This document shows positions 1-64,000 of a DNA stretch of 64,000 nucleotides, piece by piece (position 1 is the first letter of the stretch; each line of letters starts with the position of its first letter). The notes beneath the pieces were generated by a model. The model was not told the origin of the DNA, made no database searches, and worked only from the letters and a program-made list of their open reading frames with translations. Made by a program: the position numbers and the translations under genes. This stretch comes from Gemmatimonadota bacterium (GTDB lineage: Bacteria; JAAXHH01): NCBI GenBank assembly GCA_009837395.1, contig VXTP01000043.1:1-64000 (forward strand). The letters are read 5' to 3'.

Positions 1-3000
1 GCCCCGCCCGAAAAAGAAGTGCCATATGAACCGGTTCCCCGTGCGCGGATTGCGCCCGGTAATCGCGAATCTAAGCCTCCGGGAGAACCCGGCGTTCACG
101 GCATCCGGCGCTACCGGGGCCAGCGCCTTGAAGACGGCCTCCACAATCTCCTCCCCGCAGTGGTTGGTGCTCATGCACACCGGCGCCGGCGGATTCGGGT
201 TCACGATCAGGCCCCTGGGCGCGATGACCTTCACCGGCCGCATGGATCCCTCGTTCTTCGGCACGTCGGACGGCGCCATGTACATGATGGCGACGTGGGC
301 CAGCGAGCGCGTGTTGGCATAGGCGCTATTGATGAACCCGGTGACCTGGGGACTCGATTCGCTCAGATCAATGGTCATATGGTCGTCCCGGACGGTGACC
401 TTGGCCCGTATGGGGATCGACTCGGCGTCGAACCCGTCGTCGTCCAGCAGCGTCTCGCCGTAGTATACGCCGTCCTTCCAACCACCGATGAGTTGCCGGA
501 TCCGCCGTTCCGCGCTGTCCAGGATGGCTTCGACGGACGCCATCAGGCCGTCGGCGCCGTAATCGTCGAGCAGCGCCTGCAGCCGGCGCGCGGCGATCTG
601 TACCGATCCGATCTGGGCGTGCAGGTCGCCGGTGAAGTTCTCCGCGTGGCGCACGTTGACCGCCAGCATGTGAAGCAGGTCCTCCCTGGGCCGGCCCGCT
701 TCATAGAGCCGCACGGGCGGGATGCGAAGGCCTTCGTGGTACAATTCGCTGGCCGAGGGGTTGTAGCCGCCGTGGGTTCCCCCGCCGATGTCGCTGTGAT
801 GGGCCCGGTTTACGGCGAAGAAGCGCAGGACCCCGTCGCGGAACACGGGGTAGATCGCCGTGATGTCCGGCAGGTGGCTGCCGCCGAAGTAGGGGTCGTT
901 CAGGATGAAAAGGTCACCCTCGTTGATGTCGTCGCCGAAGTACTCCCGCACCGCTTCGACCGACGGCGGCAGGGCGCTGATATGCACGGGAATGCCTTCT
1001 CCCTGCGCCACGAGCTGGCCCGTCGCGTCGAGGATCGCGGTGGAGAAGTCCCGGCTGGAGTTCAGGATCTGCGACATGGAGGTGCGGATCATGACGTCCG
1101 CCATCTCGCGGGCGATCGATTCCAGGCGGTGGGCTACGACCGAGTGAGTAACCGGATCCGATCTGGCCGGATCCGTGTCCGGCGCGTCGGGCGTCGCGGA
1201 TGCTTCCGTCGACACGGGGGAGTCCGGCGCGTCCGGCGCCTCTGGGCTCGTGTCCGGCGCGTCGGGCGTCGCGGATGCTTCCGGAGCGTCCAGCGCATCC
1301 AGCGCATCCGACGCTTCCCCCGCCGCCGGCGAAACGGCCAGGACCATCCCGCCGTAGGGATCCACTTCGAGGCGGTCGCCTTCCTCCACGAGCACGGTGG
1401 TGAAATCGGACTCGACGATGGCCGGCCCTTCGATCACGCTTCCGGGCGCAAGATCGTCCGCCGCGTAGACGGCGGCTTCGGTCCAGGTTCCGGTGTAGAC
1501 CCGTCGCGTGCCCTTGCGCGCCTCCCCGGTCCGGTCGTTCCGTTCCCTGGCGTTCCGTTCCCTGGCGGGCAACTCGACCGTCGGCAGTTTGCCCGTGACC
1601 GTGGCGCGCAGCGTGACCAGGCGGATCTCCTGGTCGAGCTGATGGTAGGAATACAGGGTCTGGTACCGTTCGTGGAAGAGCGATGCCCAAGCGCGCCGAA
1701 TCGCATCGTCGTCCATCGCAAGGTCCGGGACGGTCACGTTCACCTCGTAGATCTGGTCCAGGTAGCGCATGTCGGCCGTGAACCGGGTGGCGATGTCCCC
1801 GTCCGCCAGACCCTGGTTTCTGAGCCGGTCGATGCCCTTGCCGGCCATCCGATCCATCAGGCGTCTGATTTCGTCGAGGTCGACCACGTCCAGGCTGGCC
1901 GTGAATGACTGGGCGAAGTCGTACCGGAGGTCGGACGCGAGCATGCCATAGGCCGACAGTACGGGAGCCGCCGAGGGCAGGTAGACTTTGCCGATACCCG
2001 TCTTCCGGGCTACTTGGCTCACGTGCAGGCCCGCCGCTCCGCCGAAGGCCAGCAGGGAAAATTGGCGGGGATCGCCTCTCCGGCGCACGGTCAGCAGCCG
2101 GATGCCTTCGGCCATGGCCGTGGTCACCACGTCGAGGATGCCACGGGCCGCGTCCACCGTGGACAGTCCCAGTGGTTCGGCTACGGATTCCCGCACCGCC
2201 CGTTCAGACAGATCGGGGAAAAGGAGGTTCCTACCGCCCAGGAAGTTTCCGGGGTCGAGGTAGCCCAGGACCAGGTTCGCGTCGGTAACCGTGGGCTGAT
2301 CGCCGCCCCTGCCGTAACAGGCCGGACCGGGTTCGGCCCCGGCGCTTTGGGGTCCGACGTGCAGGGTTCCTCCATCGTCCACCCGCGCGATGCTTCCGCC
2401 GCCCGCGCCCAGCGTGTGGAGGTCGATCATTGGCACGGCGATCTTCCATCCCCCTTCGTAGTGTTCACCCGAGACCTGGGGATCGCCGGCTTCGATCACC
2501 GAGATATCCGTGCTCGTTCCGCCCATGTCGAATCCGATGAGATCGCCCTCGCCAATCAGGCGACCGTAGGCGACGGCACCGCTGACTCCTCCGGCCGGTC
2601 CGGAGAGAATGGCCTGCACGGCCTGCCGCGCTGCGACGTCCAGCGGCGTTACCCCTCCGTTGGACGTCATGGTGAGGATGTCGCTCGCGAGACCCAGGCC
2701 TGACGCCTCCTCCTTCATGCGTTCGAGATACCTGGCGTAGACTGGACCCACGTAGGCGTTCACGGCCGTGGTACTCAGGCGGTCGTATTCCTTGATCTGG
2801 GGCAGGATCTCCGAGGAGAGCGAGAGGTACAGTTCCGGGTGCCGCTGCCGGATGCGTTCGCCGACGAGCCGTTCGTGCGCCGGGTTCAGGTAGGAGAAAA
2901 CCAGGCAGACGGCGACGGATTCCACGCCGGCCAGCGCGAGTTCGTCCAGTATCCCGTCCAGTGCTTCTTCATCCACGGGGGCTTCGACGGCGCCGTCGGA

Positions 3001-3471
3001 GCGGATGCGTTCCGCCAATGTCTGCCGCAGGGGCCGCGGAACCAGTGGCTCGACAGGGGTCATCCTCAGATTGTACCGGTCTTCTTTCAGCCCTTCCCTG
3101 AGCGCTAGCAGATCCCGGAAGCCCTCGGTGGTGATCAGGCCGACCCGGGCGCCTTTTCGCTCCAGGAGCGTGTTGGTCGCGACGGTGGTGCCATGAATGA
3201 ACAGCCGGATCCTGGACATCAGTTCGGCCGCGGAGAGGCCATGGGATTCGGCGATGTCGCCGAGTCCTTTCATCACCGCGTCGGACGGCGCCTGGGGCGT
3301 CGACGCCGTCTTGAAATAGCGCGGCGCGGAATCGCCTTCCACCACGACAAAATCCGTAAAAGTCCCGCCGACGTCGATGCCTATGGAGATGGGCGGTTTG
3401 GCGGAGTCGGGTTTGGCGGTGCCCGGATTCGCGGCGTCGGGTCTCGCGGCATCGCTGGTGTGAATGTTCAT
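1..3471 (-). CDS. Fused hydantoinase/5-oxoprolinase HyuA-HyuB, 3' end cut by window edge
   Basis: ATP-dependent hydrolase of the hydantoinase/oxoprolinase family, which opens cyclic amides such as 5-oxoproline or hydantoins in the cytoplasm. The ATG at 3471 starts a single open frame of 1157 codons running off the left edge. Residues ~26-709 are the HyuA part, with actin-like nucleotide motifs (IGIDVGGTFTDF near residue 27 and GFDMGGTSTDIS). Residues ~771 onward are HyuB, beginning DPVTHSVVAHRLESIAREM. I checked the frame across both halves and it is continuous. The ~60-residue linker is rich in Ala, Pro, Asp and Ser and contains a duplicated EASATPDAPDT. HyuB is usually ~520-560 aa, so roughly 150 residues lie outside the window. 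HyuA and HyuB are more often separate genes; substrate is unknown. Confidence 0.9.
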   Translation of the reverse strand, partial: MNIHTSDAARPDAANPGTAKPDSAKPPISIGIDVGGTFTDFVVVEGDSAPRYFKTASTPQAPSDAVMKGLGDIAESHGLSAAELMSRIRLFIHGTTVATNTLLERKGARVGLITTEGFRDLLALREGLKEDRYNLRMTPVEPLVPRPLRQTLAERIRSDGAVEAPVDEEALDGILDELALAGVESVAVCLVFSYLNPAHERLVGERIRQRHPELYLSLSSEILPQIKEYDRLSTTAVNAYVGPVYARYLERMKEEASGLGLASDILTMTSNGGVTPLDVAARQAVQAILSGPAGGVSGAVAYGRLIGEGDLIGFDMGGTSTDISVIEAGDPQVSGEHYEGGWKIAVPMIDLHTLGAGGGSIARVDDGGTLHVGPQSAGAEPGPACYGRGGDQPTVTDANLVLGYLDPGNFLGGRNLLFPDLSERAVRESVAEPLGLSTVDAARGILDVVTTAMAEGIRLLTVRRRGDPRQFSLLAFGGAAGLHVSQVARKTGIGKVYLPSAAPVLSAYGMLASDLRYDFAQSFTASLDVVDLDEIRRLMDRMAGKGIDRLRNQGLADGDIATRFTADMRYLDQIYEVNVTVPDLAMDDDAIRRAWASLFHERYQTLYSYHQLDQEIRLVTLRATVTGKLPTVELPARERNARERNDRTGEARKGTRRVYTGTWTEAAVYAADDLAPGSVIEGPAIVESDFTTVLVEEGDRLEVDPYGGMVLAVSPAAGEASDALDALDAPEASATPDAPDTSPEAPDAPDSPVSTEASATPDAPDTDPARSDPVTHSVVAHRLESIAREMADVMIRTSMSQILNSSRDFSTAILDATGQLVAQGEGIPVHISALPPSVEAVREYFGDDINEGDLFILNDPYFGGSHLPDITAIYPVFRDGVLRFFAVNRAHHSDIGGGTHGGYNPSASELYHEGLRIPPVRLYEAGRPREDLLHMLAVNVRHAENFTGDLHAQIGSVQIAARRLQALLDDYGADGLMASVEAILDSAERRIRQLIGGWKDGVYYGETLLDDDGFDAESIPIRAKVTVRDDHMTIDLSESSPQVTGFINSAYANTRSLAHVAIMYMAPSDVPKNEGSMRPVKVIAPRGLIVNPNPPAPVCMSTNHCGEEIVEAVFKALAPVAPDAVNAGFSRRLRFAITGRNPRTGNRFIWHFFFGRG
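1174..1283. repeat. 35-bp perfect direct repeat, 75-bp period, in the HyuA-HyuB linker
   Basis: Copies at 1174-1208 and 1249-1283 are identical over 35 bp. The 75-bp period equals 25 codons, so the repeat is in frame and lengthens the acidic Ala/Pro linker without breaking the gene. Confidence 0.85.
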
Positions 3472-3495
3472 TTAGAATCTCCGGACCGGTCCGTA

Positions 3496-3524
3496 TTGAC
3501 GCAGCACGATTGAAGGTCTATACT
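3496..3524 (+). promoter_or_regulatory. Sigma-70-type promoter ahead of the carbonic anhydrase gene
   Basis: TTGACG at 3496-3501 and TATACT at 3519-3524 are separated by 17 bp, five of six matches in each box. It lies 120 bp upstream of the ATG at 3645, in the divergent spacer shared with the hydantoinase gene. Confidence 0.6.
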
Positions 3525-3644
3525 GTGCGAGTTATCACACGCACTCGGCGCGGTGAAAGAGTCCCTTGACGCGATGGCAAGGTCAATGCTCACGCGTCAC
3601 CACGAATTACGTTGTCTACATCCAGGAGTCGCATCGCCAAGCTT

Positions 3645-4232
3645 ATGGACCTTGACCGCATTTTCGAACAGAACGCGCAGTGGATCAAGCGAAGACTGGG
3701 CTCCGATCCCGGTTATCTCGATCGGCTGTCGCGGCCGCAACATCCCGGGATTCTCTACATCGGATGCGCGGACAGTCGGGTGATGCCCGAAGCCTTTATG
3801 GGTGCCGGCCCGGGCGAGGTCTTCGTGCACCGCAATGTGGGCAACCTGGTCTCCCCCGGGGACCCGAACACTCGTTCCGCCGTCATCTACGGGGTCGAGC
3901 ATCTGAAAGTCGGGCATATCGTGGTGTGCGGTCACTACGACTGCGGTGCGGTAAAGGCGGTGCTGCAGTCGGAAGATCTCGGCTCGCTAGAGCCCTGGCT
4001 ACAGAACCTGAGAGCGGTTTACCAGCACCATCAGGCGGAACTGGACGCCCTCCCGGATGCTGCGGACCGTTGCGACCGCCTGGTCGAACACAGCGTCCGC
4101 GTGCAGTGCGCGAATATCCTCGGGTTCACCGAAGTGAAGGCGTCGATCAGCGAGACCGGCCTGCAGGTACATGGCTGGGTCTTCGACCTGCGCAGCGGCA
4201 GGATCGTGGACTTGAACGTAGATCGCGGATGA
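3645..4232 (+). CDS. Beta-class carbonic anhydrase
   Basis: Interconverts CO2 and bicarbonate with a Zn centre in the cytoplasm. The 195-aa protein has the beta-class ligands and dyad: C41, D43 and R45 in GCADSR, and H97 and C100 in HYDCGA, with the conserved HRNVGN segment between them. A TTG at 3612 in the same frame is possible, but the ATG at 3645 gives the usual family N-terminus (MDLDRIFEQNAQW) and has AGGAG at 3623-3627 upstream, although the 17-nt spacing is long. The gene is monocistronic, converges with the amidohydrolase gene and has its own promoter. Length and motifs are normal for the family. Confidence 0.93.
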   Translation: MDLDRIFEQNAQWIKRRLGSDPGYLDRLSRPQHPGILYIGCADSRVMPEAFMGAGPGEVFVHRNVGNLVSPGDPNTRSAVIYGVEHLKVGHIVVCGHYDCGAVKAVLQSEDLGSLEPWLQNLRAVYQHHQAELDALPDAADRCDRLVEHSVRVQCANILGFTEVKASISETGLQVHGWVFDLRSGRIVDLNVDRG

Positions 4233-4296
4233 TGCCGGTCTCTTCGGATACCGATTAAGCCGAACGAATGGCGGACCGACATCCCCGTCGCGGTGT

Positions 4297-5994
4297 TCAG
4301 GCGGATTCCGCCTGCTTCCGCAATACCTTGCCCGGCAGCGCGCCGGTGTGTTCCCCACTTTCAATGACGACCGCGCCGTTTACCAGGACGCTTTCGATGC
4401 CCTGCGCGTACTGATGTGGGTTCATGAAGTCGGCCCGGTCGATGACCGTGTCCGGATCGAAGACCACGAGATCGGCGACGAGGCCCACGTCGATCCGGCC
4501 GCGGTCGGTGAGTCCCAGCCGCTGGGCCGGCTGCCCGGTCATCTTGTGCACGGCGGTGGGCAGGTCGAACAGTCCCTCTTCTCGGCAGTATTTACCGAGC
4601 ACCCTGGGAAAGGTCCCGTAGTACCGGGGATGGGGCGTGGTTTCGCTCAACGGGCCAGTGACAGCGGCGGCACCGCCGTCCGAGGCGACCATGACCAGCG
4701 GATGGGTCAGTACGGAAGTGATCTCCTCCTCGCTCATGCCAAACCCGACCATGCCCACGCTCCCATTTTCCGCGATGAGCAGTTCCCGCACGAACTCGAA
4801 GGGATCCTGACCGCTTCGCGCGACGATCTCCGATACCCGCCGGCCCACGTAGTCCTGGTTCTCCGCCCTGCCGACCGAAGTAATCATGACGGCACTCCAG
4901 TCCCCCAGCATGTCGACCTTGTCCACGGCCGCCCGTTTCATGGCGGGCAGGACGTCCGGCGACTGGAGGCGGCTGACGAACGCCTCGGCGCCGCCCGCGC
5001 GGAATCGGGTCGGAAACAGGTTCTGCAGCGTCGTGGCGTAGGCGATGTAGGGATACCGGTCGAGGGTGATGTCCATACCCTCGTCGACCGCCTGTTCAAT
5101 CATGTCGAAACATATCGCGACCTTGTCCCGGTTCCGCCTGCCCGAAGCTTTGAAGTGGGCGATCTGGAGCGCGATCTCGGCTTTCCGGGCGGTGCTGATC
5201 GCTTCGCTCACGGCTTCCACGAGGAAATCGTCCTCGTTGCGCATGTGGGTCGCGTAGAACCCGCTGTAGCCCGCCGCCACCCGGCCGAGTTCGGCGATCT
5301 CATCCTCATCGGCAAAACTGCCGGGCGTGTATTCGAGTCCGGACGAAAGGCCCCAGGCCCCTTCCGACATGGCCTGGTCCACGAGGTCCTTCATCGCATC
5401 TAGCTGGCGCGCGCTGGCCGGGACGTTCTCGTTCCCCACGACGTATCCGCGTATAGTACCCTGGCCCGCGAGCGAGATAAAATTCAGACCGATGCCCTGC
5501 TGTTCCATGGTGTCGAACAGGCCTGTGAAGTCCCTCCATCCAATATCCACGCCGTAACGCCTTCCGTAACCGTCCTGCAGCGACCCGAGCTGCGCATCCG
5601 TCAGCGGGGCAAGCGAAGAACCGTCCTGGCCCGCCACCTCCGTCGTTACGCCCTGCCGGATCTTGCTTTCCGCCCTGGGGTCCACCAGGAGCGAAAGGTC
5701 GGTGTGGGAATGGATGTCGATGAATCCAGGGCAGACGATCTTGCCGGAGGCGTCTATCGTATTCCCGCTGGAACCCTGGACCGGACCGATCTGAGCGATC
5801 CGGTCACCCTCGATGGCTATGTCGGCGACCACGGGTGCGGCACCCGTCCCGTCGATGACCTGTCCCCCTCGTATGATCACGTCGTAACGCTGGGCGATCG
5901 CGCAGCCGTCCAGCATGGTGGACAGGCCGCCGACGGCCGCGCCGGCGCCCGCCAGGCTTGTTCTCCTGAGAAAGTTGCGTCTGGACCAGTCCAT
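4297..5994 (-). CDS. N-acyl-D-amino-acid deacylase (amidohydrolase), Tat-exported lipoprotein-like
   Basis: Metal-dependent amidohydrolase of the D-aminoacylase family, releasing D-amino acids from N-acyl derivatives. The 565-aa protein starts with a twin-arginine signal (SRRNFLRR) and a hydrophobic Ala/Gly stretch ending at LDGC near residue 31, so Tat export and possible lipid anchoring are likely. Visible family motifs are HSHTDLSL (metal His pair), GVTTEVAGQDGSS, WGLSSGLEYTPGSF, YATHMRNE, QIAHFKASG and a late SDG. It begins 16 bp after the hisF stop on the same strand, so it probably shares the hisHF transcript. Substrate could also be another N-acylated or dihydropyrimidine-like compound. 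Confidence 0.85.
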   Translation of the reverse strand: MDWSRRNFLRRTSLAGAGAAVGGLSTMLDGCAIAQRYDVIIRGGQVIDGTGAAPVVADIAIEGDRIAQIGPVQGSSGNTIDASGKIVCPGFIDIHSHTDLSLLVDPRAESKIRQGVTTEVAGQDGSSLAPLTDAQLGSLQDGYGRRYGVDIGWRDFTGLFDTMEQQGIGLNFISLAGQGTIRGYVVGNENVPASARQLDAMKDLVDQAMSEGAWGLSSGLEYTPGSFADEDEIAELGRVAAGYSGFYATHMRNEDDFLVEAVSEAISTARKAEIALQIAHFKASGRRNRDKVAICFDMIEQAVDEGMDITLDRYPYIAYATTLQNLFPTRFRAGGAEAFVSRLQSPDVLPAMKRAAVDKVDMLGDWSAVMITSVGRAENQDYVGRRVSEIVARSGQDPFEFVRELLIAENGSVGMVGFGMSEEEITSVLTHPLVMVASDGGAAAVTGPLSETTPHPRYYGTFPRVLGKYCREEGLFDLPTAVHKMTGQPAQRLGLTDRGRIDVGLVADLVVFDPDTVIDRADFMNPHQYAQGIESVLVNGAVVIESGEHTGALPGKVLRKQAESA

Positions 5995-6010
5995 GGTTAT
6001 GCTCTTTTCG

Positions 6011-6787
6011 TTAGTTGGTCATACGGATCTTCAGACCCTGGTCGTGAAGACGACGCTTGATGGAATCCACCGAATAGTGGCCGTAGTGCAGCATGGAGGC
6101 CACCAGGGCCGCGTCGGCCCCTCCTTCCGTAAGGGCGTCGTAGAGGTGCTCCGGCCTGCCCCCGCCGCCCGAGGCGATGACCGGGATGCCCACGTTGTCG
6201 GCGATCATCCGCGTGAGTTTCAACTCGTATCCTTCGAGGGTGCCGTCCGCGTCGATGGAGTTGACGACGATCTCGCCGGCGCCGAGGGCCTCGCCGCGGC
6301 GTGCCCAATCGAGGGCATCCATGCCGGTGTCGCGCCGGCCTCCGTGGGTCACGATCTCGTAGCCGGACGGCAGGGATCCGGAACCGGCCGCCCTGATGTC
6401 CATGGAAAGCACCACGGCCTGCACCCCGAAAGCGTCGGCCGCCTCGGAGATGACCCCTGGATTGCTGACGGCCGCCGTGTTCAGATTGACTTTTTCCGCG
6501 CCGGCTTCCAGCACCTTTCGGCAATCGTCGACCGATCGGAGGCCGCCCCCCACCGAGAAGGGGATGAACACCTGCCGGGCAACCTCCTCCACCACGTCGA
6601 GCATGATGGCGCGCTGGTCGCTGGATGCCGTGATGTCGTAGAAGACGAGTTCGTCCAGGCCGGCTTCGTAATACCGCCGCGCCGCGGAGACCGGATCGCC
6701 GATGTCTTTCGTGTTGACGAACCGGACGCTCTTGACCAGCCGGCCGTCGCGCACGTCAAGGCAGGAAATGAGTCGCTTGCTCAGCAT
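6011..6787 (-). CDS. hisF: Imidazole glycerol phosphate synthase subunit HisF
   Basis: Cyclase subunit that combines ammonia from HisH with PRFAR to give imidazole glycerol phosphate and AICAR. The 258-aa (beta/alpha)8 protein has the two catalytic aspartates at D11 (SCLDVRDG) and D130 (LSMDIRA), matching Thermotoga HisF numbering. Phosphate-site glycines are in FSVGGGLRS and VIASGGGGR, and DITASSDQR is conserved. Its start overlaps the hisH stop by 7 nt, implying translational coupling. No other his gene is in the window. Some hisHF pairs serve surface-sugar pathways instead of histidine synthesis; the near-canonical motifs here favour IGP synthase. Confidence 0.9.
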
Positions 6788-7401
6788 GGATTCCCGTCCC
6801 AGCGTGCGAACTCGCCCAGCATCTTCAAGCCCACGGGGCCGCTTTTCTCCACGTGAAACTGGGCCGCCACGATATTGCGCCGGCCGATGACGGCCGCGAA
6901 CTCCACGCCGTACCGGCTCCTGGCCAGCACGTCCCGCTCATCGTCTGGGGCGGGGTAGAACGAATGTACGAAGTATACCTCGTCGCCCGGCCTCACGTGG
7001 CGGAGCACGGGGTGCGCGCGGTCGACGCGCAACGCGTTCCAGCCCATGTGCGGCACCTTCAGGGCGGCGTCGTCCGGCCGGAACTTGAGGCACCGGCCGA
7101 CGATCAGGTCCAGGCACGGCAGATCGGTTTCCTCGGAACCCGAAAGCAGGATCTGGCAGCCCACGCAGATCCCCAGGATAGGCGTCCCCCGATCGGCGGC
7201 CGATATGAGCGCTTCGTCAAGCCCCCGTTTCCGCAGCGTCTCGAGCGCGGAATGGGCATGCCCCACCCCGGGAAAGACGATACGCTCCGCCCGGACCAAA
7301 TCCTCCGGATCCGACGTGATGACCGAAGCCACGCCCAGGTGATCCAGCGCTCTTTTAACCGAGGTCTGATTCCCGGCGTCGTAGTCAACGATGTGAATCA
7401 T
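6781..7401 (-). CDS. hisH: Imidazole glycerol phosphate synthase glutaminase subunit HisH
   Basis: Class I glutamine amidotransferase that feeds ammonia to HisF. The ATG at 7401 gives the normal N-terminus [11 protein letters not shown] and 206 aa; a longer frame back to 7470 is unlikely. The nucleophile is C79 in LGICVGCQ and the oxyanion strand is PGVG. The catalytic His lies in QFHVEKSG, where the usual proline after His is valine. PHMGWN is also conserved. It is followed by hisF with a 7-nt overlap and then by an N-acyl-D-amino-acid deacylase gene. Confidence 0.9.
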
Positions 7402-7485
7402 TAAATGCGAATCACTTGAACGTTCGTTCGTCGGGGTGGTCAGGAGGGACAGAATACGATCCTGGCGCATGCTCGCCGCATGTCC

Positions 7486-7515
7486 CTAGTAATCCGATTG
7501 CGCCGGTTTTGTCAA
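7486..7515 (-). promoter_or_regulatory. Possible promoter of the hisHF-amidohydrolase operon
   Basis: On the minus strand a perfect TTGACA (plus 7510-7515) is followed after 18 bp by TACTAG (plus 7486-7491). The -35 is consensus and the -10 is weak, so this is tentative. Confidence 0.35.
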
Positions 7516-7618
7516 GTGAAACATGGCTCCGCGGGCATGCTGCAGAGCTACCGAAGAGCCGACGTGGAAATGTCAGCGACGGGGACTACCGCCGAGACCC
7601 CGGAAGAGGATTCGGTCG

Positions 7619-7647
7619 TTGACATCGCCGGGTGACGTTTCTATACT
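7619..7647 (+). promoter_or_regulatory. Near-consensus sigma-70 promoter of the M24 peptidase gene
   Basis: TTGACA at 7619-7624 and TATACT at 7642-7647 have exactly 17 bp between them. Transcription would start near 7655, which rules out the upstream in-frame ATG at 7523 and supports the ATG at 7745. Confidence 0.7.
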
Positions 7648-7744
7648 GGCCTGGTACTTCTTTTCGACTCCGCCGCTGTGCCGGATCATAGGCGCAGACA
7701 GCGGATCCATCCCAAAAAATCCATCCTGCGGAATCGAAACCCAG

Positions 7745-9007
7745 ATGCTCTTCAATGCCGAACGGGCCAGGGTGTACATGCGGGATCGCGGACTCGACGG
7801 ACTGATCGCGACCTCGCCCGTGAATATCACCTATTTCACGGACTACTTCATCTGGATCGACGGGCTCATGAAGGCGTACATGGTCCGGCCCGGCGCATCG
7901 GCGGATCTATCACAGGGATACGCCCTGTTTCCCCGCGAGAGCGAGCCCGCGCTGGCGGTGACCGGCGCGATGCTGGCTGTGAATGGCGTCGACCTGTGGG
8001 TGAAGGACCTGCGAATCAGCGGCGATTTCGGGCTCGACTGGTCCGTGCCGCCGAGGCCGTTGTCTGACCGGATGGACCGTATCTACCACCTTCTGCAGGG
8101 CGCGCCGGACTACACCACGACTACCCAGGCGCTGGTCGGAGCCCTGAGCGACCGGGAACTTGCCGCGGGTACGCTGGGCGTGGAAGCGGACGGACTGACC
8201 GCCGACCGCTACCGTCAACTGAAGGAGGCGCTGCCCGATGCCCGGCTGCTGGACTGCTCCAACCTCATCCGGCTGCTTCGCATGGTCAAGACCCGGGACG
8301 AGATCGATCGGCTCACACGGGCGGCCGAGATCAGTGAAACGGCGGCCATGACAGCCATGGAACAGGCGAAACCTGGAGACAACGTGCAGGAGGTCGTACA
8401 CCGGTTCAGGGCGGAACTGGGTGCCCGGGGGGCGGACCTGGACCACTTCGCCTTCGGAGTCCACGGGCTCGGTATTGCGACGGAGCCGGATTTTATCCTC
8501 GGCGATTCCGACGTGGAGTACGTTGACTGGGGATGCAGGTACCGGTCCTGCTACTCAGACACCGGGACCACCTTCGCCATGCGGCCGTTGTCGGCCGACA
8601 TGCAGGTCCGGTTCGACACGCTCCGCGCGTCCATGGACGCCGGTCTGGCCGCGATTCGTCCCGGCATCAGCTCCTCGGCGGTACAGGCGGCCATGCAAGA
8701 GGTCGTCGACGAAGCGGGTTATTCCATGTACCCACATGGCCACGGGGTCGGCATGGAAGTGCGGGACTACCCCGTCCTGGCGCCGGATACCGGCCTGCGG
8801 ATCTCGGACGGCTGTGTCGACGTCCCTTCCGATCTGCCCATTGAAGAAGACATGGTGCTCAACGTGGAAGCGCCGCTGAGCCTGGCCGGGGTCGGGTCCC
8901 TGCACCTGGAACAGTCCGTCGTCGTGACGGCGAGCGGATCCCGTCCTCTCACGGAGCAGCGGCGGGACGGGCCGGTGTTTCCCCTGGGCGTCTTGGGGCA
9001 GGAGTAG
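7745..9007 (+). CDS. M24 family metallopeptidase (Xaa-Pro dipeptidase/aminopeptidase-like)
   Basis: Cytoplasmic two-domain protein of 420 aa with an N-terminal creatinase-like domain and a C-terminal pita-bread domain. All five dinuclear-metal ligand positions are visible: the first Asp in YVDWG, the second 11 residues later in CYSD, a His in HGHGVGMEV, a Glu in LNVEAP and a Glu in HLEQSVVV. It is therefore likely active and not a metal-free creatinase. The start at 7745 follows from the promoter at 7619-7647; no clear Shine-Dalgarno is seen. It lies 28 bp before an enolase-superfamily gene and may be co-transcribed with it. The exact substrate is unknown. Confidence 0.87.
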   Translation: MLFNAERARVYMRDRGLDGLIATSPVNITYFTDYFIWIDGLMKAYMVRPGASADLSQGYALFPRESEPALAVTGAMLAVNGVDLWVKDLRISGDFGLDWSVPPRPLSDRMDRIYHLLQGAPDYTTTTQALVGALSDRELAAGTLGVEADGLTADRYRQLKEALPDARLLDCSNLIRLLRMVKTRDEIDRLTRAAEISETAAMTAMEQAKPGDNVQEVVHRFRAELGARGADLDHFAFGVHGLGIATEPDFILGDSDVEYVDWGCRYRSCYSDTGTTFAMRPLSADMQVRFDTLRASMDAGLAAIRPGISSSAVQAAMQEVVDEAGYSMYPHGHGVGMEVRDYPVLAPDTGLRISDGCVDVPSDLPIEEDMVLNVEAPLSLAGVGSLHLEQSVVVTASGSRPLTEQRRDGPVFPLGVLGQE

Positions 9008-9035
9008 GGCGGAACGGAATAGGCGTCAACCTCTC

Positions 9036-10067
9036 ATGAAAATCACCAAAATCAGCTTACATCAACCCGCGGGCCTGCTGCGCCTGGTGACCGACGAAGG
9101 GCTCGAGGGACACTGTACCGGGGTTACCGCCTCGGCCGTCGACGTTGATCTCGCAGCGCCCATCCTGGTGGGTACGAATCCCCTTGACCGTGAACGGACC
9201 TGGTGGGCCATGCGGGACCTGGACGAAGGACCGCCGCCAGCTTTTCGCGCCGGGATCGACGTCGCCCTGTGGGACCTTTCCGCGAAGATCGCCGGACGGC
9301 CGCTTTTCCGGCACCTGGGCGGGTTCAGGGACCGGGTTCCGGTCTGCCGGGCCAGCACGGCCGGAGGAGACTTGTCATGCGCTGCGGGTGCCTCCGCCCT
9401 GGAGATTGTCAAGGATGCGAAAGACGCGCAACAGGCCGGATTCAAAGCCTACCGATTCGGCGTGTCGGCAGATGAGAACGCCCTCGTCCTTCTGATACGC
9501 GAGATACGTGCCGCCGTGGGGCCGGATTTCCCGCTGATCCTCGACGGCCGGGCGTGGTACGTGGTCGACGAGGCCATACGGATCGGCAAAGCGCTCGACG
9601 AGGCGGACTTTTTCTACTTCGACCGGCCCCGTCCCCGCAACGACCACACGGGTGGCAAGCAGGTAGCCGACGAAATCGATACGCCGACCAGCGCGGAAGT
9701 GTGCAGCCCCATCGAGGCATCCCAGGTCATGACCCTTCAGTCGGCCGATCACATTCGGACCGGCGTATGCGGTGCAGGCGGGATCACGGACGTGTTGAAG
9801 GCGGCCCGCTGTGCGGAGGCGTTCGGTGCGTACTGCCACCTGGACGGTGCAGGGAACAGCGACGGCTTTGCCCATATTCAAGTCGCGGGCGTGCTCAGGA
9901 ATACGCCCTTTCTCGAGATGACGGACCAAGAGATCGCACCGCCGTTCGTCCTGAACCCGTTACAGATCGAAGATGGCTTCGTGCATTTGCCCGATCAGCC
10001 GGGCCTCGGCATAGAGATCGACCTGGACGCGGTCATGGACTTGACCTCGGAATTGATCGAAGCCTGA
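9036..10067 (+). CDS. Divergent enolase-superfamily protein (mandelate racemase/muconate lactonizing type)
   Basis: A 343-aa protein with the short N-terminal capping domain and TIM-barrel layout of this family. Metal-ligand positions read D in LILDGRAWY, D instead of the usual E in YFDRP, and E in TSAEVC. The KxK catalytic motif is not visible: the equivalent stretch is GFKAYRFG. A His in AYCHLDG could act as base. It resembles acid-sugar dehydratase relatives but has unusual catalytic residues, so reaction and substrate are open. It sits between an M24 peptidase gene and a second enolase-superfamily gene. Confidence 0.75.
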   Translation: MKITKISLHQPAGLLRLVTDEGLEGHCTGVTASAVDVDLAAPILVGTNPLDRERTWWAMRDLDEGPPPAFRAGIDVALWDLSAKIAGRPLFRHLGGFRDRVPVCRASTAGGDLSCAAGASALEIVKDAKDAQQAGFKAYRFGVSADENALVLLIREIRAAVGPDFPLILDGRAWYVVDEAIRIGKALDEADFFYFDRPRPRNDHTGGKQVADEIDTPTSAEVCSPIEASQVMTLQSADHIRTGVCGAGGITDVLKAARCAEAFGAYCHLDGAGNSDGFAHIQVAGVLRNTPFLEMTDQEIAPPFVLNPLQIEDGFVHLPDQPGLGIEIDLDAVMDLTSELIEA

Positions 10068-10140
10068 AACCGGAGCGCGGCCGTCACAATGAACGACGCG
10101 GCCGCCTGAAACGGCACGGCCAACAGAACAAGGAAACCCC

Positions 10141-11331
10141 ATGCAGATCCGGGACGTCAAGTGCTACGTGCTGAAGGATGAACCCGAAATCCGCCGCGAG
10201 AACAGCGCGGACCGGGGCAGCATGGCGCCTGTGCCGCCGGGCATCTCCGGGCTGTTCACCCATGACCAGGGATTCGGCGCCGGCGCGCCCGACGGATACG
10301 CCTTCACCGGGGACGGCCCCGAACCTAAGTACCGACTGGTGATCCGTCTCGTGACGGACGGCGATCTGGACGCCTATGCCGACTACGGCACGGGTTACGA
10401 TCCACGGGAACTGGAATGGCAGGGCCGCCAGTTCCTTGCCCGCTACGCCCACATGCTCATCGGTGTGGACGCCTTCGACCGGGAATACGTGTGGCAGCGG
10501 TTCTGGATGGCTCAGCGCTTCATGTACACGGGAAGAGGCTTGCTGGATACGGTCGACCGGATGCTATGGGACCTTGCGAGCCGGAGCGCCCGCCTGCCCA
10601 TCTACAAGCTGCTTGGTGCATGCCGGGAGAGCGTGCCCGCCTACTGCAACGTGGGCGGACGCACCATCGACGACCTGGTGGCAAACGCGGTGCAGCGCGT
10701 GGAAGAAGAGGGATTCATCGGCTGCAAGGACCATTCCTACCGGGGCGTGAAGACCAACGGGGAAATGGCCGAGAAACTGCGTGAGGCCCTCGGCGGCGAC
10801 ATCATGCTCTTTCACGATCCCGTCGAGTCGTACACCTACGAAGAAGCCGTGAAGATCGGGCGCATCATGGAGAAGTGCAGTTACCGGTGGATCGAAGAGC
10901 CTTTGCAGGACTACGACATACTTGGACTGAAAAAACTGTGCGCCACCCTCGACCTCCCGGTTCTGACCCTGGAATGGATCGGCGCAATCGGTGGGCAGCC
11001 GTACAACACGGCGCCGTACCTGGCCATGCAGGCCGCCGATATCGTCCGGCAGCGGGGCATCGGCATCACCGGTCAGATCAAACAGGCCCAGTTGGCCGAA
11101 AGCTTCGGCGTGGAGGTGCACGGCGGGGATCCCCACGTCATCCTGGCCATCGGGAACGACCCCGTCTTCGAGGCCTTCATGGGGTTGCAGCCGCGTCCCC
11201 CCGACGAGGAGCTCGATTGCCGGGGCACACTCGTCGTGGAAGATGGCGCCATGTCCATCGCGTGGAGCGACCGTCCCGCGCCTGAACCGGACTGGGACGA
11301 AATGGCGCGGAGCGCGGTAGCGGTGATCTGA
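10141..11331 (+). CDS. Enolase-superfamily acid-sugar dehydratase-like protein
   Basis: A 396-aa mandelate racemase/muconate lactonizing family member with a full set of metal ligands: D in FHDPVE, E in WIEEPL and E in TLEWIG. A His follows in VEVHGGDPH. The family abstracts an alpha-proton from a carboxylate; the second-strand region GCKDHSYRG has K and H where acid/base residues sit. It lies 73 bp after the divergent paralog, suggesting related steps in sugar-acid catabolism. The specific substrate cannot be read from the sequence. Confidence 0.82.
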   Translation: MQIRDVKCYVLKDEPEIRRENSADRGSMAPVPPGISGLFTHDQGFGAGAPDGYAFTGDGPEPKYRLVIRLVTDGDLDAYADYGTGYDPRELEWQGRQFLARYAHMLIGVDAFDREYVWQRFWMAQRFMYTGRGLLDTVDRMLWDLASRSARLPIYKLLGACRESVPAYCNVGGRTIDDLVANAVQRVEEEGFIGCKDHSYRGVKTNGEMAEKLREALGGDIMLFHDPVESYTYEEAVKIGRIMEKCSYRWIEEPLQDYDILGLKKLCATLDLPVLTLEWIGAIGGQPYNTAPYLAMQAADIVRQRGIGITGQIKQAQLAESFGVEVHGGDPHVILAIGNDPVFEAFMGLQPRPPDEELDCRGTLVVEDGAMSIAWSDRPAPEPDWDEMARSAVAVI

Positions 11332-11352
11332 AATTTGACGCCGGAAGAATGC

Positions 11353-11381
11353 TTGACAGCATATTTTGCTATCATTAGTTT
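11353..11381 (+). promoter_or_regulatory. Promoter and inverted-repeat operator of the toxin-antitoxin pair
   Basis: TTGACA at 11353-11358 is followed after 17 bp by TAGTTT. Inside it lies an inverted repeat, TGACAGCA (11354-11361) and TGCTATCA (11367-11374), separated by 5 bp with one mismatch. From memory, TGCTATCA/TGATAGCA are the half-sites bound by gonococcal FitAB. The site covers the -35 and spacer, fitting autorepression by the encoded antitoxin-toxin complex. Confidence 0.55.
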
Positions 11382-11414
11382 TCTGGTGTCAACCAGACAG
11401 AAAAGGAGGCCGCG

Positions 11415-11672
11415 ATGAGTACCACTGTCACTGTCCGCGGCATTGATCCGGCGGACAAAGCCTGGCTCAAAAGAGAAGCGCGTCAGGTAGGCGTATCAAT
11501 GGAAGAGTTTGTCCGGCATCTGATCCGTGAGAAGCGTGCAAAGGCCGAACTCCGCGCATCGCCTTCTGAGTCTTTCAAGCGGTATTTTGGACCTGAACAC
11601 GGAGTCGAGCTACCGGAGTCCGGGCACTACGCATACCGTAGGGTCAAGTTCGCAGATGAGCGTGAGACGTGA
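11415..11672 (+). CDS. FitA/VapB-type ribbon-helix-helix antitoxin
   Basis: An 85-aa protein with the FitA-like pattern: an N-terminal strand (TTVTVRGID), then two helices (ADKAWLKREARQVG and SMEEFVRHLIREK) typical of ribbon-helix-helix DNA binding. The C-terminal half would wrap and inhibit the toxin. It has a strong ribosome site (AGGAGG at 11404-11409) and its TGA overlaps the GTG start of the PIN toxin by 4 nt. It probably binds the inverted repeat in its own promoter. Confidence 0.85.
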   Translation: MSTTVTVRGIDPADKAWLKREARQVGVSMEEFVRHLIREKRAKAELRASPSESFKRYFGPEHGVELPESGHYAYRRVKFADERET

Positions 11673-12112
11673 ACGCTCCTGTTTCCTGGCTTCTCGATGC
11701 GAATGTCATTTCAGAAATGATGCGCCCGCATCCGGAACCGCGGGTCGCTGCGTTTCTGGATGGGATCGCCGACCAGGGGATTGGTCTCGCATCCATTACG
11801 GTCTGGGAAATCCTCAACGGCATTGGCCTTCTCGATACCGGACGGAGACGTGACACCCTCGCCGATCGATTCCAAAACCTGCTCGATGACCTCTTTGAGG
11901 ATCGTATATTCGATTGGACCTTGAACGACGCGCGAGAGTGCGCCCGCATTATGGAAGCTAAGCGGCGTCGGGGCGAGGCGCTTGAGTACCATCTGCCGGA
12001 CGCTTTTCTCGCGGCGACGGCGGCCCGACGCGGCCTCACCATTGTCACGCGAAATACAAGTGAGTTCCGCAATACCGGTGTTGAAGTTGTCAACCCCTGG
12101 ACTAATGGATGA
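11669..12112 (+). CDS. FitB/VapC-type PIN-domain toxin ribonuclease
   Basis: A 147-aa PIN-domain endoribonuclease, the toxin of a type II system. Acidic active-site residues are visible at D10 (WLLDANVISE), E47 (TVWEIL) and the Asp in YHLPDAFLAA, followed by the conserved TRNTSEF. The GTG start overlaps the antitoxin stop (GTGA), typical of coupled toxin-antitoxin pairs. The protein is full length with all key residues, so it should be active. The C-terminal pattern is closer to FitB than to short VapC proteins. Confidence 0.88.
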   Translation: MNAPVSWLLDANVISEMMRPHPEPRVAAFLDGIADQGIGLASITVWEILNGIGLLDTGRRRDTLADRFQNLLDDLFEDRIFDWTLNDARECARIMEAKRRRGEALEYHLPDAFLAATAARRGLTIVTRNTSEFRNTGVEVVNPWTNG

Positions 12113-12177
12113 CGGTCGGATTCACTCGTCCGATCGTGAGGGAAGAATAACACGATCAACCTACACACGGAGCGTAC

Positions 12178-13164
12178 ATGCCTGAAACCATTCGATGGGG
12201 CATTCTCGGAACCGGAAAGATCGCCCACAAGTTCGCCGAAGCGCTCGCGGTCGTTCCGGATGCCGAGTTGTCGGCCGTCGGGTCCCGGGCACAGGGGACG
12301 GCGGACGCTTTCGGAGACGAGTTCGCGATACCCCGAAGACACCCGTCCTACGCGTCCCTGGCGGAAGACCCGGAGGTCGGCGCGATCTATGTGTCCACCC
12401 CGCACCCCATGCACTGCCGGGACACGCTGCTTTGCCTGAACGCGGACAAGCCTGTCCTCTGCGAGAAACCCTTCGCCCTCAACGCATCGGAAGCGGAAGC
12501 CATGATCCGGTGCGCGCGGCAGCGGGGTCTGTTCCTCATGGAGGCCATGTGGACGCGATTCCTGCCGGCCATCGCGCAGGTACGACAGTGGCTCTCCGAT
12601 GGCGCCATCGGCGAAGTACGGAACATGATGACCGACTTCGGATTCCGCGCGGAGTTCAACCCGGAGGGCCGCCTGCTGAATCCCGAACTGGGCGGGGGCG
12701 CCCTCCTGGACATCGGTGTATACATTGTATCTATGGCTTCGATGGTCTACGGTAAGCAACCGGACCGGGTCGCTGCGCTGGCGGACATTGGCGCAACGGG
12801 GGTCGATGAGCAGACCACCATGGCCTTCCGTTACGACTCGGGCGCAATGGCCGCGCTGACCTGCGCCGTCCGGACCAGCACGCCCGGCGCCGTGTCCATC
12901 CACGGGACGCAGGGCAACATCCGCATCCCGTCTGCATTCAATGACACCTATACCGCAACGCTGAACCCGGACGGCGAGGAACCGGTATCGGTGGAGCCGC
13001 CGCGCGTGGAGAACGGATTCAAATACGAGATCGAGGAAGCGGGGCGTTGCCTCCGGGAAGGGTTGCTCGAGAGTCCCGCGCTCCCCCTGGACGAGACCCT
13101 GGCCATCATGAGGACGCTGGACACCGTCCGGGCCGGGATCGGGTTGAAGTATCCGATGGAATGA
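12178..13164 (+). CDS. Gfo/Idh/MocA family NAD(P)-dependent oxidoreductase
   Basis: A 328-aa cytoplasmic dehydrogenase acting on sugars, cyclitols or related diols. The N-terminal Rossmann motif is WGILGTGKIAHKF (residues 7-19), and the family EKP motif has K97 in LCEKPFALN. MEAMWTRFLP is typical of the dihydrodiol dehydrogenase branch, and GGALLDIGVY lines the active site. The C-terminal half is the expected alpha/beta dimerisation domain. It starts 65 bp after the toxin gene. Substrate unknown. Confidence 0.88.
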   Translation: MPETIRWGILGTGKIAHKFAEALAVVPDAELSAVGSRAQGTADAFGDEFAIPRRHPSYASLAEDPEVGAIYVSTPHPMHCRDTLLCLNADKPVLCEKPFALNASEAEAMIRCARQRGLFLMEAMWTRFLPAIAQVRQWLSDGAIGEVRNMMTDFGFRAEFNPEGRLLNPELGGGALLDIGVYIVSMASMVYGKQPDRVAALADIGATGVDEQTTMAFRYDSGAMAALTCAVRTSTPGAVSIHGTQGNIRIPSAFNDTYTATLNPDGEEPVSVEPPRVENGFKYEIEEAGRCLREGLLESPALPLDETLAIMRTLDTVRAGIGLKYPME

Positions 13165-13199
13165 TGGTTTTTGGTGATGGTGCCGGAAATATCGTAAAC

Positions 13200-13221
13200 C
13201 CGGACCAGACCAGACCAGACC
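13200..13221. repeat. Short CCAGA-type tandem repeat
   Basis: The spacer after the Gfo/Idh gene contains three successive copies of a 5-bp ACCAG/CCAGA unit. It is one of many small tandem duplications in this window. Confidence 0.5.
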
Positions 13222-13299
13222 GGGCCAACCCAGACCGCGGCACACTACACCAGAACGTGTTTTGTAATCACTGAATATAGCGAATTTAAAGGAGTATTC

Positions 13300-14277
13300 A
13301 TGGAGTACGGCAACATCGCGAACGTCGACAAGCCCGTATCGCGCCTTGTACAGGGCACGATCATGCTGAGTCCCGCCGAAGAGGAATACAGCTTCGACCT
13401 GCTGGACAAGGTGTACGACGCCGGGATCAACACCTTCGACAGCGCCCACCTTTACGGCGGCGGTGAATGCGAACGCATGTTGGGCCGGTGGATCGAGGAC
13501 CGGGGCCTGCGCAACGAAGTGGTCATTCTCACCAAGTGCTGCCATATGAACGCGGACCGGGCCCGTGTGACGCCCTATGACATCTCCTCGGACCTGCACG
13601 ACTCCCTGGCCCGGCTTAAAACGAATTACGTGGACCTCTACCTCCTGCATCGCGACGACGTAAGGGTTCCTGTCGCACCGATTATAGACAGGCTCAATCA
13701 GTACATCAGCGCGGGCAATCTGGGCGTGATCGGCGGATCCAACTGGACCCATGACCGCATCGAAAGGGCGAACCTGTACGCCGCCACCAGCGGACAACAG
13801 CCCTTCACCGTGAGCAGTCCGAATTTCAGCCTGGCAGAACAGGCCGAACCGCCCTGGAGAGGTTGTATCAGCATCAGTGGTAAAGACGGAGCCGACGCAC
13901 GGTCGTGGTACCAGGAAAACCAGATGCCGCTGTTTACCTGGTCCAGTATCGCCAGCGGGTTCTTTTCCGGTCGGGTAAACCGCGATAATTACGAAACGCT
14001 GGCCGAACAGGGCCTCTTCGACGAGAGTTCCGTTCGGGCCTACTGCACAGACGACAACTTCGACCGGCTGGACCGGGTCGAGGAACTGGCCAGCGAAAAA
14101 GGCCTGTCCATTCCTCAGGTCGCACTGGCCTACGTGCTCAGCCAATCGCTCAACATCTACGCCCTGGTCGGCGCCCGAAACGGCGATGAGATCAGGGCCA
14201 ACCTGCAGGCGCTTCAAACGAAGCTGACGGCCGAAGAAATGGCGTGGCTGAACCTGGAACGGGCGGCGCGGTCCTGA
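13300..14277 (+). CDS. Aldo/keto reductase
   Basis: A 325-aa NAD(P)H-dependent (beta/alpha)8 oxidoreductase. The catalytic tetrad is complete: D47 and Y52 in FDSAHLYGG, K79 in LTKC and H117 in LLHRDD. The cofactor-binding end (ALVGARNGDEI) is also recognisable. An AAAGGAG ribosome site sits ~9 nt upstream of the ATG. It is followed 16 bp later by a peptide-binding protein gene on the same strand. Its neighbours suggest sugar or polyol metabolism, but the substrate is not identifiable. Confidence 0.88.
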   Translation: MEYGNIANVDKPVSRLVQGTIMLSPAEEEYSFDLLDKVYDAGINTFDSAHLYGGGECERMLGRWIEDRGLRNEVVILTKCCHMNADRARVTPYDISSDLHDSLARLKTNYVDLYLLHRDDVRVPVAPIIDRLNQYISAGNLGVIGGSNWTHDRIERANLYAATSGQQPFTVSSPNFSLAEQAEPPWRGCISISGKDGADARSWYQENQMPLFTWSSIASGFFSGRVNRDNYETLAEQGLFDESSVRAYCTDDNFDRLDRVEELASEKGLSIPQVALAYVLSQSLNIYALVGARNGDEIRANLQALQTKLTAEEMAWLNLERAARS

Positions 14278-14293
14278 CGCGAGGAATACCTCA

Positions 14294-15955
14294 ATGAGAC
14301 CTGCAGCTTTATTGACCGCAGTGCTGGGCCTTGCTGTGCTCGGGCTTACGGTATACACCGGAATCCCGGAGGCCCAGGTGCGCAACGCCGTCGGTCGAGT
14401 CATGCCCGCGGACGCGGCACCGCTCGACCGGCAGGTCTTCCGCTTTCTGAATGACGAGCCGACCAACCTGGACATCGGCGTGGCCATCTACGAGGTGGGC
14501 GGCGTTGTCTTCCTCTTCGAGCGCCTCACCATGCTGGACCACAACAACCGCGTGATCCCGGGCGCGGCTACCCGATGGACGGCCAACGAGGACCAGACGA
14601 AGTGGACCTTCCACATGCGTCCCGGCGCCCGGTGGAGCGACGGCCGGCCGGTCACCGCCCACGACTTCGAATACAGCTACAAGCGCATGCTGGATCCCGC
14701 GTCGGGCAGCGGCTACGCGTTTTTCTACTACAATATCAAGGGCGCCCGGGCGTTCAATACCGGGCAGACCGACGACCCGGACGCGGTCGGCGTGTACGCG
14801 GTGGACGACATGACCCTCGTGATCGAAACCGACGGACCCTGCCCGTACCTGCCCATGATCGCCGCCTTCTTTACGTCGATCCCGGTTCCGCGCTGGCAGG
14901 TCGAACGGTTCGGCCCCCGCTGGGCGTCGGACGAGAACGTCGTCAGTAATTCGTCCTACAAGGTGGAGAACTGGCGCATCGGCGAGCGTCTCACCATGTC
15001 CCTCGATCCCTATTACAACGGTCCGATCAAGGGGTATTTGTCCGAGATCCATTCCATGTTCAGAAGCCGGATAAGCACCGGACTGCTTTCCTACGAGAAC
15101 GACGAGCTGGACCTGGTGCAGATCGACGTGCGCGACTTAAGCCGGATCGAGGAAGACCCCGAGCTGAGCGCGGAATTGCACAAGTACATGGACTTCAACG
15201 CGCTTTACCTGTTCTTCCGGACGCGCGAAAGCGTATTCAGCGACCACCGGGTGCGTAAGGCCATCAGCCACGCCATAGATCGTGACGCGCTCTGCAATAT
15301 CGTGCTGCGGGGTACGGCCCTGCCGGCGTACACCATGCTGCCGCCGGGTTTTCCGGGTTACTCGGGCGACGAACTCAAAGACGTCCAGCGGTACGATCCC
15401 GAACTGGCGCGCAGTCTCCTGGCCGAGGCAGGGTATCCGGGCGGCCGGGGATTCCCCTCCGTGGACATCTGGCTACGCAACGATCCCAACCGCATCATGG
15501 CCGCCGAGGCCGTCTCGGGCATGCTGTCCAACAACCTGGGCCTCAGCGTAGGCGTCCGGAACATGGAGCCCCGGGTCTACAGCGAGGCCATGGCCCAGTA
15601 CCGGATCGACCTCAGCCTGATCCCCTTCCAGTACGATTTCCCCGATCCCCACAACCTCCTCGGCATGGTCTGGCACTCCCAGCCCGTGGGCGCGGGCCGC
15701 CACGACTGGATGAACACGGAGTTCGACCGCCTGGTCGACGACGCGGCAAGGGAGACCAACGAGGAACGACGGTTCGAGATGTACAACGAGGCGGAACGGA
15801 TCCTGGTCGAGGACGTAGGCGGCGTCTTCCTCTACCACGACTACTTCCTGCAGCTCCGCAAACCCTGGCTGGCGGGCTGGAAAAAGGACTCCACGGACCA
15901 GGAACCCTTCTTCATCGACAATTCCACGATTACGGATCTGTATATACGGCGGTAG
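14294..15955 (+). CDS. Family 5 solute-binding protein of a peptide/oligosaccharide ABC importer
   Basis: A 553-aa extracytoplasmic binding protein of the OppA/DppA type (SBP family 5). It starts with a hydrophobic segment (residues 4-21) acting as signal or anchor. Typical motifs are WTFHMRPGARWSDGRPVTAHDFEYSYKR-like residues 90-115, HAIDRDAL and LLAEAGYP. No permease or ATPase gene is nearby, so it is an orphan. It closely resembles the second family 5 protein at 25770. OppA-type proteins can also carry sugars or siderophores, so ligand is open. Confidence 0.88.
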   Translation: MRPAALLTAVLGLAVLGLTVYTGIPEAQVRNAVGRVMPADAAPLDRQVFRFLNDEPTNLDIGVAIYEVGGVVFLFERLTMLDHNNRVIPGAATRWTANEDQTKWTFHMRPGARWSDGRPVTAHDFEYSYKRMLDPASGSGYAFFYYNIKGARAFNTGQTDDPDAVGVYAVDDMTLVIETDGPCPYLPMIAAFFTSIPVPRWQVERFGPRWASDENVVSNSSYKVENWRIGERLTMSLDPYYNGPIKGYLSEIHSMFRSRISTGLLSYENDELDLVQIDVRDLSRIEEDPELSAELHKYMDFNALYLFFRTRESVFSDHRVRKAISHAIDRDALCNIVLRGTALPAYTMLPPGFPGYSGDELKDVQRYDPELARSLLAEAGYPGGRGFPSVDIWLRNDPNRIMAAEAVSGMLSNNLGLSVGVRNMEPRVYSEAMAQYRIDLSLIPFQYDFPDPHNLLGMVWHSQPVGAGRHDWMNTEFDRLVDDAARETNEERRFEMYNEAERILVEDVGGVFLYHDYFLQLRKPWLAGWKKDSTDQEPFFIDNSTITDLYIRR

Positions 15956-16004
15956 GGGTACCTGAGCGCTTACAGCGGGGATCCAGGGAGCGGATACTGC
16001 TGGG

Positions 16005-17294
16005 TTATCCTACCCGCGCCAAATCCTCCCAGAAGCGCGGATAGGTCTTCCCCACCACATCCGGATCGAGGATGTTCAGGTTCCCCAGGCGGGTGCCCAG
16101 TACGCCGAAACTCATGGCCATGCGGTGGTCATGGTAGGTTTCGACGGAGATATCTACGGTGGCGTTCAGGGCGCCTGGCGGCAGTTCCCCAACCTCGATG
16201 GAGTCCGGACCGGTCTTCACTGCCACGCCGATCTTCCGCAACTCCGCCGCGGGACATTCGATCCGGTCGCACTCTTTCTGCTTCAACGTGCCGATGCCCG
16301 TTATCCGGGTCGTGCCCGGTATCAGTGGCGACAGGGCAATCAGGGTCAGCGCTGCGTCCGGTATATCCCCACATTCGATTTCGCCCGTTGTCGGCCGTAC
16401 GTGGCCATCCTCCGGTCCTTCAATGACCGTCTTTTTCTCGTCCATCCGGACATGGGCACCCAGGTTCTCGCAGATGGACAGGAAACGGATATCCCCTTGC
16501 CGGGAGTCGGATCCGAGGTTCTCAATGACCACCTTCCCGCCGTGCATCAGGGCGAGCGCCGCGAAATAGGAGCCGGCGGAGGCATCGCCTTCCACCGACC
16601 GGGGTCCTGAACGATACCGCTGTGGGGCGACCCGGAACTTGCGGTAGTCGTCGTTCTCCACGTCCACGCCGAACGTCCGCATTTCATTCAGCGTTATGTC
16701 GATATAAGGCCTGCTGACGAGTTCGCCTTCGACTTGTATCTCAAGGCCGTCGGGCAGTACCGGTGCGATCTGCAGCAGGGCGGAGAAGAACTGGCTGGAC
16801 ACATCGCCCTTCATCCGGACCGAGCGGTTGAACGTCCCGGGTCCTCGAATGGTCACGGGAAGGCAACCGTCATGGGCCGACTCGGATGCGCCTCCCATTT
16901 GCTCCAAAGCATCGAGCAGAGGAGCATTCGGCCTCTCGTTCAGGCTGCCCCGTCCGGCCATCCGGGTCTCGTCGGTCCTGAGGGCCGATAGGGCAATCAG
17001 GAAGCGAGCGGAAGTACCGCTGAGTCCGAGGTCAAGGCTTACCGGTCCTTCTGCGAACCGGCCGCCTGTTCCTTCCACGGTTATCCGTCTATAGTCGTCA
17101 CTCGCCTGGATAACAATCCCGAGTCCACCCAGGCAGTCCACCATTTCCCGGGTGTCGTCGCAGTCGCAGGGATCGTCGATCTCGGTCCTGCCCTCGGCCA
17201 GTGACGCGAGTACCAGGTTTCTGAGCGTAATGGATTTGCTTCCGGGCAGTACGATGCTATGATTAAGTTTATTACGAATCGTATTGATAATCAT
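16005..17294 (-). CDS. aroA: 3-phosphoshikimate 1-carboxyvinyltransferase (EPSP synthase)
   Basis: Sixth step of the shikimate pathway, joining shikimate-3-phosphate and PEP. The 429-aa protein has the class I layout: K20 in LPGSKSITLR, VSSQFFSALL, VEGDASAGSYFAA, IPDAALT (catalytic Asp), KECDR (Glu and Arg), TYHDHRMAMSFG and GKTYPRFWEDL. The glyphosate-site loop differs: DLGLSGTSARFL replaces the usual LGNAGTAMRPL, keeping the Gly, Thr and Arg but changing the Asn94 and Pro101 equivalents to Leu and Phe. It follows a PhyH gene by 21 bp on the same strand, so it is probably last in that operon. No other shikimate gene is present. Confidence 0.93.
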   Translation of the reverse strand: MIINTIRNKLNHSIVLPGSKSITLRNLVLASLAEGRTEIDDPCDCDDTREMVDCLGGLGIVIQASDDYRRITVEGTGGRFAEGPVSLDLGLSGTSARFLIALSALRTDETRMAGRGSLNERPNAPLLDALEQMGGASESAHDGCLPVTIRGPGTFNRSVRMKGDVSSQFFSALLQIAPVLPDGLEIQVEGELVSRPYIDITLNEMRTFGVDVENDDYRKFRVAPQRYRSGPRSVEGDASAGSYFAALALMHGGKVVIENLGSDSRQGDIRFLSICENLGAHVRMDEKKTVIEGPEDGHVRPTTGEIECGDIPDAALTLIALSPLIPGTTRITGIGTLKQKECDRIECPAAELRKIGVAVKTGPDSIEVGELPPGALNATVDISVETYHDHRMAMSFGVLGTRLGNLNILDPDVVGKTYPRFWEDLARVG

Positions 17295-17306
17295 TGTATT
17301 AATACG
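17280..17306. promoter_or_regulatory. AT-rich inverted repeat over the aroA start, Fur-box-like
   Basis: The sequence from CGTATT at 17280 to AATACG at 17306 forms an imperfect palindrome spanning the aroA ATG. Its core GATAATCATT matches the Fur consensus (about 14 of 19 positions by eye). It lies inside an operon, so it may only be a low-structure translation start. Confidence 0.25.
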
Positions 17307-17315
17307 AAAAAATAC

Positions 17316-18080
17316 CTAAACACATCCTTCGTAAGCCCGACCGGACACCAGATCGTACTCCGGCATGGCGCCGTTTCCGATGAACTTCGAACGGGCGTCC
17401 ATGTAGGCGACGGTCAGGCCGATGCGTCGGTCGTCGCTGGTATTTGCGTCGGTGCGATGCAGCGCGAGGCTGTGGTGGAACGAGCAACTGCCGGCCTTCA
17501 AGGGTACGGCGACCTCCCGTTCATAGCCGACGTGGGCGTCCTCGACCCGAAAGTCCTCGAGGTGCTTGTGCTCGATCACACCGGCTTTGTGGGAACCGGA
17601 AATAAACCGCATGCACCCGTTGTTCTCGGTGGCGTCGTTCAGGGCGATCCAGCAAATCACGAGATTGGGCGGATCGATGCTCGTCCAGTAGGCCGAGTCC
17701 TGGTGGGGCGGTTTCGCCGAACCCACCCGGGGCGGCTTGCAGAGCGTCTGGTCCACGTAGATCTTGAGATCCGGGCCGATCAGGCTCCGGACCACCCCGA
17801 GGATCTTCGGATGCCGGGCCAGTTCCATGAAGACCGGATCGTGTTTCGTCAGGTTCCAGATCTTGCGCACGTTGTTGAATCGCACAGGATCGGCCTGCAT
17901 TTCGCCCCGATTCACGCGCGGTTCGATCTGAACGTATTCGTCCGGGAAATCCACCCGTTCGTTGCCGATATCTTCAAGCCGCTGGTGCAGCGCTTTGACC
18001 TCCAGCGGCGTCAGCAGGTCCACGTAAGGGAGAAATCCCTGTTCGTTGAACTGGTCGATCTGTGCCTGGGTCAACGACAC
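17316..18080 (-). CDS. Phytanoyl-CoA dioxygenase (PhyH) family protein
   Basis: Fe(II)/2-oxoglutarate-dependent oxygenase of 254 aa with a double-stranded beta-helix. Iron ligands are H126 and D128 (PPHQDSAYW) and probably H208 (LALHRTDAN), followed by the Arg pair near 218 that holds 2-oxoglutarate. All catalytic residues are present. It is one of three PhyH genes in this window; members hydroxylate varied small molecules, so the name does not imply phytanoyl-CoA. It lies between an SGNH hydrolase gene (26-bp spacer) and aroA on the minus strand. Confidence 0.87.
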   Translation of the reverse strand: MSLTQAQIDQFNEQGFLPYVDLLTPLEVKALHQRLEDIGNERVDFPDEYVQIEPRVNRGEMQADPVRFNNVRKIWNLTKHDPVFMELARHPKILGVVRSLIGPDLKIYVDQTLCKPPRVGSAKPPHQDSAYWTSIDPPNLVICWIALNDATENNGCMRFISGSHKAGVIEHKHLEDFRVEDAHVGYEREVAVPLKAGSCSFHHSLALHRTDANTSDDRRIGLTVAYMDARSKFIGNGAMPEYDLVSGRAYEGCV

Positions 18081-18090
18081 TGATTGCCTC

Positions 18091-18117
18091 CTTTAGGGTG
18101 CATCCTTCAGGGTGCAC
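18091..18117. repeat. Tandem duplication of the SGNH gene tail including its stop codon
   Basis: Two 13-bp copies (18091-18103 and 18105-18117) match at 11 of 13 positions. On the minus strand the first carries the TGA of the SGNH gene and the second lies in the spacer before the PhyH start. Confidence 0.6.
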
Positions 18118-18715
18118 TGGTCGTTTTGCTAAACCACCACGCCGGCCAGGCGAGCACCAGTTCGGCCAGCGCGGAGTAACCGCCATCGGCCGGATGAACG
18201 CGGTCGCCGAGGGCCGCTTCGCTCTGCCAGACTCCGCTGTCATGCAGTTCGTGAATCACCTCGAGATAGGGCACGCCGATTCTACCGGCGATTTCGCCGA
18301 CGAGTGAGGAAACCTCCACTCTCCGGCCGTGTTCGTCTGTGTCGATCCCGGGTGGCGGCCCGACCATCAACGTGGGAAACAGGGACCGGGCGCGTTTCAG
18401 TATCTCCTCGGTGTTGCGAATGGTATCGGCGCGGTCCACACGCGTCTTCCCGTCTATGATCCAGCAGTCGTTCGCGCCGAATCCGAACACCACCCGGCCG
18501 TCGTGAGGTATGAGACGCCGGGCTTCCACCTCCCGTTCCCAGCGCTGGAGCACATCGGTGCTCGTGTCGCCGCGGATGCCCAGGTTGTAGCAGGTGATGG
18601 CGTTCTCTTCGGACCTCGACGCGGCACAGGCCCGTCCAGGCCAGCCGAGATAGGCCGGGTCGCCGGTACCGTTTATGTAGGAATCACCGATAAAGTAAAT
18701 GCGGATGTCGTTCAA
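18107..18715 (-). CDS. SGNH/GDSL-type esterase or lipase
   Basis: A 202-aa SGNH-fold hydrolase that removes acyl or acetyl groups. The blocks are visible in order: nucleophile Ser in YFIGDSYING, Gly in LGIRGDTS, Asn in GFGANDCW and the Asp/His pair in DRVHPADGG. The TTG at 18715 is preferred because AGAGGA lies 8 nt upstream and it gives the expected strand LNDIRIYFIGDS at the N-terminus; a frame from 18820 would add 35 atypical residues. It is first in an operon with PhyH and aroA. Substrate unknown. Confidence 0.82.
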   Translation of the reverse strand: MNDIRIYFIGDSYINGTGDPAYLGWPGRACAASRSEENAITCYNLGIRGDTSTDVLQRWEREVEARRLIPHDGRVVFGFGANDCWIIDGKTRVDRADTIRNTEEILKRARSLFPTLMVGPPPGIDTDEHGRRVEVSSLVGEIAGRIGVPYLEVIHELHDSGVWQSEAALGDRVHPADGGYSALAELVLAWPAWWFSKTTSAP

Positions 18716-19077
18716 TTTCGTTCCTCTCTGCCTGTCCCTGGTCCGGTACATGGCCCGCGGTCCCGGTTCCAGTCCGTTATACAATCCGTAAATACCGGCC
18801 CGCCAATACCAGTCCGCCAATCAAACTGAGCTCACAGGAAAACCTTCCCCGCCCGACGGTTGGTTTTGCACGCCCCGCCGGCTTATTTTACACGCCGATC
18901 AAGGGCGTGCACGTCGCCTTAAGCATACGAATTCACGTGGTATTTATCAATTGCCAATTTCGCGTCCGCGTGGAAAATTGATTATGGTACGATGTGTTGA
19001 AAAGGCCGTCAACAACCGTGATCGGTCAACAACTGCGATTGAAGAGAAAGTGAAGAGACAAGTGAAGGACCGCAACC
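18716..19077. other. Divergent spacer between SGNH hydrolase and MDR oxidoreductase genes
   Basis: A 362-bp non-coding stretch. The part from ~18930 to 19010 is AT-rich and should hold the promoter for the plus-strand oxidoreductase, but I could not pick a convincing -35/-10 pair. No other structure was recognised. Confidence 0.4.
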
Positions 19078-20085
19078 ATGCGCGCATACGTCATTGACCA
19101 GAATCAGCTTCGCCGGTCCGAACTTCAGGAACCGGGGGAGCCCGGACCCGGCGAGGCGCTGGTCAGGGTCCGGTCCGTATCACTCAACTACCGGGACCTC
19201 ATGGTCGCCAGGGGCCGGTATGGCAAACCCTTCGAGGGCAGGTTCGTCGCCGGGTCCGACATGGCAGGCGACGTGGTGAAGACGGGAACGGGAGTGTCGG
19301 GCATCCGGCGGGGCGACCGGGTCGTGAATGCGCCGTTCCTGAGCTGGCCCGCCGGAAGACTTACGCCCGATGGGATGAAGACCCTGGTGGGCGCAGCCGG
19401 CGTGGACGGCGTGCTGTGCGAGCAAGTGCTGTATCCCGCGGATGCCCTGGTTTCCATGCCCTCCCACTTCTCCTACCACGAAGGCGCGACGTTGCCCATC
19501 GCCGGACTGACCGCCTGGGCTTCGGTCGTATCGCAGGGTCGATTGCAGGCGGGAGAGTGGGTCCTGCTGCACGGCACGGGCGGGGTGTCCGTGTTCGCCG
19601 CACAACTCGCGGATCTTACTGGCGCACAAGCTTTATTGACCACTTCATCCGAAGAGAAAGCCCGACGGATGAAGGATGAATTCGGCGTGCTGGAGACCTT
19701 TGATTACCGGGACGAAGACTGGCCGGAACAGGTCCGTTCCTTTACCGGCGGCGCCGGGGTCGACCTGGTCGTGGACGTGGCAGGCGGCCAGACGTTCGCG
19801 AAGTCCCTGAAAGCCTGCGCGCTGCACGCCCGGATATCCCTCGTGGGCATCCTGGACGGCTTCGAAACCCGCCTTAACCCCTTCGATATCATCGGCCGGC
19901 AGATCCAGGTACGGGGGATCTACACCTCCTCTACCGAAGACCTGCGCGACCTGGCCAGGGCCTGCGAAGCGTCGGGACTCAGGCCCTGCATCGACCGCGT
20001 GTTTTCCTTCGATGAAGTGCCCGCGGCCTACGACTACCTCGAATCACAACGGCATATAGGCAAGATCGTGTGTGCGTTGCCGTGA
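19078..20085 (+). CDS. Zinc-independent medium-chain dehydrogenase/quinone oxidoreductase-like protein
   Basis: A 335-aa MDR-superfamily NAD(P)-dependent reductase. The catalytic-zinc Cys of alcohol dehydrogenases is absent: the equivalent site reads SLNYRDLMVARG, as in quinone oxidoreductases. The nucleotide-binding part has LLHGTGGVSVFAAQLA. NPFDIIGRQIQVRGIYTSS is typical of the YogA/alcohol-dehydrogenase-like branch. It converges with the selD fusion gene (17-bp gap) and stands alone on its strand. Substrate unknown. Confidence 0.85.
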   Translation: MRAYVIDQNQLRRSELQEPGEPGPGEALVRVRSVSLNYRDLMVARGRYGKPFEGRFVAGSDMAGDVVKTGTGVSGIRRGDRVVNAPFLSWPAGRLTPDGMKTLVGAAGVDGVLCEQVLYPADALVSMPSHFSYHEGATLPIAGLTAWASVVSQGRLQAGEWVLLHGTGGVSVFAAQLADLTGAQALLTTSSEEKARRMKDEFGVLETFDYRDEDWPEQVRSFTGGAGVDLVVDVAGGQTFAKSLKACALHARISLVGILDGFETRLNPFDIIGRQIQVRGIYTSSTEDLRDLARACEASGLRPCIDRVFSFDEVPAAYDYLESQRHIGKIVCALP

Positions 20086-20101
20086 CGGGGCCGCTTCGGG
20101 C

Positions 20102-22399
20102 TCAGCGGATCCGCAGGTGCCGTTTCCGGTCGGTCACCCGTCCGATGCAGGCCGCCCGTACGTAACCGGCCGCCCGGAGTTTCGCGATTACATCGTCGAT
20201 TTCGGAAGGGGGAACGCCGGCCAGGAGACCGCCGGACGTCTGGGGATCGAAGAGGAGGGCGTCCCGTCCGTCCACCGCGCCAAGCTTCGCCGCGTCCGCC
20301 GCGCCAGACTCCGACTCCACTTGCCATCTCTTCTGCAAGTGTTCCCGGTTGGACGGCGCGAGGGTACTTTCCACGCCGCCGGCCACGCAATCCGCCGCGC
20401 CGGTGTAAAGCGGTATCCGGTCGATCTCGAGCTCAGCGCCCATGCCGCTGGCTTCGAGCATCTCGACCAGGTGTCCCGCCAGGCCGAAGCCGGTCACGTC
20501 GGTGACGGAAGGAATGCCGACCTGGGCGAGGATCCTCGCCGCCTCCGCGTTGGACCGCAGCATGCCCTCGAAGACTTCGTCGACCCAGCTCCCTCGGGCC
20601 TTCAGGTGCATGTCGGCCGCCAGGATGACGCCCGTGCCGATGGGCTTGGCCAGGATGAGACCGTCGCCGGGACGCAGTCCGCCCTTCCTGAATACGACGT
20701 CGCTGCCGGCCAGGCCGTTCATGGTTACGCTGACCGCCGTCTCCGTTCCCTCGCTCGTATGCCCGCCGAGGAGGGTGACCCCGAGGCCCCGGGCTTCTTC
20801 CGCGATGCCGCCCATGAGCTGTCTCAGGTCGTTTGCCACGAGGGGTTTTTCCGCGTAGGGCAGCGTGACCGTAACCAGTGCGGAGTGGGGTTCGGCCCCC
20901 ATGGCGTACAGATCGGATGCGGCGTGGACGAGGGCGATGCGGCCGAAGAGGTGCAGGTCGCCGGTAAAGGCGCGGAAGCCGTCCACGGTCTGTACCAGCG
21001 ACCGGCCTGGAGGGATCTCGAGTAGCGCCGCGTCATCGGCGTCGTGCAGGCCGATCCGAACGTCCTCCCGGTCGAATACCTCAAGTTCGTCGAGCACGCC
21101 GGTCAATACGCTAGAACCGACCTTGGCGCCGCACCCGGCGCAGCGCATGGCCGACACTTCCGGGCCTCCGCCGGCTTTTTCACCGACGGGCGGGGCATCG
21201 TTGGTGGACGGCGCCTCGCGGGCGATCGGCGCATCGCCGGCCGGGTCCATGGGCGGAAGCAGCGCCGGTTCGAACTTCCGCATCCAGCGCCGATCGATCC
21301 AGTCCTTCAGCCGCCACACCCAGGGGCCGTGGAAGGAGACGTGGCGGCGGCTCGCGACGGCGTTCCGGGTCCCGGTCATGAGTAGCGCGAGCGCGGAACC
21401 CTGGGGTCTGTAGGGGACCAGGGACCGGTTTTTCAGCCAGGCATGGAGGTTTCGGGCAAGGACCGGTCCCTCGCGGACCGCGTAGACGCCCGATTTGGGC
21501 AGGGAACGGGAGGGAAATTCGATACAGTCCCCCGCCGCGAAGACGTTGTCGTAACCTATGGTCTGCAGGGTCGGCCGGACGCGGATGAACCCGGCGCCGC
21601 TGGTCTCCAGGTTTGTAACCTTCAACAGACCGGGCGGTGCTCCGCCCGTTGCCCAGAGCAGGAAGTCGCTGGGCAGGGACGGATGATCTTCGAAATGGAC
21701 GCCCGTTTTATCTACGCCCGTGACCCGCAGGCCGGTCAGGCAGGCGATCCCCTTTTCTTCGAGGTACCGCCCGATGATCGCGACGACACGGGGACGGTGC
21801 CCGGTCAGCAAAGCGGACTGCGATTCAACGAGCGTGATCTGGACGGGCGCGAATCGCTTTCCCCATCTCGAGTGCATGGCGAAGGCCAGCTCCACGCCCG
21901 CTGCTCCGCCTCCCGCGATGACGATCCGCAACGGCCGGCCGTCGGTCTGGTGGTTTTCCTCGAACTCGTGAATCCGCTTCAGCAGCAGGCCGAGCGGCCT
22001 CGTGGGCACGGCGTGTTCCCGCACCCCCGGGGTGTCCATGCCCCGGGGAATGGAACCGACGTTGATCGAAAGGGCATCGTAGGCAAGGGGAGGACGGCCG
22101 TTGTCGAAGTACACCTGCTGGAGGACCGGATCGAGGCCGGCCACCCGGGCCCGGACGAACCGGACACCCGCCCAGTTGCAAAGCGGCCTCAATTCCATTT
22201 CCATCTCGTCGGGCCGGTACAGGCCGGCCAGGCAACCGGGCAGCATACCGGAATAGCAGACGGTGGACTCGTCCGAAATGAGCGTGACGCGGATGCCGCC
22301 CAGGGCCTTCTTCATGGCCAGCATGCGGATCACCTGCACGTGGGAGTGGCCACCGCCGACCAGCACGAGATCCTTTTTAAAAGGGATGGTCTGATTCAT
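20102..22399 (-). CDS. selD: Fusion of NDH-2-like FAD/NAD(P) oxidoreductase and selenophosphate synthase SelD
   Basis: Residues 1-~370 are a pyridine nucleotide-disulfide oxidoreductase of the NDH-2 type (LVLVGGGHSHVQVIRML, IAGGGAAGVELAFAM, VFAAGDCIEF). Residues ~415-765 are SelD, which makes selenophosphate from selenide and ATP. The SelD nucleophile region CAGCGAKVG keeps a Cys and the following Lys in the Cys17/Lys20 positions; it is Cys, not selenocysteine. Later motifs include TVDGFRAFTGD, GGHTSEG, DVTGFGLAGH and DPQTSGGLL. An Ala/Pro-rich linker joins the halves. This fusion is known in other bacteria. No selenium-using gene (selA, selB, mnmH) is nearby, so the use of selenophosphate is unknown. 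Confidence 0.93.
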   Translation of the reverse strand: MNQTIPFKKDLVLVGGGHSHVQVIRMLAMKKALGGIRVTLISDESTVCYSGMLPGCLAGLYRPDEMEMELRPLCNWAGVRFVRARVAGLDPVLQQVYFDNGRPPLAYDALSINVGSIPRGMDTPGVREHAVPTRPLGLLLKRIHEFEENHQTDGRPLRIVIAGGGAAGVELAFAMHSRWGKRFAPVQITLVESQSALLTGHRPRVVAIIGRYLEEKGIACLTGLRVTGVDKTGVHFEDHPSLPSDFLLWATGGAPPGLLKVTNLETSGAGFIRVRPTLQTIGYDNVFAAGDCIEFPSRSLPKSGVYAVREGPVLARNLHAWLKNRSLVPYRPQGSALALLMTGTRNAVASRRHVSFHGPWVWRLKDWIDRRWMRKFEPALLPPMDPAGDAPIAREAPSTNDAPPVGEKAGGGPEVSAMRCAGCGAKVGSSVLTGVLDELEVFDREDVRIGLHDADDAALLEIPPGRSLVQTVDGFRAFTGDLHLFGRIALVHAASDLYAMGAEPHSALVTVTLPYAEKPLVANDLRQLMGGIAEEARGLGVTLLGGHTSEGTETAVSVTMNGLAGSDVVFRKGGLRPGDGLILAKPIGTGVILAADMHLKARGSWVDEVFEGMLRSNAEAARILAQVGIPSVTDVTGFGLAGHLVEMLEASGMGAELEIDRIPLYTGAADCVAGGVESTLAPSNREHLQKRWQVESESGAADAAKLGAVDGRDALLFDPQTSGGLLAGVPPSEIDDVIAKLRAAGYVRAACIGRVTDRKRHLRIR

Positions 22400-22740
22400 G
22401 ACAGTTTCTACTTTGTATCGACACCGAATCCGCGGTCACATGGCATCGGACGCCTGCGAGACCCGTGGATTCCAACGACGGATTCCTTCGACCGCGAGGG
22501 ATAGGAATATACATGGCGACACCGAGCAGCCAAAGACCATAATGGCTCGCGAGACCGTATAGACCAAAGACCATGAAGACCTCGGCAAATAACCGAAACT
22601 GCCCGTTTTGCGGTACCATTAGAGTAACCCGACCGACCTTGACACGCGCAGTAGATTAAACTGACGATGGGGCCTTTCGTTAACACGGTGAACCGCGTGC
22701 GAGTGGTCCGGAAAAACCTAAACTTCCATAAGGAGCATCC
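22400..22740. other. Non-coding spacer upstream of an unknown gene
   Basis: A 341-bp divergent spacer. It has a TTGACA at 22639-22644 without a good -10, and an 11-bp direct repeat CCAAAGACCAT at 22530-22540 and 22564-22574. No gene was recognised. Confidence 0.4.
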
Positions 22741-23274
22741 ATGGCTTTCAACATCAGGAAGCGGGGCAAGTTGACCTACTATTACCACGGCGAAAACCCG
22801 GTGCTGTCGGCCCTTGTTACGGAAGCGCAGCCGGACGGGGACCTGAAGATCTACTTCGCCGGTCTCACGGGCGGCTATTCCGCCAAGGGCGTGCTGGAGC
22901 GGGATGAACTGGTATCGATGGAACCGGACCAGGAGATCCCCCTGGTCTTTCAGAGCTGGGAGAAATGGCTGATCGACGCCGGCCTGTGCAAGTCGCTGCG
23001 GGAAATCGACTTCATCGAAGTGCACGCCTTCGGGTGCCAGCCCAAGTCGCCCAATCCCCTCGTGGACCCGGTAGGATACGCCGCCGAGCAGGATCGGCTG
23101 AAGGAAGCGTACGCCCGGGCGTATAGCAGTTTCTTCAGGGATTACCTGCCGGACAACGGTGTGCCGTGCCGCTTTACGGTCCATCTCGTCGACGTCCCTG
23201 ACAAGGCCGCGTCTTACGAGTTCTACTCAACGGCACTGTGGCAGCGGTCGCTCCAGTCCGGATCGTCCGAATGA
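22741..23274 (+). CDS. Hypothetical protein, 177 aa
   Basis: I do not recognise this family. The ATG at 22741 is preceded by AAGGAG ~6 nt upstream, and codon use matches the neighbours. The protein is soluble with no signal or membrane segment. The C-terminal half (YARAYSSFFRDYLP, then CRFTVHLVDVPD) faintly recalls the end of RidA/YjgF proteins, where a helix precedes an R-x-TV strand, but this is too weak to name it. It is flanked by a divergent selD fusion and a separately promoted RraA-sulfatase operon. Confidence 0.65.
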   Translation: MAFNIRKRGKLTYYYHGENPVLSALVTEAQPDGDLKIYFAGLTGGYSAKGVLERDELVSMEPDQEIPLVFQSWEKWLIDAGLCKSLREIDFIEVHAFGCQPKSPNPLVDPVGYAAEQDRLKEAYARAYSSFFRDYLPDNGVPCRFTVHLVDVPDKAASYEFYSTALWQRSLQSGSSE

Positions 23275-23395
23275 CGTGCGTGGATCCGGCACGCCGGGCC
23301 GATAAACTCATATGACTGACCGGAGCCGGCTGCCGGCTTGACAACCGACTGGATACACAGTCGAACCACCGCGCCCGACGGGACCGATTACCGGC

Positions 23396-23424
23396 TTGAC
23401 ACCCCGTTTAATCAGGACCATATT
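23396..23424 (+). promoter_or_regulatory. Promoter of the RraA-sulfatase operon
   Basis: A perfect TTGACA at 23396-23401 is followed after 17 bp by CATATT at 23419-23424. It is 89 bp upstream of the RraA-like start. The 11-mer CCGGCTTGACA also occurs ~58 bp further upstream. Confidence 0.5.
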
Positions 23425-23512
23425 CACCGGGTTCATTCCACCGAATTGACGGACCGATTTGACGGTCTGATTTCCTGCCTCTTTTCCGCACGCACCCTGG
23501 AAGGAGCGATGC

Positions 23513-24250
23513 ATGCCCGCGCGGTCCCCGCAAGAGACGCTGGAGGCACTGAAACGGTTCGACACCCCTACGATCACCAACGTGGTGGCCACCTATCCCA
23601 CCCATCCGCTGTGCCTCGGCCTCTACAACCCGTGGGAGGTAAACTGGTACACGGACCAATCCATAAAGTGCATGTATCCTGAACTTGGACGCACCGTGGG
23701 CTACGCCGTCACGTGCGTCTTCGGCCTGCCGGAGCCGGGTTTCAAGAACCTCTCCTTCATCGATGTCATCGACGCCCTGGACGCATCCCCCGGGCCGACG
23801 ATTCTCGTTATCCGGCAGAATTTCCCCGAGGAGATCGCCGGAAAAGTGGGATTGGCGGGCGGGAACATGACGGCTTCCGCAAAAGCCGTGGGCTGCGTGG
23901 GCGTCGTGTCCAACGGACCGTCGCGGGACATACACGAGATCCGGCCGATGGAGGTCCAGTACCTGCTCAGCGGCGTTACGCCGGGCCACGGGGACCAGGC
24001 CGTGCACGCGGTGAACGTCCCCGTATCCGTGGGCGGCATGGACGTGGCGCCGGGCGAGATCATCCACATGGACGAGAACGGCGCGTGCAAGTTTCCCGCC
24101 GACAGGATGGACGCGGTGCTCGAGAACGCCACGGCGCTTGCGGAGGAGGAAGAAGCACGCATCGAGGCCTTCGAACGCGCCCGGTCTGCCGACGACATCA
24201 AGGCGATCCTGGGCGGACACAGCTACGGCAAGAAAGAAGAAGAAGAATGA
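23513..24250 (+). CDS. RraA-like family protein (possible aldolase/decarboxylase)
   Basis: A 245-aa protein of the RraA/demethylmenaquinone methyltransferase-like family, which includes 4-hydroxy-4-methyl-2-oxoglutarate aldolases as well as the RNase E inhibitor. The family active-site loop is GGNMTASAKAVGCVGVVSNG followed by PSRD; the usual DG-x-x-RD has Asn in place of Asp. A long C-terminal helix with many Glu/Lys follows. The stop overlaps the ATG of a sulfatase gene (ATGA). Catabolic context favours an enzyme role over RNase regulation. Confidence 0.8.
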   Translation: MPARSPQETLEALKRFDTPTITNVVATYPTHPLCLGLYNPWEVNWYTDQSIKCMYPELGRTVGYAVTCVFGLPEPGFKNLSFIDVIDALDASPGPTILVIRQNFPEEIAGKVGLAGGNMTASAKAVGCVGVVSNGPSRDIHEIRPMEVQYLLSGVTPGHGDQAVHAVNVPVSVGGMDVAPGEIIHMDENGACKFPADRMDAVLENATALAEEEEARIEAFERARSADDIKAILGGHSYGKKEEEE

Positions 24251-25728
24251 AATGCGTTTTCATCGTCCTTGATACCGTCCGCCGGGACTACCTTTCGACC
24301 TACGGCAACGACTGGGTGCATACGCCCGCCCTGGACCGACTGGCCGAACGAGGCGTCGTCTTCGACAACCACTGGGTGGGATCGCTGCCCTGCATGCCCG
24401 CGCGGCGGGAGTTCATGACCGGGCGGTACAACTTCATCTACCGGGGCTGGGGTCCCATCGAACCCTACGACGATACGCTGCCGGGCGAGTTGCGGAAGAA
24501 CGACGTCTTTACCCACCTGCTGACCGACCATTACCATTACTTCGAGCTCGGGGGCGAGAACTACCACACGGCGTTCAACACCTGGGACTTCTTCCGCGGC
24601 CAGGAGAACGACTGGTGGGCGTCCCACGTGGACCGCATGGCCCTGCCCGACCACCTGGGGCAGCTCAGCCAGCAGAATTACGGCAATCGGAAACTGCAGC
24701 AGCGGGAGGAGGACTTCTCCGGTCCGAAGACCGCGCAGGCGGCCATCGAGTGGCTGAAGACGAACCGGGCGTCCGACGACTGGTTCCTGCAGGTCGAGAT
24801 CTTCGATCCCCACGAGCCCTTCTACTGCACCGAGAAATACCGGGCCATGTACGGCGACGATTACGACGGACCGTTCTACGACTGGCCCAGCTACGACGAA
24901 GTCCACGAATCCCCTGAAGCGGTCGAACACATCCGTAAGTGCTACGCCGGGCTGCTCACGATGACGGACCACTGGGTGGGCAGGATATTCGACACGCTCG
25001 ACGATCTGGGACTGTGGGACGACACGCTGGTCGTATTCACCACGGATCACGGGACCATGCTGGCGGAGCATGACTTCTGGATGAAGAACATTATGCCGCT
25101 GTACAACGAGATCGTCCGGATACCGTTGATCGCGAGCCTGCCCGGCAACGAGCGGGCCGGCACGCGCACCGGAGCGCTCACGCAGACTATCGACCTGATG
25201 CCGACCTTTCTCGACTATTTCGATACCCCCCTGCCGCCCCACGTCCAGGGACGGTCCCTGCGAAAGGTGCTGGACGGCGACGGCGTCCGGGCGGACGGCA
25301 TCTTCGGTTATTTCGGGATGGCCATGAACTTAACGGACGGAAGGCACGTGTACATGCGCAACCCGGTCAACGAGGACGCGGGACCGCTGTACGCGTACAC
25401 GGCCATGCCCACGGGCGGTCTGAACCGCTGGTATCCCAGGGAGGTGTACGACCGGGTCGAAACGGGCCGGTACTTCGGCCATACCTACAACCTCCCGTTG
25501 TACAAGATCCCCACCGACGGCAAGGTCCCGCGGCACCACCCCGACGAGGCGTCCTACGCGGGGCGGAACCAGCTGTTTGACGTGGTGGAGGACCCCGCGC
25601 AACAACACCCTATAGAAGATCCGGCGCTGGAAGCCCGGTTCACAGAGCGGATCGCCCGGCATCTGCAGGCCTGCGAGGCCAGGCCCGAACAGTTCACCCG
25701 CCTGGGGATCGATCCGCCCGAAGCGTAG
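24247..25728 (+). CDS. Sulfatase (type I, Cys-type formylglycine motif)
   Basis: A 493-aa alkaline-phosphatase-superfamily sulfatase. Metal-binding Asp residues are in IVLDTVRRDY and FTTDHGTMLAEHDF. The formylglycine precursor is in LPCMPARREFMTG, a C-x-P-x-R motif that must be converted by a maturase such as the one at 32990. The ATG at 24247 overlaps the RraA stop, so the two are translationally coupled. No signal peptide is visible, suggesting cytoplasmic action on an imported sulfated compound. Substrate unknown. Confidence 0.9.
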   Translation: MKCVFIVLDTVRRDYLSTYGNDWVHTPALDRLAERGVVFDNHWVGSLPCMPARREFMTGRYNFIYRGWGPIEPYDDTLPGELRKNDVFTHLLTDHYHYFELGGENYHTAFNTWDFFRGQENDWWASHVDRMALPDHLGQLSQQNYGNRKLQQREEDFSGPKTAQAAIEWLKTNRASDDWFLQVEIFDPHEPFYCTEKYRAMYGDDYDGPFYDWPSYDEVHESPEAVEHIRKCYAGLLTMTDHWVGRIFDTLDDLGLWDDTLVVFTTDHGTMLAEHDFWMKNIMPLYNEIVRIPLIASLPGNERAGTRTGALTQTIDLMPTFLDYFDTPLPPHVQGRSLRKVLDGDGVRADGIFGYFGMAMNLTDGRHVYMRNPVNEDAGPLYAYTAMPTGGLNRWYPREVYDRVETGRYFGHTYNLPLYKIPTDGKVPRHHPDEASYAGRNQLFDVVEDPAQQHPIEDPALEARFTERIARHLQACEARPEQFTRLGIDPPEA

Positions 25729-25757
25729 ACGGTTTTGTCGATCCGCCCGAAGCTTAG
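25709..25757. repeat. Tandem duplication of the sulfatase gene tail including its stop codon
   Basis: TCGATCCGCCCGAAGCGTAG at 25709-25728 ends the sulfatase gene. A copy with one difference lies at 25738-25757, just before the next gene. The period is 29 bp. Confidence 0.8.
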
Positions 25758-25769
25758 GATGGCATAATC

Positions 25770-27566
25770 ATGAAGAAGAATCTAATCCCGCGACGATTCC
25801 AGGCGACGCTCCTGCTCGCCTTCGCGCTGTGGTCAGTGAACTGCGGCGGCCAGCCGGCGCCGGACGATCTCGACGATAGCGCTCCCGAACTGTTCTTCGG
25901 CCAGACCGCTGAAATGAAGGAGGCGGCCCACGCCGCGCTGATGGAGCGCCTGCCCGATGACGCCGCGCCCCTCGAGTACCAGGTGTTCCGGTACATGGCC
26001 GCGGAGCCCAAGAGCATGGACCAGGGCGTCTCGATCTACGTGGCGGGCGGAAGCGAATTCCACTTCGAGCGGCTCGTGATGTTCGGAGTCAATGGGGAGC
26101 TTCTTCCCGGCGCGGCGCAATCGTGGGAGCCCTCCGAGGACGGCAAGACCTGGACCTTTCAACTGCGCCGGGACGGGCGGTGGAGCGACGGCCGGCCCGT
26201 CACGGCCCACGATTTCGAATTCACCTTCAAGCGGTTCCTCCATCCCAATGCGGGCAACGTCTACGCCTTTCTCTATTACGACATCAAGGGCGCCCGGGCC
26301 TACAACCAGCGGGAAACGGACGACGTCGATACCGTAGGTGTCCGGGCCGTGGACGACTACACTCTGGTCATCGAGACGGAGCAGTCCTGCGCCTTCCTGC
26401 CCCATATCACCGCCTACCTTACTTCCGCGCCCGTCCCGCCCTGGCAGGTGGAGAAATACGGAGACCAGTGGGCGCTTGCCGGCACCTGCCTGACCAACGG
26501 CCCCTTCCAGCTCGAGACGTGGAAAACGGGCCAATACATGACCTTCGGCCTGAACCCCTATTACACCGGGTCCAATCCCGGTCATCTCCGCCAGATCGTC
26601 CGCATATTCAACGCCATGGTCGGTTCGGCCAGCGCGGCGAACGACATGGGCCTGCTGCCCTACGAAAACGACGAGATCGACGTGATCGACGTCAGCCCCA
26701 TGGTCTACGGCGGCCTGCGCGACGACCCGGAATGGAACGAACCGGCGTGGTCCTACGACCAGTTCACGACGATCTACCTGTTCTTCCGGACGCGCCAGCC
26801 CCCCTTCGACAACCTCAAGGTCCGCCAGGCCTTCGCCCACGCCATCGACCAGGTGTCGCTGAACGAGACGATACTCCAGGGCATGATGATCCCCGCTTAC
26901 ACCATGCTGCCGCTCCATTTCCCCGGCTACGTGGGTGACAAGTACCGGGACCACCAGCGGTTCGACGTGGACCGCGCCCGGCAGCTGCTCGCCGAGGCCG
27001 GCTATCCGGACGGCCGAGGTTTCCCGCGGATGGATCTCTGGCTCGCCGATGCCACCCCCGCTTCCGCCATCAGCCAGGCGTCCCAGGCGATCCAGGAGAT
27101 GCTCAAGGAGAACCTGAACATCCAGATCGACATCCGGAACACGGAAGGCGCGGCGTACCGGTCGGCCATGTACAACTGGGAGTTCCCCATGAGTATCGTC
27201 GGGTTCAACTACGACTTTCCCGATCCCCACAGCATGCTGGGCATCATCTGGCGTTCCCAGCCCAGGGGATATACCCGTCACGACTGGCTGAACCCGGAGT
27301 TCGACCGGCTGATCGACGCGGCCGCCGGAGACCTGAACCACGAGGCACGCCTGGCGATGTACGACGAGGCCGAGGGGATTCTCGCCTCCGAGGCCGCGGC
27401 CGTCTTCCTGTGGCATGTCAAGACCTACCAGTTGCGCAAGCCCTGGCTGAAGGGGTTCCGGGAAGACCGGTGGGGCAACTTCCCCAATTACCGTAACGCG
27501 AACACGTACTACGACCTTTACATCGGCCAGGAGGCCGTGAACAGCGGCCGGCGTGTCGACTATTGA
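25770..27566 (+). CDS. Family 5 solute-binding lipoprotein of a peptide/oligosaccharide ABC importer
   Basis: A 598-aa OppA/DppA-type binding protein. The N-terminus has positive residues, a hydrophobic core and Cys in SVNCGG near residue 25, so it is probably lipid-anchored, although the lipobox is not canonical. Shared family blocks include WSDGRPVTAHDFEF, HAIDQVSL and LLAEAGYPDGRGF. It is a paralog of the protein at 14294 and likewise has no permease or ATPase beside it. It lies between sulfatase and PhyH genes, so it may bind the sulfated or modified substrate they process. Confidence 0.88.
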   Translation: MKKNLIPRRFQATLLLAFALWSVNCGGQPAPDDLDDSAPELFFGQTAEMKEAAHAALMERLPDDAAPLEYQVFRYMAAEPKSMDQGVSIYVAGGSEFHFERLVMFGVNGELLPGAAQSWEPSEDGKTWTFQLRRDGRWSDGRPVTAHDFEFTFKRFLHPNAGNVYAFLYYDIKGARAYNQRETDDVDTVGVRAVDDYTLVIETEQSCAFLPHITAYLTSAPVPPWQVEKYGDQWALAGTCLTNGPFQLETWKTGQYMTFGLNPYYTGSNPGHLRQIVRIFNAMVGSASAANDMGLLPYENDEIDVIDVSPMVYGGLRDDPEWNEPAWSYDQFTTIYLFFRTRQPPFDNLKVRQAFAHAIDQVSLNETILQGMMIPAYTMLPLHFPGYVGDKYRDHQRFDVDRARQLLAEAGYPDGRGFPRMDLWLADATPASAISQASQAIQEMLKENLNIQIDIRNTEGAAYRSAMYNWEFPMSIVGFNYDFPDPHSMLGIIWRSQPRGYTRHDWLNPEFDRLIDAAAGDLNHEARLAMYDEAEGILASEAAAVFLWHVKTYQLRKPWLKGFREDRWGNFPNYRNANTYYDLYIGQEAVNSGRRVDY

Positions 27567-27702
27567 GGCGCCCGGGCGATGCACGCTTTGACCGGCGAGT
27601 CGACTATTGAGGCGCCCGGGCGGTATGCGCGCTTTGACCGGCGAGTCGACTATTGAGGCGCCCGGGCGATATGCACGTTTTGACCGGAGGATCGACTACT
27701 GA
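27555..27702. repeat. 44-46 bp tandem repeat array spanning a stop codon (3 copies plus partial)
   Basis: Units begin with GTCGAC at 27555, 27599 and 27645, and a partial copy (ATCGACTACTGA) at 27691. The first unit holds the last codons and TGA of the binding-protein gene, and each later unit repeats that TGA. The final partial copy abuts the ATG at 27704, so the whole spacer is made from copies of the upstream gene's tail. Confidence 0.88.
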
Positions 27703-27703
27703 C

Positions 27704-28528
27704 ATGGATAACGGACACCAGTACACCGCGATGACCGATGCGCAGCGGGAACACTTCGACCAGTACGGCTACCTGGTCATCGAAGACGCGCTGCCTCCCG
27801 CAGTCGTCGCCGAATTGAACGAGGCCATTGACGAAGTGCACGAACGGCACCGGAAAGAGGGCACGCTGGGGAAAAACGGCGACCTGAACCTCCGCAATTG
27901 CATCGTGGCCCACGACGACTTCCTGCAGTTACTGGACTGGCCGTCGACCGTCCCCCTGGCCTGGGGCGCGCTGAACTGGAACATCCAGATGATCACCTCC
28001 CATCTCATCGTGCTGCCCTCGGGGGAAGAGCCCACGGAGGAGGCGAAGCGCGGTCACGGCATGCACCGGGACGGCGGCACGTCCTTCGTGGAAATGCAGG
28101 AGCCCCATCCCCGGATCCTGTTGAAGATCGCCTACGTGCTCAGCGACCAGACCGATCCCGCCTCCGGCGCCACCTCCCTGGTGCCCGGCAGCAACCGGAT
28201 CACCGGTCAGCCCCCTACGGACCCGGCGACGGGCTGGCCCTACGGCGCCATCCAGATGAACCTGCCGGCCGGCAGCGCCTTCATGTTCGAGCAGCGTACT
28301 TTCCACAGCATCGGCGCCAACTGGTGTGGCCACGACCGCCGGACCATCTTCATGGGGTACGCGTACCGCTGGGTCAAGCCCATGGATTACATCCAGATGC
28401 CGGAGAGGCTCGTGGACCGGTGCTCGCCCCTGCAGAAGCAACTGATTGGCGAGGTGAGTGACGCGCTCAGTTACTATCTGCCGGAAGACGAGGACGTGCC
28501 GCTGAAATCGTTCCTCGCCGAGAAATGA
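27704..28528 (+). CDS. Phytanoyl-CoA dioxygenase (PhyH) family protein
   Basis: A 274-aa Fe(II)/2-oxoglutarate oxygenase. Iron ligands are H121 and D123 in GMHRDGG and H201 in RTFHSIGAN, with R212 or R213 for 2-oxoglutarate. The ATG at 27704 has GGAGG at 27686-27690; earlier in-frame Met codons lie inside the tandem repeat and are unlikely. It sits between a binding-protein gene and a sulfatase gene in the same direction. It is only distantly similar to the other two PhyH proteins here, so probably has a different substrate. Confidence 0.87.
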   Translation: MDNGHQYTAMTDAQREHFDQYGYLVIEDALPPAVVAELNEAIDEVHERHRKEGTLGKNGDLNLRNCIVAHDDFLQLLDWPSTVPLAWGALNWNIQMITSHLIVLPSGEEPTEEAKRGHGMHRDGGTSFVEMQEPHPRILLKIAYVLSDQTDPASGATSLVPGSNRITGQPPTDPATGWPYGAIQMNLPAGSAFMFEQRTFHSIGANWCGHDRRTIFMGYAYRWVKPMDYIQMPERLVDRCSPLQKQLIGEVSDALSYYLPEDEDVPLKSFLAEK

Positions 28529-28541
28529 GAAGCTGAGAAGC
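28526..28541. repeat. 2 x 8 bp tandem duplication over the PhyH stop codon
   Basis: TGAGAAGC is repeated head to tail at 28526-28533 and 28534-28541; the first TGA is the stop of the PhyH gene. Confidence 0.6.
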
Positions 28542-28545
28542 GTAT

Positions 28546-29895
28546 ATGGCCAATACCCTCCTGCTCATCTCCGACGAGCACAATCCCTTCTATTCCTCGG
28601 TTTACGGCCATCCTTTCGTCCAGACGCCGGCTATGGATCGACTCGCCAGGAACGGCGTCACCTACGATAGCGCCTACTGTCCGTCGCCCCTGTGCACTCC
28701 CAGCCGGTCCGCCTTCATGTCGGGGCGCAGGGTGCATGAGATTCAGGCCTATTCCAACTGCACCATCGGCGTCGAGCCGGATATACCCACCTACGGGAGC
28801 GCCTTGTCGGAGCAGGATGTGTATTCCGTGCACGTGGGCAAAACGCACGTCTTCGCGCCGAGCAGTGAGCTGGGATTCCGCGAGACGCGCCTCGCCCGGG
28901 AAAAGACGGGCGCCGGCGATCCGGAGATCGGCCGTCGACCGTTCCGGATACGACGCGCCGCCGCGGAACGGGCTGCCCAGTTCGGTATAAAGGAGTCGCA
29001 CCTGCGGCTCGACCTGGAACGCGTCGACACCGCCATTGACTGGCTGACGAACGCCGCACCTTCGCTGGAGCGGCCCTGGACCCTTTCGGTCAACATCATC
29101 CATCCCCATTTCCCCCACTACACCTCGCAGGAACTGTGGGATCTTTATCCCCAGGGTGGCGATCTTCCGGCATTCGGGGTCGAAGAGGAAACGGCCGCCC
29201 ACCCCCGGGCCCGTGAAGTGCGCGAACATTTCCAGACGGACCGGTTCACCGAGAACCAGGCACGGGGCCAGCGGAGGGGTTATCTTGCCTGCGTGACCTT
29301 CGTGGACCGGCAACTGGCGCGGCTGGTCGAGGCGCTGAAGGCAACGGGGCTGTACGACGATACCAACGTCATCTACACGTCGGACCACGGGGAGATGCTC
29401 GGGAAGTTCGGCATGTGGTGGAAATGCTCCCTCTACGAAGACGCGAGCCGAATCCCCTGTATCGCGGCGGGTCCCGACTTTTCCTCCGGGTCGCGGGTTT
29501 CGACGCCGGTGGACCTTCACGACGTCCAGGCGAGCCTCTTCGCGTCGACGGGCGCCGAACGGCCGGCGGACTGGGTGGGTACCTCTCTGCAGCGCCTGCC
29601 CGCGGCCGATGATCACCGCGTGGTGTTCTCGGAGTACCATGGCCACGGGGCGCGGCACAGCGCTTTCATGGTCCGGAAAGGAAAATGGAAGTACATACAT
29701 CACATCGGGGCGCCCCACCAGTTGTTCGACCTGGGCCGGGACCCCGATGAGCTGAACAACGTGTATGAGGCCCACCCGGCGGTAGCAGCCGACCTGGAAA
29801 GGGAACTCCGCTCGATCTGCGATCCCGAGGCGGAGGACGATCGCGCGTTCCGGTTCATCGAGGCGCAGCTCGAATCCATGTCGGCCGCCGATTGA
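28546..29895 (+). CDS. Sulfatase (choline-sulfatase-like, CTPSR motif)
   Basis: A 449-aa sulfatase with the canonical formylglycine motif CTPSR in SPLCTPSRSAFMSGR (near residue 51). Metal-site residues are in LLISDEHNP and TSDHGEMLGKFGMW. The WWKCSLYEDASRIP segment resembles choline/aryl sulfatases. No signal peptide is visible. It starts 17 bp after the PhyH stop, so the two are likely co-transcribed. Activation would depend on a maturase, and the radical-SAM one at 32990 is three genes downstream. Confidence 0.9.
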   Translation: MANTLLLISDEHNPFYSSVYGHPFVQTPAMDRLARNGVTYDSAYCPSPLCTPSRSAFMSGRRVHEIQAYSNCTIGVEPDIPTYGSALSEQDVYSVHVGKTHVFAPSSELGFRETRLAREKTGAGDPEIGRRPFRIRRAAAERAAQFGIKESHLRLDLERVDTAIDWLTNAAPSLERPWTLSVNIIHPHFPHYTSQELWDLYPQGGDLPAFGVEEETAAHPRAREVREHFQTDRFTENQARGQRRGYLACVTFVDRQLARLVEALKATGLYDDTNVIYTSDHGEMLGKFGMWWKCSLYEDASRIPCIAAGPDFSSGSRVSTPVDLHDVQASLFASTGAERPADWVGTSLQRLPAADDHRVVFSEYHGHGARHSAFMVRKGKWKYIHHIGAPHQLFDLGRDPDELNNVYEAHPAVAADLERELRSICDPEAEDDRAFRFIEAQLESMSAAD

Positions 29896-30000
29896 ATGCC
29901 GACCGCCGACTGATTGCCGACCGCCGACTGAATATCGACCGCGGGCTGAACGCCGACCGCGGGCTGAACGCCGACCATCGATTGAATGCCGACCGACGCC
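29884..30000. repeat. Degenerate ~18-20 bp tandem repeats after the sulfatase stop codon
   Basis: The sulfatase ends GCCGCCGATTGA. About five more degraded copies of a GCCGACCGCCGACTGAAT-like unit follow up to the next gene, most still containing TGA. Confidence 0.7.
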
Positions 30001-30013
30001 CCACCGGTGGAAT

Positions 30014-31414
30014 ATGAACGAAAAGCGATTGCTGGGCATCACCGTCCTTGCGGATTTCATCCTGAACGAAGGGGTGGAGGCCGTGCTGGACAACCTTGTG
30101 GACCGGGCGGGCGCCACGGCCGTGGCGTTGAATCCCACGGTGACCGCGCCGTCCGAGGAGGGCGTCGGTTCCTTCCAGCCGCCCAGCGACGCCGGCAGCA
30201 GTCCCCGCCTCTTCGACCGACCGCTGTGGGGCCGGCGTTCGCTCTGGGTCCGGAGCGCACCGAGTTACCGGCCCCGCCTGTCCTATTATGGCGACACCCC
30301 GTACAAGCCCCGTGAGCCCAACGAACTGACGGACGCCCACGGTGACCTGATCGAGCGGTTCATCGATGCGGCGCTGGACCGAGGGCTCAAGGTCTATCTA
30401 CAGCTGAGCGGCGCGACGCCGCCGGGACTGTCGGACGAGGACCGGCCGCGGAGGCCGGACGGGCAGCTGCCGGATCGCATGGCCGACACCGGCTGTCTGG
30501 CCAGCGAGGCGATCCGGGCCTACATCGCCGCCTACGTGCGGGACCTGCTCGAACAGTATCCCCGCGTGACCGGATTTCGTCCCGACTGGCCCGAGTATCC
30601 CTGTTACAAGCTGGACGAGGCCTTCCAGGATTTCAATCCCCAGGTGGCGCGCTGGGCCGCAGACAGACAGTTCGACTACGAGGCCATCCACCGGGACGTG
30701 CAGGCGGCCTACGACTACCTGCACGGACGGCTCGATAACCGTGACCTGCTCGACTTCAGCGGACCCGGCCGGGGTGCGGCCACCCTGCCCGCGATCTTCC
30801 GATCCTATCCCGGCATCGTGGAGTGGCTGCGCCTGAAAACGGCCCTTTCCAACGACCTGCTGCGGCATTGGAGAACCGTCATCACAACGCACGGCGGTCC
30901 TGAAATGGAGCTTTCGGCCAACGCTTTCATGACGCCCCTCACGCTGTGGACCGGCTTCGATTTCCGCGGGGCCCCGGAGATCTGCGACGCCGTCTCCCCC
31001 AAGCTGTATACCATGCATTGGTCGGTCATGGTGGAGTTCTGGGGACGGGTGCTGCTGGAGCACAATCCCGGCCTGGACGAACGGCTCCTGGTGCGGTCGC
31101 TCGCCCATCTCTTCGACCTGGGAGACAAAATCACGGCCACCCGGATCGAGGACTACGGGTATCCTGGTCCCGACGAGCCCCATCCGATCCCCGACGATGT
31201 GCAACGGCGGCGGATCGAGCAGGTCTGCGCGGAGGTGAACGGGCGCGCGCTCGTCACGCCGCTCATGCACGGCTACGGTCCCCACCACGATTTCGTCCGG
31301 CGTTTCCGGGTCGTGGCGGAAAGTCCGGCCGACGGCGTGTGGATCAACCGGTACGGGTACCTGAGCGACGACAAGCTGGACGCGGTGGGCCGCATCTGGC
31401 GGCAGGCCCGATAG
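30014..31414 (+). CDS. Hypothetical protein, putative TIM-barrel glycosidase-like
   Basis: A 466-aa soluble protein with no signal peptide. I cannot assign a family from motifs. Alternating strand/helix pattern and sections such as GLKVYLQLSGATPPG, VTGFRPDWPEYP and DGVWINRYGYLSDD, which ends a barrel-like repeat, resemble TIM-barrel glycoside-hydrolase-like proteins. Candidate acids are in RPDWPEYPCYKLDE. It lies between two sulfatase genes, only 10 bp before the second, so it may act on the same sulfated carbohydrate. Function is inferred from context only. Confidence 0.6.
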   Translation: MNEKRLLGITVLADFILNEGVEAVLDNLVDRAGATAVALNPTVTAPSEEGVGSFQPPSDAGSSPRLFDRPLWGRRSLWVRSAPSYRPRLSYYGDTPYKPREPNELTDAHGDLIERFIDAALDRGLKVYLQLSGATPPGLSDEDRPRRPDGQLPDRMADTGCLASEAIRAYIAAYVRDLLEQYPRVTGFRPDWPEYPCYKLDEAFQDFNPQVARWAADRQFDYEAIHRDVQAAYDYLHGRLDNRDLLDFSGPGRGAATLPAIFRSYPGIVEWLRLKTALSNDLLRHWRTVITTHGGPEMELSANAFMTPLTLWTGFDFRGAPEICDAVSPKLYTMHWSVMVEFWGRVLLEHNPGLDERLLVRSLAHLFDLGDKITATRIEDYGYPGPDEPHPIPDDVQRRRIEQVCAEVNGRALVTPLMHGYGPHHDFVRRFRVVAESPADGVWINRYGYLSDDKLDAVGRIWRQAR

Positions 31415-31424
31415 AGGAAACCCG

Positions 31425-32951
31425 ATGACTCGTCCCAACATCCTTTACATCATGACGGACCAGCAGCGCTTCGATACGATCGCCGCGCTGGGCAACGAGC
31501 ATATCTACACCCCCAACATGGACCGCCTCGTACGGCGGGGCGTGTCGTTTACCCAGGGATATTCCACCTGTCCCGTGTGCGTGGCGGCGCGGACGACCAT
31601 CCGCACGGGATGCGATCCGCCCACGACCCGGGTTTTCAGCAACGGCCGGTCCGCGCCCGTACCGGGCCAGGACGATACGCTCGAGGGCCGGTGCGGGGAC
31701 TATCTCGCTCGTACGATGTCGGCAGCGGGCTACCGTACTTTCGGCGTGGGGAAGTTCCACACCTTCCCGTGGAACGAGGACGTGGGCTATGAATCCCAGC
31801 TCCACAGCGAGGAACTCTACGGCAGTGAGGAGCAGCGTCGCGGAGACGCCTACGCGGGCTGGATCGCCCGCGAGCATCCGGATTTCGACTATATTGAGGC
31901 GCTCATGGGGGAACGGACCGAAATGTATTACATGCCCCAGGTGAGCCCATTGCCCGCCCACCTGACCGTGGAGTCCTGGGTCGCCGACCGCGCGATCGAA
32001 GCGTTGAGCGCGTCCGACGACCGCCCCTATTTCGGTTTCGTGTCCTTTATCGGTCCCCATCCGCCCTTCGCGCCGCCCGTGCCCTTCAACCGCATCTACG
32101 ACCCCGACCGCATGCCGGGCCCGGTCCGTGGCGACCTGGACGTGGACCACCTGGACGAACAGATCCCCTTCATGAACCGGATCATCTGGGCGGATGAAAT
32201 CAACGACGCGCTGACCCGCGTCCTCAAGGCCCGTTATTATGGAGAGATCACCTATATCGACGACTGTCTGGGAAAGATCCTGGACGCCGTCGAGGCCCGA
32301 GAGGACGCCGGCAACACGCTCATATGCTTCTTCGCGGACCACGGCGACCACCTCGGGGACCATACCGCGTGGCAGAAAGAGAGTTTTTTCGACGTCTCGG
32401 CGCGCGTGCCCTTCCTGGTAAGCTGGCCCGACCGCCTGCTTCGGGACGTTCGGCGAGACGACCTGGTCTGCCTGACCGATCTTTTTTCCATCGCCACCCA
32501 CGCCGCCGGCCGGACCCAGGTGCGCGACGGCGTGGACGTGCTCGGCGTGCTGGACGGAACCGCCGCACCGAGGGAAACCCTCTTCGGGTATTACGGCGAA
32601 CCGGGGACGGACCGGTTCAAAATCATGGTACGAAGCGGCGATTGGAAGTATATTTACCTTTCGAACGGCGGCAGGGAGCAGCTGTTCAACACCGCCGAAG
32701 ACCCGGCCGAAGTGACGAACCGGGTCGCGTCCGACAGGGATGTCGCCGACGAGTTGTACCGGCGCGGCGTTCAGGCTTGCGGGCATCCGGGTGCCACTGA
32801 CGCCCTGGATGGCACCCGCCTGCGGTCCTTTCCCTACACGAAGTGGAAAGCCTCCCGCGTCTACCAGTTCGACCGGTCGCGCGGCGTGCGGGGGTTTCCC
32901 GGTCATCCGCGCGATGTGATGGAACCGTGGATCCGGCGCGGCCGGCGATAG
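31425..32951 (+). CDS. Sulfatase with variant CVAAR formylglycine motif
   Basis: A 508-aa sulfatase. It has the N-terminal metal site NILYIMTDQQRFDT, a second site in FFADHGDHLGDH, and WQKESFFDVSARVPF. The maturation motif reads C-V-A-A-R in CPVCVAARTTIRTG, with Ala in place of the usual Pro. Another Cys lies three residues before. The C-x-A-x-R form is allowed in the broader consensus but is less common. It is immediately upstream of the radical-SAM maturase gene (38-bp gap), suggesting they are expressed together. Confidence 0.9.
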   Translation: MTRPNILYIMTDQQRFDTIAALGNEHIYTPNMDRLVRRGVSFTQGYSTCPVCVAARTTIRTGCDPPTTRVFSNGRSAPVPGQDDTLEGRCGDYLARTMSAAGYRTFGVGKFHTFPWNEDVGYESQLHSEELYGSEEQRRGDAYAGWIAREHPDFDYIEALMGERTEMYYMPQVSPLPAHLTVESWVADRAIEALSASDDRPYFGFVSFIGPHPPFAPPVPFNRIYDPDRMPGPVRGDLDVDHLDEQIPFMNRIIWADEINDALTRVLKARYYGEITYIDDCLGKILDAVEAREDAGNTLICFFADHGDHLGDHTAWQKESFFDVSARVPFLVSWPDRLLRDVRRDDLVCLTDLFSIATHAAGRTQVRDGVDVLGVLDGTAAPRETLFGYYGEPGTDRFKIMVRSGDWKYIYLSNGGREQLFNTAEDPAEVTNRVASDRDVADELYRRGVQACGHPGATDALDGTRLRSFPYTKWKASRVYQFDRSRGVRGFPGHPRDVMEPWIRRGRR

Positions 32952-32989
32952 GTCCGGATCCGAAGAAACGAAAAGGCCCAGAAATCATC

Positions 32990-34336
32990 GTGAACCCAGT
33001 CGATACAACCACCGCGGTACCGGCATCGTCCATGCCCTCGGCCGGAGGAGATCCGGTCCCGATCCCGGCGTTTCACGTGATGATGAAACCCCGGGGGGCC
33101 ATCTGCAACCTCGACTGCAAGTACTGCTATTTCCTCGCCAAGGAGGATTTGTACCCCAAAAGCGGGTTCCGCATGTCCGACGACCTGCTCGAGGAATACA
33201 CCAGGCAGTATATCGAAGCCCAGCAGATACCGGAAGTCACCTTCGCCTGGCAGGGCGGCGAGCCCACCCTCATGGGCCTCGAGTTCTTTCAGAAGGCCGT
33301 CGAGTTCCAGAAAAAGTTCCAGAAACCCGACACGCGCATCTTCAACTCCCTGCAGACCAACGGCACGCTCCTCGACGCGGACTGGTGCCGTTTCTTCCAC
33401 GAGAACGACTTCCTGATCGGCCTGAGCCTCGACGGCCCCAAAGCGCTGCACGACGCCTACCGGGTGGACAAGGGCGGCAAGCCGACCTTCGACGCGGTGA
33501 TGGGCGCGGCGGAGTTGATGCAGGCCCATGAGGTCGAGTTCAACATCCTGACCACGGTGCACGCGGCCAACGCGGACCACCCCGTCGAAGTCTACCGCTT
33601 CATGCGGGACGTGGTGAAGACGCGGTTCCTGCAGTTCATCCCCATCGTGGAGCGGGACAATGAGACCGGGTACCAGGAAGGCACCGAGGTGACGAAGCGG
33701 TCGGTGACGGGGAAGCAGTACGGCCGGTTCCTGATCCGGATTTTCGACGAATGGGTGCGCCGGGACGTGGGGAAAATGTATGTGCAGATCTTCGACGTGT
33801 CGCTCGCTGCCTGGTCCGGCCAGAGCCCGGGGCTGTGCATTTTCATGGAGACCTGCGGCGATGCCCTGGCCCTGGAGCACAACGGGGATCTCTACGCCTG
33901 CGACCACTACGTCGAACCGGATTACTTGCTGGGCAACATCACCGAGATTCCCATGATGGAGATGGTCCTGTCCGAGCAGCAACGGGCCTTCGGGCAGGCC
34001 AAGCTGGACACGCTGCCGCAGTACTGCCTGTCATGCGACGTGCGGTTCATCTGCAACGGGGGGTGTCCGAAGAACCGCATCATCACGACGCCCGACGGCG
34101 AACCGGGCCTGAACTACCTTTGTGAGGGGTACAAGGCCTTCTTCCACCACATCGACGGCCCCATGCGGTTCATGGCCAACGAACTGCGCCACAGGCGGGC
34201 CCCCGCCAACGTGATGACGTACATCCGCCGGCAGGAAGCCGAGTTCAGAAGGCAGAAGGCTTTCAAATCGGTGGGGAGAAACGACCCCTGTCCGTGCGGA
34301 AGCGGCCTGAAGTACAAGCGGTGCCACGGCAGGTAG
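32990..34336 (+). CDS. Anaerobic sulfatase-maturating enzyme (radical SAM/SPASM) with C-terminal SEC-C motif
   Basis: Radical-SAM enzyme that oxidises the active-site Cys or Ser of sulfatases to formylglycine without oxygen. The CX3CX2C cluster is C39, C43 and C46 (CNLDCKYCYF), preceded by FHVMMKPRGAI as in known anSMEs. The SPASM region has CGDALALEHNGDLYACDHYV-type residues and CLSCDVRFICNGGCPKNR for two more clusters. The last ~20 residues, RNDPCPCGSGLKYKRCHG, are a SEC-C zinc motif. The GTG at 32990 is the best upstream start; ATG at 33032 is also possible. Three sulfatase genes precede it. Confidence 0.92.
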   Translation: MNPVDTTTAVPASSMPSAGGDPVPIPAFHVMMKPRGAICNLDCKYCYFLAKEDLYPKSGFRMSDDLLEEYTRQYIEAQQIPEVTFAWQGGEPTLMGLEFFQKAVEFQKKFQKPDTRIFNSLQTNGTLLDADWCRFFHENDFLIGLSLDGPKALHDAYRVDKGGKPTFDAVMGAAELMQAHEVEFNILTTVHAANADHPVEVYRFMRDVVKTRFLQFIPIVERDNETGYQEGTEVTKRSVTGKQYGRFLIRIFDEWVRRDVGKMYVQIFDVSLAAWSGQSPGLCIFMETCGDALALEHNGDLYACDHYVEPDYLLGNITEIPMMEMVLSEQQRAFGQAKLDTLPQYCLSCDVRFICNGGCPKNRIITTPDGEPGLNYLCEGYKAFFHHIDGPMRFMANELRHRRAPANVMTYIRRQEAEFRRQKAFKSVGRNDPCPCGSGLKYKRCHGR

Positions 34337-34392
34337 GCCGGCCCGATGCGCACCGGCCCGTCGCGCACCGGCCCGTCGCGCTCCGGTCCGCC
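34333..34392. repeat. 15-bp tandem repeat (about 4 units) after the maturase stop
   Basis: GCGCACCGGCCCGTC repeats at 34348-34362 and 34363-34377, with a degraded copy at 34378-34392. The first, most diverged unit at 34333-34347 contains the maturase TAG. Confidence 0.7.
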
Positions 34393-34416
34393 TCGCTCCA
34401 CGCCGGCGATCGATCC

Positions 34417-35070
34417 TCACATATAGTAGCCGCGTTCCACCGCGAGGGTGAGCGACAGTTCGATGTCCGAGATCGCCCTGGACATGGCCTGTCCGATGAG
34501 GTCCAGCTTGCGCACCTGATCGATGCGTTCGGCGGCCTGGGCGAGTTCCCGCGCAGACAGGATCTCTTTGAAGAGGTTGCACGCGTGGGCGAGGTTGATG
34601 ATCACGATGTCGCGCGGGCTGGGAATCATGTCGCTGAACAGCACTTCCATGATGCGCAGCTTGACTTCACGCTCTGCCGTTCCATCGATGATCGGATAGC
34701 GCCGAGACCGGAATACCCACAGGAACTGGCCTTCTTCCTTTTTCAGAATACCCCGTTCGACGAGCCGGTCGATGGCCGTCTCCCGGATGTCCTCTGCGCG
34801 GTCGACGACGTGCTCGATCCAGTACCGCGCCCCGTGCGTCTCGGATGACGCCGAGATATCCGCCAGCACGGGGTCGAGGAGATTGTCTTCCAGGGGTTTC
34901 GAGTCCACGAGGACCAGCTTGTCGACATCGGTATCGATACGGTTTTCGAGGGCGAGGTCCATCAACACGCCGCCGGCGAGACCGTATCGTAACAGACGGT
35001 CGGGCACGCCCACGAATTTCCCGTCGTCGTCGAGCATGAGCAGCATGATCTCTTCCGCGAATCTTAACAT
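34417..35070 (-). CDS. GPP34 (Golgi phosphoprotein 3-like) domain protein
   Basis: A 217-aa helical protein of the GPP34 family. In eukaryotes GOLPH3 binds phosphoinositides at the Golgi; bacterial members are of uncertain role, probably membrane-lipid associated. The family start is clear: FAEEIMLLMLDDDGKFV then LLRYGLAGGVLMDLALENRI. The rest is helical with SRRYPIIDG before a conserved helix. GGAGAG lies ahead of the ATG at 35070, and a promoter lies further upstream. It is monocistronic and convergent with the maturase gene. Confidence 0.85.
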   Translation of the reverse strand: MLRFAEEIMLLMLDDDGKFVGVPDRLLRYGLAGGVLMDLALENRIDTDVDKLVLVDSKPLEDNLLDPVLADISASSETHGARYWIEHVVDRAEDIRETAIDRLVERGILKKEEGQFLWVFRSRRYPIIDGTAEREVKLRIMEVLFSDMIPSPRDIVIINLAHACNLFKEILSARELAQAAERIDQVRKLDLIGQAMSRAISDIELSLTLAVERGYYM

Positions 35071-35120
35071 CTTCTCTCCCCGGTCGTTGTTCGGATTTCG
35101 TGTGTGCCGCTGGTGTCCCC

Positions 35121-35149
35121 GTTATCCGTGAGGATTTCGCATGAGTCAA
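35121..35149 (-). promoter_or_regulatory. Promoter of the GPP34-domain gene
   Basis: On the minus strand TTGACT (plus 35144-35149) and GATAAC (plus 35121-35126) are 17 bp apart, about 51 bp before the start codon. Confidence 0.5.
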
Positions 35150-35163
35150 TAATAACCAGCCAC

Positions 35164-35175
35164 TGTTAATTAACA
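35164..35175. promoter_or_regulatory. Perfect 12-bp palindrome upstream of the GPP34 promoter
   Basis: TGTTAATTAACA is a perfect palindrome in an AT-rich patch 15 bp upstream of the predicted -35 box, a plausible operator for a dimeric regulator. Confidence 0.35.
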
Positions 35176-35253
35176 ATATGTAACTTAAATACGTGTCCGA
35201 TTTCGTGCCCGGTGTCAAGGGAATAAAGCGTCCCCGGAACCCGCGGGATCGCT

Positions 35254-37572
35254 TTAGAAATGACGGGCAAGTTCCACGCCCCAGTAAGGCGGCTCGTTGA
35301 CGAAACCGGTCAGGTTGTTGAAATCGATTCCGCCGGTAAGCGATACGTCATCGAAGACGTTTCGGCCGACCAGGGAGATCTCCGTCCCGGTGTTCCCCAC
35401 CAGATAGGAGAGGCGCACGCCGCATTCCAGCAGCCGGTCGTCCTGGAACTCCACGGATTCGTAGAGAAAGAAGCGTACCGCGCTGCGGTAGGCCAGGTCG
35501 GCGGACGCCACGAGCAAGGACCCGCCCGGCAGGGCCACCGGATAGCGCAGGGTCGCATCCGCGATCCATCGAGGCGCCTGGGGCAGGCCGTTGCCGTCGA
35601 TCAGGACCGTACCGGGCTCCGGCCCTGTTGGATCCAGCACAGTGCACGGCGCGCCGCAGGGCTGCACGGCGAGTCGCTTATCGTCTATACGAGTGTGATT
35701 GTAACTCAGCCCGCCCGTAATCTGCATCCCGCCCGGCTGCGCGAGGGCCACCTCCGCCTCGAACCCCTGTCCCAGGGTTCTGTCCGCGTTGACCAGCCGG
35801 TTGAAGTTGGTCTCGCCGCCCACGGCAGTGAGTTGCTGGTTCCGCAGCCGGTAGTGAAAGGCGGCCAGGTCGAGGTGGACCCGTCCGTTCCACAGGCGCA
35901 TTTTGGCCCCGCCTTCGATGGAGTGTATCGTTTCCGTCGCGGCTATGGATACCTCGTCACCGAAGAGCAGGCGGCCCTGGATGCTCGGTGCACGGAAACC
36001 CCGGGCGGCGCGCAGGTAGGTCTGGACCCGGGGCGATGCGGCATATCGTATGCTCAGGTCGCCGCTCCATGCGTTGTCGGTCGGATTGCGCCGGATGGGT
36101 CCGATCGTACCGGCGCCGGTGACCGCGGGCGCTTCGTCCCGCCACGCCGAGTAGTCTTTCGCGTCGTGGGAAAACCGGAGTCCCCCGGCGATCTCCAACG
36201 CGTCTCCCAGGTGCAGGGTGGACGCGAGGAACGCGGACCACGCCCGCGCCTCCTGGTGCTGCCGGGTGAATCCATCGGAGGTCCCGCCGGAAAGCGTATC
36301 GTAGTTGTAATCCTCGATGTCCACCGATTCATTCAGGTAGTACAGGCCGACCTGGTAGTCCAGTGGCTCGTGTTCCTGGCTCACCAGGCGCACTTCCTGG
36401 CTGATCTGGCGCAGGAAGGGGATGCCCCCCGATGTTTCGGAGGGGAAGGGAATAACCCCCGGTCCGCTCGGTGGGCTGAATACGGCGCCGAAGCCGCCGT
36501 CAACATCGCCGCGAGCGAAGCTCTCGAGCCGTTCCAGGCCGGTCAGGGACACGAGTTGGTGCCGGCCCATCCGGTACCGCAGTGCTATGGACAAGCCGTG
36601 GGCGCGCAGTTCCTGGTGGTTGCGGCCGTCGATTGCGATACGGTCCCGGGAGAATCCGCTCACCAGTCCGCCGCGGCCGGGCTTGATGGCGTTGGCGCGA
36701 AACGCCCGCGCGGAGCCGTCCAGGTCGCGGGCATGGAGCTTGATCAGCGATTCGAAATCCGGGGTGGGCTTCCAGCTCAACTGCAGACGGCCGGCCAGTT
36801 CCCGGTAACCGGCTATGGCTTCATTCGGACCGTCGTATTCGTTTTCCACCCAGTCGTCCCGCCGCTGCAGCAGTACCGAAAGCCGCGCCGTGAGCCCGGA
36901 GGTTTCGAGCGGTCCCGATACCGCTCCCTCGAAAACGGCGCTGTTGAAGCGTCCGTAACCCAGGCGGCCGAAACCCTCAGGCGCTTCGGTCGGCCGCGCA
37001 GATTCCAGCTTGATGATGCCCGCCGGCGTGTTCCGGCCGAACAGGGTCCCCTGGGGGCCGCGCAATACCTCGATCCGGTCCAGGTCGAAGGCGGGATAGC
37101 CCTTCAGCATGACGTTTTCCAGCACGATGCCGTCATAGACCACGGAAACGGGTTGCGAGGCGTTCAGGTCGAAGTCCGTGTTGCCGAGGCCCCTTATGTA
37201 GATGCGCGGAAAAACCCGGCCGTAGGAGGACTCCATCTGCAGGCTGGGCACCCGGTTCGAAAGGAATCGAATGTCCATGCCGGAAGCGCGAAGTGCGGTG
37301 GACTTGGCTTCCTGTATGGTGGACAGGGACAGCGGTACTTCGAAGGCGGGCTGCGCACGCTTGCGCGCCGTGACCACGACTTCCTCCATCACGATGACGT
37401 GCTCGTCGGACGGGTCCTGTTCTTCGGGCGCCGGTCGGTTGTCCTGTGCGGCTGACGCGCCGGCGGTGAAGACGAAGGCCAGGCACAGAAACGTCCGCAG
37501 TGCAGTGGAAACGCCAGCGTCCGCTCGCAGCCGGGCAGCGGTGAAAGATGGGTACAATACGCCGTTACGCAT
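35254..37572 (-). CDS. TonB-dependent outer-membrane receptor
   Basis: A 772-aa ligand-gated outer-membrane transporter. It has an N-terminal signal (hydrophobic core near residues 27-40), then a TonB-box/plug start (EEVVVTARKR at ~65) and plug motifs PRIYIRGLGNTDFD, VYDGIVLENV and EVLRGPQGTLFGRNTPAG. The 22-strand barrel follows, ending in an aromatic-terminated strand (GVELARHF) as required for barrel assembly. The ligand is not evident; the plug resembles siderophore/polyphenol-type receptors. It is divergent from an outer-membrane barrel gene, with an 11-bp repeat array in the shared spacer. Confidence 0.92.
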   Translation of the reverse strand: MRNGVLYPSFTAARLRADAGVSTALRTFLCLAFVFTAGASAAQDNRPAPEEQDPSDEHVIVMEEVVVTARKRAQPAFEVPLSLSTIQEAKSTALRASGMDIRFLSNRVPSLQMESSYGRVFPRIYIRGLGNTDFDLNASQPVSVVYDGIVLENVMLKGYPAFDLDRIEVLRGPQGTLFGRNTPAGIIKLESARPTEAPEGFGRLGYGRFNSAVFEGAVSGPLETSGLTARLSVLLQRRDDWVENEYDGPNEAIAGYRELAGRLQLSWKPTPDFESLIKLHARDLDGSARAFRANAIKPGRGGLVSGFSRDRIAIDGRNHQELRAHGLSIALRYRMGRHQLVSLTGLERLESFARGDVDGGFGAVFSPPSGPGVIPFPSETSGGIPFLRQISQEVRLVSQEHEPLDYQVGLYYLNESVDIEDYNYDTLSGGTSDGFTRQHQEARAWSAFLASTLHLGDALEIAGGLRFSHDAKDYSAWRDEAPAVTGAGTIGPIRRNPTDNAWSGDLSIRYAASPRVQTYLRAARGFRAPSIQGRLLFGDEVSIAATETIHSIEGGAKMRLWNGRVHLDLAAFHYRLRNQQLTAVGGETNFNRLVNADRTLGQGFEAEVALAQPGGMQITGGLSYNHTRIDDKRLAVQPCGAPCTVLDPTGPEPGTVLIDGNGLPQAPRWIADATLRYPVALPGGSLLVASADLAYRSAVRFFLYESVEFQDDRLLECGVRLSYLVGNTGTEISLVGRNVFDDVSLTGGIDFNNLTGFVNEPPYWGVELARHF

Positions 37573-37650
37573 GGACTACGCTCCGGGTGGATTGGTTAAC
37601 GGTGTATGAGCCGATGCCAGGTTCGGATCCTCCAAAACCAGGCGTAATCG

Positions 37651-37727
37651 CCCGGCACGAGCCAAGTACGAGCCCGGCACGAGCCCGGCACGAGCCAAGC
37701 ACGATCCGAGCACGATCCGAGCACGAG
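37651..37727. repeat. Seven tandem 11-bp units in the TonB receptor leader
   Basis: Seven exact 11-bp units run without gaps from 37651 to 37727; consensus CC-N-R-G-Y-ACGA-K with variation mainly at positions 3-6. The array lies between the predicted promoter and the start codon of the TonB receptor gene. Confidence 0.85.
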
Positions 37728-37749
37728 CTGTGCATCGGCCCGGACTGAA

Positions 37750-37778
37750 AATCTGGATGGATCGATACGTTCTGTCAA
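37750..37778 (-). promoter_or_regulatory. Possible promoter of the TonB receptor gene
   Basis: On the minus strand a perfect TTGACA is followed 17 bp later by CAGATT. The -10 is weak. If used, the 11-bp array would be transcribed in the leader. Confidence 0.3.
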
Positions 37779-37921
37779 GCCCAACGTCGCTAAATGGCGA
37801 AAGCCTTTCGATGACATCCTGATGATCGGGGATGTCCCTTCGAAACCGCTTGTTGCCGGAAGCGGACACCGATATTTTCCGGCACAGCATACCCACCCTT
37901 TGACCAGGAGAATGAATAAAC

Positions 37922-38872
37922 ATGAAGACAACCCGCGCCATACCGGCCCTGTGCATATGCATGCTGGCGTTCCTGTCCTTCCCGTCCGAATCGGCCGCAT
38001 TGGACCAGGAAGACGGAAGCCGACGGGGATTCTATTTCGGCATGCAGGCCGGCGTATCCCTGCCCGGAGAATACGAATCCACGAGAACAAACACCATGAG
38101 CGTACCCACCAACTGCGATCAGTGGCTTCCCCGAGAGACGCTGAACGACGGAACCCCGGTTCCCCTGCCCCTGTCCGAGTGTTCGCCACGCCTGTTTCCG
38201 GGTAATCCCAACGGATTCGAACTGGGAGAGGGCATCCTGGCCGGTGTCCAGGTCGGATATGTCCTGAGTGCCCTGCGTATCGAGGTCGAGTTGTATCGCA
38301 GAGGCCAGAGCGGCGCGTTCCTGCCACTGGTCATCCCGGGCGACGCGAAGCAGGCCGAGTTCGTGGAACGCAGCGAGAAGATCAGCGATTTCCGGACGGA
38401 CAACCTTTTCGCGAATCTCTACTATGACTTTCGCGGCATGCTCTCACCGAACACGACGCCCTATCTCGGCGTGGGGGCGGGACTGACGCGACAGAAGCTT
38501 TTTTACTCGGCGGTCTCCGTCCGGACCAACGATCGGGACAGGATGCGGCAACTGGGACGCAACAGCCACGCGGCCGGGTTGGCATCGCTCGCCGATGCCA
38601 CGCTTTCGGACAGAATCTTCGGCTACCAGTTCCTCGCTGGCGTGGACTACGCGGTGGACGAACGGTTCTCGGCCGGCCTGAAACTGCGGTACGGCAGCGT
38701 CGGCGAGTTCCTGGATGGTGAAAACCCCTGGAGGTTGCTGAGGGGTCACGAATCCACCGTGGGTCCGACTTCGGGAACCGGCTACGATATGCCCGTTCAG
38801 TACGAGATCAAGGGGAGCCCTTCGCGTTTCTGGGGGATATCGCTGGGGTTGCGGTATAGAATCGGAGGGTAG
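37922..38872 (+). CDS. Outer-membrane beta-barrel protein
   Basis: A 316-aa exported protein with a clear signal peptide (MKTTRAIPALCICMLAFLSF, cleavage near AALD). The mature part has the alternating pattern of a small barrel: YFGMQAGVSLPGEY at the start, YLGVGAGLTRQKLFY, QFLAGVDYAVDERFSAGLKLRYG and a final strand WGISLGLRYRIGG. It resembles OmpW/opacity-type surface antigens, but no specific family is certain. AGGAGA lies upstream of the ATG. Function in the envelope is unknown. Confidence 0.82.
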   Translation: MKTTRAIPALCICMLAFLSFPSESAALDQEDGSRRGFYFGMQAGVSLPGEYESTRTNTMSVPTNCDQWLPRETLNDGTPVPLPLSECSPRLFPGNPNGFELGEGILAGVQVGYVLSALRIEVELYRRGQSGAFLPLVIPGDAKQAEFVERSEKISDFRTDNLFANLYYDFRGMLSPNTTPYLGVGAGLTRQKLFYSAVSVRTNDRDRMRQLGRNSHAAGLASLADATLSDRIFGYQFLAGVDYAVDERFSAGLKLRYGSVGEFLDGENPWRLLRGHESTVGPTSGTGYDMPVQYEIKGSPSRFWGISLGLRYRIGG

Positions 38873-38968
38873 GGGCGTACGGACGCTGTGCCCGACTGGA
38901 TCGGACAGGTGTGTCGGTGGCCGGCGTTCACTTCGGTTGATACGTTTACGATAGATCCGCTTAACCTG

Positions 38969-39006
38969 AAAAAAACGGGCGCCGGAACAGTTTGCTCCGG
39001 CGCCCG
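38969..39006 (-). terminator. Rho-independent terminator of cspA
   Basis: Read on the minus strand, a 10-bp GC-rich stem (arms at plus 38977-38986 and 38996-39005) with a 9-nt loop is followed by seven T residues (plus 38969-38975). It lies 29 bp beyond the cspA stop. Confidence 0.85.
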
Positions 39007-39034
39007 CGTCGTTTCGTCTGGGATCGTTACCGCT

Positions 39035-39235
39035 TTACTGCTTTACGACGTTTGCGGCCTGGAATCCCTTGGGCCCTTCCGTGATATCGAACTCTACCGC
39101 ATCACCTTCCGAAAGGGACTTGAAACCCTCTCCCTGGATCGCGGAGTAGTGTACGAAGACGTCATCGCCACCATCGTGTTCGATAAAACCGTAGCCCTTG
39201 TGGTCGTTGAACCACTTTACTTTACCGACTGCCAA
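39035..39235 (-). CDS. cspA: Cold-shock protein (CspA family)
   Basis: A 66-aa single OB-fold nucleic-acid-binding protein acting as RNA chaperone. RNP1 is KGYGFIE and RNP2 is VFVHYSAI, with KWFNDHKG at the start. Length is normal. The gene has its own promoter ~160 bp upstream, giving the long leader typical of cold-shock genes, and a strong terminator. Family regulation by leader RNA structure is known in Escherichia coli; here it is inferred from leader length. Confidence 0.95.
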
Positions 39236-39429
39236 TATTGCTCACCACCTTTCAGGCATGTATAGATACATCTACAACGAAGTCCCTGTTCGACTTTCAC
39301 CCGCATATAGAAAAACGGCAGGACCGTTAGTTCTGATCCGTGCCGCATCGTCTTTTTTATTTATACGATCATGCAGGAGACAGAGACAAATCCTGATAGA
39401 CAATAAACCATTACTTCTGGAAAAGTCAA
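39236..39429 (-). promoter_or_regulatory. cspA promoter and long 5' leader
   Basis: On the minus strand TTGACT (plus 39424-39429) and TATTGT (plus 39400-39405) are 18 bp apart. Transcription from about 39393 would give a ~158-nt leader with an AAGGTGG ribosome site. The region is AT-rich compared with its surroundings. Confidence 0.6.
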
Positions 39430-39492
39430 CACTTTTTTATTGTCACACTGATTGTAGCGACAGATCGATCACCCTTCAGCTCGTTTGCCCGC

Positions 39493-41175
39493 TTAGCCAT
39501 CCCCCCGCCTTATCCGGGCCTCCATCAGCAGCCAGGCATCGGGGTCGACCACAACCTCTCCCGGTGCTTCGTCCAGTTTGAAGCGAAATTCGTGCGACCG
39601 TTCACGAAGCTCGACCTGCCGGTGTTCCTGCCGGTCTCCCGCCACGAAAGCGAGGGTCACGGGCATCCTGAAGGGCTCCTGAGGCTGCGTCTGACGCAGG
39701 CTTACCGATACCTCGTCGCGCTGTTCGTCCCAGGACCAGGTCACGTCGACCACGGGATGGCCCGCACGGTAGATCCACTGGTCGAAGAACCACCCGAGGT
39801 CTTTTCCGAAACGGGTTTCCATGACGGACTGGAAATCCCGGGTCAGCGCGGTCTGGTCACGGAACCTGGCATAGAAATCCCTTACGCCCTCGAAGAAGGC
39901 CTCGTCGCCCATCAGGCCCCTGAGCATGTGGAGCACCAGCCCGCCCTTGCTGTAGTTGTAGGCGTTCAACAGGTCGAACAGGTCGGTGATGCCCGGATTG
40001 AAGATGGGCGCCGGCGCGCGGCGGTCGGCGTCGATAACCCGGGACCGGCTTCGGGCCAGCATTTCGTGAAAACGCTCGTCGCCGTCGGCTTCTTCGAAGA
40101 ACACGGCGCCGAAGTAGGTGGCGAACCCTTCGCTGAGCCACAGGTGGTGCCAGTCGGACTCGGTCACCGAGTCGCCGAACCATTGGTGGACGATCTCGTG
40201 GGCGACCACGGCTTCGTTCCGTTTGGTGCCCGTAATGCTATGTTCCGAAAAGAAGATGGCGCTGGCGTTCTCCATGCCGCCGAACCGGGTGGAAGACTGC
40301 ACCAGAGCGAGTTTCGCATAGGGATAGGGTCCGAACAGGTCGGTGTAGAAGGCCAGCATGTCCGTGGAACGGGCAAAATCCGTCGTCCCTGCGTCCTGGT
40401 CGCCGGGAAACAGATAGTACGAAACGGGAATGCCCCGCCAGGATCCTGGCCGGACGATGGAAAAGCGGGCCGCTCCGATCACCATGCAGTACGTGGGTAT
40501 GGGCGCGTCGGTCTTCCAGTGCGTCCGCTTGCGTTCCGGCGAGACGGCCGTCGTTTCCAGCATCCGGCCGTTGGCCACGACGTCGTAGGCCGCGGGCGCG
40601 GTGACGATGAACTCGACCGTGGCCTTGTCATAGGGGTGGTCCACCCCGGGGAACCAGTGCCGCGCCCGGTTCGGCCAGTTGTCCGCGAAGACCGACCGGT
40701 CACCGAACTTGTTCGGCTGGATGAACAGCCCGTCCACGGGCTCCCCGCCATAGGAGACGATCACCGTGACCGTGTCGCCCTCCGCGTAGCTTTCCTCGAA
40801 TGTTATGCTCAGCCGGTGGTCGCTGTGGGTAAAAACCGCGCTTCTTCCGCCGACCGTTACCCGGTCCACGGTGAGCGGACCCAGGTCGAGGGGCAGGACG
40901 TCCCGGCCGCCGGCCAGCATCTCCGCCAGGATCGTGGTCTCGCCCTGGATAGCCCGTCCTGTTTCGCCGATCTCCAGCTGGATCCGGTAGTGGAGGATAT
41001 CCACGTCTTCCATGCGGGGATAGCCGTCGTTGGCCGCGGCCGCGCCGGGCGTCAGGCCCAGGACGAGCAGCGACGCCATCGAAGTGAGGCCCAGAACGAG
41101 CAGCAACGCCTTCGGAGTGTGGCTGAATACGAGCTGCGCCGCCGCGACAGTCCAATTGCTGATCCACTTCTTCAC
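39493..41175 (-). CDS. M1 family zinc aminopeptidase, exported
   Basis: A 560-aa metallopeptidase of the aminopeptidase N family. The zinc site is HEIVHQWFG (near residue 324) with the third ligand Glu in LWLSEGFATYF. The substrate-binding exopeptidase motif is GGMEN in place of GAMEN. The GTG at 41175 is chosen because AGGAGG lies 8 nt upstream and it begins a signal sequence (KKWISNWTVAAA, then a Leu-rich core ending near GAAAAND). It likely trims peptides in the periplasm. It is divergent from a PhyH gene. Confidence 0.9.
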   Translation of the reverse strand: MKKWISNWTVAAAQLVFSHTPKALLLVLGLTSMASLLVLGLTPGAAAANDGYPRMEDVDILHYRIQLEIGETGRAIQGETTILAEMLAGGRDVLPLDLGPLTVDRVTVGGRSAVFTHSDHRLSITFEESYAEGDTVTVIVSYGGEPVDGLFIQPNKFGDRSVFADNWPNRARHWFPGVDHPYDKATVEFIVTAPAAYDVVANGRMLETTAVSPERKRTHWKTDAPIPTYCMVIGAARFSIVRPGSWRGIPVSYYLFPGDQDAGTTDFARSTDMLAFYTDLFGPYPYAKLALVQSSTRFGGMENASAIFFSEHSITGTKRNEAVVAHEIVHQWFGDSVTESDWHHLWLSEGFATYFGAVFFEEADGDERFHEMLARSRSRVIDADRRAPAPIFNPGITDLFDLLNAYNYSKGGLVLHMLRGLMGDEAFFEGVRDFYARFRDQTALTRDFQSVMETRFGKDLGWFFDQWIYRAGHPVVDVTWSWDEQRDEVSVSLRQTQPQEPFRMPVTLAFVAGDRQEHRQVELRERSHEFRFKLDEAPGEVVVDPDAWLLMEARIRRGDG

Positions 41176-41188
41176 GTGGTGTTCCTCC

Positions 41189-41219
41189 TTGACACGTTCC
41201 GCGGTCCTTCCCATATATT
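41189..41219 (+). promoter_or_regulatory. Promoter of the PhyH gene at 41259
   Basis: A perfect TTGACA at 41189-41194 precedes TATATT at 41214-41219 (19-bp spacer; CATATA at 17 bp overlaps it). The same TTGAC then CCATATATTC arrangement recurs at 58180-58210. Confidence 0.45.
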
Positions 41220-41258
41220 CTCCGCACGATTCCACCCGAACCGACAGGATGGATATTC

Positions 41259-42038
41259 ATGATCCGGCTGACCGACGACGACATCCGGTTTTTCGTACGC
41301 GAAGGCTACCTGATCAAGCGCGGTGTCCTTGATCCCAATCTGATGGCCCGGGGCAGGGAACGCATGTGGAGCAACCTGCCGCCGCCACTCGAGCGCGAAA
41401 AACCGGAAACCTGGATCGGTCCTTTCCCGGAGCCGGTGGACGACGGTTCATCCCATCGCCATCAGTACATGTGGAAGTACCGCAGGCCGGGCGATGAGGA
41501 CTGGATGGTACGCCTCCTCGCCACCGATCCTTCCGTGATGGGCATGGCGGAACAGATGCTCGGTGAGGGCAAGCTGGTCGTACCGGACCGGATCCGCGGT
41601 ATTTACTGCGTCCTGCCCGAAGGCGATGCGCCGCCCCGTCCCATGGGTTGCCACGTGGACGCCCATCCCTTTCACCTCGGCGTCGTGGGTTACATCGACG
41701 ACGTGGAACCCGGAGGCGGCGGATTCACCGTCTGGCCGGGCAGCCACCGGATTTTCTACCGGGATTTCACCCGGCGCTATGTCTTCGACAAGACGCCTGA
41801 ATACCTGGCCCACAAGGACGAGGTGAGCGGTATGACTCCCATGGACTGTCACGGCAAGGCCGGCGACATCGTATTCTGGCACCACCGCATGGGCCATTCC
41901 GTCGGCCACAACCGGACCGGCCGGATCCGCCAGGCGGTCCTTTACGACTACAAGCGGGCGGACCTGGACGAGAACGCGACTCCAGGTGATGACATGTGGG
42001 TGGACTGGCCCGGAGTCCGCGCGTTACACCTCTCCTGA
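41259..42038 (+). CDS. Phytanoyl-CoA dioxygenase (PhyH) family protein
   Basis: A 259-aa Fe(II)/2-oxoglutarate oxygenase. Ligands H132 and D134 are in GCHVDAHPF, H213 in RMGHSVGHN, and R224 is the likely 2-oxoglutarate contact. The GGGGFTVWPGSHR segment is typical of the family. It is convergent with the MTA phosphorylase gene (4-bp gap) and has its own promoter. It appears unrelated in substrate to the two other PhyH proteins, which share only the catalytic frame. Confidence 0.87.
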   Translation: MIRLTDDDIRFFVREGYLIKRGVLDPNLMARGRERMWSNLPPPLEREKPETWIGPFPEPVDDGSSHRHQYMWKYRRPGDEDWMVRLLATDPSVMGMAEQMLGEGKLVVPDRIRGIYCVLPEGDAPPRPMGCHVDAHPFHLGVVGYIDDVEPGGGGFTVWPGSHRIFYRDFTRRYVFDKTPEYLAHKDEVSGMTPMDCHGKAGDIVFWHHRMGHSVGHNRTGRIRQAVLYDYKRADLDENATPGDDMWVDWPGVRALHLS

Positions 42039-42042
42039 TCCT

Positions 42043-42906
42043 CTACTCGAAATAGCGGCCCACGATCGGCCTCAGCTTCTCCAGCGTGCCGGCGGGCACC
42101 GAGTCGCGGTCGGAAACGATGGCGTTGGCCAGCGCGTTGTGACAGCGGCACGTGGTGTCCAGCGGAATGGCCGGCACGACGTGGCGAATGACCTGGCGCG
42201 CGTGGTCCACGTTCGCGTGCAAGTTCTCGATGATCATGTCGACGGTCACGGAATCGTGTTCCTCGTGCCAGCAGTCGTAGTCGGTGGAACACGCGATGGC
42301 GGCGTAGCAGATCTCCGCCTCCCGGGCGAGCTTTGCCTCCGGCGCGGCCGTCATCCCGATGACCGAAAACCCCCAGCCCCGGTAGACGTTCGACTCCGCT
42401 TTGGTCGAGAACTGCGGACCTTCCATACAGAGATAAGTACCGCCGTCGTGTACGGTCAGGCCGGTCGATTCGGCACCGTCGACGAGCAACCGTCGCAGCG
42501 GTCCGCAGAACGGCTCGCCGAGGCCTACGTGCACCACGAGGCCGCCGCCGAAGAAGCTTGTCGTGCGATGACGGGTGTGGTCGTATAACTGGTCCGGTAT
42601 GACGAAATCCCGCGGCCGGATGTCTTCCTGGAGGCTGCCCACGGCGCTTACCGAGAGGATCCAGCGGACGCCCAGCGTCTTCAGCGCGAAGATGTTCGCC
42701 CGCACGTTGATTTCGGACGGCCCCAGGCGATGGCCCCGGCCGTGGCGGGCCAGGAATGCCACGCGCCGGCCCTCGAGGGTGCCGGTCACGATGGCGTCGC
42801 TGGGGTCGCCGAAGGGGGTTTCGGGCCGGACCTCCTCGAGATCCGTAAGCCCTTCCATCCCGTAGAACCCCGTACCGCCGATGACCGCGATCTGTGCTTC
42901 AGGCAT
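42043..42906 (-). CDS. mtnP: S-methyl-5'-thioadenosine phosphorylase
   Basis: Splits methylthioadenosine with phosphate to adenine and methylthioribose-1-phosphate in methionine salvage. The ATG at 42906 gives 287 aa starting AQIAVIGGTGFYG; the upstream in-frame extension is atypical. Phosphate-site RHGRGHR, base-site MEGPQFSTKAES and the MTAP signature MTAAPEAKLAREAEICYA and TDYDCWHEEH are present. TDYDCWHEEH favours MTA phosphorylase over general purine nucleoside phosphorylase. No other salvage gene is nearby. Confidence 0.9.
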   Translation of the reverse strand: MPEAQIAVIGGTGFYGMEGLTDLEEVRPETPFGDPSDAIVTGTLEGRRVAFLARHGRGHRLGPSEINVRANIFALKTLGVRWILSVSAVGSLQEDIRPRDFVIPDQLYDHTRHRTTSFFGGGLVVHVGLGEPFCGPLRRLLVDGAESTGLTVHDGGTYLCMEGPQFSTKAESNVYRGWGFSVIGMTAAPEAKLAREAEICYAAIACSTDYDCWHEEHDSVTVDMIIENLHANVDHARQVIRHVVPAIPLDTTCRCHNALANAIVSDRDSVPAGTLEKLRPIVGRYFE

Positions 42907-43195
42907 TGCCGTGTCCTCTTTACGTGTTCCGTTGTTGGCCTTCGTAATGTCCCGGTTGGTGCCGCCCCAGACCAAGAGTTGATACCGGTCCGCGATCATC
43001 GGGTCTGGCATGTCGCCCGGGCAGGATAAGATGAAAAAGCGCCCGGCGGGGCGTCAAGGAACATCTTCGGATGGTTGTTCCATATGCGTGTTCCACGGAT
43101 ACATGCGCAGGCCGGTGACTGATCGGGAATCCGATTTTAAATTCGATGTCTTTGCCTTATTTGATTATATTGCGTGTACCTTTCAAGGAGGAGAC

Positions 43196-43441
43196 ATGAG
43201 AGCACCCATTCTCGATCTTCTACGCCGTACGAGGGATGCGCTGCGCACGCTAAACCGGAACGAATCGGTTTCTGTTAACTTCCTGGATAAGGAAAAGACC
43301 GGTATGTCTCCCGGCCGGCCAAGAATGGACAGATCCGTGAAAGACCATGAAGCATTCGGGATGTGGCGAGACAAGGACGAGACAGCCGATGTCGATGGTT
43401 TCATGCACAATCTGAGAAAAGGCCGTCTGGATGATAAGTGA
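43196..43441 (+). CDS. Small antitoxin-like protein, partner toxin missing
   Basis: An 81-aa protein with a strong ribosome site (AGGAGG, 4-5 nt before the ATG at 43196). The C-terminal part (DHEAFGMWRDKDETADVDGFMHNLRKGR) matches the W/D-rich tail seen in many type II antitoxins that pair with PIN toxins. The N-terminal part is basic and helical. No toxin gene follows: a short frame overlapping its stop begins MISDTSAI, as PIN toxins do, but stops after 11 codons. An orphan or decaying pair is likely. Confidence 0.6.
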   Translation: MRAPILDLLRRTRDALRTLNRNESVSVNFLDKEKTGMSPGRPRMDRSVKDHEAFGMWRDKDETADVDGFMHNLRKGRLDDK

Positions 43442-43570
43442 TACCTCCGCGATCTTTCGTTCCTGACGGTGTTTGCCACGACCGATTCCCCGGTATCGCC
43501 TGCAATAACCGGTCTCGCAGAAGCACCCATCCGAAGCACCCGCAAGGGCCTCACAAATAAAAACGATTAG
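43431..43570 (+). pseudogene. Possible remnant of a PIN-domain toxin gene
   Basis: An ATG at 43431 overlaps the antitoxin stop and reads MISDTSAIFRS before TGA at 43464-43466. DTSAI matches the start of PIN toxins. A different frame ends RKGLTNKND at 43570, faintly like the end of a PIN domain. A large internal deletion and frameshift would explain this, but the evidence is short. Confidence 0.3.
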
Positions 43571-43573
43571 TCC

Positions 43574-43601
43574 TTGACAACGCACCCCGGCAGTTTATCT
43601 T
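43574..43601 (+). promoter_or_regulatory. Predicted promoter of the nuo operon
   Basis: A perfect TTGACA at 43574-43579 precedes TATCTT at 43596-43601 with a 16-bp spacer, 84 bp before nuoA. Confidence 0.5.
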
Positions 43602-43684
43602 GATCGGCGAGTTCAAGGATAGATGTACCAGGAAGCCGCGATTCTTCGACCGATCTGTTCTGTACATCCCTGAAATTCGGTTCA

Positions 43685-44035
43685 ATGTCATACCTTCCCC
43701 TGATCCTGCTCGTAATCCTCGTACTGATCGTCGCGGCCGTAATCGTTACCCTTTCCTCTTTCATCGGCAGAAAAAAGACCAGCGCGTCCAAGCTCGCCTC
43801 TTACGAATGCGGCGTTCCGCTGAAGGATTCCGCGCGGAAGAACTTTTCCGTCAAGTTCTACCTGATCGCCATTCTTTTCATCCTTTTCGACGTGGAGATC
43901 ATTTACCTCTACCCATGGGCCGTCGTTTATGGCGATCTTCAGTTATTCGGCGCCGCGGCTATGGGGGTGTTCTTCCTCCTGCTCGTCATCGGATTCCTGT
44001 ACGAATGGAAACGGGGTGCCCTGGAATGGGATTAG
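43685..44035 (+). CDS. nuoA: NADH-quinone oxidoreductase subunit A
   Basis: Small membrane subunit of Complex I, near the quinone site. The 116-aa protein has three predicted transmembrane helices (residues ~4-25, 58-82, 86-108), the cytoplasmic-loop YECG motif and the conserved FDVE in helix 2. It is first in the 14-subunit operon and overlaps nuoB by 10 nt, indicating coupled translation. Confidence 0.95.
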
Positions 44036-44496
44036 AAGACCAGCTGCAGGAAAACGTCATGACCACCAAGGTCGACGAGATGGTGGGCTGGGCCCGGAAG
44101 AACTCGCTCTGGCCGATGCCCTTCGGTACCGCGTGCTGCGCCATAGAGCTCATGGCGACCCTGGCGTCCCGCTTCGACCTGGCCCGGTTCGGGGCCGAAG
44201 CCATCCGGTTTTCACCACGGCAGTCCGACCTGCTGATCGTTTCGGGGCGGGTATCCATCAAGATGATGCCCGTACTGAAGAAGATCTACGACCAGATGCC
44301 GGAGCCCAAGTGGGTCATCTCCATGGGGGCCTGCGCCTCCTCCGGCGGCGTTTTCAATACCTACACCCTGGTGCAGGGCGTGGACCAGTACATCCCGGTG
44401 GACGTGTATATCCCCGGCTGTCCGCCCAGGCCCGAAAACGTGATCCAGGCGTTGATGAAGATCCAGGAGAAAGTAGCCCAGGCTAAAGCGAACTGA
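44026..44496 (+). CDS. nuoB: NADH-quinone oxidoreductase subunit B
   Basis: Carries cluster N2, the last iron-sulfur centre before quinone. The 156-aa protein has the tandem Cys pair C37-C38 in [11 protein letters not shown], a third in GACASSGG and a fourth in [10 protein letters not shown]. The ATG at 44026 lies inside the end of nuoA. Its TGA shares one base with the ATG of pyrE, so the operon continues into pyrE without a gap. Confidence 0.95.
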
Positions 44497-45137
44497 TGAA
44501 CAGAAAAACCATCGCAGAGCTTCTGCTCGACATTAAAGCCGTCACCATCAACGTCGAAGCACCCTACCATTACAGTTCCGGTATCATCTCCCCGATATAT
44601 TGCGATAACAGGCTGATCATATCCTGCCTGGAAGAGCGCAAGGTGATCGTCGATACGTTTCTCGAGATCATCGATACCCTCGACACTGCCCCGGACGTCA
44701 TCGCGGGCACGGCGACGGCCGCCATTCCCTTCGCCGCATGGGTTTCCAGCCGGCTGGACCTGCCGATGGTTTACGCGCGGTCGGGCCAGAAGGGATACGG
44801 CAAGGAACACCGGGTCGAGGGCACCCTGACAGCCGGCCAGAAGGTGCTGTTCACCGAGGACCTGGTCACCACGGGGGGAGGCGTCCTGAAGGCCGTCGAA
44901 GACGTAATCAAGTTCGACGTGGACGTAATCGGAGTGGTCACCATATTCGAATACGGCCTGCCCGCCGCCACCGAGGGATTCGGGAACGCCGACCTGCCGA
45001 AATGGAGCATGGCGGACTTCGTGACCGTGCTGGACGTCATGAGCGAGCGGGGCGAGCTTTCGGACGACGACCGGGAGATCGCCCTGGACTGGCAGTCGGA
45101 TCCGCGCGGCTGGGGCGGCAAGATGGGGTTCGAGTAA
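44496..45137 (+). CDS. pyrE: Orotate phosphoribosyltransferase inserted in the nuo operon
   Basis: Pyrimidine synthesis enzyme joining orotate and PRPP to give OMP. The 213-aa protein has the flexible-loop KGYGKEHRVEG and the PRPP motif VLFTEDLVTTGGGVLKAV, with SSGIISPIYCDNR at the start; the C-terminal ~25 residues are longer than usual. It overlaps the nuoB stop by one base and ends directly before nuoC, so it is fully inside the Complex I operon. This placement is unusual; no other pyr gene is in the window. Confidence 0.93.
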   Translation: MNRKTIAELLLDIKAVTINVEAPYHYSSGIISPIYCDNRLIISCLEERKVIVDTFLEIIDTLDTAPDVIAGTATAAIPFAAWVSSRLDLPMVYARSGQKGYGKEHRVEGTLTAGQKVLFTEDLVTTGGGVLKAVEDVIKFDVDVIGVVTIFEYGLPAATEGFGNADLPKWSMADFVTVLDVMSERGELSDDDREIALDWQSDPRGWGGKMGFE

Positions 45138-45686
45138 ATGGGGTCAGCAATGGAAAACCAGGAGGATCGCGAGACCGAAGACGTTGGCGGGCCTGAATCT
45201 GAACCGGGCCCCGTCACGACGCGCATCCGGGCCCGTTTCGGCGACGCATCGGTCAGCACCGGCAACGCGGTGGGTTGCGAAAGCGTCATCGCGGAGCGGG
45301 ATGCGCTCCTCCCGTTCATGACCTTCCTTAGAGACGATCCGGAACTGTCCTTCGGCTATCTCGTCGATGTGACCGCCGTGGACCGCCTGCCGCTGGACCA
45401 GGAAATCCGGTTCGCCGTGGTGTACCAGCTGTATTCCTACAAACATAACCGCCGTTTCAGCGTCAGTGTACCCGTTCCGGAAGCGGACCCCCGGATTGGT
45501 TCGGTGGTGTCCGTCTGGCCGGGCGCCAACTGGCTGGAACGGGAAGTGTACGACATGTACGGGATCGTCTTCGAAGGCCATCCCGACCTGCGCCGGATCC
45601 TGATGCCCGATGATTTCGGTTCCTATCCCTTGAGAAAGGACTATCCCCTGCACGGCAAGGGGGAACGGGACAACTTCGTTTTCTAG
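45138..45686 (+). CDS. nuoC: NADH-quinone oxidoreductase subunit C
   Basis: Hydrophilic-arm 30-kDa subunit. The 182-aa protein shows WLEREVYDMYGIVFEGHPDLRRIL-type family residues at ~131-155 and ends YPLRKDYPLHGKGER. The N-terminal ~25 residues are acidic and variable; ATG at 45150 is an alternative start. It begins right after the pyrE stop. C and D are separate genes here, not fused as in Escherichia coli. Confidence 0.93.
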   Translation: MGSAMENQEDRETEDVGGPESEPGPVTTRIRARFGDASVSTGNAVGCESVIAERDALLPFMTFLRDDPELSFGYLVDVTAVDRLPLDQEIRFAVVYQLYSYKHNRRFSVSVPVPEADPRIGSVVSVWPGANWLEREVYDMYGIVFEGHPDLRRILMPDDFGSYPLRKDYPLHGKGERDNFVF

Positions 45687-45694
45687 CGCATATT

Positions 45695-46987
45695 GTGAAC
45701 GCCGGACCACCGGAAACACGCACCGTGAATACCACACCGATCGACAAGCTCGCAGAGACGGACCTCGAGGAAATCCGCAACGAACGGGTGTCTTTCGAGC
45801 GTACGCCCGACATGCCGACCGAGCACATGATCCTCAATTTCGGTCCCCAGCACCCGGCGACCCATGGGACGCTGCACATGGTACTGGAACTGGACGGAGA
45901 AAAGGTCGCGGGCGCCACGCCCCATCTCGGTTACCTGCACACCGGTTTCGAAAAGCTGGGCGAGTACCGGAGCTACAACCAGTTCGTCACACTGACCGAC
46001 CGGATGAACTACCTGTCGCCCCTGTGCAACAACATCGGCTACACCCACGCGGTCGAGAAGCTGATGGACATCGAAATCACGCCGCGGTGCCGGAACATCC
46101 GGGTCGCCCTGGCCGAACTCTCCCGCCTCGCCGACCACCTGCTTTGCGTAGGCACGGCCGCCCTCGATATCGGGGCCTTCACCGCCTTCCTGTACGGGTT
46201 CAGGGCGCGGGAGGTGCTGTACGACCTGTTCGAGGCGGTTTGCGGCACGCGGCTGACCACCAGCTACACGCGCGTGGGCGGGCTCCTGCGCGACGTGCCG
46301 GAGAACTTCGCGGAAATGGCCAGGGAATCCGTGGAAGAGACCCTGCGGGCCACCTCTGAGATCGACCGGCTCCTGACGCACAACCGCATCTGGCGCGACC
46401 GGACCGAAGGCGTGGGCGTCCTCTCGGCGGAAGACGCCGTGGCCTGGGGCGCCACGGGACCGGTGCTCAGGGCTTCCGGTGTAGACTGGGACATTCGGAA
46501 GAACGAGCCGTACCTCGGGTACGAAGCCTACGATTTTGACATCCCCATCGGCCGCAATGGGGACGTGTACGACCGCTATCTCGTGCGGATGGAGGAGATC
46601 AGGCAGAGTGCGAAGATCGTTCGACAGGCCGTGGAGGACCTGCCTTCCGGGCCCGTGAACGCCGACGAGGAACACGCCGTGCTGCCCGAGAAATCGGAAG
46701 TGTACGAATCCATGGAGTCGCTGATCTATCATTTCAAGATGACCATGGAAGGACACGGACCGACGCCTCCAGTGGGCGAGGTGTACGCCGCTACCGAGGC
46801 GCCGAACGGAGAGCTCGGGTTCTTCATCGTCAGCGACGGCAGCCGGGAACCTTACCGGATCCGCGTGCGTCCGCCGTCGTTCGTGAACTTTTCCTTGTTC
46901 CCCATGTTGATCAGGGGGCATATGCTATCGGACGTGGTGGCGATACTGGGCAGCCTTAACGTCATCGCCGGAGAACTGGACCGCTAG
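45695..46987 (+). CDS. nuoD: NADH-quinone oxidoreductase subunit D
   Basis: The 49-kDa subunit, forming the quinone pocket with NuoB. The 430-aa protein has NFGPQHPATHGTLHMVLEL (quinone-site His), YLHTGFEKLGEYRSYNQ and DRMNYLSPLCNN, and a C-terminal FSLFPMLIRGHMLSDVVAILGS. The GTG at 45695 gives ~45 residues before the conserved core; GTG at 45725 is possible too. nuoE starts 1 bp after its stop. Confidence 0.95.
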   Translation: MNAGPPETRTVNTTPIDKLAETDLEEIRNERVSFERTPDMPTEHMILNFGPQHPATHGTLHMVLELDGEKVAGATPHLGYLHTGFEKLGEYRSYNQFVTLTDRMNYLSPLCNNIGYTHAVEKLMDIEITPRCRNIRVALAELSRLADHLLCVGTAALDIGAFTAFLYGFRAREVLYDLFEAVCGTRLTTSYTRVGGLLRDVPENFAEMARESVEETLRATSEIDRLLTHNRIWRDRTEGVGVLSAEDAVAWGATGPVLRASGVDWDIRKNEPYLGYEAYDFDIPIGRNGDVYDRYLVRMEEIRQSAKIVRQAVEDLPSGPVNADEEHAVLPEKSEVYESMESLIYHFKMTMEGHGPTPPVGEVYAATEAPNGELGFFIVSDGSREPYRIRVRPPSFVNFSLFPMLIRGHMLSDVVAILGSLNVIAGELDR

Positions 46988-46988
46988 A

Positions 46989-47486
46989 ATGGCGACACCG
47001 CTCGAATTCACGGACGCGGCGCGGGAGCGCGCGGCAAAGATCCTGGACCGCTATCCTGAAGAATACCGGAAGTCGGCCGTCGTGCCGCTCCTCCACCTCG
47101 CGCAGGAAGAGTGGGGGTACGTCTCGCCCGAGGCCATGGCCTGCGTGGCCGGTCTGATCGGCTGCTCGCCCGTCAAAGTCGCGGAGATCGCGACGTTCTA
47201 TCCCATGTTTAACAAGGAACCCGTGGGCGAGCACGTGCTAGCGGTATGCCATACGCTGCCCTGCGCGCTGACCGGCTGCGGGAGCGTTTTCGATCACCTC
47301 TCGGAAAAACTCGGCATCGGGCTGGGCGAGTCCACGGAGGACGGCCGGTTCACGCTGAGGAAGTCGGAATGCCTCGCGGCCTGCGACCGGGGCCCCGTGC
47401 TCCTGGTCAACCGGCGACTGCATACCCACGTTTCTCCCGAGAAGGTCGACGAAATCCTCGCGGAACTCGATAAAGGTTCTCGATAA
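46989..47486 (+). CDS. nuoE: NADH-quinone oxidoreductase subunit E
   Basis: The 24-kDa thioredoxin-like subunit of the NADH module with a [2Fe-2S] cluster (N1a). The 165-aa protein has CHTLPC (two ligands) and CLAACD (two ligands), and ATFYPMF earlier. Its last codons come from a tandem 13-bp duplication: the second copy, read in a shifted frame, supplies the TAA stop. Confidence 0.94.
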   Translation: MATPLEFTDAARERAAKILDRYPEEYRKSAVVPLLHLAQEEWGYVSPEAMACVAGLIGCSPVKVAEIATFYPMFNKEPVGEHVLAVCHTLPCALTGCGSVFDHLSEKLGIGLGESTEDGRFTLRKSECLAACDRGPVLLVNRRLHTHVSPEKVDEILAELDKGSR

Positions 47487-47491
47487 AGGTT
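47466..47491. repeat. Perfect 2 x 13 bp tandem repeat providing the nuoE stop codon
   Basis: CTCGATAAAGGTT occurs at 47466-47478 and 47479-47491. Because 13 is not a multiple of three, the second copy is read in another frame and its TAA (47484-47486) ends nuoE. Confidence 0.85.
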
Positions 47492-47497
47492 AAGGTA

Positions 47498-48874
47498 ATG
47501 GCCGCACCGATCGAAATCCTGACGGCACCCCTCCCGGCGGAAACCGATCCCGGCGACATCGACGCCTACCTGGCCGGCGGCGGTTACGGCGCGGTACGGA
47601 AGGCGCTGAAGTCCATGAGCCAGACCGAGCTGATCGAGGAGATCAACGCCTCGGGGATCAAGGGCCGCGGCGGCGCCGGGTTCTCGACGGGCATGAAATG
47701 GAACCTCTGCGCCGACCGGTTTCCCCGGTACCTGTGCGCCAACGCGGACGAAAGCGAACCGGGCAGCTTCAAGGACCGGCTCCTGCTGGAGTCGAAGCCC
47801 CACCAGATCATCGAAGGCATGATCATCACCAGCTACGCCCTGGGGATCAACCTGGGCTACATCTATATCCGGGGCGAGTTCTTCCAGATCATCGACCAGA
47901 TGGAAGCCGCACTCGAGGACGCCCGGAAACACGGCTTCCTCGGCGCCGATATCCTGGACACGGGTTACGACCTCGAACTGTACGTCCATCCGGGTGCGGG
48001 GGCCTATATCTGCGGAGAAGAGACGGGCCTGATCGAATCCCTCGAGGGCAACCGGCCCTATCCCCGGCTGAAACCGCCCTATTTCCCCGCCGCCATCGGG
48101 CTCTGGGGCCAGCCCACGATCGTCAACAACGTGGAGACCATGGCCCAGATCACCACCATCGTAGACATGGGCGCGGAGGCCTACAAGCAAATCGGTTCGG
48201 AGGAGGATACGACCGGTCCGCGGTTGTTCGGCCTGTGCGGCCACGTGAATAAACCCGGCATCTACGAGTACGATTCCGATGTCACGCTGCGGGAGCTGAT
48301 CTACGACGCGGCCGGCGGCATCCGGGACGGCAACCGGCTGAAGGGCGTCATTCCGGGCGGCATCTCGGCGCCGATCCTGACGCCGGAAGAGATCGACACG
48401 CCCATGGGCTTCGGCGCCCTGGGCAAGCTGGGGTCCATGGGCGGTACCGGCGGGATCATCGTGATGGACGAGACCACCAGCATGGTGGACGCTCTGCTCA
48501 ACGCGTCCTCCTTCGCCGCCCACGAGTCCTGCGGCCAGTGCACGCCCTGCCGCGAAGGGGTGCCCTGGATGAACGACATCCTGCGGCGTATCCGCAACGG
48601 CCAGGGCAGGGACGAGGACCTGGACCTGCTGCTCGACGTCTGCAAGCAGATACACGGCCACACCGTCTGCGTCTTCGGCCAGGCGCCAGGCGTCTGGCCC
48701 GTGCGCACCATTCTCGTCAAGTACTGGCCAGAGTTCAGGGCCTGCATCGAACGGAAGGAGCTGGTCGTCCTGCCCCTGGAGGAATCCTACCTGCGGCCCG
48801 ACCAGTATGAGCACATTCCCCCCGTACCCGGCAATTTCCGGCTGAAGACCGACGAAGCCGATGCCGCCGGATGA
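47498..48874 (+). CDS. nuoF: NADH-quinone oxidoreductase subunit F
   Basis: The 51-kDa subunit holding FMN, the NADH site and cluster N3. The 458-aa protein has the glycine-rich GRGGAGFSTGMKW, NADESEPGSFKDR, the YICGEETGLIESLEG loop and the cluster ligands in ESCGQCTPCREG with a later Cys in GHTVCVFG. Its end overlaps a possible upstream start of nuoG. Confidence 0.95.
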   Translation: MAAPIEILTAPLPAETDPGDIDAYLAGGGYGAVRKALKSMSQTELIEEINASGIKGRGGAGFSTGMKWNLCADRFPRYLCANADESEPGSFKDRLLLESKPHQIIEGMIITSYALGINLGYIYIRGEFFQIIDQMEAALEDARKHGFLGADILDTGYDLELYVHPGAGAYICGEETGLIESLEGNRPYPRLKPPYFPAAIGLWGQPTIVNNVETMAQITTIVDMGAEAYKQIGSEEDTTGPRLFGLCGHVNKPGIYEYDSDVTLRELIYDAAGGIRDGNRLKGVIPGGISAPILTPEEIDTPMGFGALGKLGSMGGTGGIIVMDETTSMVDALLNASSFAAHESCGQCTPCREGVPWMNDILRRIRNGQGRDEDLDLLLDVCKQIHGHTVCVFGQAPGVWPVRTILVKYWPEFRACIERKELVVLPLEESYLRPDQYEHIPPVPGNFRLKTDEADAAG

Positions 48875-48881
48875 GCGAATC

Positions 48882-50492
48882 ATGGCAACCATTACCATAG
48901 ACGAAAAGCAATATACCGTGGAAGAAGGCCGCAACCTGATCGACGCGGCGTCGGACCTGGGCATCGACATCCCCCATTTCTGCTATCATCCCGGCCTGGC
49001 ACCGGACGGCAACTGCCGGATGTGCCTGACCGAGATGGAGATCCGACCCGGGCAGTTCGGCATCGTCACCTCGTGCACGATACGGATCAAGGACGGGATG
49101 AACTTCCGGTTCAATTCCCCGGCGGTGCTGGACAACCGCAAGGGGATCATGGAGTTCCTGCTCATCAACCACCCCCTGGACTGTCCCTGGTGCGACCAGG
49201 CCGGGGAGTGCAAGCTGCAGGACCATTCCTTCGACCACGGCAGGGGCCACAGCCGGTTCGTCGAGACCAAGCGCGTCCCGCCGAAGAAGGACCTCGGGCC
49301 TCACATCACACTGTACACGACGCGCTGCATCCTGTGCCAGCGCTGCACCCGCTTCTGCGACGAGATCTCGGGAACGTCGGAACTCGGCGTCGTCCAGATG
49401 GGCAGCAAGTCCGAGATCGCGACCTTCGAAGACGTTCCCCTGGACAACAAGATGTCGGCGAACGTGGCGGACATCTGTCCCGTGGGCGCCCTGGTCACCA
49501 AGGACTTCCTCTACAAGCCCCGCATCTGGCATTACGACAAGGTGGACACCGTCTGCCCGGGATGCGCCACGGGGTGCAACACCACGCTGGAAACCATGCA
49601 CCAGAAGATCTACCGGACCAGACCTCGGCACAACGAGGCGGTAAACGGGTACTGGATGTGCGACGAAGGCCGTTTCTGCTACCACGGCTGGCAGGACGCG
49701 GACCGGCTGACGGCGCCGCTGAAGCGGGTGGACGGTGAACTCGTGCAGGCCACCTGGCCCGATGCCATGGACGCGGCCGTCAGCGGTATCCGGGCCGTCC
49801 TGGACGGTGAAGGGGATTCCGCCATGGGGGTGGTCGGATCGCCTATGGCGACCAACGAGGAGAACTTCGTGCTGTGCAAACTGGGCGCGGAGGCCTTCGG
49901 ATCGCCGCGGACCGGCCTCGACCGCAAGCTCGAAGGAGAAGCGTGGACGTCGAAAAGCGGATTCCACATCGACGCGGACAAGGCCCCCAACACCCGGGGC
50001 GCCCGCGACATGCTCGGCGCCGGCTCGCTGGATGATATTCTGCGGGGGATCGAGGACGGCTCAATACGAGGTCTATACTTACTGGGCGGCGACATCGGCC
50101 GTACCCTTTCACCCGAGGAGACCGCCGCCTTCCGCAAGCTCGAATTCCTGGTGGTGCACGACGTGCATCGTTCCGATCTCGCCGAACTGGCCGACGTGGT
50201 GTTCCCGGGGGCGATTCCCTTCGAGAAGAACGGGACCATGACCAATGGGCAGGGCCGCGTGCAGCGGCTGAGCCCCGCCTTTCCTCCACCCGGCGGCGCG
50301 CGTGAAGACGGCGCGATTCTCCGGTACGTGGGACAGCGCATGGGCGCCGACCTGGGCGGGACGGACCCCGCCGGCGTCCTGGAGGAAATCGCCGGAAACG
50401 TGGAAGGATACGCGGGACTCACCTATGACCTGATCGGCGATCAGGGCGCCATGACGGGCGGCGAAGGGCCGTCCGAGGCCGCGGGAGGTTAG
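48882..50492 (+). CDS. nuoG: NADH-quinone oxidoreductase subunit G, short form with N7-type ligands
   Basis: The 75-kDa-type subunit with several iron-sulfur clusters. The ATG at 48882 starts ATITIDEKQYTVEEG; ATG at 48861 is an alternative. Clusters in order: N1b (CYHPGLAPDGNCRMC plus a later Cys), N5 (DCPWCDQAGECKLQDH), N4 (CILCQRCTRFC and CPVGA), then CPGCATGCNTT with a following Cys in WMCDEG, as for N7. At 536 aa it is much shorter than the ~900-aa Escherichia coli protein, with a reduced molybdopterin-like domain. Confidence 0.93.
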   Translation: MATITIDEKQYTVEEGRNLIDAASDLGIDIPHFCYHPGLAPDGNCRMCLTEMEIRPGQFGIVTSCTIRIKDGMNFRFNSPAVLDNRKGIMEFLLINHPLDCPWCDQAGECKLQDHSFDHGRGHSRFVETKRVPPKKDLGPHITLYTTRCILCQRCTRFCDEISGTSELGVVQMGSKSEIATFEDVPLDNKMSANVADICPVGALVTKDFLYKPRIWHYDKVDTVCPGCATGCNTTLETMHQKIYRTRPRHNEAVNGYWMCDEGRFCYHGWQDADRLTAPLKRVDGELVQATWPDAMDAAVSGIRAVLDGEGDSAMGVVGSPMATNEENFVLCKLGAEAFGSPRTGLDRKLEGEAWTSKSGFHIDADKAPNTRGARDMLGAGSLDDILRGIEDGSIRGLYLLGGDIGRTLSPEETAAFRKLEFLVVHDVHRSDLAELADVVFPGAIPFEKNGTMTNGQGRVQRLSPAFPPPGGAREDGAILRYVGQRMGADLGGTDPAGVLEEIAGNVEGYAGLTYDLIGDQGAMTGGEGPSEAAGG

Positions 50493-50496
50493 TGGA

Positions 50497-51555
50497 TTGG
50501 TCGTGGATCCCATGATCCTGGAAGGCGCCATCGCCCTGGTCAAAATCGGCATTTTGCTGGGAGTGGTGTTTACCACCGTAGCCTACCTCACCTTCATGGA
50601 ACGCCGGATAAGCGCCTTGATCCAGGACCGGCTCGGTCCCAACCGCGTCGGTCCCATGGGCCTGCTGCAGCCGCTGGCCGACGGAATCAAGTTCATGTGG
50701 AAGGAAGAGTTCATCCCGGCAAGCGCCGACCGGAAGCTCTTCGCCATCGCGCCGGCCCTGATCCTCGTGCCGGCCCTGCTGATCTTCGCCGTGATCCCCG
50801 TGGGCGGCGAAGTGACCATCCCGGCCTTCACCCTCTTCGGACTGCAGATTCAGGAGACGACGACCACGTTGCAGATCATCGATCTGAACGTCGGCATCCT
50901 GTACATCCTGGGCATGACCTCCATCGCGGTGTACGGAATCGCCCTGGGCGGATGGAGCGCCAACAACAAGTTCACCCTGCTGGGCGGGATCCGGTCGTCG
51001 GCGCAGATGATCAGCTACGAACTGTCGCTGGGCCTGTCCATCGTCGGCATCCTCATGCTCACGGGGTCGCTCCAGATGAGCAAGATCGTCGCCGCCCAGG
51101 ACGGGTTCCTTGATTGGTTCATCTTCCGGCAGCCGCTGGCCTTCGTGATCTTCGTCATCGCGGCCTTCGCCGAGAACAACCGCCTGCCCTTCGACCTGGT
51201 GGAGTGCGAGCAGGAACTCGTCGGCGGTTACCACACGGAATACAGCAGTATGCGTTTCTCCATGTTCATGATTTCGGAATACGCCAGCATGGTCGCGGCC
51301 TCCGCCCTGATGGCGACGCTCTTTTTCGGCGGATGGCACATGCCCTTCGAGGACCTGGTCGGCCCGGGACTCGTAACCCTGTACCAGGTGGCCGGGTTCC
51401 TGCTCAAGACGGGTTTCTTCCTCTTTGTCTACATCTGGGTGAGGTGGTCGCTGCCCCGTTTCCGGTACGACCAGCTGATGGCGATCGGATGGAAGGTGCT
51501 GCTGCCGTTGGCCCTGTTGAACGTAGTCGTCACCGGAATCTGGATGCTGGTCTGA
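50497..51555 (+). CDS. nuoH: NADH-quinone oxidoreductase subunit H
   Basis: Membrane subunit at the quinone-arm junction. The 352-aa protein has about eight transmembrane helices and the conserved LTFMERRISALIQDRLGPNR loop, GGWSANNKF, and AFAENNRLPFDLVECEQELVGG with acidic residues. The TTG at 50497 fits GGGAGG 8 nt upstream; GTG 50503 and ATG 50512 follow in frame. Confidence 0.94.
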   Translation: MVVDPMILEGAIALVKIGILLGVVFTTVAYLTFMERRISALIQDRLGPNRVGPMGLLQPLADGIKFMWKEEFIPASADRKLFAIAPALILVPALLIFAVIPVGGEVTIPAFTLFGLQIQETTTTLQIIDLNVGILYILGMTSIAVYGIALGGWSANNKFTLLGGIRSSAQMISYELSLGLSIVGILMLTGSLQMSKIVAAQDGFLDWFIFRQPLAFVIFVIAAFAENNRLPFDLVECEQELVGGYHTEYSSMRFSMFMISEYASMVAASALMATLFFGGWHMPFEDLVGPGLVTLYQVAGFLLKTGFFLFVYIWVRWSLPRFRYDQLMAIGWKVLLPLALLNVVVTGIWMLV

Positions 51556-51571
51556 CACGGGAGAGTGATCC

Positions 51572-52141
51572 ATGGCAATCATCGTTGAAGCGCGCAAGAT
51601 GACCCTGGCGGAGCGGCTGTACCTTCCCGCGGTGATCAAGGGCATGCTCCTGACCCTCGGGCACCTCTTCAAGAAGAAGATCACCATGCAGTACCCGGAG
51701 GTACAGAAGATCCTGCCGCCCGGATACCGCGGCGCCCACCGGCTCAACAAGGACGAGGAGGACCGGGTCAAGTGCGTGGCCTGCGAGATGTGCGCCGTGG
51801 CCTGTCCCGCCGACTGCATCACCATCGAAGGCATGGAGACGGAATGGAACGACCGGGAGAAGATCCCCCGCACGTTCCAGATCGACATGCTCCGGTGCAT
51901 TTTCTGCGGCATGTGCGTGGAGGCCTGTCCCGAAGACGCCATCGACATGACGGACGACATCGAACTCGTGGCCACGTCGCGGGAAGAGATGATCTGGGAC
52001 CGGGAACGCCTGCTGAAGAACTACGATGAAACCAAGGACCAGGAGGGCACGCTGGGCCAGGTCCTTCGAAAGAGCCGGGAGGCCTTCACGCGCCCCCGGG
52101 GAGATCAGCTTCCCGACCCGGGTAGTCCGGGTGGTCATTGA
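51572..52141 (+). CDS. nuoI: NADH-quinone oxidoreductase subunit I
   Basis: The 23-kDa subunit with two [4Fe-4S] clusters (N6a and N6b). The 189-aa protein has two ferredoxin motifs, CVACEMCAVACPADCI and CIFCGMCVEACPEDAI, after an N-terminal amphipathic helix. The C-terminal ~40 residues are variable and charged. nuoJ starts 6 bp after its stop. Confidence 0.95.
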   Translation: MAIIVEARKMTLAERLYLPAVIKGMLLTLGHLFKKKITMQYPEVQKILPPGYRGAHRLNKDEEDRVKCVACEMCAVACPADCITIEGMETEWNDREKIPRTFQIDMLRCIFCGMCVEACPEDAIDMTDDIELVATSREEMIWDRERLLKNYDETKDQEGTLGQVLRKSREAFTRPRGDQLPDPGSPGGH

Positions 52142-52147
52142 GAGGCC

Positions 52148-52663
52148 ATGGAACTCTACTTCTTCCTTTTCTTCGCCATTGTTGCCGTCGCGAGCAGCGT
52201 GGCCATGATCCTGCAGCGCAACCCGATCTACTGCGTGCTGCTGCTCATCATGGTCATGATATCAATCGCCGGCCTGTACCTGATGCTGGACGCCCAGTTC
52301 GTCGCGATCATACAGATCGTCGTGTATGCCGGCGCCATCATGGTCCTCTTCCTCTTCGTCATCATGCTGCTGAACCTGAGCCGCGAGGAGGGTGGGGTAT
52401 TCCGGATCCAGAAACCGCTGGCCGTCCTCCTGGCCGCGCTGCTGTTCCTGCCGGTGGCGGCCATGATCATGTCCTATACGGGCGGCGGTACGACTACTCC
52501 GGCGGATGGCGGCGGAGCCGGTTTCGGCGAAGTGGAACAGATCGGAACGTTGTTGTTCACGAAATACCTGCTGCCCGTGGAGATCGCGGCCGTACTCCTG
52601 CTGATCGCCATCGTGGGCGCCGTGGTGCTCACGCGCAAGGGCACCGTTTCCGTGGGCGAGTGA
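52148..52663 (+). CDS. nuoJ: NADH-quinone oxidoreductase subunit J
   Basis: Membrane subunit with five predicted helices, 171 aa. The pi-bulge helix region IVVYAGAIMVLFLFVIMLLNL is conserved (residues ~56-76; the YAGA motif is diagnostic). It follows nuoI and precedes nuoK in the standard order. Confidence 0.93.
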   Translation: MELYFFLFFAIVAVASSVAMILQRNPIYCVLLLIMVMISIAGLYLMLDAQFVAIIQIVVYAGAIMVLFLFVIMLLNLSREEGGVFRIQKPLAVLLAALLFLPVAAMIMSYTGGGTTTPADGGGAGFGEVEQIGTLLFTKYLLPVEIAAVLLLIAIVGAVVLTRKGTVSVGE

Positions 52664-52693
52664 GGGGCTGACCTTGCCGGAGTCGACGAACCC

Positions 52694-52996
52694 ATGATCC
52701 CTGTCACCTATTACCTGGTCCTGAGTGCCGTGCTCTTCCTGGTCGGCGCCACCGGCGTGCTGATACGGCGGAACGCCATCATCGTGCTGATGGGCATCGA
52801 GTTGATGCTCAATGGGGCCAATCTCTCTTTCGTGGCCTTCGCCCGGCAGTTCGGCATGGCCGACGGCCACATCTACGTGTTCCTGGTGATTACCGTGGCG
52901 GCCGCCGAGGTGGCGATCGGCCTGGCCCTGGTGATCCTGCTGTTCCGCAACCGCGGAACGGTCAACATCGACGAGGTCCGGTCCCTGCGCTGGTAG
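52694..52996 (+). CDS. nuoK: NADH-quinone oxidoreductase subunit K
   Basis: Membrane subunit of 100 aa with three helices. Conserved Glu residues lie in [12 protein letters not shown] (helix 2) and [12 protein letters not shown] (helix 3), part of the proton path. Length and motifs are normal. Confidence 0.95.
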
Positions 52997-53027
52997 CCGG
53001 TACGGCCGGCTAGCCCTGGACCCTTTC

Positions 53028-54952
<1,925 letters not shown>

Positions 54953-54962
<10 letters not shown>

Positions 54963-55006
54963 CCCGGGACCGCAAACCCGAAGGAACTGAAGGAACCGAA
55001 GGAACT
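54953..55006. repeat. Two tandem repeats in the nuoL-nuoM spacer, one spanning the stop
   Basis: GGGACCGTAACCC (54953-54965, containing the nuoL TAA) is followed by a near copy at 54966-54979. Then three 9-bp GAAGGAACT/C units run from 54980 to 55006 and supply Shine-Dalgarno-like AAGGA sequences before nuoM. Confidence 0.75.
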
Positions 55007-55010
55007 GTAC

Positions 55011-56657
55011 ATGACGGAACTGCCTTACCTGTCTCTCATCATCTGGCTGCCGGTCCTGGGCGCCGTCCTGCTCCTCTTCGTCAAAGGGGACACGGCCGCC
55101 CGGTGGGTGGGATTCGGCGTTTCGGCCCTGGTGCTCGTCCTCTTCGCGGTGTGCTTCGGCGCCTTCAAGGCGCACCTGGGCGAACCGCAGTTCGTGGAGC
55201 GCATGCCCTGGATCGAATCCCTGGGCGTGTCCTATCACATCGGGGCGGACGGGATCAGCATCCTCCTCGCCGGGATCACCGCGCTCATGTGGCCCCTGGC
55301 CCTGCTCGGCACCTGGACGATCGTGAGCGAGCGGGTCCGGGCCTACCAGGTTTTCATGCTCCTGATGGAAACCACCCTGATGGGCGTGTTCTTCTCCCTC
55401 GACCTGTTCCTGTTCTTTCTCTTCTGGGAAGGCATGCTGATCCCCATGTACTTCCTGATCGGCATCTGGGGTTATGAAAACAGCGCCCGGGCGGCCCTGA
55501 AGTTCTTCCTGTTCGCCGTGTTCGGCAGCCTGCTCATGCTGGCCGCGGTCATCACGCTGGCCTTTCTCCACCACCAGGCCCACGACGTCCTCACCTTCGA
55601 GATAGCGGCGCTTTACCAGTTGTCCATACCGCCGGAGGTCCAGTTCTGGCTCGCCCTCGCCTTCATCGCCGCCTTCGCGGTGAAGGTGCCCATGGTGCCC
55701 TTTCACACATGGCTGCCCGATGCCATCGTCCTCGCCGTCGTACTCGTCAAGATGGCGGCCTACGGGTTCATTCGCCTGACCCTTCCGCTGTTTCCCGATG
55801 CCCTCACCGAGCTGGCGCCCCTGATGTGCGCCGTGGCGGCGGCCGGGATCGTCTACGGCGCGCTGATCGCCCTGGCGCAATCGGATATCCGGCGGATGAT
55901 CGCCTATTCGACGATCAGTCACGCGGGGTTCGTCGTGCTGGGCGTATTCGCACTGAACCAGCACGGTATCCAGGGCGCGGTCGTCCACATCGTCAGCCTG
56001 GCGTTGTCCACGGGCGGACTGTTCCTGGCCGCCATGATGCTCGTGCAGCGCCGGAACACCTGGGACATGGAAGCCTACGGCGGGCTTTGGCACACGATTC
56101 CGGTGTTCTCCGCTTTCCTGCTCGTATTTACCCTGGCTTCCGTGGGCCTGCCGGGCCTGAGCAGTTTCGTCGGGGAGTTTCTCATACTGGTCGGCGTGTT
56201 CCAGCGGAATATCCTGATCGCGGCCGTCGCGGCCACGGGGATCATCCTCGCGGCCGTCTACATGCTCAGGATGTACCGCAAGGTGGTCTTCGGCCCAGTG
56301 ACGAAGGAGGAGAACCGGGGGATCAGGGACCTTTCCTTCCGGGAGACGGCCGTGCTTGCGTGCATGACGCTGTTCATCATCTGGATCGGCGTGTATCCGA
56401 ATCCTTTCCTGCGGACCATGGAAGCTTCGGTGCAGAAGCTGCTGGTCCAGACCCATCGTCTGGCCGAGTCACCGCCGGCCGGGATGACTCAAGTGTCCAT
56501 CGAACCGATGCCGGCGGACCCGAACGGCCCGGGTGATCCGGTCGCCCCGGGTGATCCGGCCGCCCCGGGTGATCCGGCCGCCCCGGACGGGCTGACCGGC
56601 CCAAATGGTCCGGCCGGCCCCGATGCCACCCCTGACACCAGCCAGGATACGCGATGA
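55011..56657 (+). CDS. nuoM: NADH-quinone oxidoreductase subunit M with a repetitive Pro/Gly/Asp C-terminal tail
   Basis: Antiporter-like pumping subunit, 548 aa. Conserved parts include LFFLFWEGMLIPMYFLIGIW (Glu), KVPMVPFHTWLPDA (Lys) and GLPGLSSFVGEFLIL. After the last helix (~residue 470) comes a tail of about 50 residues rich in Pro, Gly, Asp and Ala with three perfect GDP-x-AP repeats (from 56532). Such a tail is not usual for NuoM. Its TGA overlaps the nuoN ATG. Confidence 0.94.
   Translation: MTELPYLSLIIWLPVLGAVLLLFVKGDTAARWVGFGVSALVLVLFAVCFGAFKAHLGEPQFVERMPWIESLGVSYHIGADGISILLAGITALMWPLALLGTWTIVSERVRAYQVFMLLMETTLMGVFFSLDLFLFFLFWEGMLIPMYFLIGIWGYENSARAALKFFLFAVFGSLLMLAAVITLAFLHHQAHDVLTFEIAALYQLSIPPEVQFWLALAFIAAFAVKVPMVPFHTWLPDAIVLAVVLVKMAAYGFIRLTLPLFPDALTELAPLMCAVAAAGIVYGALIALAQSDIRRMIAYSTISHAGFVVLGVFALNQHGIQGAVVHIVSLALSTGGLFLAAMMLVQRRNTWDMEAYGGLWHTIPVFSAFLLVFTLASVGLPGLSSFVGEFLILVGVFQRNILIAAVAATGIILAAVYMLRMYRKVVFGPVTKEENRGIRDLSFRETAVLACMTLFIIWIGVYPNPFLRTMEASVQKLLVQTHRLAESPPAGMTQVSIEPMPADPNGPGDPVAPGDPAAPGDPAAPDGLTGPNGPAGPDATPDTSQDTR
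56532..56585. repeat. 3 x 18 bp in-frame tandem repeat in the nuoM tail
   Basis: Units at 56532-56549, 56550-56567 and 56568-56585 encode GDPVAP, GDPAAP and GDPAAP. The second and third are identical at the DNA level. Confidence 0.9.
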
Positions 56658-58129
56658 ATACGGCCCTGCCCGCCATAAACCTCTACGCCGTGATGCCGCA
56701 GATCGTGCTCGTGTCCGCCGCGACCGTGGTCCTGATCATCGGCCTGTTCGAACGGTTTCGCAAGGGGATCCCCTACCTTTCCCTGTTGCTCCTGGCGGTA
56801 GCCGGCGTCTTTGCCCTGAACCAGCTGGGCCGGGGACCCATCGCCTTCTCGGATACATCGCCCATGATGGTGATGGACGACTTCAGCCTGGTGGCCACCC
56901 TGGTGTTCATCGCCGGCGCCGTGTTGACCGTACTGATCTCAATTTCCTATGTCGAAGCCCGTTCCATCGACCGCGGGGAGTACTACGCGCTGCTCATCTA
57001 CGCCGTGTCCGGCATGAGCATGATGGCGGCGAGCACCGACCTCTTCACCTTTTTCCTGGGCCTGGAAGTACTCTCCATTTCGCTTTACGTGCTGATCGGC
57101 TTCGAACAGCGGGACGCCGGCTCGAACGAGGGTGCGCTCAAGTACTTCCTGCTGGGTGCCTTCGCCAGCGGTTTCATTCTTTACGGCATGGCCCTGCTTT
57201 ACGGCGCGAGCGGGAGCACGGAGTACGAGGCCATCGCGCGCACGCTGGGCGAAGAGCGCAGCGACGCCGTGAATCTCCTGCTGCTCGGGGGATTGGGCCT
57301 GCTCCTGGTCGGGATCGGTTTCAAGATCTCCATGGTCCCGTTCCACGCCTGGACGCCGGACGTGTACCAGGGTGCGCCGACGCCCGTCGCGGCTTTCCTG
57401 TCCACCGGTTCCAAGGCGGCCGCCTTCGTGGTGTTGATCCGGTTGCTCGGTTCGGTTTTTCCCGGCCTTCAGATGGAATGGATCCCGCTGATCTCGGTGC
57501 TGGCGGTCCTCACGATCGGCGTTGGCAACATCGTGGCGCTGGTTCAGACGAACCTGAAAAGGCTGCTGGCCTACTCGAGCATCGCCCATGCCGGCTACAT
57601 GCTGCTGCCGCTTATGGCGGTCAGCCCCGACAGCCAGGACGGCAGCGCGAGCATCGTCTTCTACCTGATCGTGTACACGGCGATGAACCTGGGCGCCTTC
57701 GGGGTGCTGGCCGTGCTTGCCGCCCGCGGGATTCCCTGCGCGACCCTGGACGACCTGGCCGGCCTGGGAAGCCGCCGTCCGCTCGTCGCCGCGGTCATGG
57801 CCGTGGTCATGTTTTCCCTGGCCGGCATTCCGCCCACGGCCGGGTTCATGGCCAAGTTCTATCTCTTCAGTGCGCTGGTGTACGGAGGCTACGTGGAATT
57901 GGCCGTGATCGGCCTGCTCTTCAGCGGCGTGTCGTTGTACTACTACCTCCGCGTCGTGGTTTGTATGTACATGCGGCCCGCGGCCGAAGTGCCGGCCGAA
58001 CCGGCCGGCCGCCTGTCCTACAGCGGCATGACCGCGCTTTGCCTCTCCGCCCTGGCCATCCTGGCCGTGGGCGTTTTCCCCTCCGAATTGCTTCAACTGG
58101 CCGAGCGGGCGGTCATGACGCTGCCGTAA
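56654..58129 (+). CDS. nuoN: NADH-quinone oxidoreductase subunit N
   Basis: Antiporter-like pumping subunit closest to the quinone arm, 491 aa. Conserved features are the Glu in FFLGLEVLSISLYVLIGF, the Lys in GIGFKISMVPFHAWTPDVYQ (with GAPTPV following) and LLAYSSIAHAGYML. It overlaps nuoM by 4 nt (ATGA) and ends the operon. Confidence 0.95.
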   Translation: MNTALPAINLYAVMPQIVLVSAATVVLIIGLFERFRKGIPYLSLLLLAVAGVFALNQLGRGPIAFSDTSPMMVMDDFSLVATLVFIAGAVLTVLISISYVEARSIDRGEYYALLIYAVSGMSMMAASTDLFTFFLGLEVLSISLYVLIGFEQRDAGSNEGALKYFLLGAFASGFILYGMALLYGASGSTEYEAIARTLGEERSDAVNLLLLGGLGLLLVGIGFKISMVPFHAWTPDVYQGAPTPVAAFLSTGSKAAAFVVLIRLLGSVFPGLQMEWIPLISVLAVLTIGVGNIVALVQTNLKRLLAYSSIAHAGYMLLPLMAVSPDSQDGSASIVFYLIVYTAMNLGAFGVLAVLAARGIPCATLDDLAGLGSRRPLVAAVMAVVMFSLAGIPPTAGFMAKFYLFSALVYGGYVELAVIGLLFSGVSLYYYLRVVVCMYMRPAAEVPAEPAGRLSYSGMTALCLSALAILAVGVFPSELLQLAERAVMTLP

Positions 58130-58179
58130 GCCTGGCCGTTCCGCCGCTTCCGCCTATGGGCCGGCATCGGCGAATTGGG

Positions 58180-58210
58180 TTGACTTCCGGCCGGTTTCAC
58201 GCCATATATT
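58180..58210 (+). promoter_or_regulatory. Promoter of the polyprenyl diphosphate synthase gene
   Basis: TTGACT at 58180-58185 precedes TATATT at 58205-58210 (19-bp spacer, or ATATAT at 18). Transcription would start near 58217, about 40 nt before the predicted ATA start. Confidence 0.55.
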
Positions 58211-58255
58211 CAGGTATTTCAGCGGGCGCCACCGCCAGCCAACCGGAGGGCATTC

Positions 58256-59227
58256 ATAGACTTCCGAACCATCAGCGCACCGGTCCAGGGCCATCTCGAC
58301 CAGTTTGAGCAGAAGATCAGCGAGATCTCCCAGTCCGACGTGGAGGTCATCAATCAGATCTGGGCCCACCTGGTTCGCACCAAGGGCAAACGGCTGAGAC
58401 CCGCGCTGGTATTCCTTTCGGCCTCGGCATACGGTACGCCGAGCCGGGAGACCATGCTGGCGGCGTTCATCATCGAGCTCTGCCACACCGCGACGCTGAT
58501 TCACGACGACGTGGTGGACCGTGCGACCACGCGTCGCGGTCTGCCCACGCTGAATTCCAAATGGGACAACCACGTCTCGGTGCTGATGGGCGACAACGTG
58601 ATCGCCCGGGTGTTGACGCTGATCGCGAAACTCGACTGTTCGCGGATCACGGCGAAGATCGCGGCATGCGTGGAACGGTTGACCGAGGGCGAGTTGCACC
58701 AGGCCATCCGCCGGTTCAACATCCGGACGTCCGAGGCGGAGTATTACCGCATCATCAGCAACAAGACGTCCTCGCTCATCGCGTGCGGGTGCGATTCCGG
58801 CGCGTACCTGTCAAGCCGTTCGGCCGAGACGGCCTGCCGGTTCGGCAATTTCGGCGAGAAACTCGGCATGGCTTTCCAGATTACCGATGACATCCTGAAT
58901 TTCACGGGGGACGAAGACGTCATCGGAAAACCGAGGGGAAACGATTTCCGGGAAGGGACGGTTACCCTGCCGCTGATCCACGCCCTCCGGAACGCAACCA
59001 CCGACGGCAACAGGCGCGTGGAGCAGTTGATGAAGGAGGAATGGAGCGACCGGGTCTGCGACGAGATCGTCGAGTTCGTTCACGTCCATGACGGCATCGG
59101 CTACGCGAAAGGCAAAGCCTTGGCCTACGCGGAGGAGGCCAAGCGGATCCTCGGCGAAGAGCCGGAGACCCGGGCGAAGGACGCGCTCCTGAACATGGTC
59201 GATTACGCTATAGAACGGGATCGATGA
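58256..59227 (+). CDS. ispB: Polyprenyl diphosphate synthase, apparent ATA start codon
   Basis: Trans-prenyltransferase that makes the long isoprenoid chain for quinones. The first Asp-rich motif is LIHDDVVDRATTRRG; the second is QITDDILNFTGD with Asn at the last position. KGKRLRP near the start and the C-terminal RDR match IspB. Family members have ~30 residues before KGKRLRP. Those residues are encoded here (from DFRTISAPV), but there is no ATG, GTG or TTG in frame between the stop at 58181 and a GTG at 58340. GGAGGG at 58245-58250 is 5 nt before ATA at 58256, giving 323 aa, the size of Escherichia coli IspB. Confidence 0.85.
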   Translation: MDFRTISAPVQGHLDQFEQKISEISQSDVEVINQIWAHLVRTKGKRLRPALVFLSASAYGTPSRETMLAAFIIELCHTATLIHDDVVDRATTRRGLPTLNSKWDNHVSVLMGDNVIARVLTLIAKLDCSRITAKIAACVERLTEGELHQAIRRFNIRTSEAEYYRIISNKTSSLIACGCDSGAYLSSRSAETACRFGNFGEKLGMAFQITDDILNFTGDEDVIGKPRGNDFREGTVTLPLIHALRNATTDGNRRVEQLMKEEWSDRVCDEIVEFVHVHDGIGYAKGKALAYAEEAKRILGEEPETRAKDALLNMVDYAIERDR

Positions 59228-59234
59228 TGCAGGT

Positions 59235-60110
59235 ATGGATACGATATCCGTAATCGTCATTACCTATAACGAAGAACCGCATATCGATACCTGTCTGCGG
59301 AGCGTTTCCTGGGTGGACGAAATCGTGGTGGTGGACTGCGGAAGCACCGATCGGACGGTCGAGATCTGCAACGGCCACGACAAGGTCCGGTTGTATCACG
59401 AAGACCGGCACGGCAGCGGACAGCAGAAGCAGCAGGCGCTGGACCGGGCGGTTTCCGAATGGGTGTTGAACCTGGACGCGGACGAGCGGCTCAGCGAGCC
59501 GCTTGAGTCGGAGATCCGAAGCCTCCTGGATGCTTCCGCGCCCTGCGACGGATACCATATGCCCAGGGAGAACTACTTCCTCTCCCGGCACATCCGCCAT
59601 GCGGCCGGCTGGGGAGACGACCGGCCGCTCCGGCTGTTCCGCCGGAGCAAGGCGAGGGTCACACGGACCCAGGTCCACGAGACCTTCGTCGTCGACGGGC
59701 CCACGGGCCGCCTCGATGCACCGCTGGTACACGATGCCTATACCAGCCTGTACCAGTATATCGAGAAGCTGAACGAGTACACGTCGATCGAGGTGAGGAA
59801 CCGGTTGAAAGCGCGGCCGGACCGGAAGATAACCTGGGTGCACATCGCCCTCGCTCCCCTGGGTGCGTTCTGGAAGCTGTACGTGATGAAAAGAGGATAT
59901 CTCGATGGGATGCAAGGACTTCTGCTTTGCCTTCTCTCATCGGTATCGGTCATGTCCGGGTATGCGAAGACCTGGGAATACGGGATGTACAGGAAGCGGG
60001 GCGGCCGGATGTTCCCGCCCATACGAACCGAAGAGGTACAGACCCGGCAGCCGGGCTACAACCGGCTGATCCGGGGTGGCGACGACGAATTCAACTGGAA
60101 GGACGGCTGA
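59235..60110 (+). CDS. Family 2 glycosyltransferase, WaaE/KdtX-like
   Basis: A 291-aa GT-A glycosyltransferase resembling the LPS core beta-1,4-glucosyltransferase WaaE. The nucleotide-sugar site is SVIVITYNEEPHID with VVDCGSTDRT, and the metal-binding acids are in LNLDADER. QKQQALDRA is also typical. A hydrophobic segment near residues 200-235 may associate with the membrane. It begins 7 bp after the prenyl synthase gene and is followed by a radical-SAM gene, so it heads an envelope-glycan group. Confidence 0.86.
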   Translation: MDTISVIVITYNEEPHIDTCLRSVSWVDEIVVVDCGSTDRTVEICNGHDKVRLYHEDRHGSGQQKQQALDRAVSEWVLNLDADERLSEPLESEIRSLLDASAPCDGYHMPRENYFLSRHIRHAAGWGDDRPLRLFRRSKARVTRTQVHETFVVDGPTGRLDAPLVHDAYTSLYQYIEKLNEYTSIEVRNRLKARPDRKITWVHIALAPLGAFWKLYVMKRGYLDGMQGLLLCLLSSVSVMSGYAKTWEYGMYRKRGGRMFPPIRTEEVQTRQPGYNRLIRGGDDEFNWKDG

Positions 60111-60116
60111 CCACCG

Positions 60117-61103
60117 ATGGGCCTTAAAGACTCCCTTTACAAGACGGCGTCCCGGTACGAGCCGGTTCAGCGAGTCCTGCGCAATTCCATTGTCGCGCGG
60201 AAACTGCGATTTCCGGAAGTGATCAGTATCGAGGGGTCGAGTTACTGCAATGCCGACTGCATCATGTGCCCGCGGGAACTGTTGAGCCGCAAGAAGGGCA
60301 ACATGTCCATGGACCTGTATCGCAAGATCATCGACGAATGTGCCGAAAACGCCCGCTACATCCGGCTCATACAACCCTTCATGTTCGGGGAGTCCTTCAT
60401 CAACAAAAAGCTTGTCGACATGATCGCGTATACGAAGCAAAAGCTGCCCCGCGTGCCGGTCAGCGTGAGCACCAACGGATCCCTCATCACACCGCAGAAG
60501 GCGCAGGAGCTCATCGATTGCGGGCTGGACAAGATCAACATCGACATCGACGGGGCGACGGCGGAGACCTTCGAGGCGGTGCGCGTCGGGCTCGACTACG
60601 AACAGGTGGTGGAGAACGCGCGGTACCTGATGGAACTGAAGCGGTCCGTCCGCAGCAAGACGCCGGAAATCACGGTGACCATCATCAACATGGCCGAGAC
60701 CCAGCACGAGATCGACGCGTTCAGGGACCTCTGGAAGCCCATCGCAGACCACGTGGTAGTGCAGAGCTACACCACCTGGACGGGCAGCGTGGAAGACAAG
60801 AACGTGGGCGACCAGGCCGATGCCTCGGCCACCGGCGGTTTCACCTTCCCCTGCAAGCATCCCTGGGAGGAGTTCGTCATCGCGAACGACGGCCGGGTGT
60901 CCATCTGCTGTCTCGATTTCGACTTCAAGGTGGAAGTGGGCGACGTCTCGAAGCAGTCGATCAGGGAGGTCTGGAACGGCGCGCCGATCCAGGAGATCCG
61001 CCAGAAGATGATCGAGAACCGTTACGACGAACTCGAAATCTGCAGCCAGTGCAACAACTACATCTTCCAGACGGAATGCGCCTGGCACCAGGTGTGGAAG
61101 TGA
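60117..61103 (+). CDS. Radical SAM/SPASM domain protein
   Basis: A 328-aa radical-SAM enzyme with the cluster motif CNADCIMC (near residue 44) and a C-terminal SPASM-type region: CKHPWEEFVIANDGRVSICC and CSQC with a final Cys in ECAW. Such proteins modify peptides or small molecules; several sit in polysaccharide loci without known substrate. It lies between GT2 and GT4 genes, so a role in modifying a cell-surface glycan or its carrier is possible but only inferred. Its stop lies in a 4 x 15 bp repeat. Confidence 0.87.
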   Translation: MGLKDSLYKTASRYEPVQRVLRNSIVARKLRFPEVISIEGSSYCNADCIMCPRELLSRKKGNMSMDLYRKIIDECAENARYIRLIQPFMFGESFINKKLVDMIAYTKQKLPRVPVSVSTNGSLITPQKAQELIDCGLDKINIDIDGATAETFEAVRVGLDYEQVVENARYLMELKRSVRSKTPEITVTIINMAETQHEIDAFRDLWKPIADHVVVQSYTTWTGSVEDKNVGDQADASATGGFTFPCKHPWEEFVIANDGRVSICCLDFDFKVEVGDVSKQSIREVWNGAPIQEIRQKMIENRYDELEICSQCNNYIFQTECAWHQVWK

Positions 61104-61156
61104 TGCCGGCACAAGTGATGCCGGCGGAAGTGATGCCGGCGGAAGCGATGCCGGCG
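61097..61156. repeat. 4 x 15 bp tandem repeat spanning the radical-SAM stop codon
   Basis: Units at 61097, 61112, 61127 and 61142 share the GAAGTGATGCCGGCG consensus with one or two changes. The TGA in the first unit (61101-61103) is the real stop; the other copies fill the spacer. Confidence 0.88.
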
Positions 61157-61227
61157 GACCCGCCTGGATGTCCGTAAGCGTCCCCGATCCGATCCCGATC
61201 CCCGACTCCATCGATTAGAGGATTGCC

Positions 61228-62373
61228 ATGGCCGGCATGGCGCCCGCGCGCATCCTGCAGGTATGCTCCTCCCTGGCCTGGGGCGGCACGGAGATGCACG
61301 TTCCGATCCTGTCGGGAAAGCTCCGGGACCGCGGTCATGACGTGCGCCTTGTACTTCATCCAAAGGGATCGATTGCCCGCGAAGCCCGTGAACGGGGCTT
61401 GACGGTGGAAACCGTCCCCATCGGCGGTTACATGAATCCCCTTTCGACCTGCGCGCTTCGGCGCTGTATCCGCCGCTTTCGTCCCGCCGTCCTCCATCTC
61501 CACCTGTCCCGCGACCTCTGGCAGGCCGTGCCCGCCGCGCGGCTGGCGGGGTTCGGGGGACCGCTCCTGCTCACCAAGCACGTCGGTTCCTACGTAACGA
61601 AGAAGGACCCGCTGCACCGCTGGCTGTACCGGCGCGTTTCCCGGGTCATCACGGTATCCGAGACGCTCAACAGGAACGTACGGGAGACCTGTCCCGTTCC
61701 GCCGGACCGCGTGGTGACGGTCCATCCGGCCCTGGACCTGGAGCGGTTCGATCCTGCCCGCTATGACCCGGAAGACACGAGAAGATCGCTCGGGATTGCC
61801 TCCGAAGCCCTGTTGGTGGGGACCGTGGGCCGCGTGTCTCCGGGGAAGGGCTTCGAGGAGTTCCTTCAGGCCGCCCGGATGCTACGGGACCGCCACCCGG
61901 AGAGGTCCCTGCGGTTCGTCGTGGTGGGCGAGGCGAGCTACGGCGAGGAAGCGTACCACGACGGGATCGTTCGACAGGCCCGGGAACTGGGACTCGATGA
62001 CACCGTGCTGTTCACGGGCTTCAGGCGTGATATTCCCGCCTTGCTGAACGCCATGGACGTTTTTATATTTCCCTCGAGAGCAGAGGGTTTCGGCGCGACG
62101 GTCATCGAGGCGATGGCCATGGGCGTGGCCTGTGTATCGACCCGGTCGGACGGCACGCTGGACACCGTGGAGGACGGCGTAACGGGTCTGGCCTTCCAGG
62201 GAGGCGACGCGGAGGGGCTAGCGCGGTCGGTCGAATCACTGCTGATGGACGAGGGGCTGCGCGCGGGCATCGCGAAGGCCGGCCGCATACAGACCAGGGA
62301 ACGCTTCAATCTCGACGCCATGACCGACCGGGTGGAAGCGCTCTATGCCGCTTCAATGGCCCCTCCCGCCTGA
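61228..62373 (+). CDS. Family 4 glycosyltransferase
   Basis: A 381-aa GT-B glycosyltransferase. The N-terminal acceptor domain has QVCSSLAWGGTEMHV; the C-terminal donor domain has VGTVGRVSPGKGFEEFLQA and the E-x7-E-type signature SRAEGFGATVIEAMAMG. It resembles WaaG/RfaB-like LPS and capsule enzymes. It comes after the radical-SAM gene and just before an MsbA-like exporter, consistent with lipid-linked glycan assembly at the inner membrane. Donor and acceptor sugars are unknown. Confidence 0.88.
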   Translation: MAGMAPARILQVCSSLAWGGTEMHVPILSGKLRDRGHDVRLVLHPKGSIAREARERGLTVETVPIGGYMNPLSTCALRRCIRRFRPAVLHLHLSRDLWQAVPAARLAGFGGPLLLTKHVGSYVTKKDPLHRWLYRRVSRVITVSETLNRNVRETCPVPPDRVVTVHPALDLERFDPARYDPEDTRRSLGIASEALLVGTVGRVSPGKGFEEFLQAARMLRDRHPERSLRFVVVGEASYGEEAYHDGIVRQARELGLDDTVLFTGFRRDIPALLNAMDVFIFPSRAEGFGATVIEAMAMGVACVSTRSDGTLDTVEDGVTGLAFQGGDAEGLARSVESLLMDEGLRAGIAKAGRIQTRERFNLDAMTDRVEALYAASMAPPA

Positions 62374-62390
62374 ACCCCATCCCTACCCCC

Positions 62391-64000
62391 ATGAATCTGT
62401 ATCTCCGAGTACTTTCTTACGTAAAACCCTACTGGTATTTCATGGCCGGCGCCATGGTATGCATGGCCTGTTTCGCGCTGACCAGCAGCGCTACCGTCTG
62501 GGTGGCCCTGCCCTTTCTGCAGACCCTCTTCGGTCAGGAAACCGTACAGACGGTGCAGGGCACCCCGGCCGGGCAGCCTGGCCAGACCGGGCAGGGCGGT
62601 CAACCCGGGCAGGGTGGTCAACTCGACGTGGCCCAGGATTCGGCGAACCGGCTGGAACAGCGAACCGGGATGACGGGCCTGCGCGAGACCTTGAAGGACC
62701 GCACCAACGACCTGATCAGGCGGCCGACCAAGCAGGCAACCCTCGAGCGCCTCTGCCTGATCATCCTGTTCATCCTCCTGCTCAAGAACATCAGCAGTTA
62801 CCTGCAGGCCTACCTGATGGCCTACGCCGAGAACGGGGTCATCAAAGACCTCAGGAACCACCTTTATATCCATCTGCACCGGCTTTCCCTGTCCTATTTC
62901 CACCGGGAACGCACGGGGGAGCTCATCTCCCGCGTATCCTACGACGTCATGAAGATCAACGGCACCATCTCTGCCGCCTTCGGCACGCTGGTCAAGGAAC
63001 CCATGCTGGTCGTGGTCTTCCTCGCGATCCTCCTGATCCTCAGCTGGCAGTTGACGCTGGTCTCCCTGGTCCTGCTTCCGCTGAGCGTCCTCGTCATCAC
63101 CACGGTGGGCAGGCGCCTTCGCCGGAGCAGCACGGCGTCCCAGGAGGCCATGGCCGACCTGACCTCGACGCTCCAGGAGACCGTGGCCGGTGTGCGGGTG
63201 GTCAAGGCCTTCAACATGGAGTCCTTCGAGATCGGCAAGTTCAAGCGGCAGACGCAACACTACTTCCGCACGCTGCTCCGCCTGACCCACATGCACAACC
63301 TGGCCAGCCCCATCACGGAGATCCTGGGCAGCGCCGTGGGCCTGGCGATCCTCTGGTACGGCGGGCGGCAGGTGCTGGAAGGCGGCCTGCTGGCGCCCGA
63401 GGACTTCCTGACCTTCTTCCTGGCCCTCTTTTCCATGATGAAACCGGTCAAGGAACTCGGCCAGGTGCACAACAGGATCCAGGAGGGGATCGCCGCCGCC
63501 GACCGCGTGTTTTCCGTGCTGGACACGGCCCCGGAGATCACGGACGCCCCCGGTGCGGTCCCGCTGCCCGACCTGCGGCGGGAGATCCGGCTCGATCGCG
63601 TTGACTTCCGGTACGATTCGGTCTCCGATCCCGCCCTGGAAGAGATCGACCTGGTGGTCCAAGCGGGCGAGACCGTGGCGCTCGTGGGACCCAGCGGCGG
63701 CGGCAAGTCCACCCTGGTGGACCTCGTCGCGCGGTTCTACGATCCGACCGGGGGGCGCATCGAAATCGACGGGAAAGACCTGCGTTCGGTCACCGTGGCT
63801 TCCCTCCGGGAGAAGATGGGCATCGTGACCCAGGACGTGATCCTCTTCAACGATACGGTCCGCAACAACATCGCCTACGGCGTGGCCGACATGCCCCTGG
63901 ACCGGATACAGTCCGCCGCGGCCGCCGCGAACGCGGACGCCTTCATCGAGCAGTTGCCCGATGGGTACGATACGTTTCTCGGGGAGCGGGGCGTGCGGCT
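62391..64000 (+). CDS. MsbA-like ABC exporter (membrane and ATPase fused), 3' end cut by window edge
   Basis: An ABC half-transporter of the lipid A/lipid-linked glycan exporter type. Six transmembrane helices are predicted over residues ~17-350, with helix 1 at YFMAGAMVCMACFALT. The nucleotide domain has Walker A GPSGGGKST (near residue 434), the Q-loop TQDVILFND and an A-loop Tyr in FRYDSVS. The signature LSGGQ and Walker B lie beyond the right edge. Between helices 1 and 2 is an unusual insert rich in Gly and Gln. Context with glycosyltransferases suggests glycolipid export. Confidence 0.9.
   Translation, partial: MNLYLRVLSYVKPYWYFMAGAMVCMACFALTSSATVWVALPFLQTLFGQETVQTVQGTPAGQPGQTGQGGQPGQGGQLDVAQDSANRLEQRTGMTGLRETLKDRTNDLIRRPTKQATLERLCLIILFILLLKNISSYLQAYLMAYAENGVIKDLRNHLYIHLHRLSLSYFHRERTGELISRVSYDVMKINGTISAAFGTLVKEPMLVVVFLAILLILSWQLTLVSLVLLPLSVLVITTVGRRLRRSSTASQEAMADLTSTLQETVAGVRVVKAFNMESFEIGKFKRQTQHYFRTLLRLTHMHNLASPITEILGSAVGLAILWYGGRQVLEGGLLAPEDFLTFFLALFSMMKPVKELGQVHNRIQEGIAAADRVFSVLDTAPEITDAPGAVPLPDLRREIRLDRVDFRYDSVSDPALEEIDLVVQAGETVALVGPSGGGKSTLVDLVARFYDPTGGRIEIDGKDLRSVTVASLREKMGIVTQDVILFNDTVRNNIAYGVADMPLDRIQSAAAAANADAFIEQLPDGYDTFLGERGVR
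62587..62622. repeat. 2 x 18 bp in-frame tandem repeat in the exporter loop
   Basis: Units at 62587-62604 and 62605-62622 differ at one base and encode Gly/Gln-rich residues in the periplasmic loop after helix 1. Confidence 0.75.

What the first reader, a model, noticed from the sequence alone, without database searches (positions are those of the whole stretch)
18091..61156. Gene tails including the stop codon are tandemly duplicated into spacers at many junctions
At least nine gene ends show the same structure: the final 8-45 bp with the stop codon are copied head-to-tail into the spacer (18091, 25709, 27555, 28526, 29884, 34333, 47466, 54953, 61097). Unit sizes differ (8, 13, 14, 15, ~19, 29, 44-46 bp), sequences are unrelated, and they occur on both strands. 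This argues against one mobile repeat and for a process that repeatedly duplicates at translation or transcription ends. Extra stops are a possible benefit, or it may be slippage in a permissive genome.
Basis: partly seen in the sequence, partly recalled or inferred. Interest (0 to 1): 0.72.

Follow-up and report, generated by a model that had tools for sequence, protein, structure and literature searches.

The report
Tandem-duplicating gene spacers in Latescibacterota
In this group of mostly uncultured marine bacteria the short gaps between genes keep growing and shrinking by head-to-tail copying of 8-46 base units, and because the gaps are so short the copied piece often includes the stop codon of the gene before; it looks like ordinary repeat slippage tolerated where it does no harm, but at an unusually high level.

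Summary
Eight of the nine listed sites are tandem arrays that include the upstream stop codon; the array at 34338-34390 starts just after the stop. In 1.06 Mb of this genome (a Latescibacterota MAG), 46 of 846 stop codons lie in tandem arrays, against 8 starts, none in a shuffled copy, and 0 of 689 stops in six control genomes. Syntenic relatives show copy-number change in exact unit steps at the same junctions, so assembly artefact is very unlikely.

There is no sign of a process aimed at stop codons. Arrays fill 4-8% of all spacer DNA (controls 0-0.5%). The stop falls at a random place within the unit. Unit length shows no frame preference at stops (18/46 divisible by three), unlike inside genes (157/176). 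Once spacer shortness is allowed for, stop-crossing arrays are only slightly above expectation (26 vs 18.5; 18 vs 14.9 if 15 nt before the next start are protected), and fewer than expected between convergent genes. Best reading: recurrent tandem duplication in spacers, filtered by selection; starts and reading frames are protected, stops tolerate it. Why this lineage's spacers are so prone remains open.

The parts
18085..18116 (-). 14-bp unit x2.3 over the stop of gene 18107-18751(-) and the RBS of gene 17316-18080(-)
   Evidence: TRF; sequence; spacer 26 nt here versus 12/0/18/0/0 in relatives
25709..25758 (+). 29-bp unit (about 20 bp copied plus 9 bp filler) x1.7 over the stop (25726-25728) of the sulfatase gene
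   Evidence: sequence; single copy in G001 and G004, other arrays in G002 and G006
27548..27702 (+). 46-bp unit x3.4 between the family-5 solute-binding protein gene (ends 27566) and the PhyH gene
   Evidence: TRF; spacer 46-47/92-93/137 nt in relatives
28526..28541 (+). 8-bp unit x2 over the stop of the PhyH gene (ends 28528); short, weak on its own
   Evidence: TRF; spacer 17 nt versus 9 nt in all five relatives
29885..29995 (+). 18-bp unit x6.2 over the stop of a second sulfatase gene (ends 29895)
   Evidence: TRF; spacers 10/46/64/82/118 nt across six species
34338..34390 (+). 15-bp unit x3.5 in the spacer, starting after the stop (34336); does not contain it
   Evidence: TRF; sequence
47466..47491 (+). 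13-bp exact duplication at the end of gene 46989-47486; shared with G010, absent in G006, G001, G008
   Evidence: TRF
54949..54980 (+). 13-bp unit x2.4 over the stop of nuoL (ends 54962)
   Evidence: TRF; Pfam
54980..55007 (+). 9-bp unit x3.1 in the same nuoL-nuoM spacer, not over the stop
   Evidence: TRF
61096..61158 (+). 15-bp unit x4.2 over the stop of the radical SAM/SPASM gene (ends 61103)
   Evidence: TRF; one unit fewer in G010
37650..37728 (.). 11/33-bp array in a divergent spacer with no stop codon: same phenomenon away from stops
   Evidence: TRF
56528..56586 (+). 18-bp (frame-preserving) array inside the 3' coding end of nuoM
   Evidence: TRF

Best explanation
The arrays are lineage-specific minisatellites (VNTR-like) made by recurrent short tandem duplication and copy loss in intergenic DNA. 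A tandem duplication leaves both flanks intact: the first copy still ends the upstream gene and the last copy still carries the downstream ribosome-binding site. A unit that covers a stop is therefore nearly neutral, while one that covers a start or shifts a reading frame is removed. As units (median about 17 nt) are about as long as many operon spacers (median about 52 nt before collapsing arrays), many units cover the stop for geometric reasons. Shown: abundance, copy-number change in unit steps, absence of frame or phase preference at stops, avoidance of starts. Inferred: the copying step itself (replication slippage or unequal exchange) and near-neutrality.
For: Spacer TR coverage 4.2-8.5% in five genomes of the genus versus 0-0.5% in controls. 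Coding arrays 157/176 with period divisible by 3, stop arrays 18/46. Start-crossing arrays 0.15-0.26 of uniform expectation (codirectional; none in divergent). Stop phase uniform. Conditional on junction, stop excess 26 vs 18.5, or 18 vs 14.9 with an RBS margin, and a deficit at convergent junctions. Unit-step spacer lengths across species: 10/46/64/82/118, 32/50/68/86/122, 46-47/92-93/137. 9 of 12 stop-crossing junctions have the array in one species only. Tandem-type indels between G000 and G010: 11 of 87 spacer indels versus 0.7% in shuffles; 13 per 10 kb in spacers versus 0.29 in coding.
Against: A residual stop excess (z about 1.5-2.9) remains in short codirectional spacers. High-identity coding arrays are only about 1.3 times the GC-matched controls while spacer arrays are about 10 times, so a plain genome-wide rise in slippage rate does not by itself explain the pattern. 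No repair gene loss was found that would explain a high rate: MutS, MutL, RecJ, XseA and the Pol I 5'-3' nuclease are present. Most spacer indels are not recognisable tandem copies (76 of 87 versus G010).
Confidence: 0.72

Rival explanations
1. A duplication process is directed at gene ends, for example at ribosome release or transcription termination, so stop codons are hotspots.
For: In codirectional junctions stop-crossing arrays are 2.2-2.7 times a uniform placement over all spacer positions; array starts cluster between -20 and +20 of the stop.
Against: Most of the excess disappears when conditioned on junction length; no excess at convergent junctions; phase of the stop within the unit is random; spacer-only arrays outnumber stop arrays.
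Confidence: 0.12
2. The arrays are kept because they are useful: backup stops, insulation of downstream ribosome-binding sites, or a relay for reinitiating ribosomes.
For: Some units contain a stop beside a start (61096: GTGATG; 29885: TGAATG); [AG]TGA contexts 35% at array stops versus 21% elsewhere, not significant at n=46.
Against: No preference for periods divisible by 3; arrays come and go between close relatives at the same junction; units fold only marginally better than shuffles (z -0.19).
Confidence: 0.1
3. Assembly or binning artefact.
For: All genomes compared within the genus are assemblies from metagenomes; tandem repeats are a known source of assembly error.
Against: Separate MAGs in the public records, from several named bin sets, show arrays at the same junctions with unit-step differences, and the same 13-bp duplication is shared by G000 and G010. 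Controls run through the same pipeline show none.
Confidence: 0.02

Closest known systems
Tandem repeats of Borg extrachromosomal elements (PMC9879509)
   Same: Pervasive, fast-evolving, independently arising arrays of unrelated sequence; units in ORFs divisible by three, intergenic units not.
   Different: Borg arrays are perfect, A-rich and about half genic; here arrays are imperfect, GC-rich, strongly concentrated in spacers, and on a bacterial chromosome.
Mycobacterium tuberculosis VNTR, e.g. the rnc-fpg1 spacer (PMC2734929)
   Same: A spacer of a few bp in most relatives expanded to about 280-360 bp by tandem repeats; copy number varies; spacer length marks the repeats.
   Different: There one array beginning 40 bp after the stop is described; here about 16% of codirectional junctions with a measurable spacer carry one, often over the stop.
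MIRU elements of mycobacteria (PMC12548453)
   Same: Repeats at tight gene junctions that leave both genes intact.
   Different: MIRUs are one dispersed, apparently mobile sequence family inserting at start codons; here units are unrelated and come from the local sequence.
TAACTGA direct repeats of Beggiatoaceae (PMC4679880)
   Same: Intergenic direct repeats, some overlapping the stop of the upstream gene.
   Different: One fixed heptamer, mostly just upstream of starts.

Membership tests
Intergenic minisatellite / VNTR | Head-to-tail copies | tested here: met
   TRF
Intergenic minisatellite / VNTR | Copy number varies between related genomes in unit steps | tested here: met
Intergenic minisatellite / VNTR | Copy number varies between strains of one species | not tested
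   no same-species genomes were compared
Dispersed mobile repeat (MIRU, REP-like) | Same sequence at many loci | tested here: not met
   units differ in length and sequence between junctions
Borg-type tandem repeats | Coding units divisible by three, intergenic units not | tested here: met
   157/176 coding versus 18/46 stop and 50/108 spacer arrays
Borg-type tandem repeats | Perfect units without SNPs | tested here: not met
   median match 88% in spacer/stop arrays
End-joining duplication (Ku-dependent) | Ku present | tested here: not met
   PF02735 absent in all genus members searched

The most novel reading that the evidence does not exclude
This lineage has a mutational process that duplicates short segments specifically in non-coding DNA between genes, perhaps linked to translation ending or to naked DNA between genes, rather than a general rise in slippage. 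The main hint is that spacer arrays are about 10 times controls while coding arrays are only about 1.3 times.
Probability: 0.12. Interest if true: 0.7.

Novelty: new member of a known kind. Interest (0 to 1): 0.4.

Why it matters
It gives an abundant chromosome-wide example of spacers growing by tandem duplication, with many replicate junctions and about a dozen species in synteny, so the rate, filter and fate of short duplications can be measured. It also cautions that repeats over stop codons can arise from geometry alone.

Tried and rejected
Mobile repeat family: rejected, units unrelated. Backup in-frame stops: rejected, no multiple-of-three preference. Hairpin-driven slippage: unit folding barely differs from shuffles (z -0.19 +/- 0.10). 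Ku-dependent end joining: Ku absent. Loss of mismatch repair or of RecJ, ExoVII or the Pol I nuclease: genes present. Stop-start reinitiation motif: weak, not significant. Pairwise gap classification at more than 9% divergence lost most tandem signal. The S. meliloti control for spacer length change is small (15 and 13 junctions).

Full report
Where it is. The window is part of a 607-kb contig of a 3.8-Mb MAG. Public relatives found with a window protein are mostly labelled Candidatus Latescibacterota, two of them Gemmatimonadetes. Eleven further genomes of the same genus are held, and five of them were aligned to the window in synteny at 87-94% nucleotide identity.

The observation. TRF and reading of the sequence confirm tandem copies at all nine places, and at eight of them the copies include the stop codon. 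At 34338-34390 the array starts after the stop. At 25709 the 29-bp unit contains about 9 bp that are not copied from the single-copy ancestor. At 47466 a 13-bp duplication shifts the frame, so the working stop lies in copy 2.

Is it more than chance? 46 of 846 stops lie in arrays of TRF score 40 or more, against 8 starts; a codon- and base-shuffled copy gives none. In the genus as sampled 65 of 1427 stops are covered, in six control genomes (four GC-matched) 0 of 689. The syntenic genomes are not independent, but G000 alone gives 46/846.

Is it about stops? Arrays cover 5.6% of spacer DNA in G000 (4.2-8.5% in the other four genus members) and 0-0.5% in controls. By class there are 176 arrays in coding DNA, 108 in spacers, 46 over stops and 5 over starts. 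Against uniform placement over all spacer positions, stop-crossing arrays are 2.2-2.7 times expected in codirectional junctions and 1.4-1.8 times in convergent ones, where spacer-only arrays are raised equally; starts are at 0.15-0.26 in codirectional and zero in divergent junctions. That test mixes short and long spacers. When each array is compared with the placements possible in its own junction, G000 gives 26 observed versus 18.5 expected in spacers under 60 nt (z 2.9), 18 versus 14.9 if 15 nt before the start are protected (z 1.5), 8 versus 5.1 in longer spacers, and 5 versus 7.8 in short convergent spacers. The position of the stop within the unit is uniform (KS p 0.43). Periods over stops are divisible by three in 18 of 46, inside genes in 157 of 176. 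The pattern is that of duplication anywhere in spacers with starts and frames protected, with at most a small residual preference for stops.

Evolution. At the same junctions spacers differ between species by whole units: 10/46/64/82/118 nt at 29895, 32/50/68/86/122 at 106524 of the contig (both 18-nt units), 46-47/92-93/137 at 27566 (46-nt unit). Of 112 junctions readable in at least four species, 41 carry an array in at least one species and 12 carry one over a stop, 9 of these in one species only. Between G000 and G010 (94.2% coding identity) 11 of 87 spacer indels of 5 nt or more are tandem copies (0.7% in shuffles), 13 per 10 kb of spacer against 0.29 in coding. Spacer length differences at the 75th percentile are 18-46 nt in the genus and 2.5-4 nt in a small Sinorhizobium control at similar divergence.

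Mechanism. Replication slippage or unequal exchange, with selection against hits on starts and frames, explains the anatomy. What is not explained is why spacers of this lineage carry about ten times the high-identity arrays of controls while coding DNA carries only about 1.3 times: either purifying selection in genes is strong enough to hide a raised rate, or the process favours non-coding DNA. Ku is absent, so Ku-dependent end joining is unlikely; MutS, MutL, RecJ, the large ExoVII subunit and the Pol I 5'-3' nuclease are present.

Known relatives. Borg tandem repeats share the frame rule in ORFs, the independent origin and the speed (PMC9879509). The rnc-fpg1 spacer of M. tuberculosis shows the same expansion of a tight spacer at one locus (PMC2734929). 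MIRUs and Beggiatoaceae TAACTGA repeats also sit at tight junctions but are fixed sequences (PMC12548453, PMC4679880). In the terms searched, I found no paper describing this in Latescibacterota; the one genome paper opened does not use the words tandem or intergenic.

Noticed in passing
56528-56586: Frame-preserving 18-bp x3.3 array in the 3' coding end of nuoM; the junction length there differs in relatives, so the NuoM tail may vary by repeat number.
   Followed up: partly
1178-1318: 27-bp/9-bp imperfect array inside a 629-aa ORF (19-1908) that the session's gene caller missed.
   Followed up: no
42038/42043 junction: A 4-nt convergent spacer here is 326 nt in G002, with a 46-bp x7.7 array, and carries 46-bp arrays in G001 and G008.
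   Followed up: partly
13197-13237: GACCA-rich 5/15-bp array in the spacer before 13300, present in G010 with more copies, absent in the other relatives.
   Followed up: no
25770-27566: The family-5 solute-binding protein has 20 or more relatives per genome across the genus, a large paralogous set.
   Followed up: no
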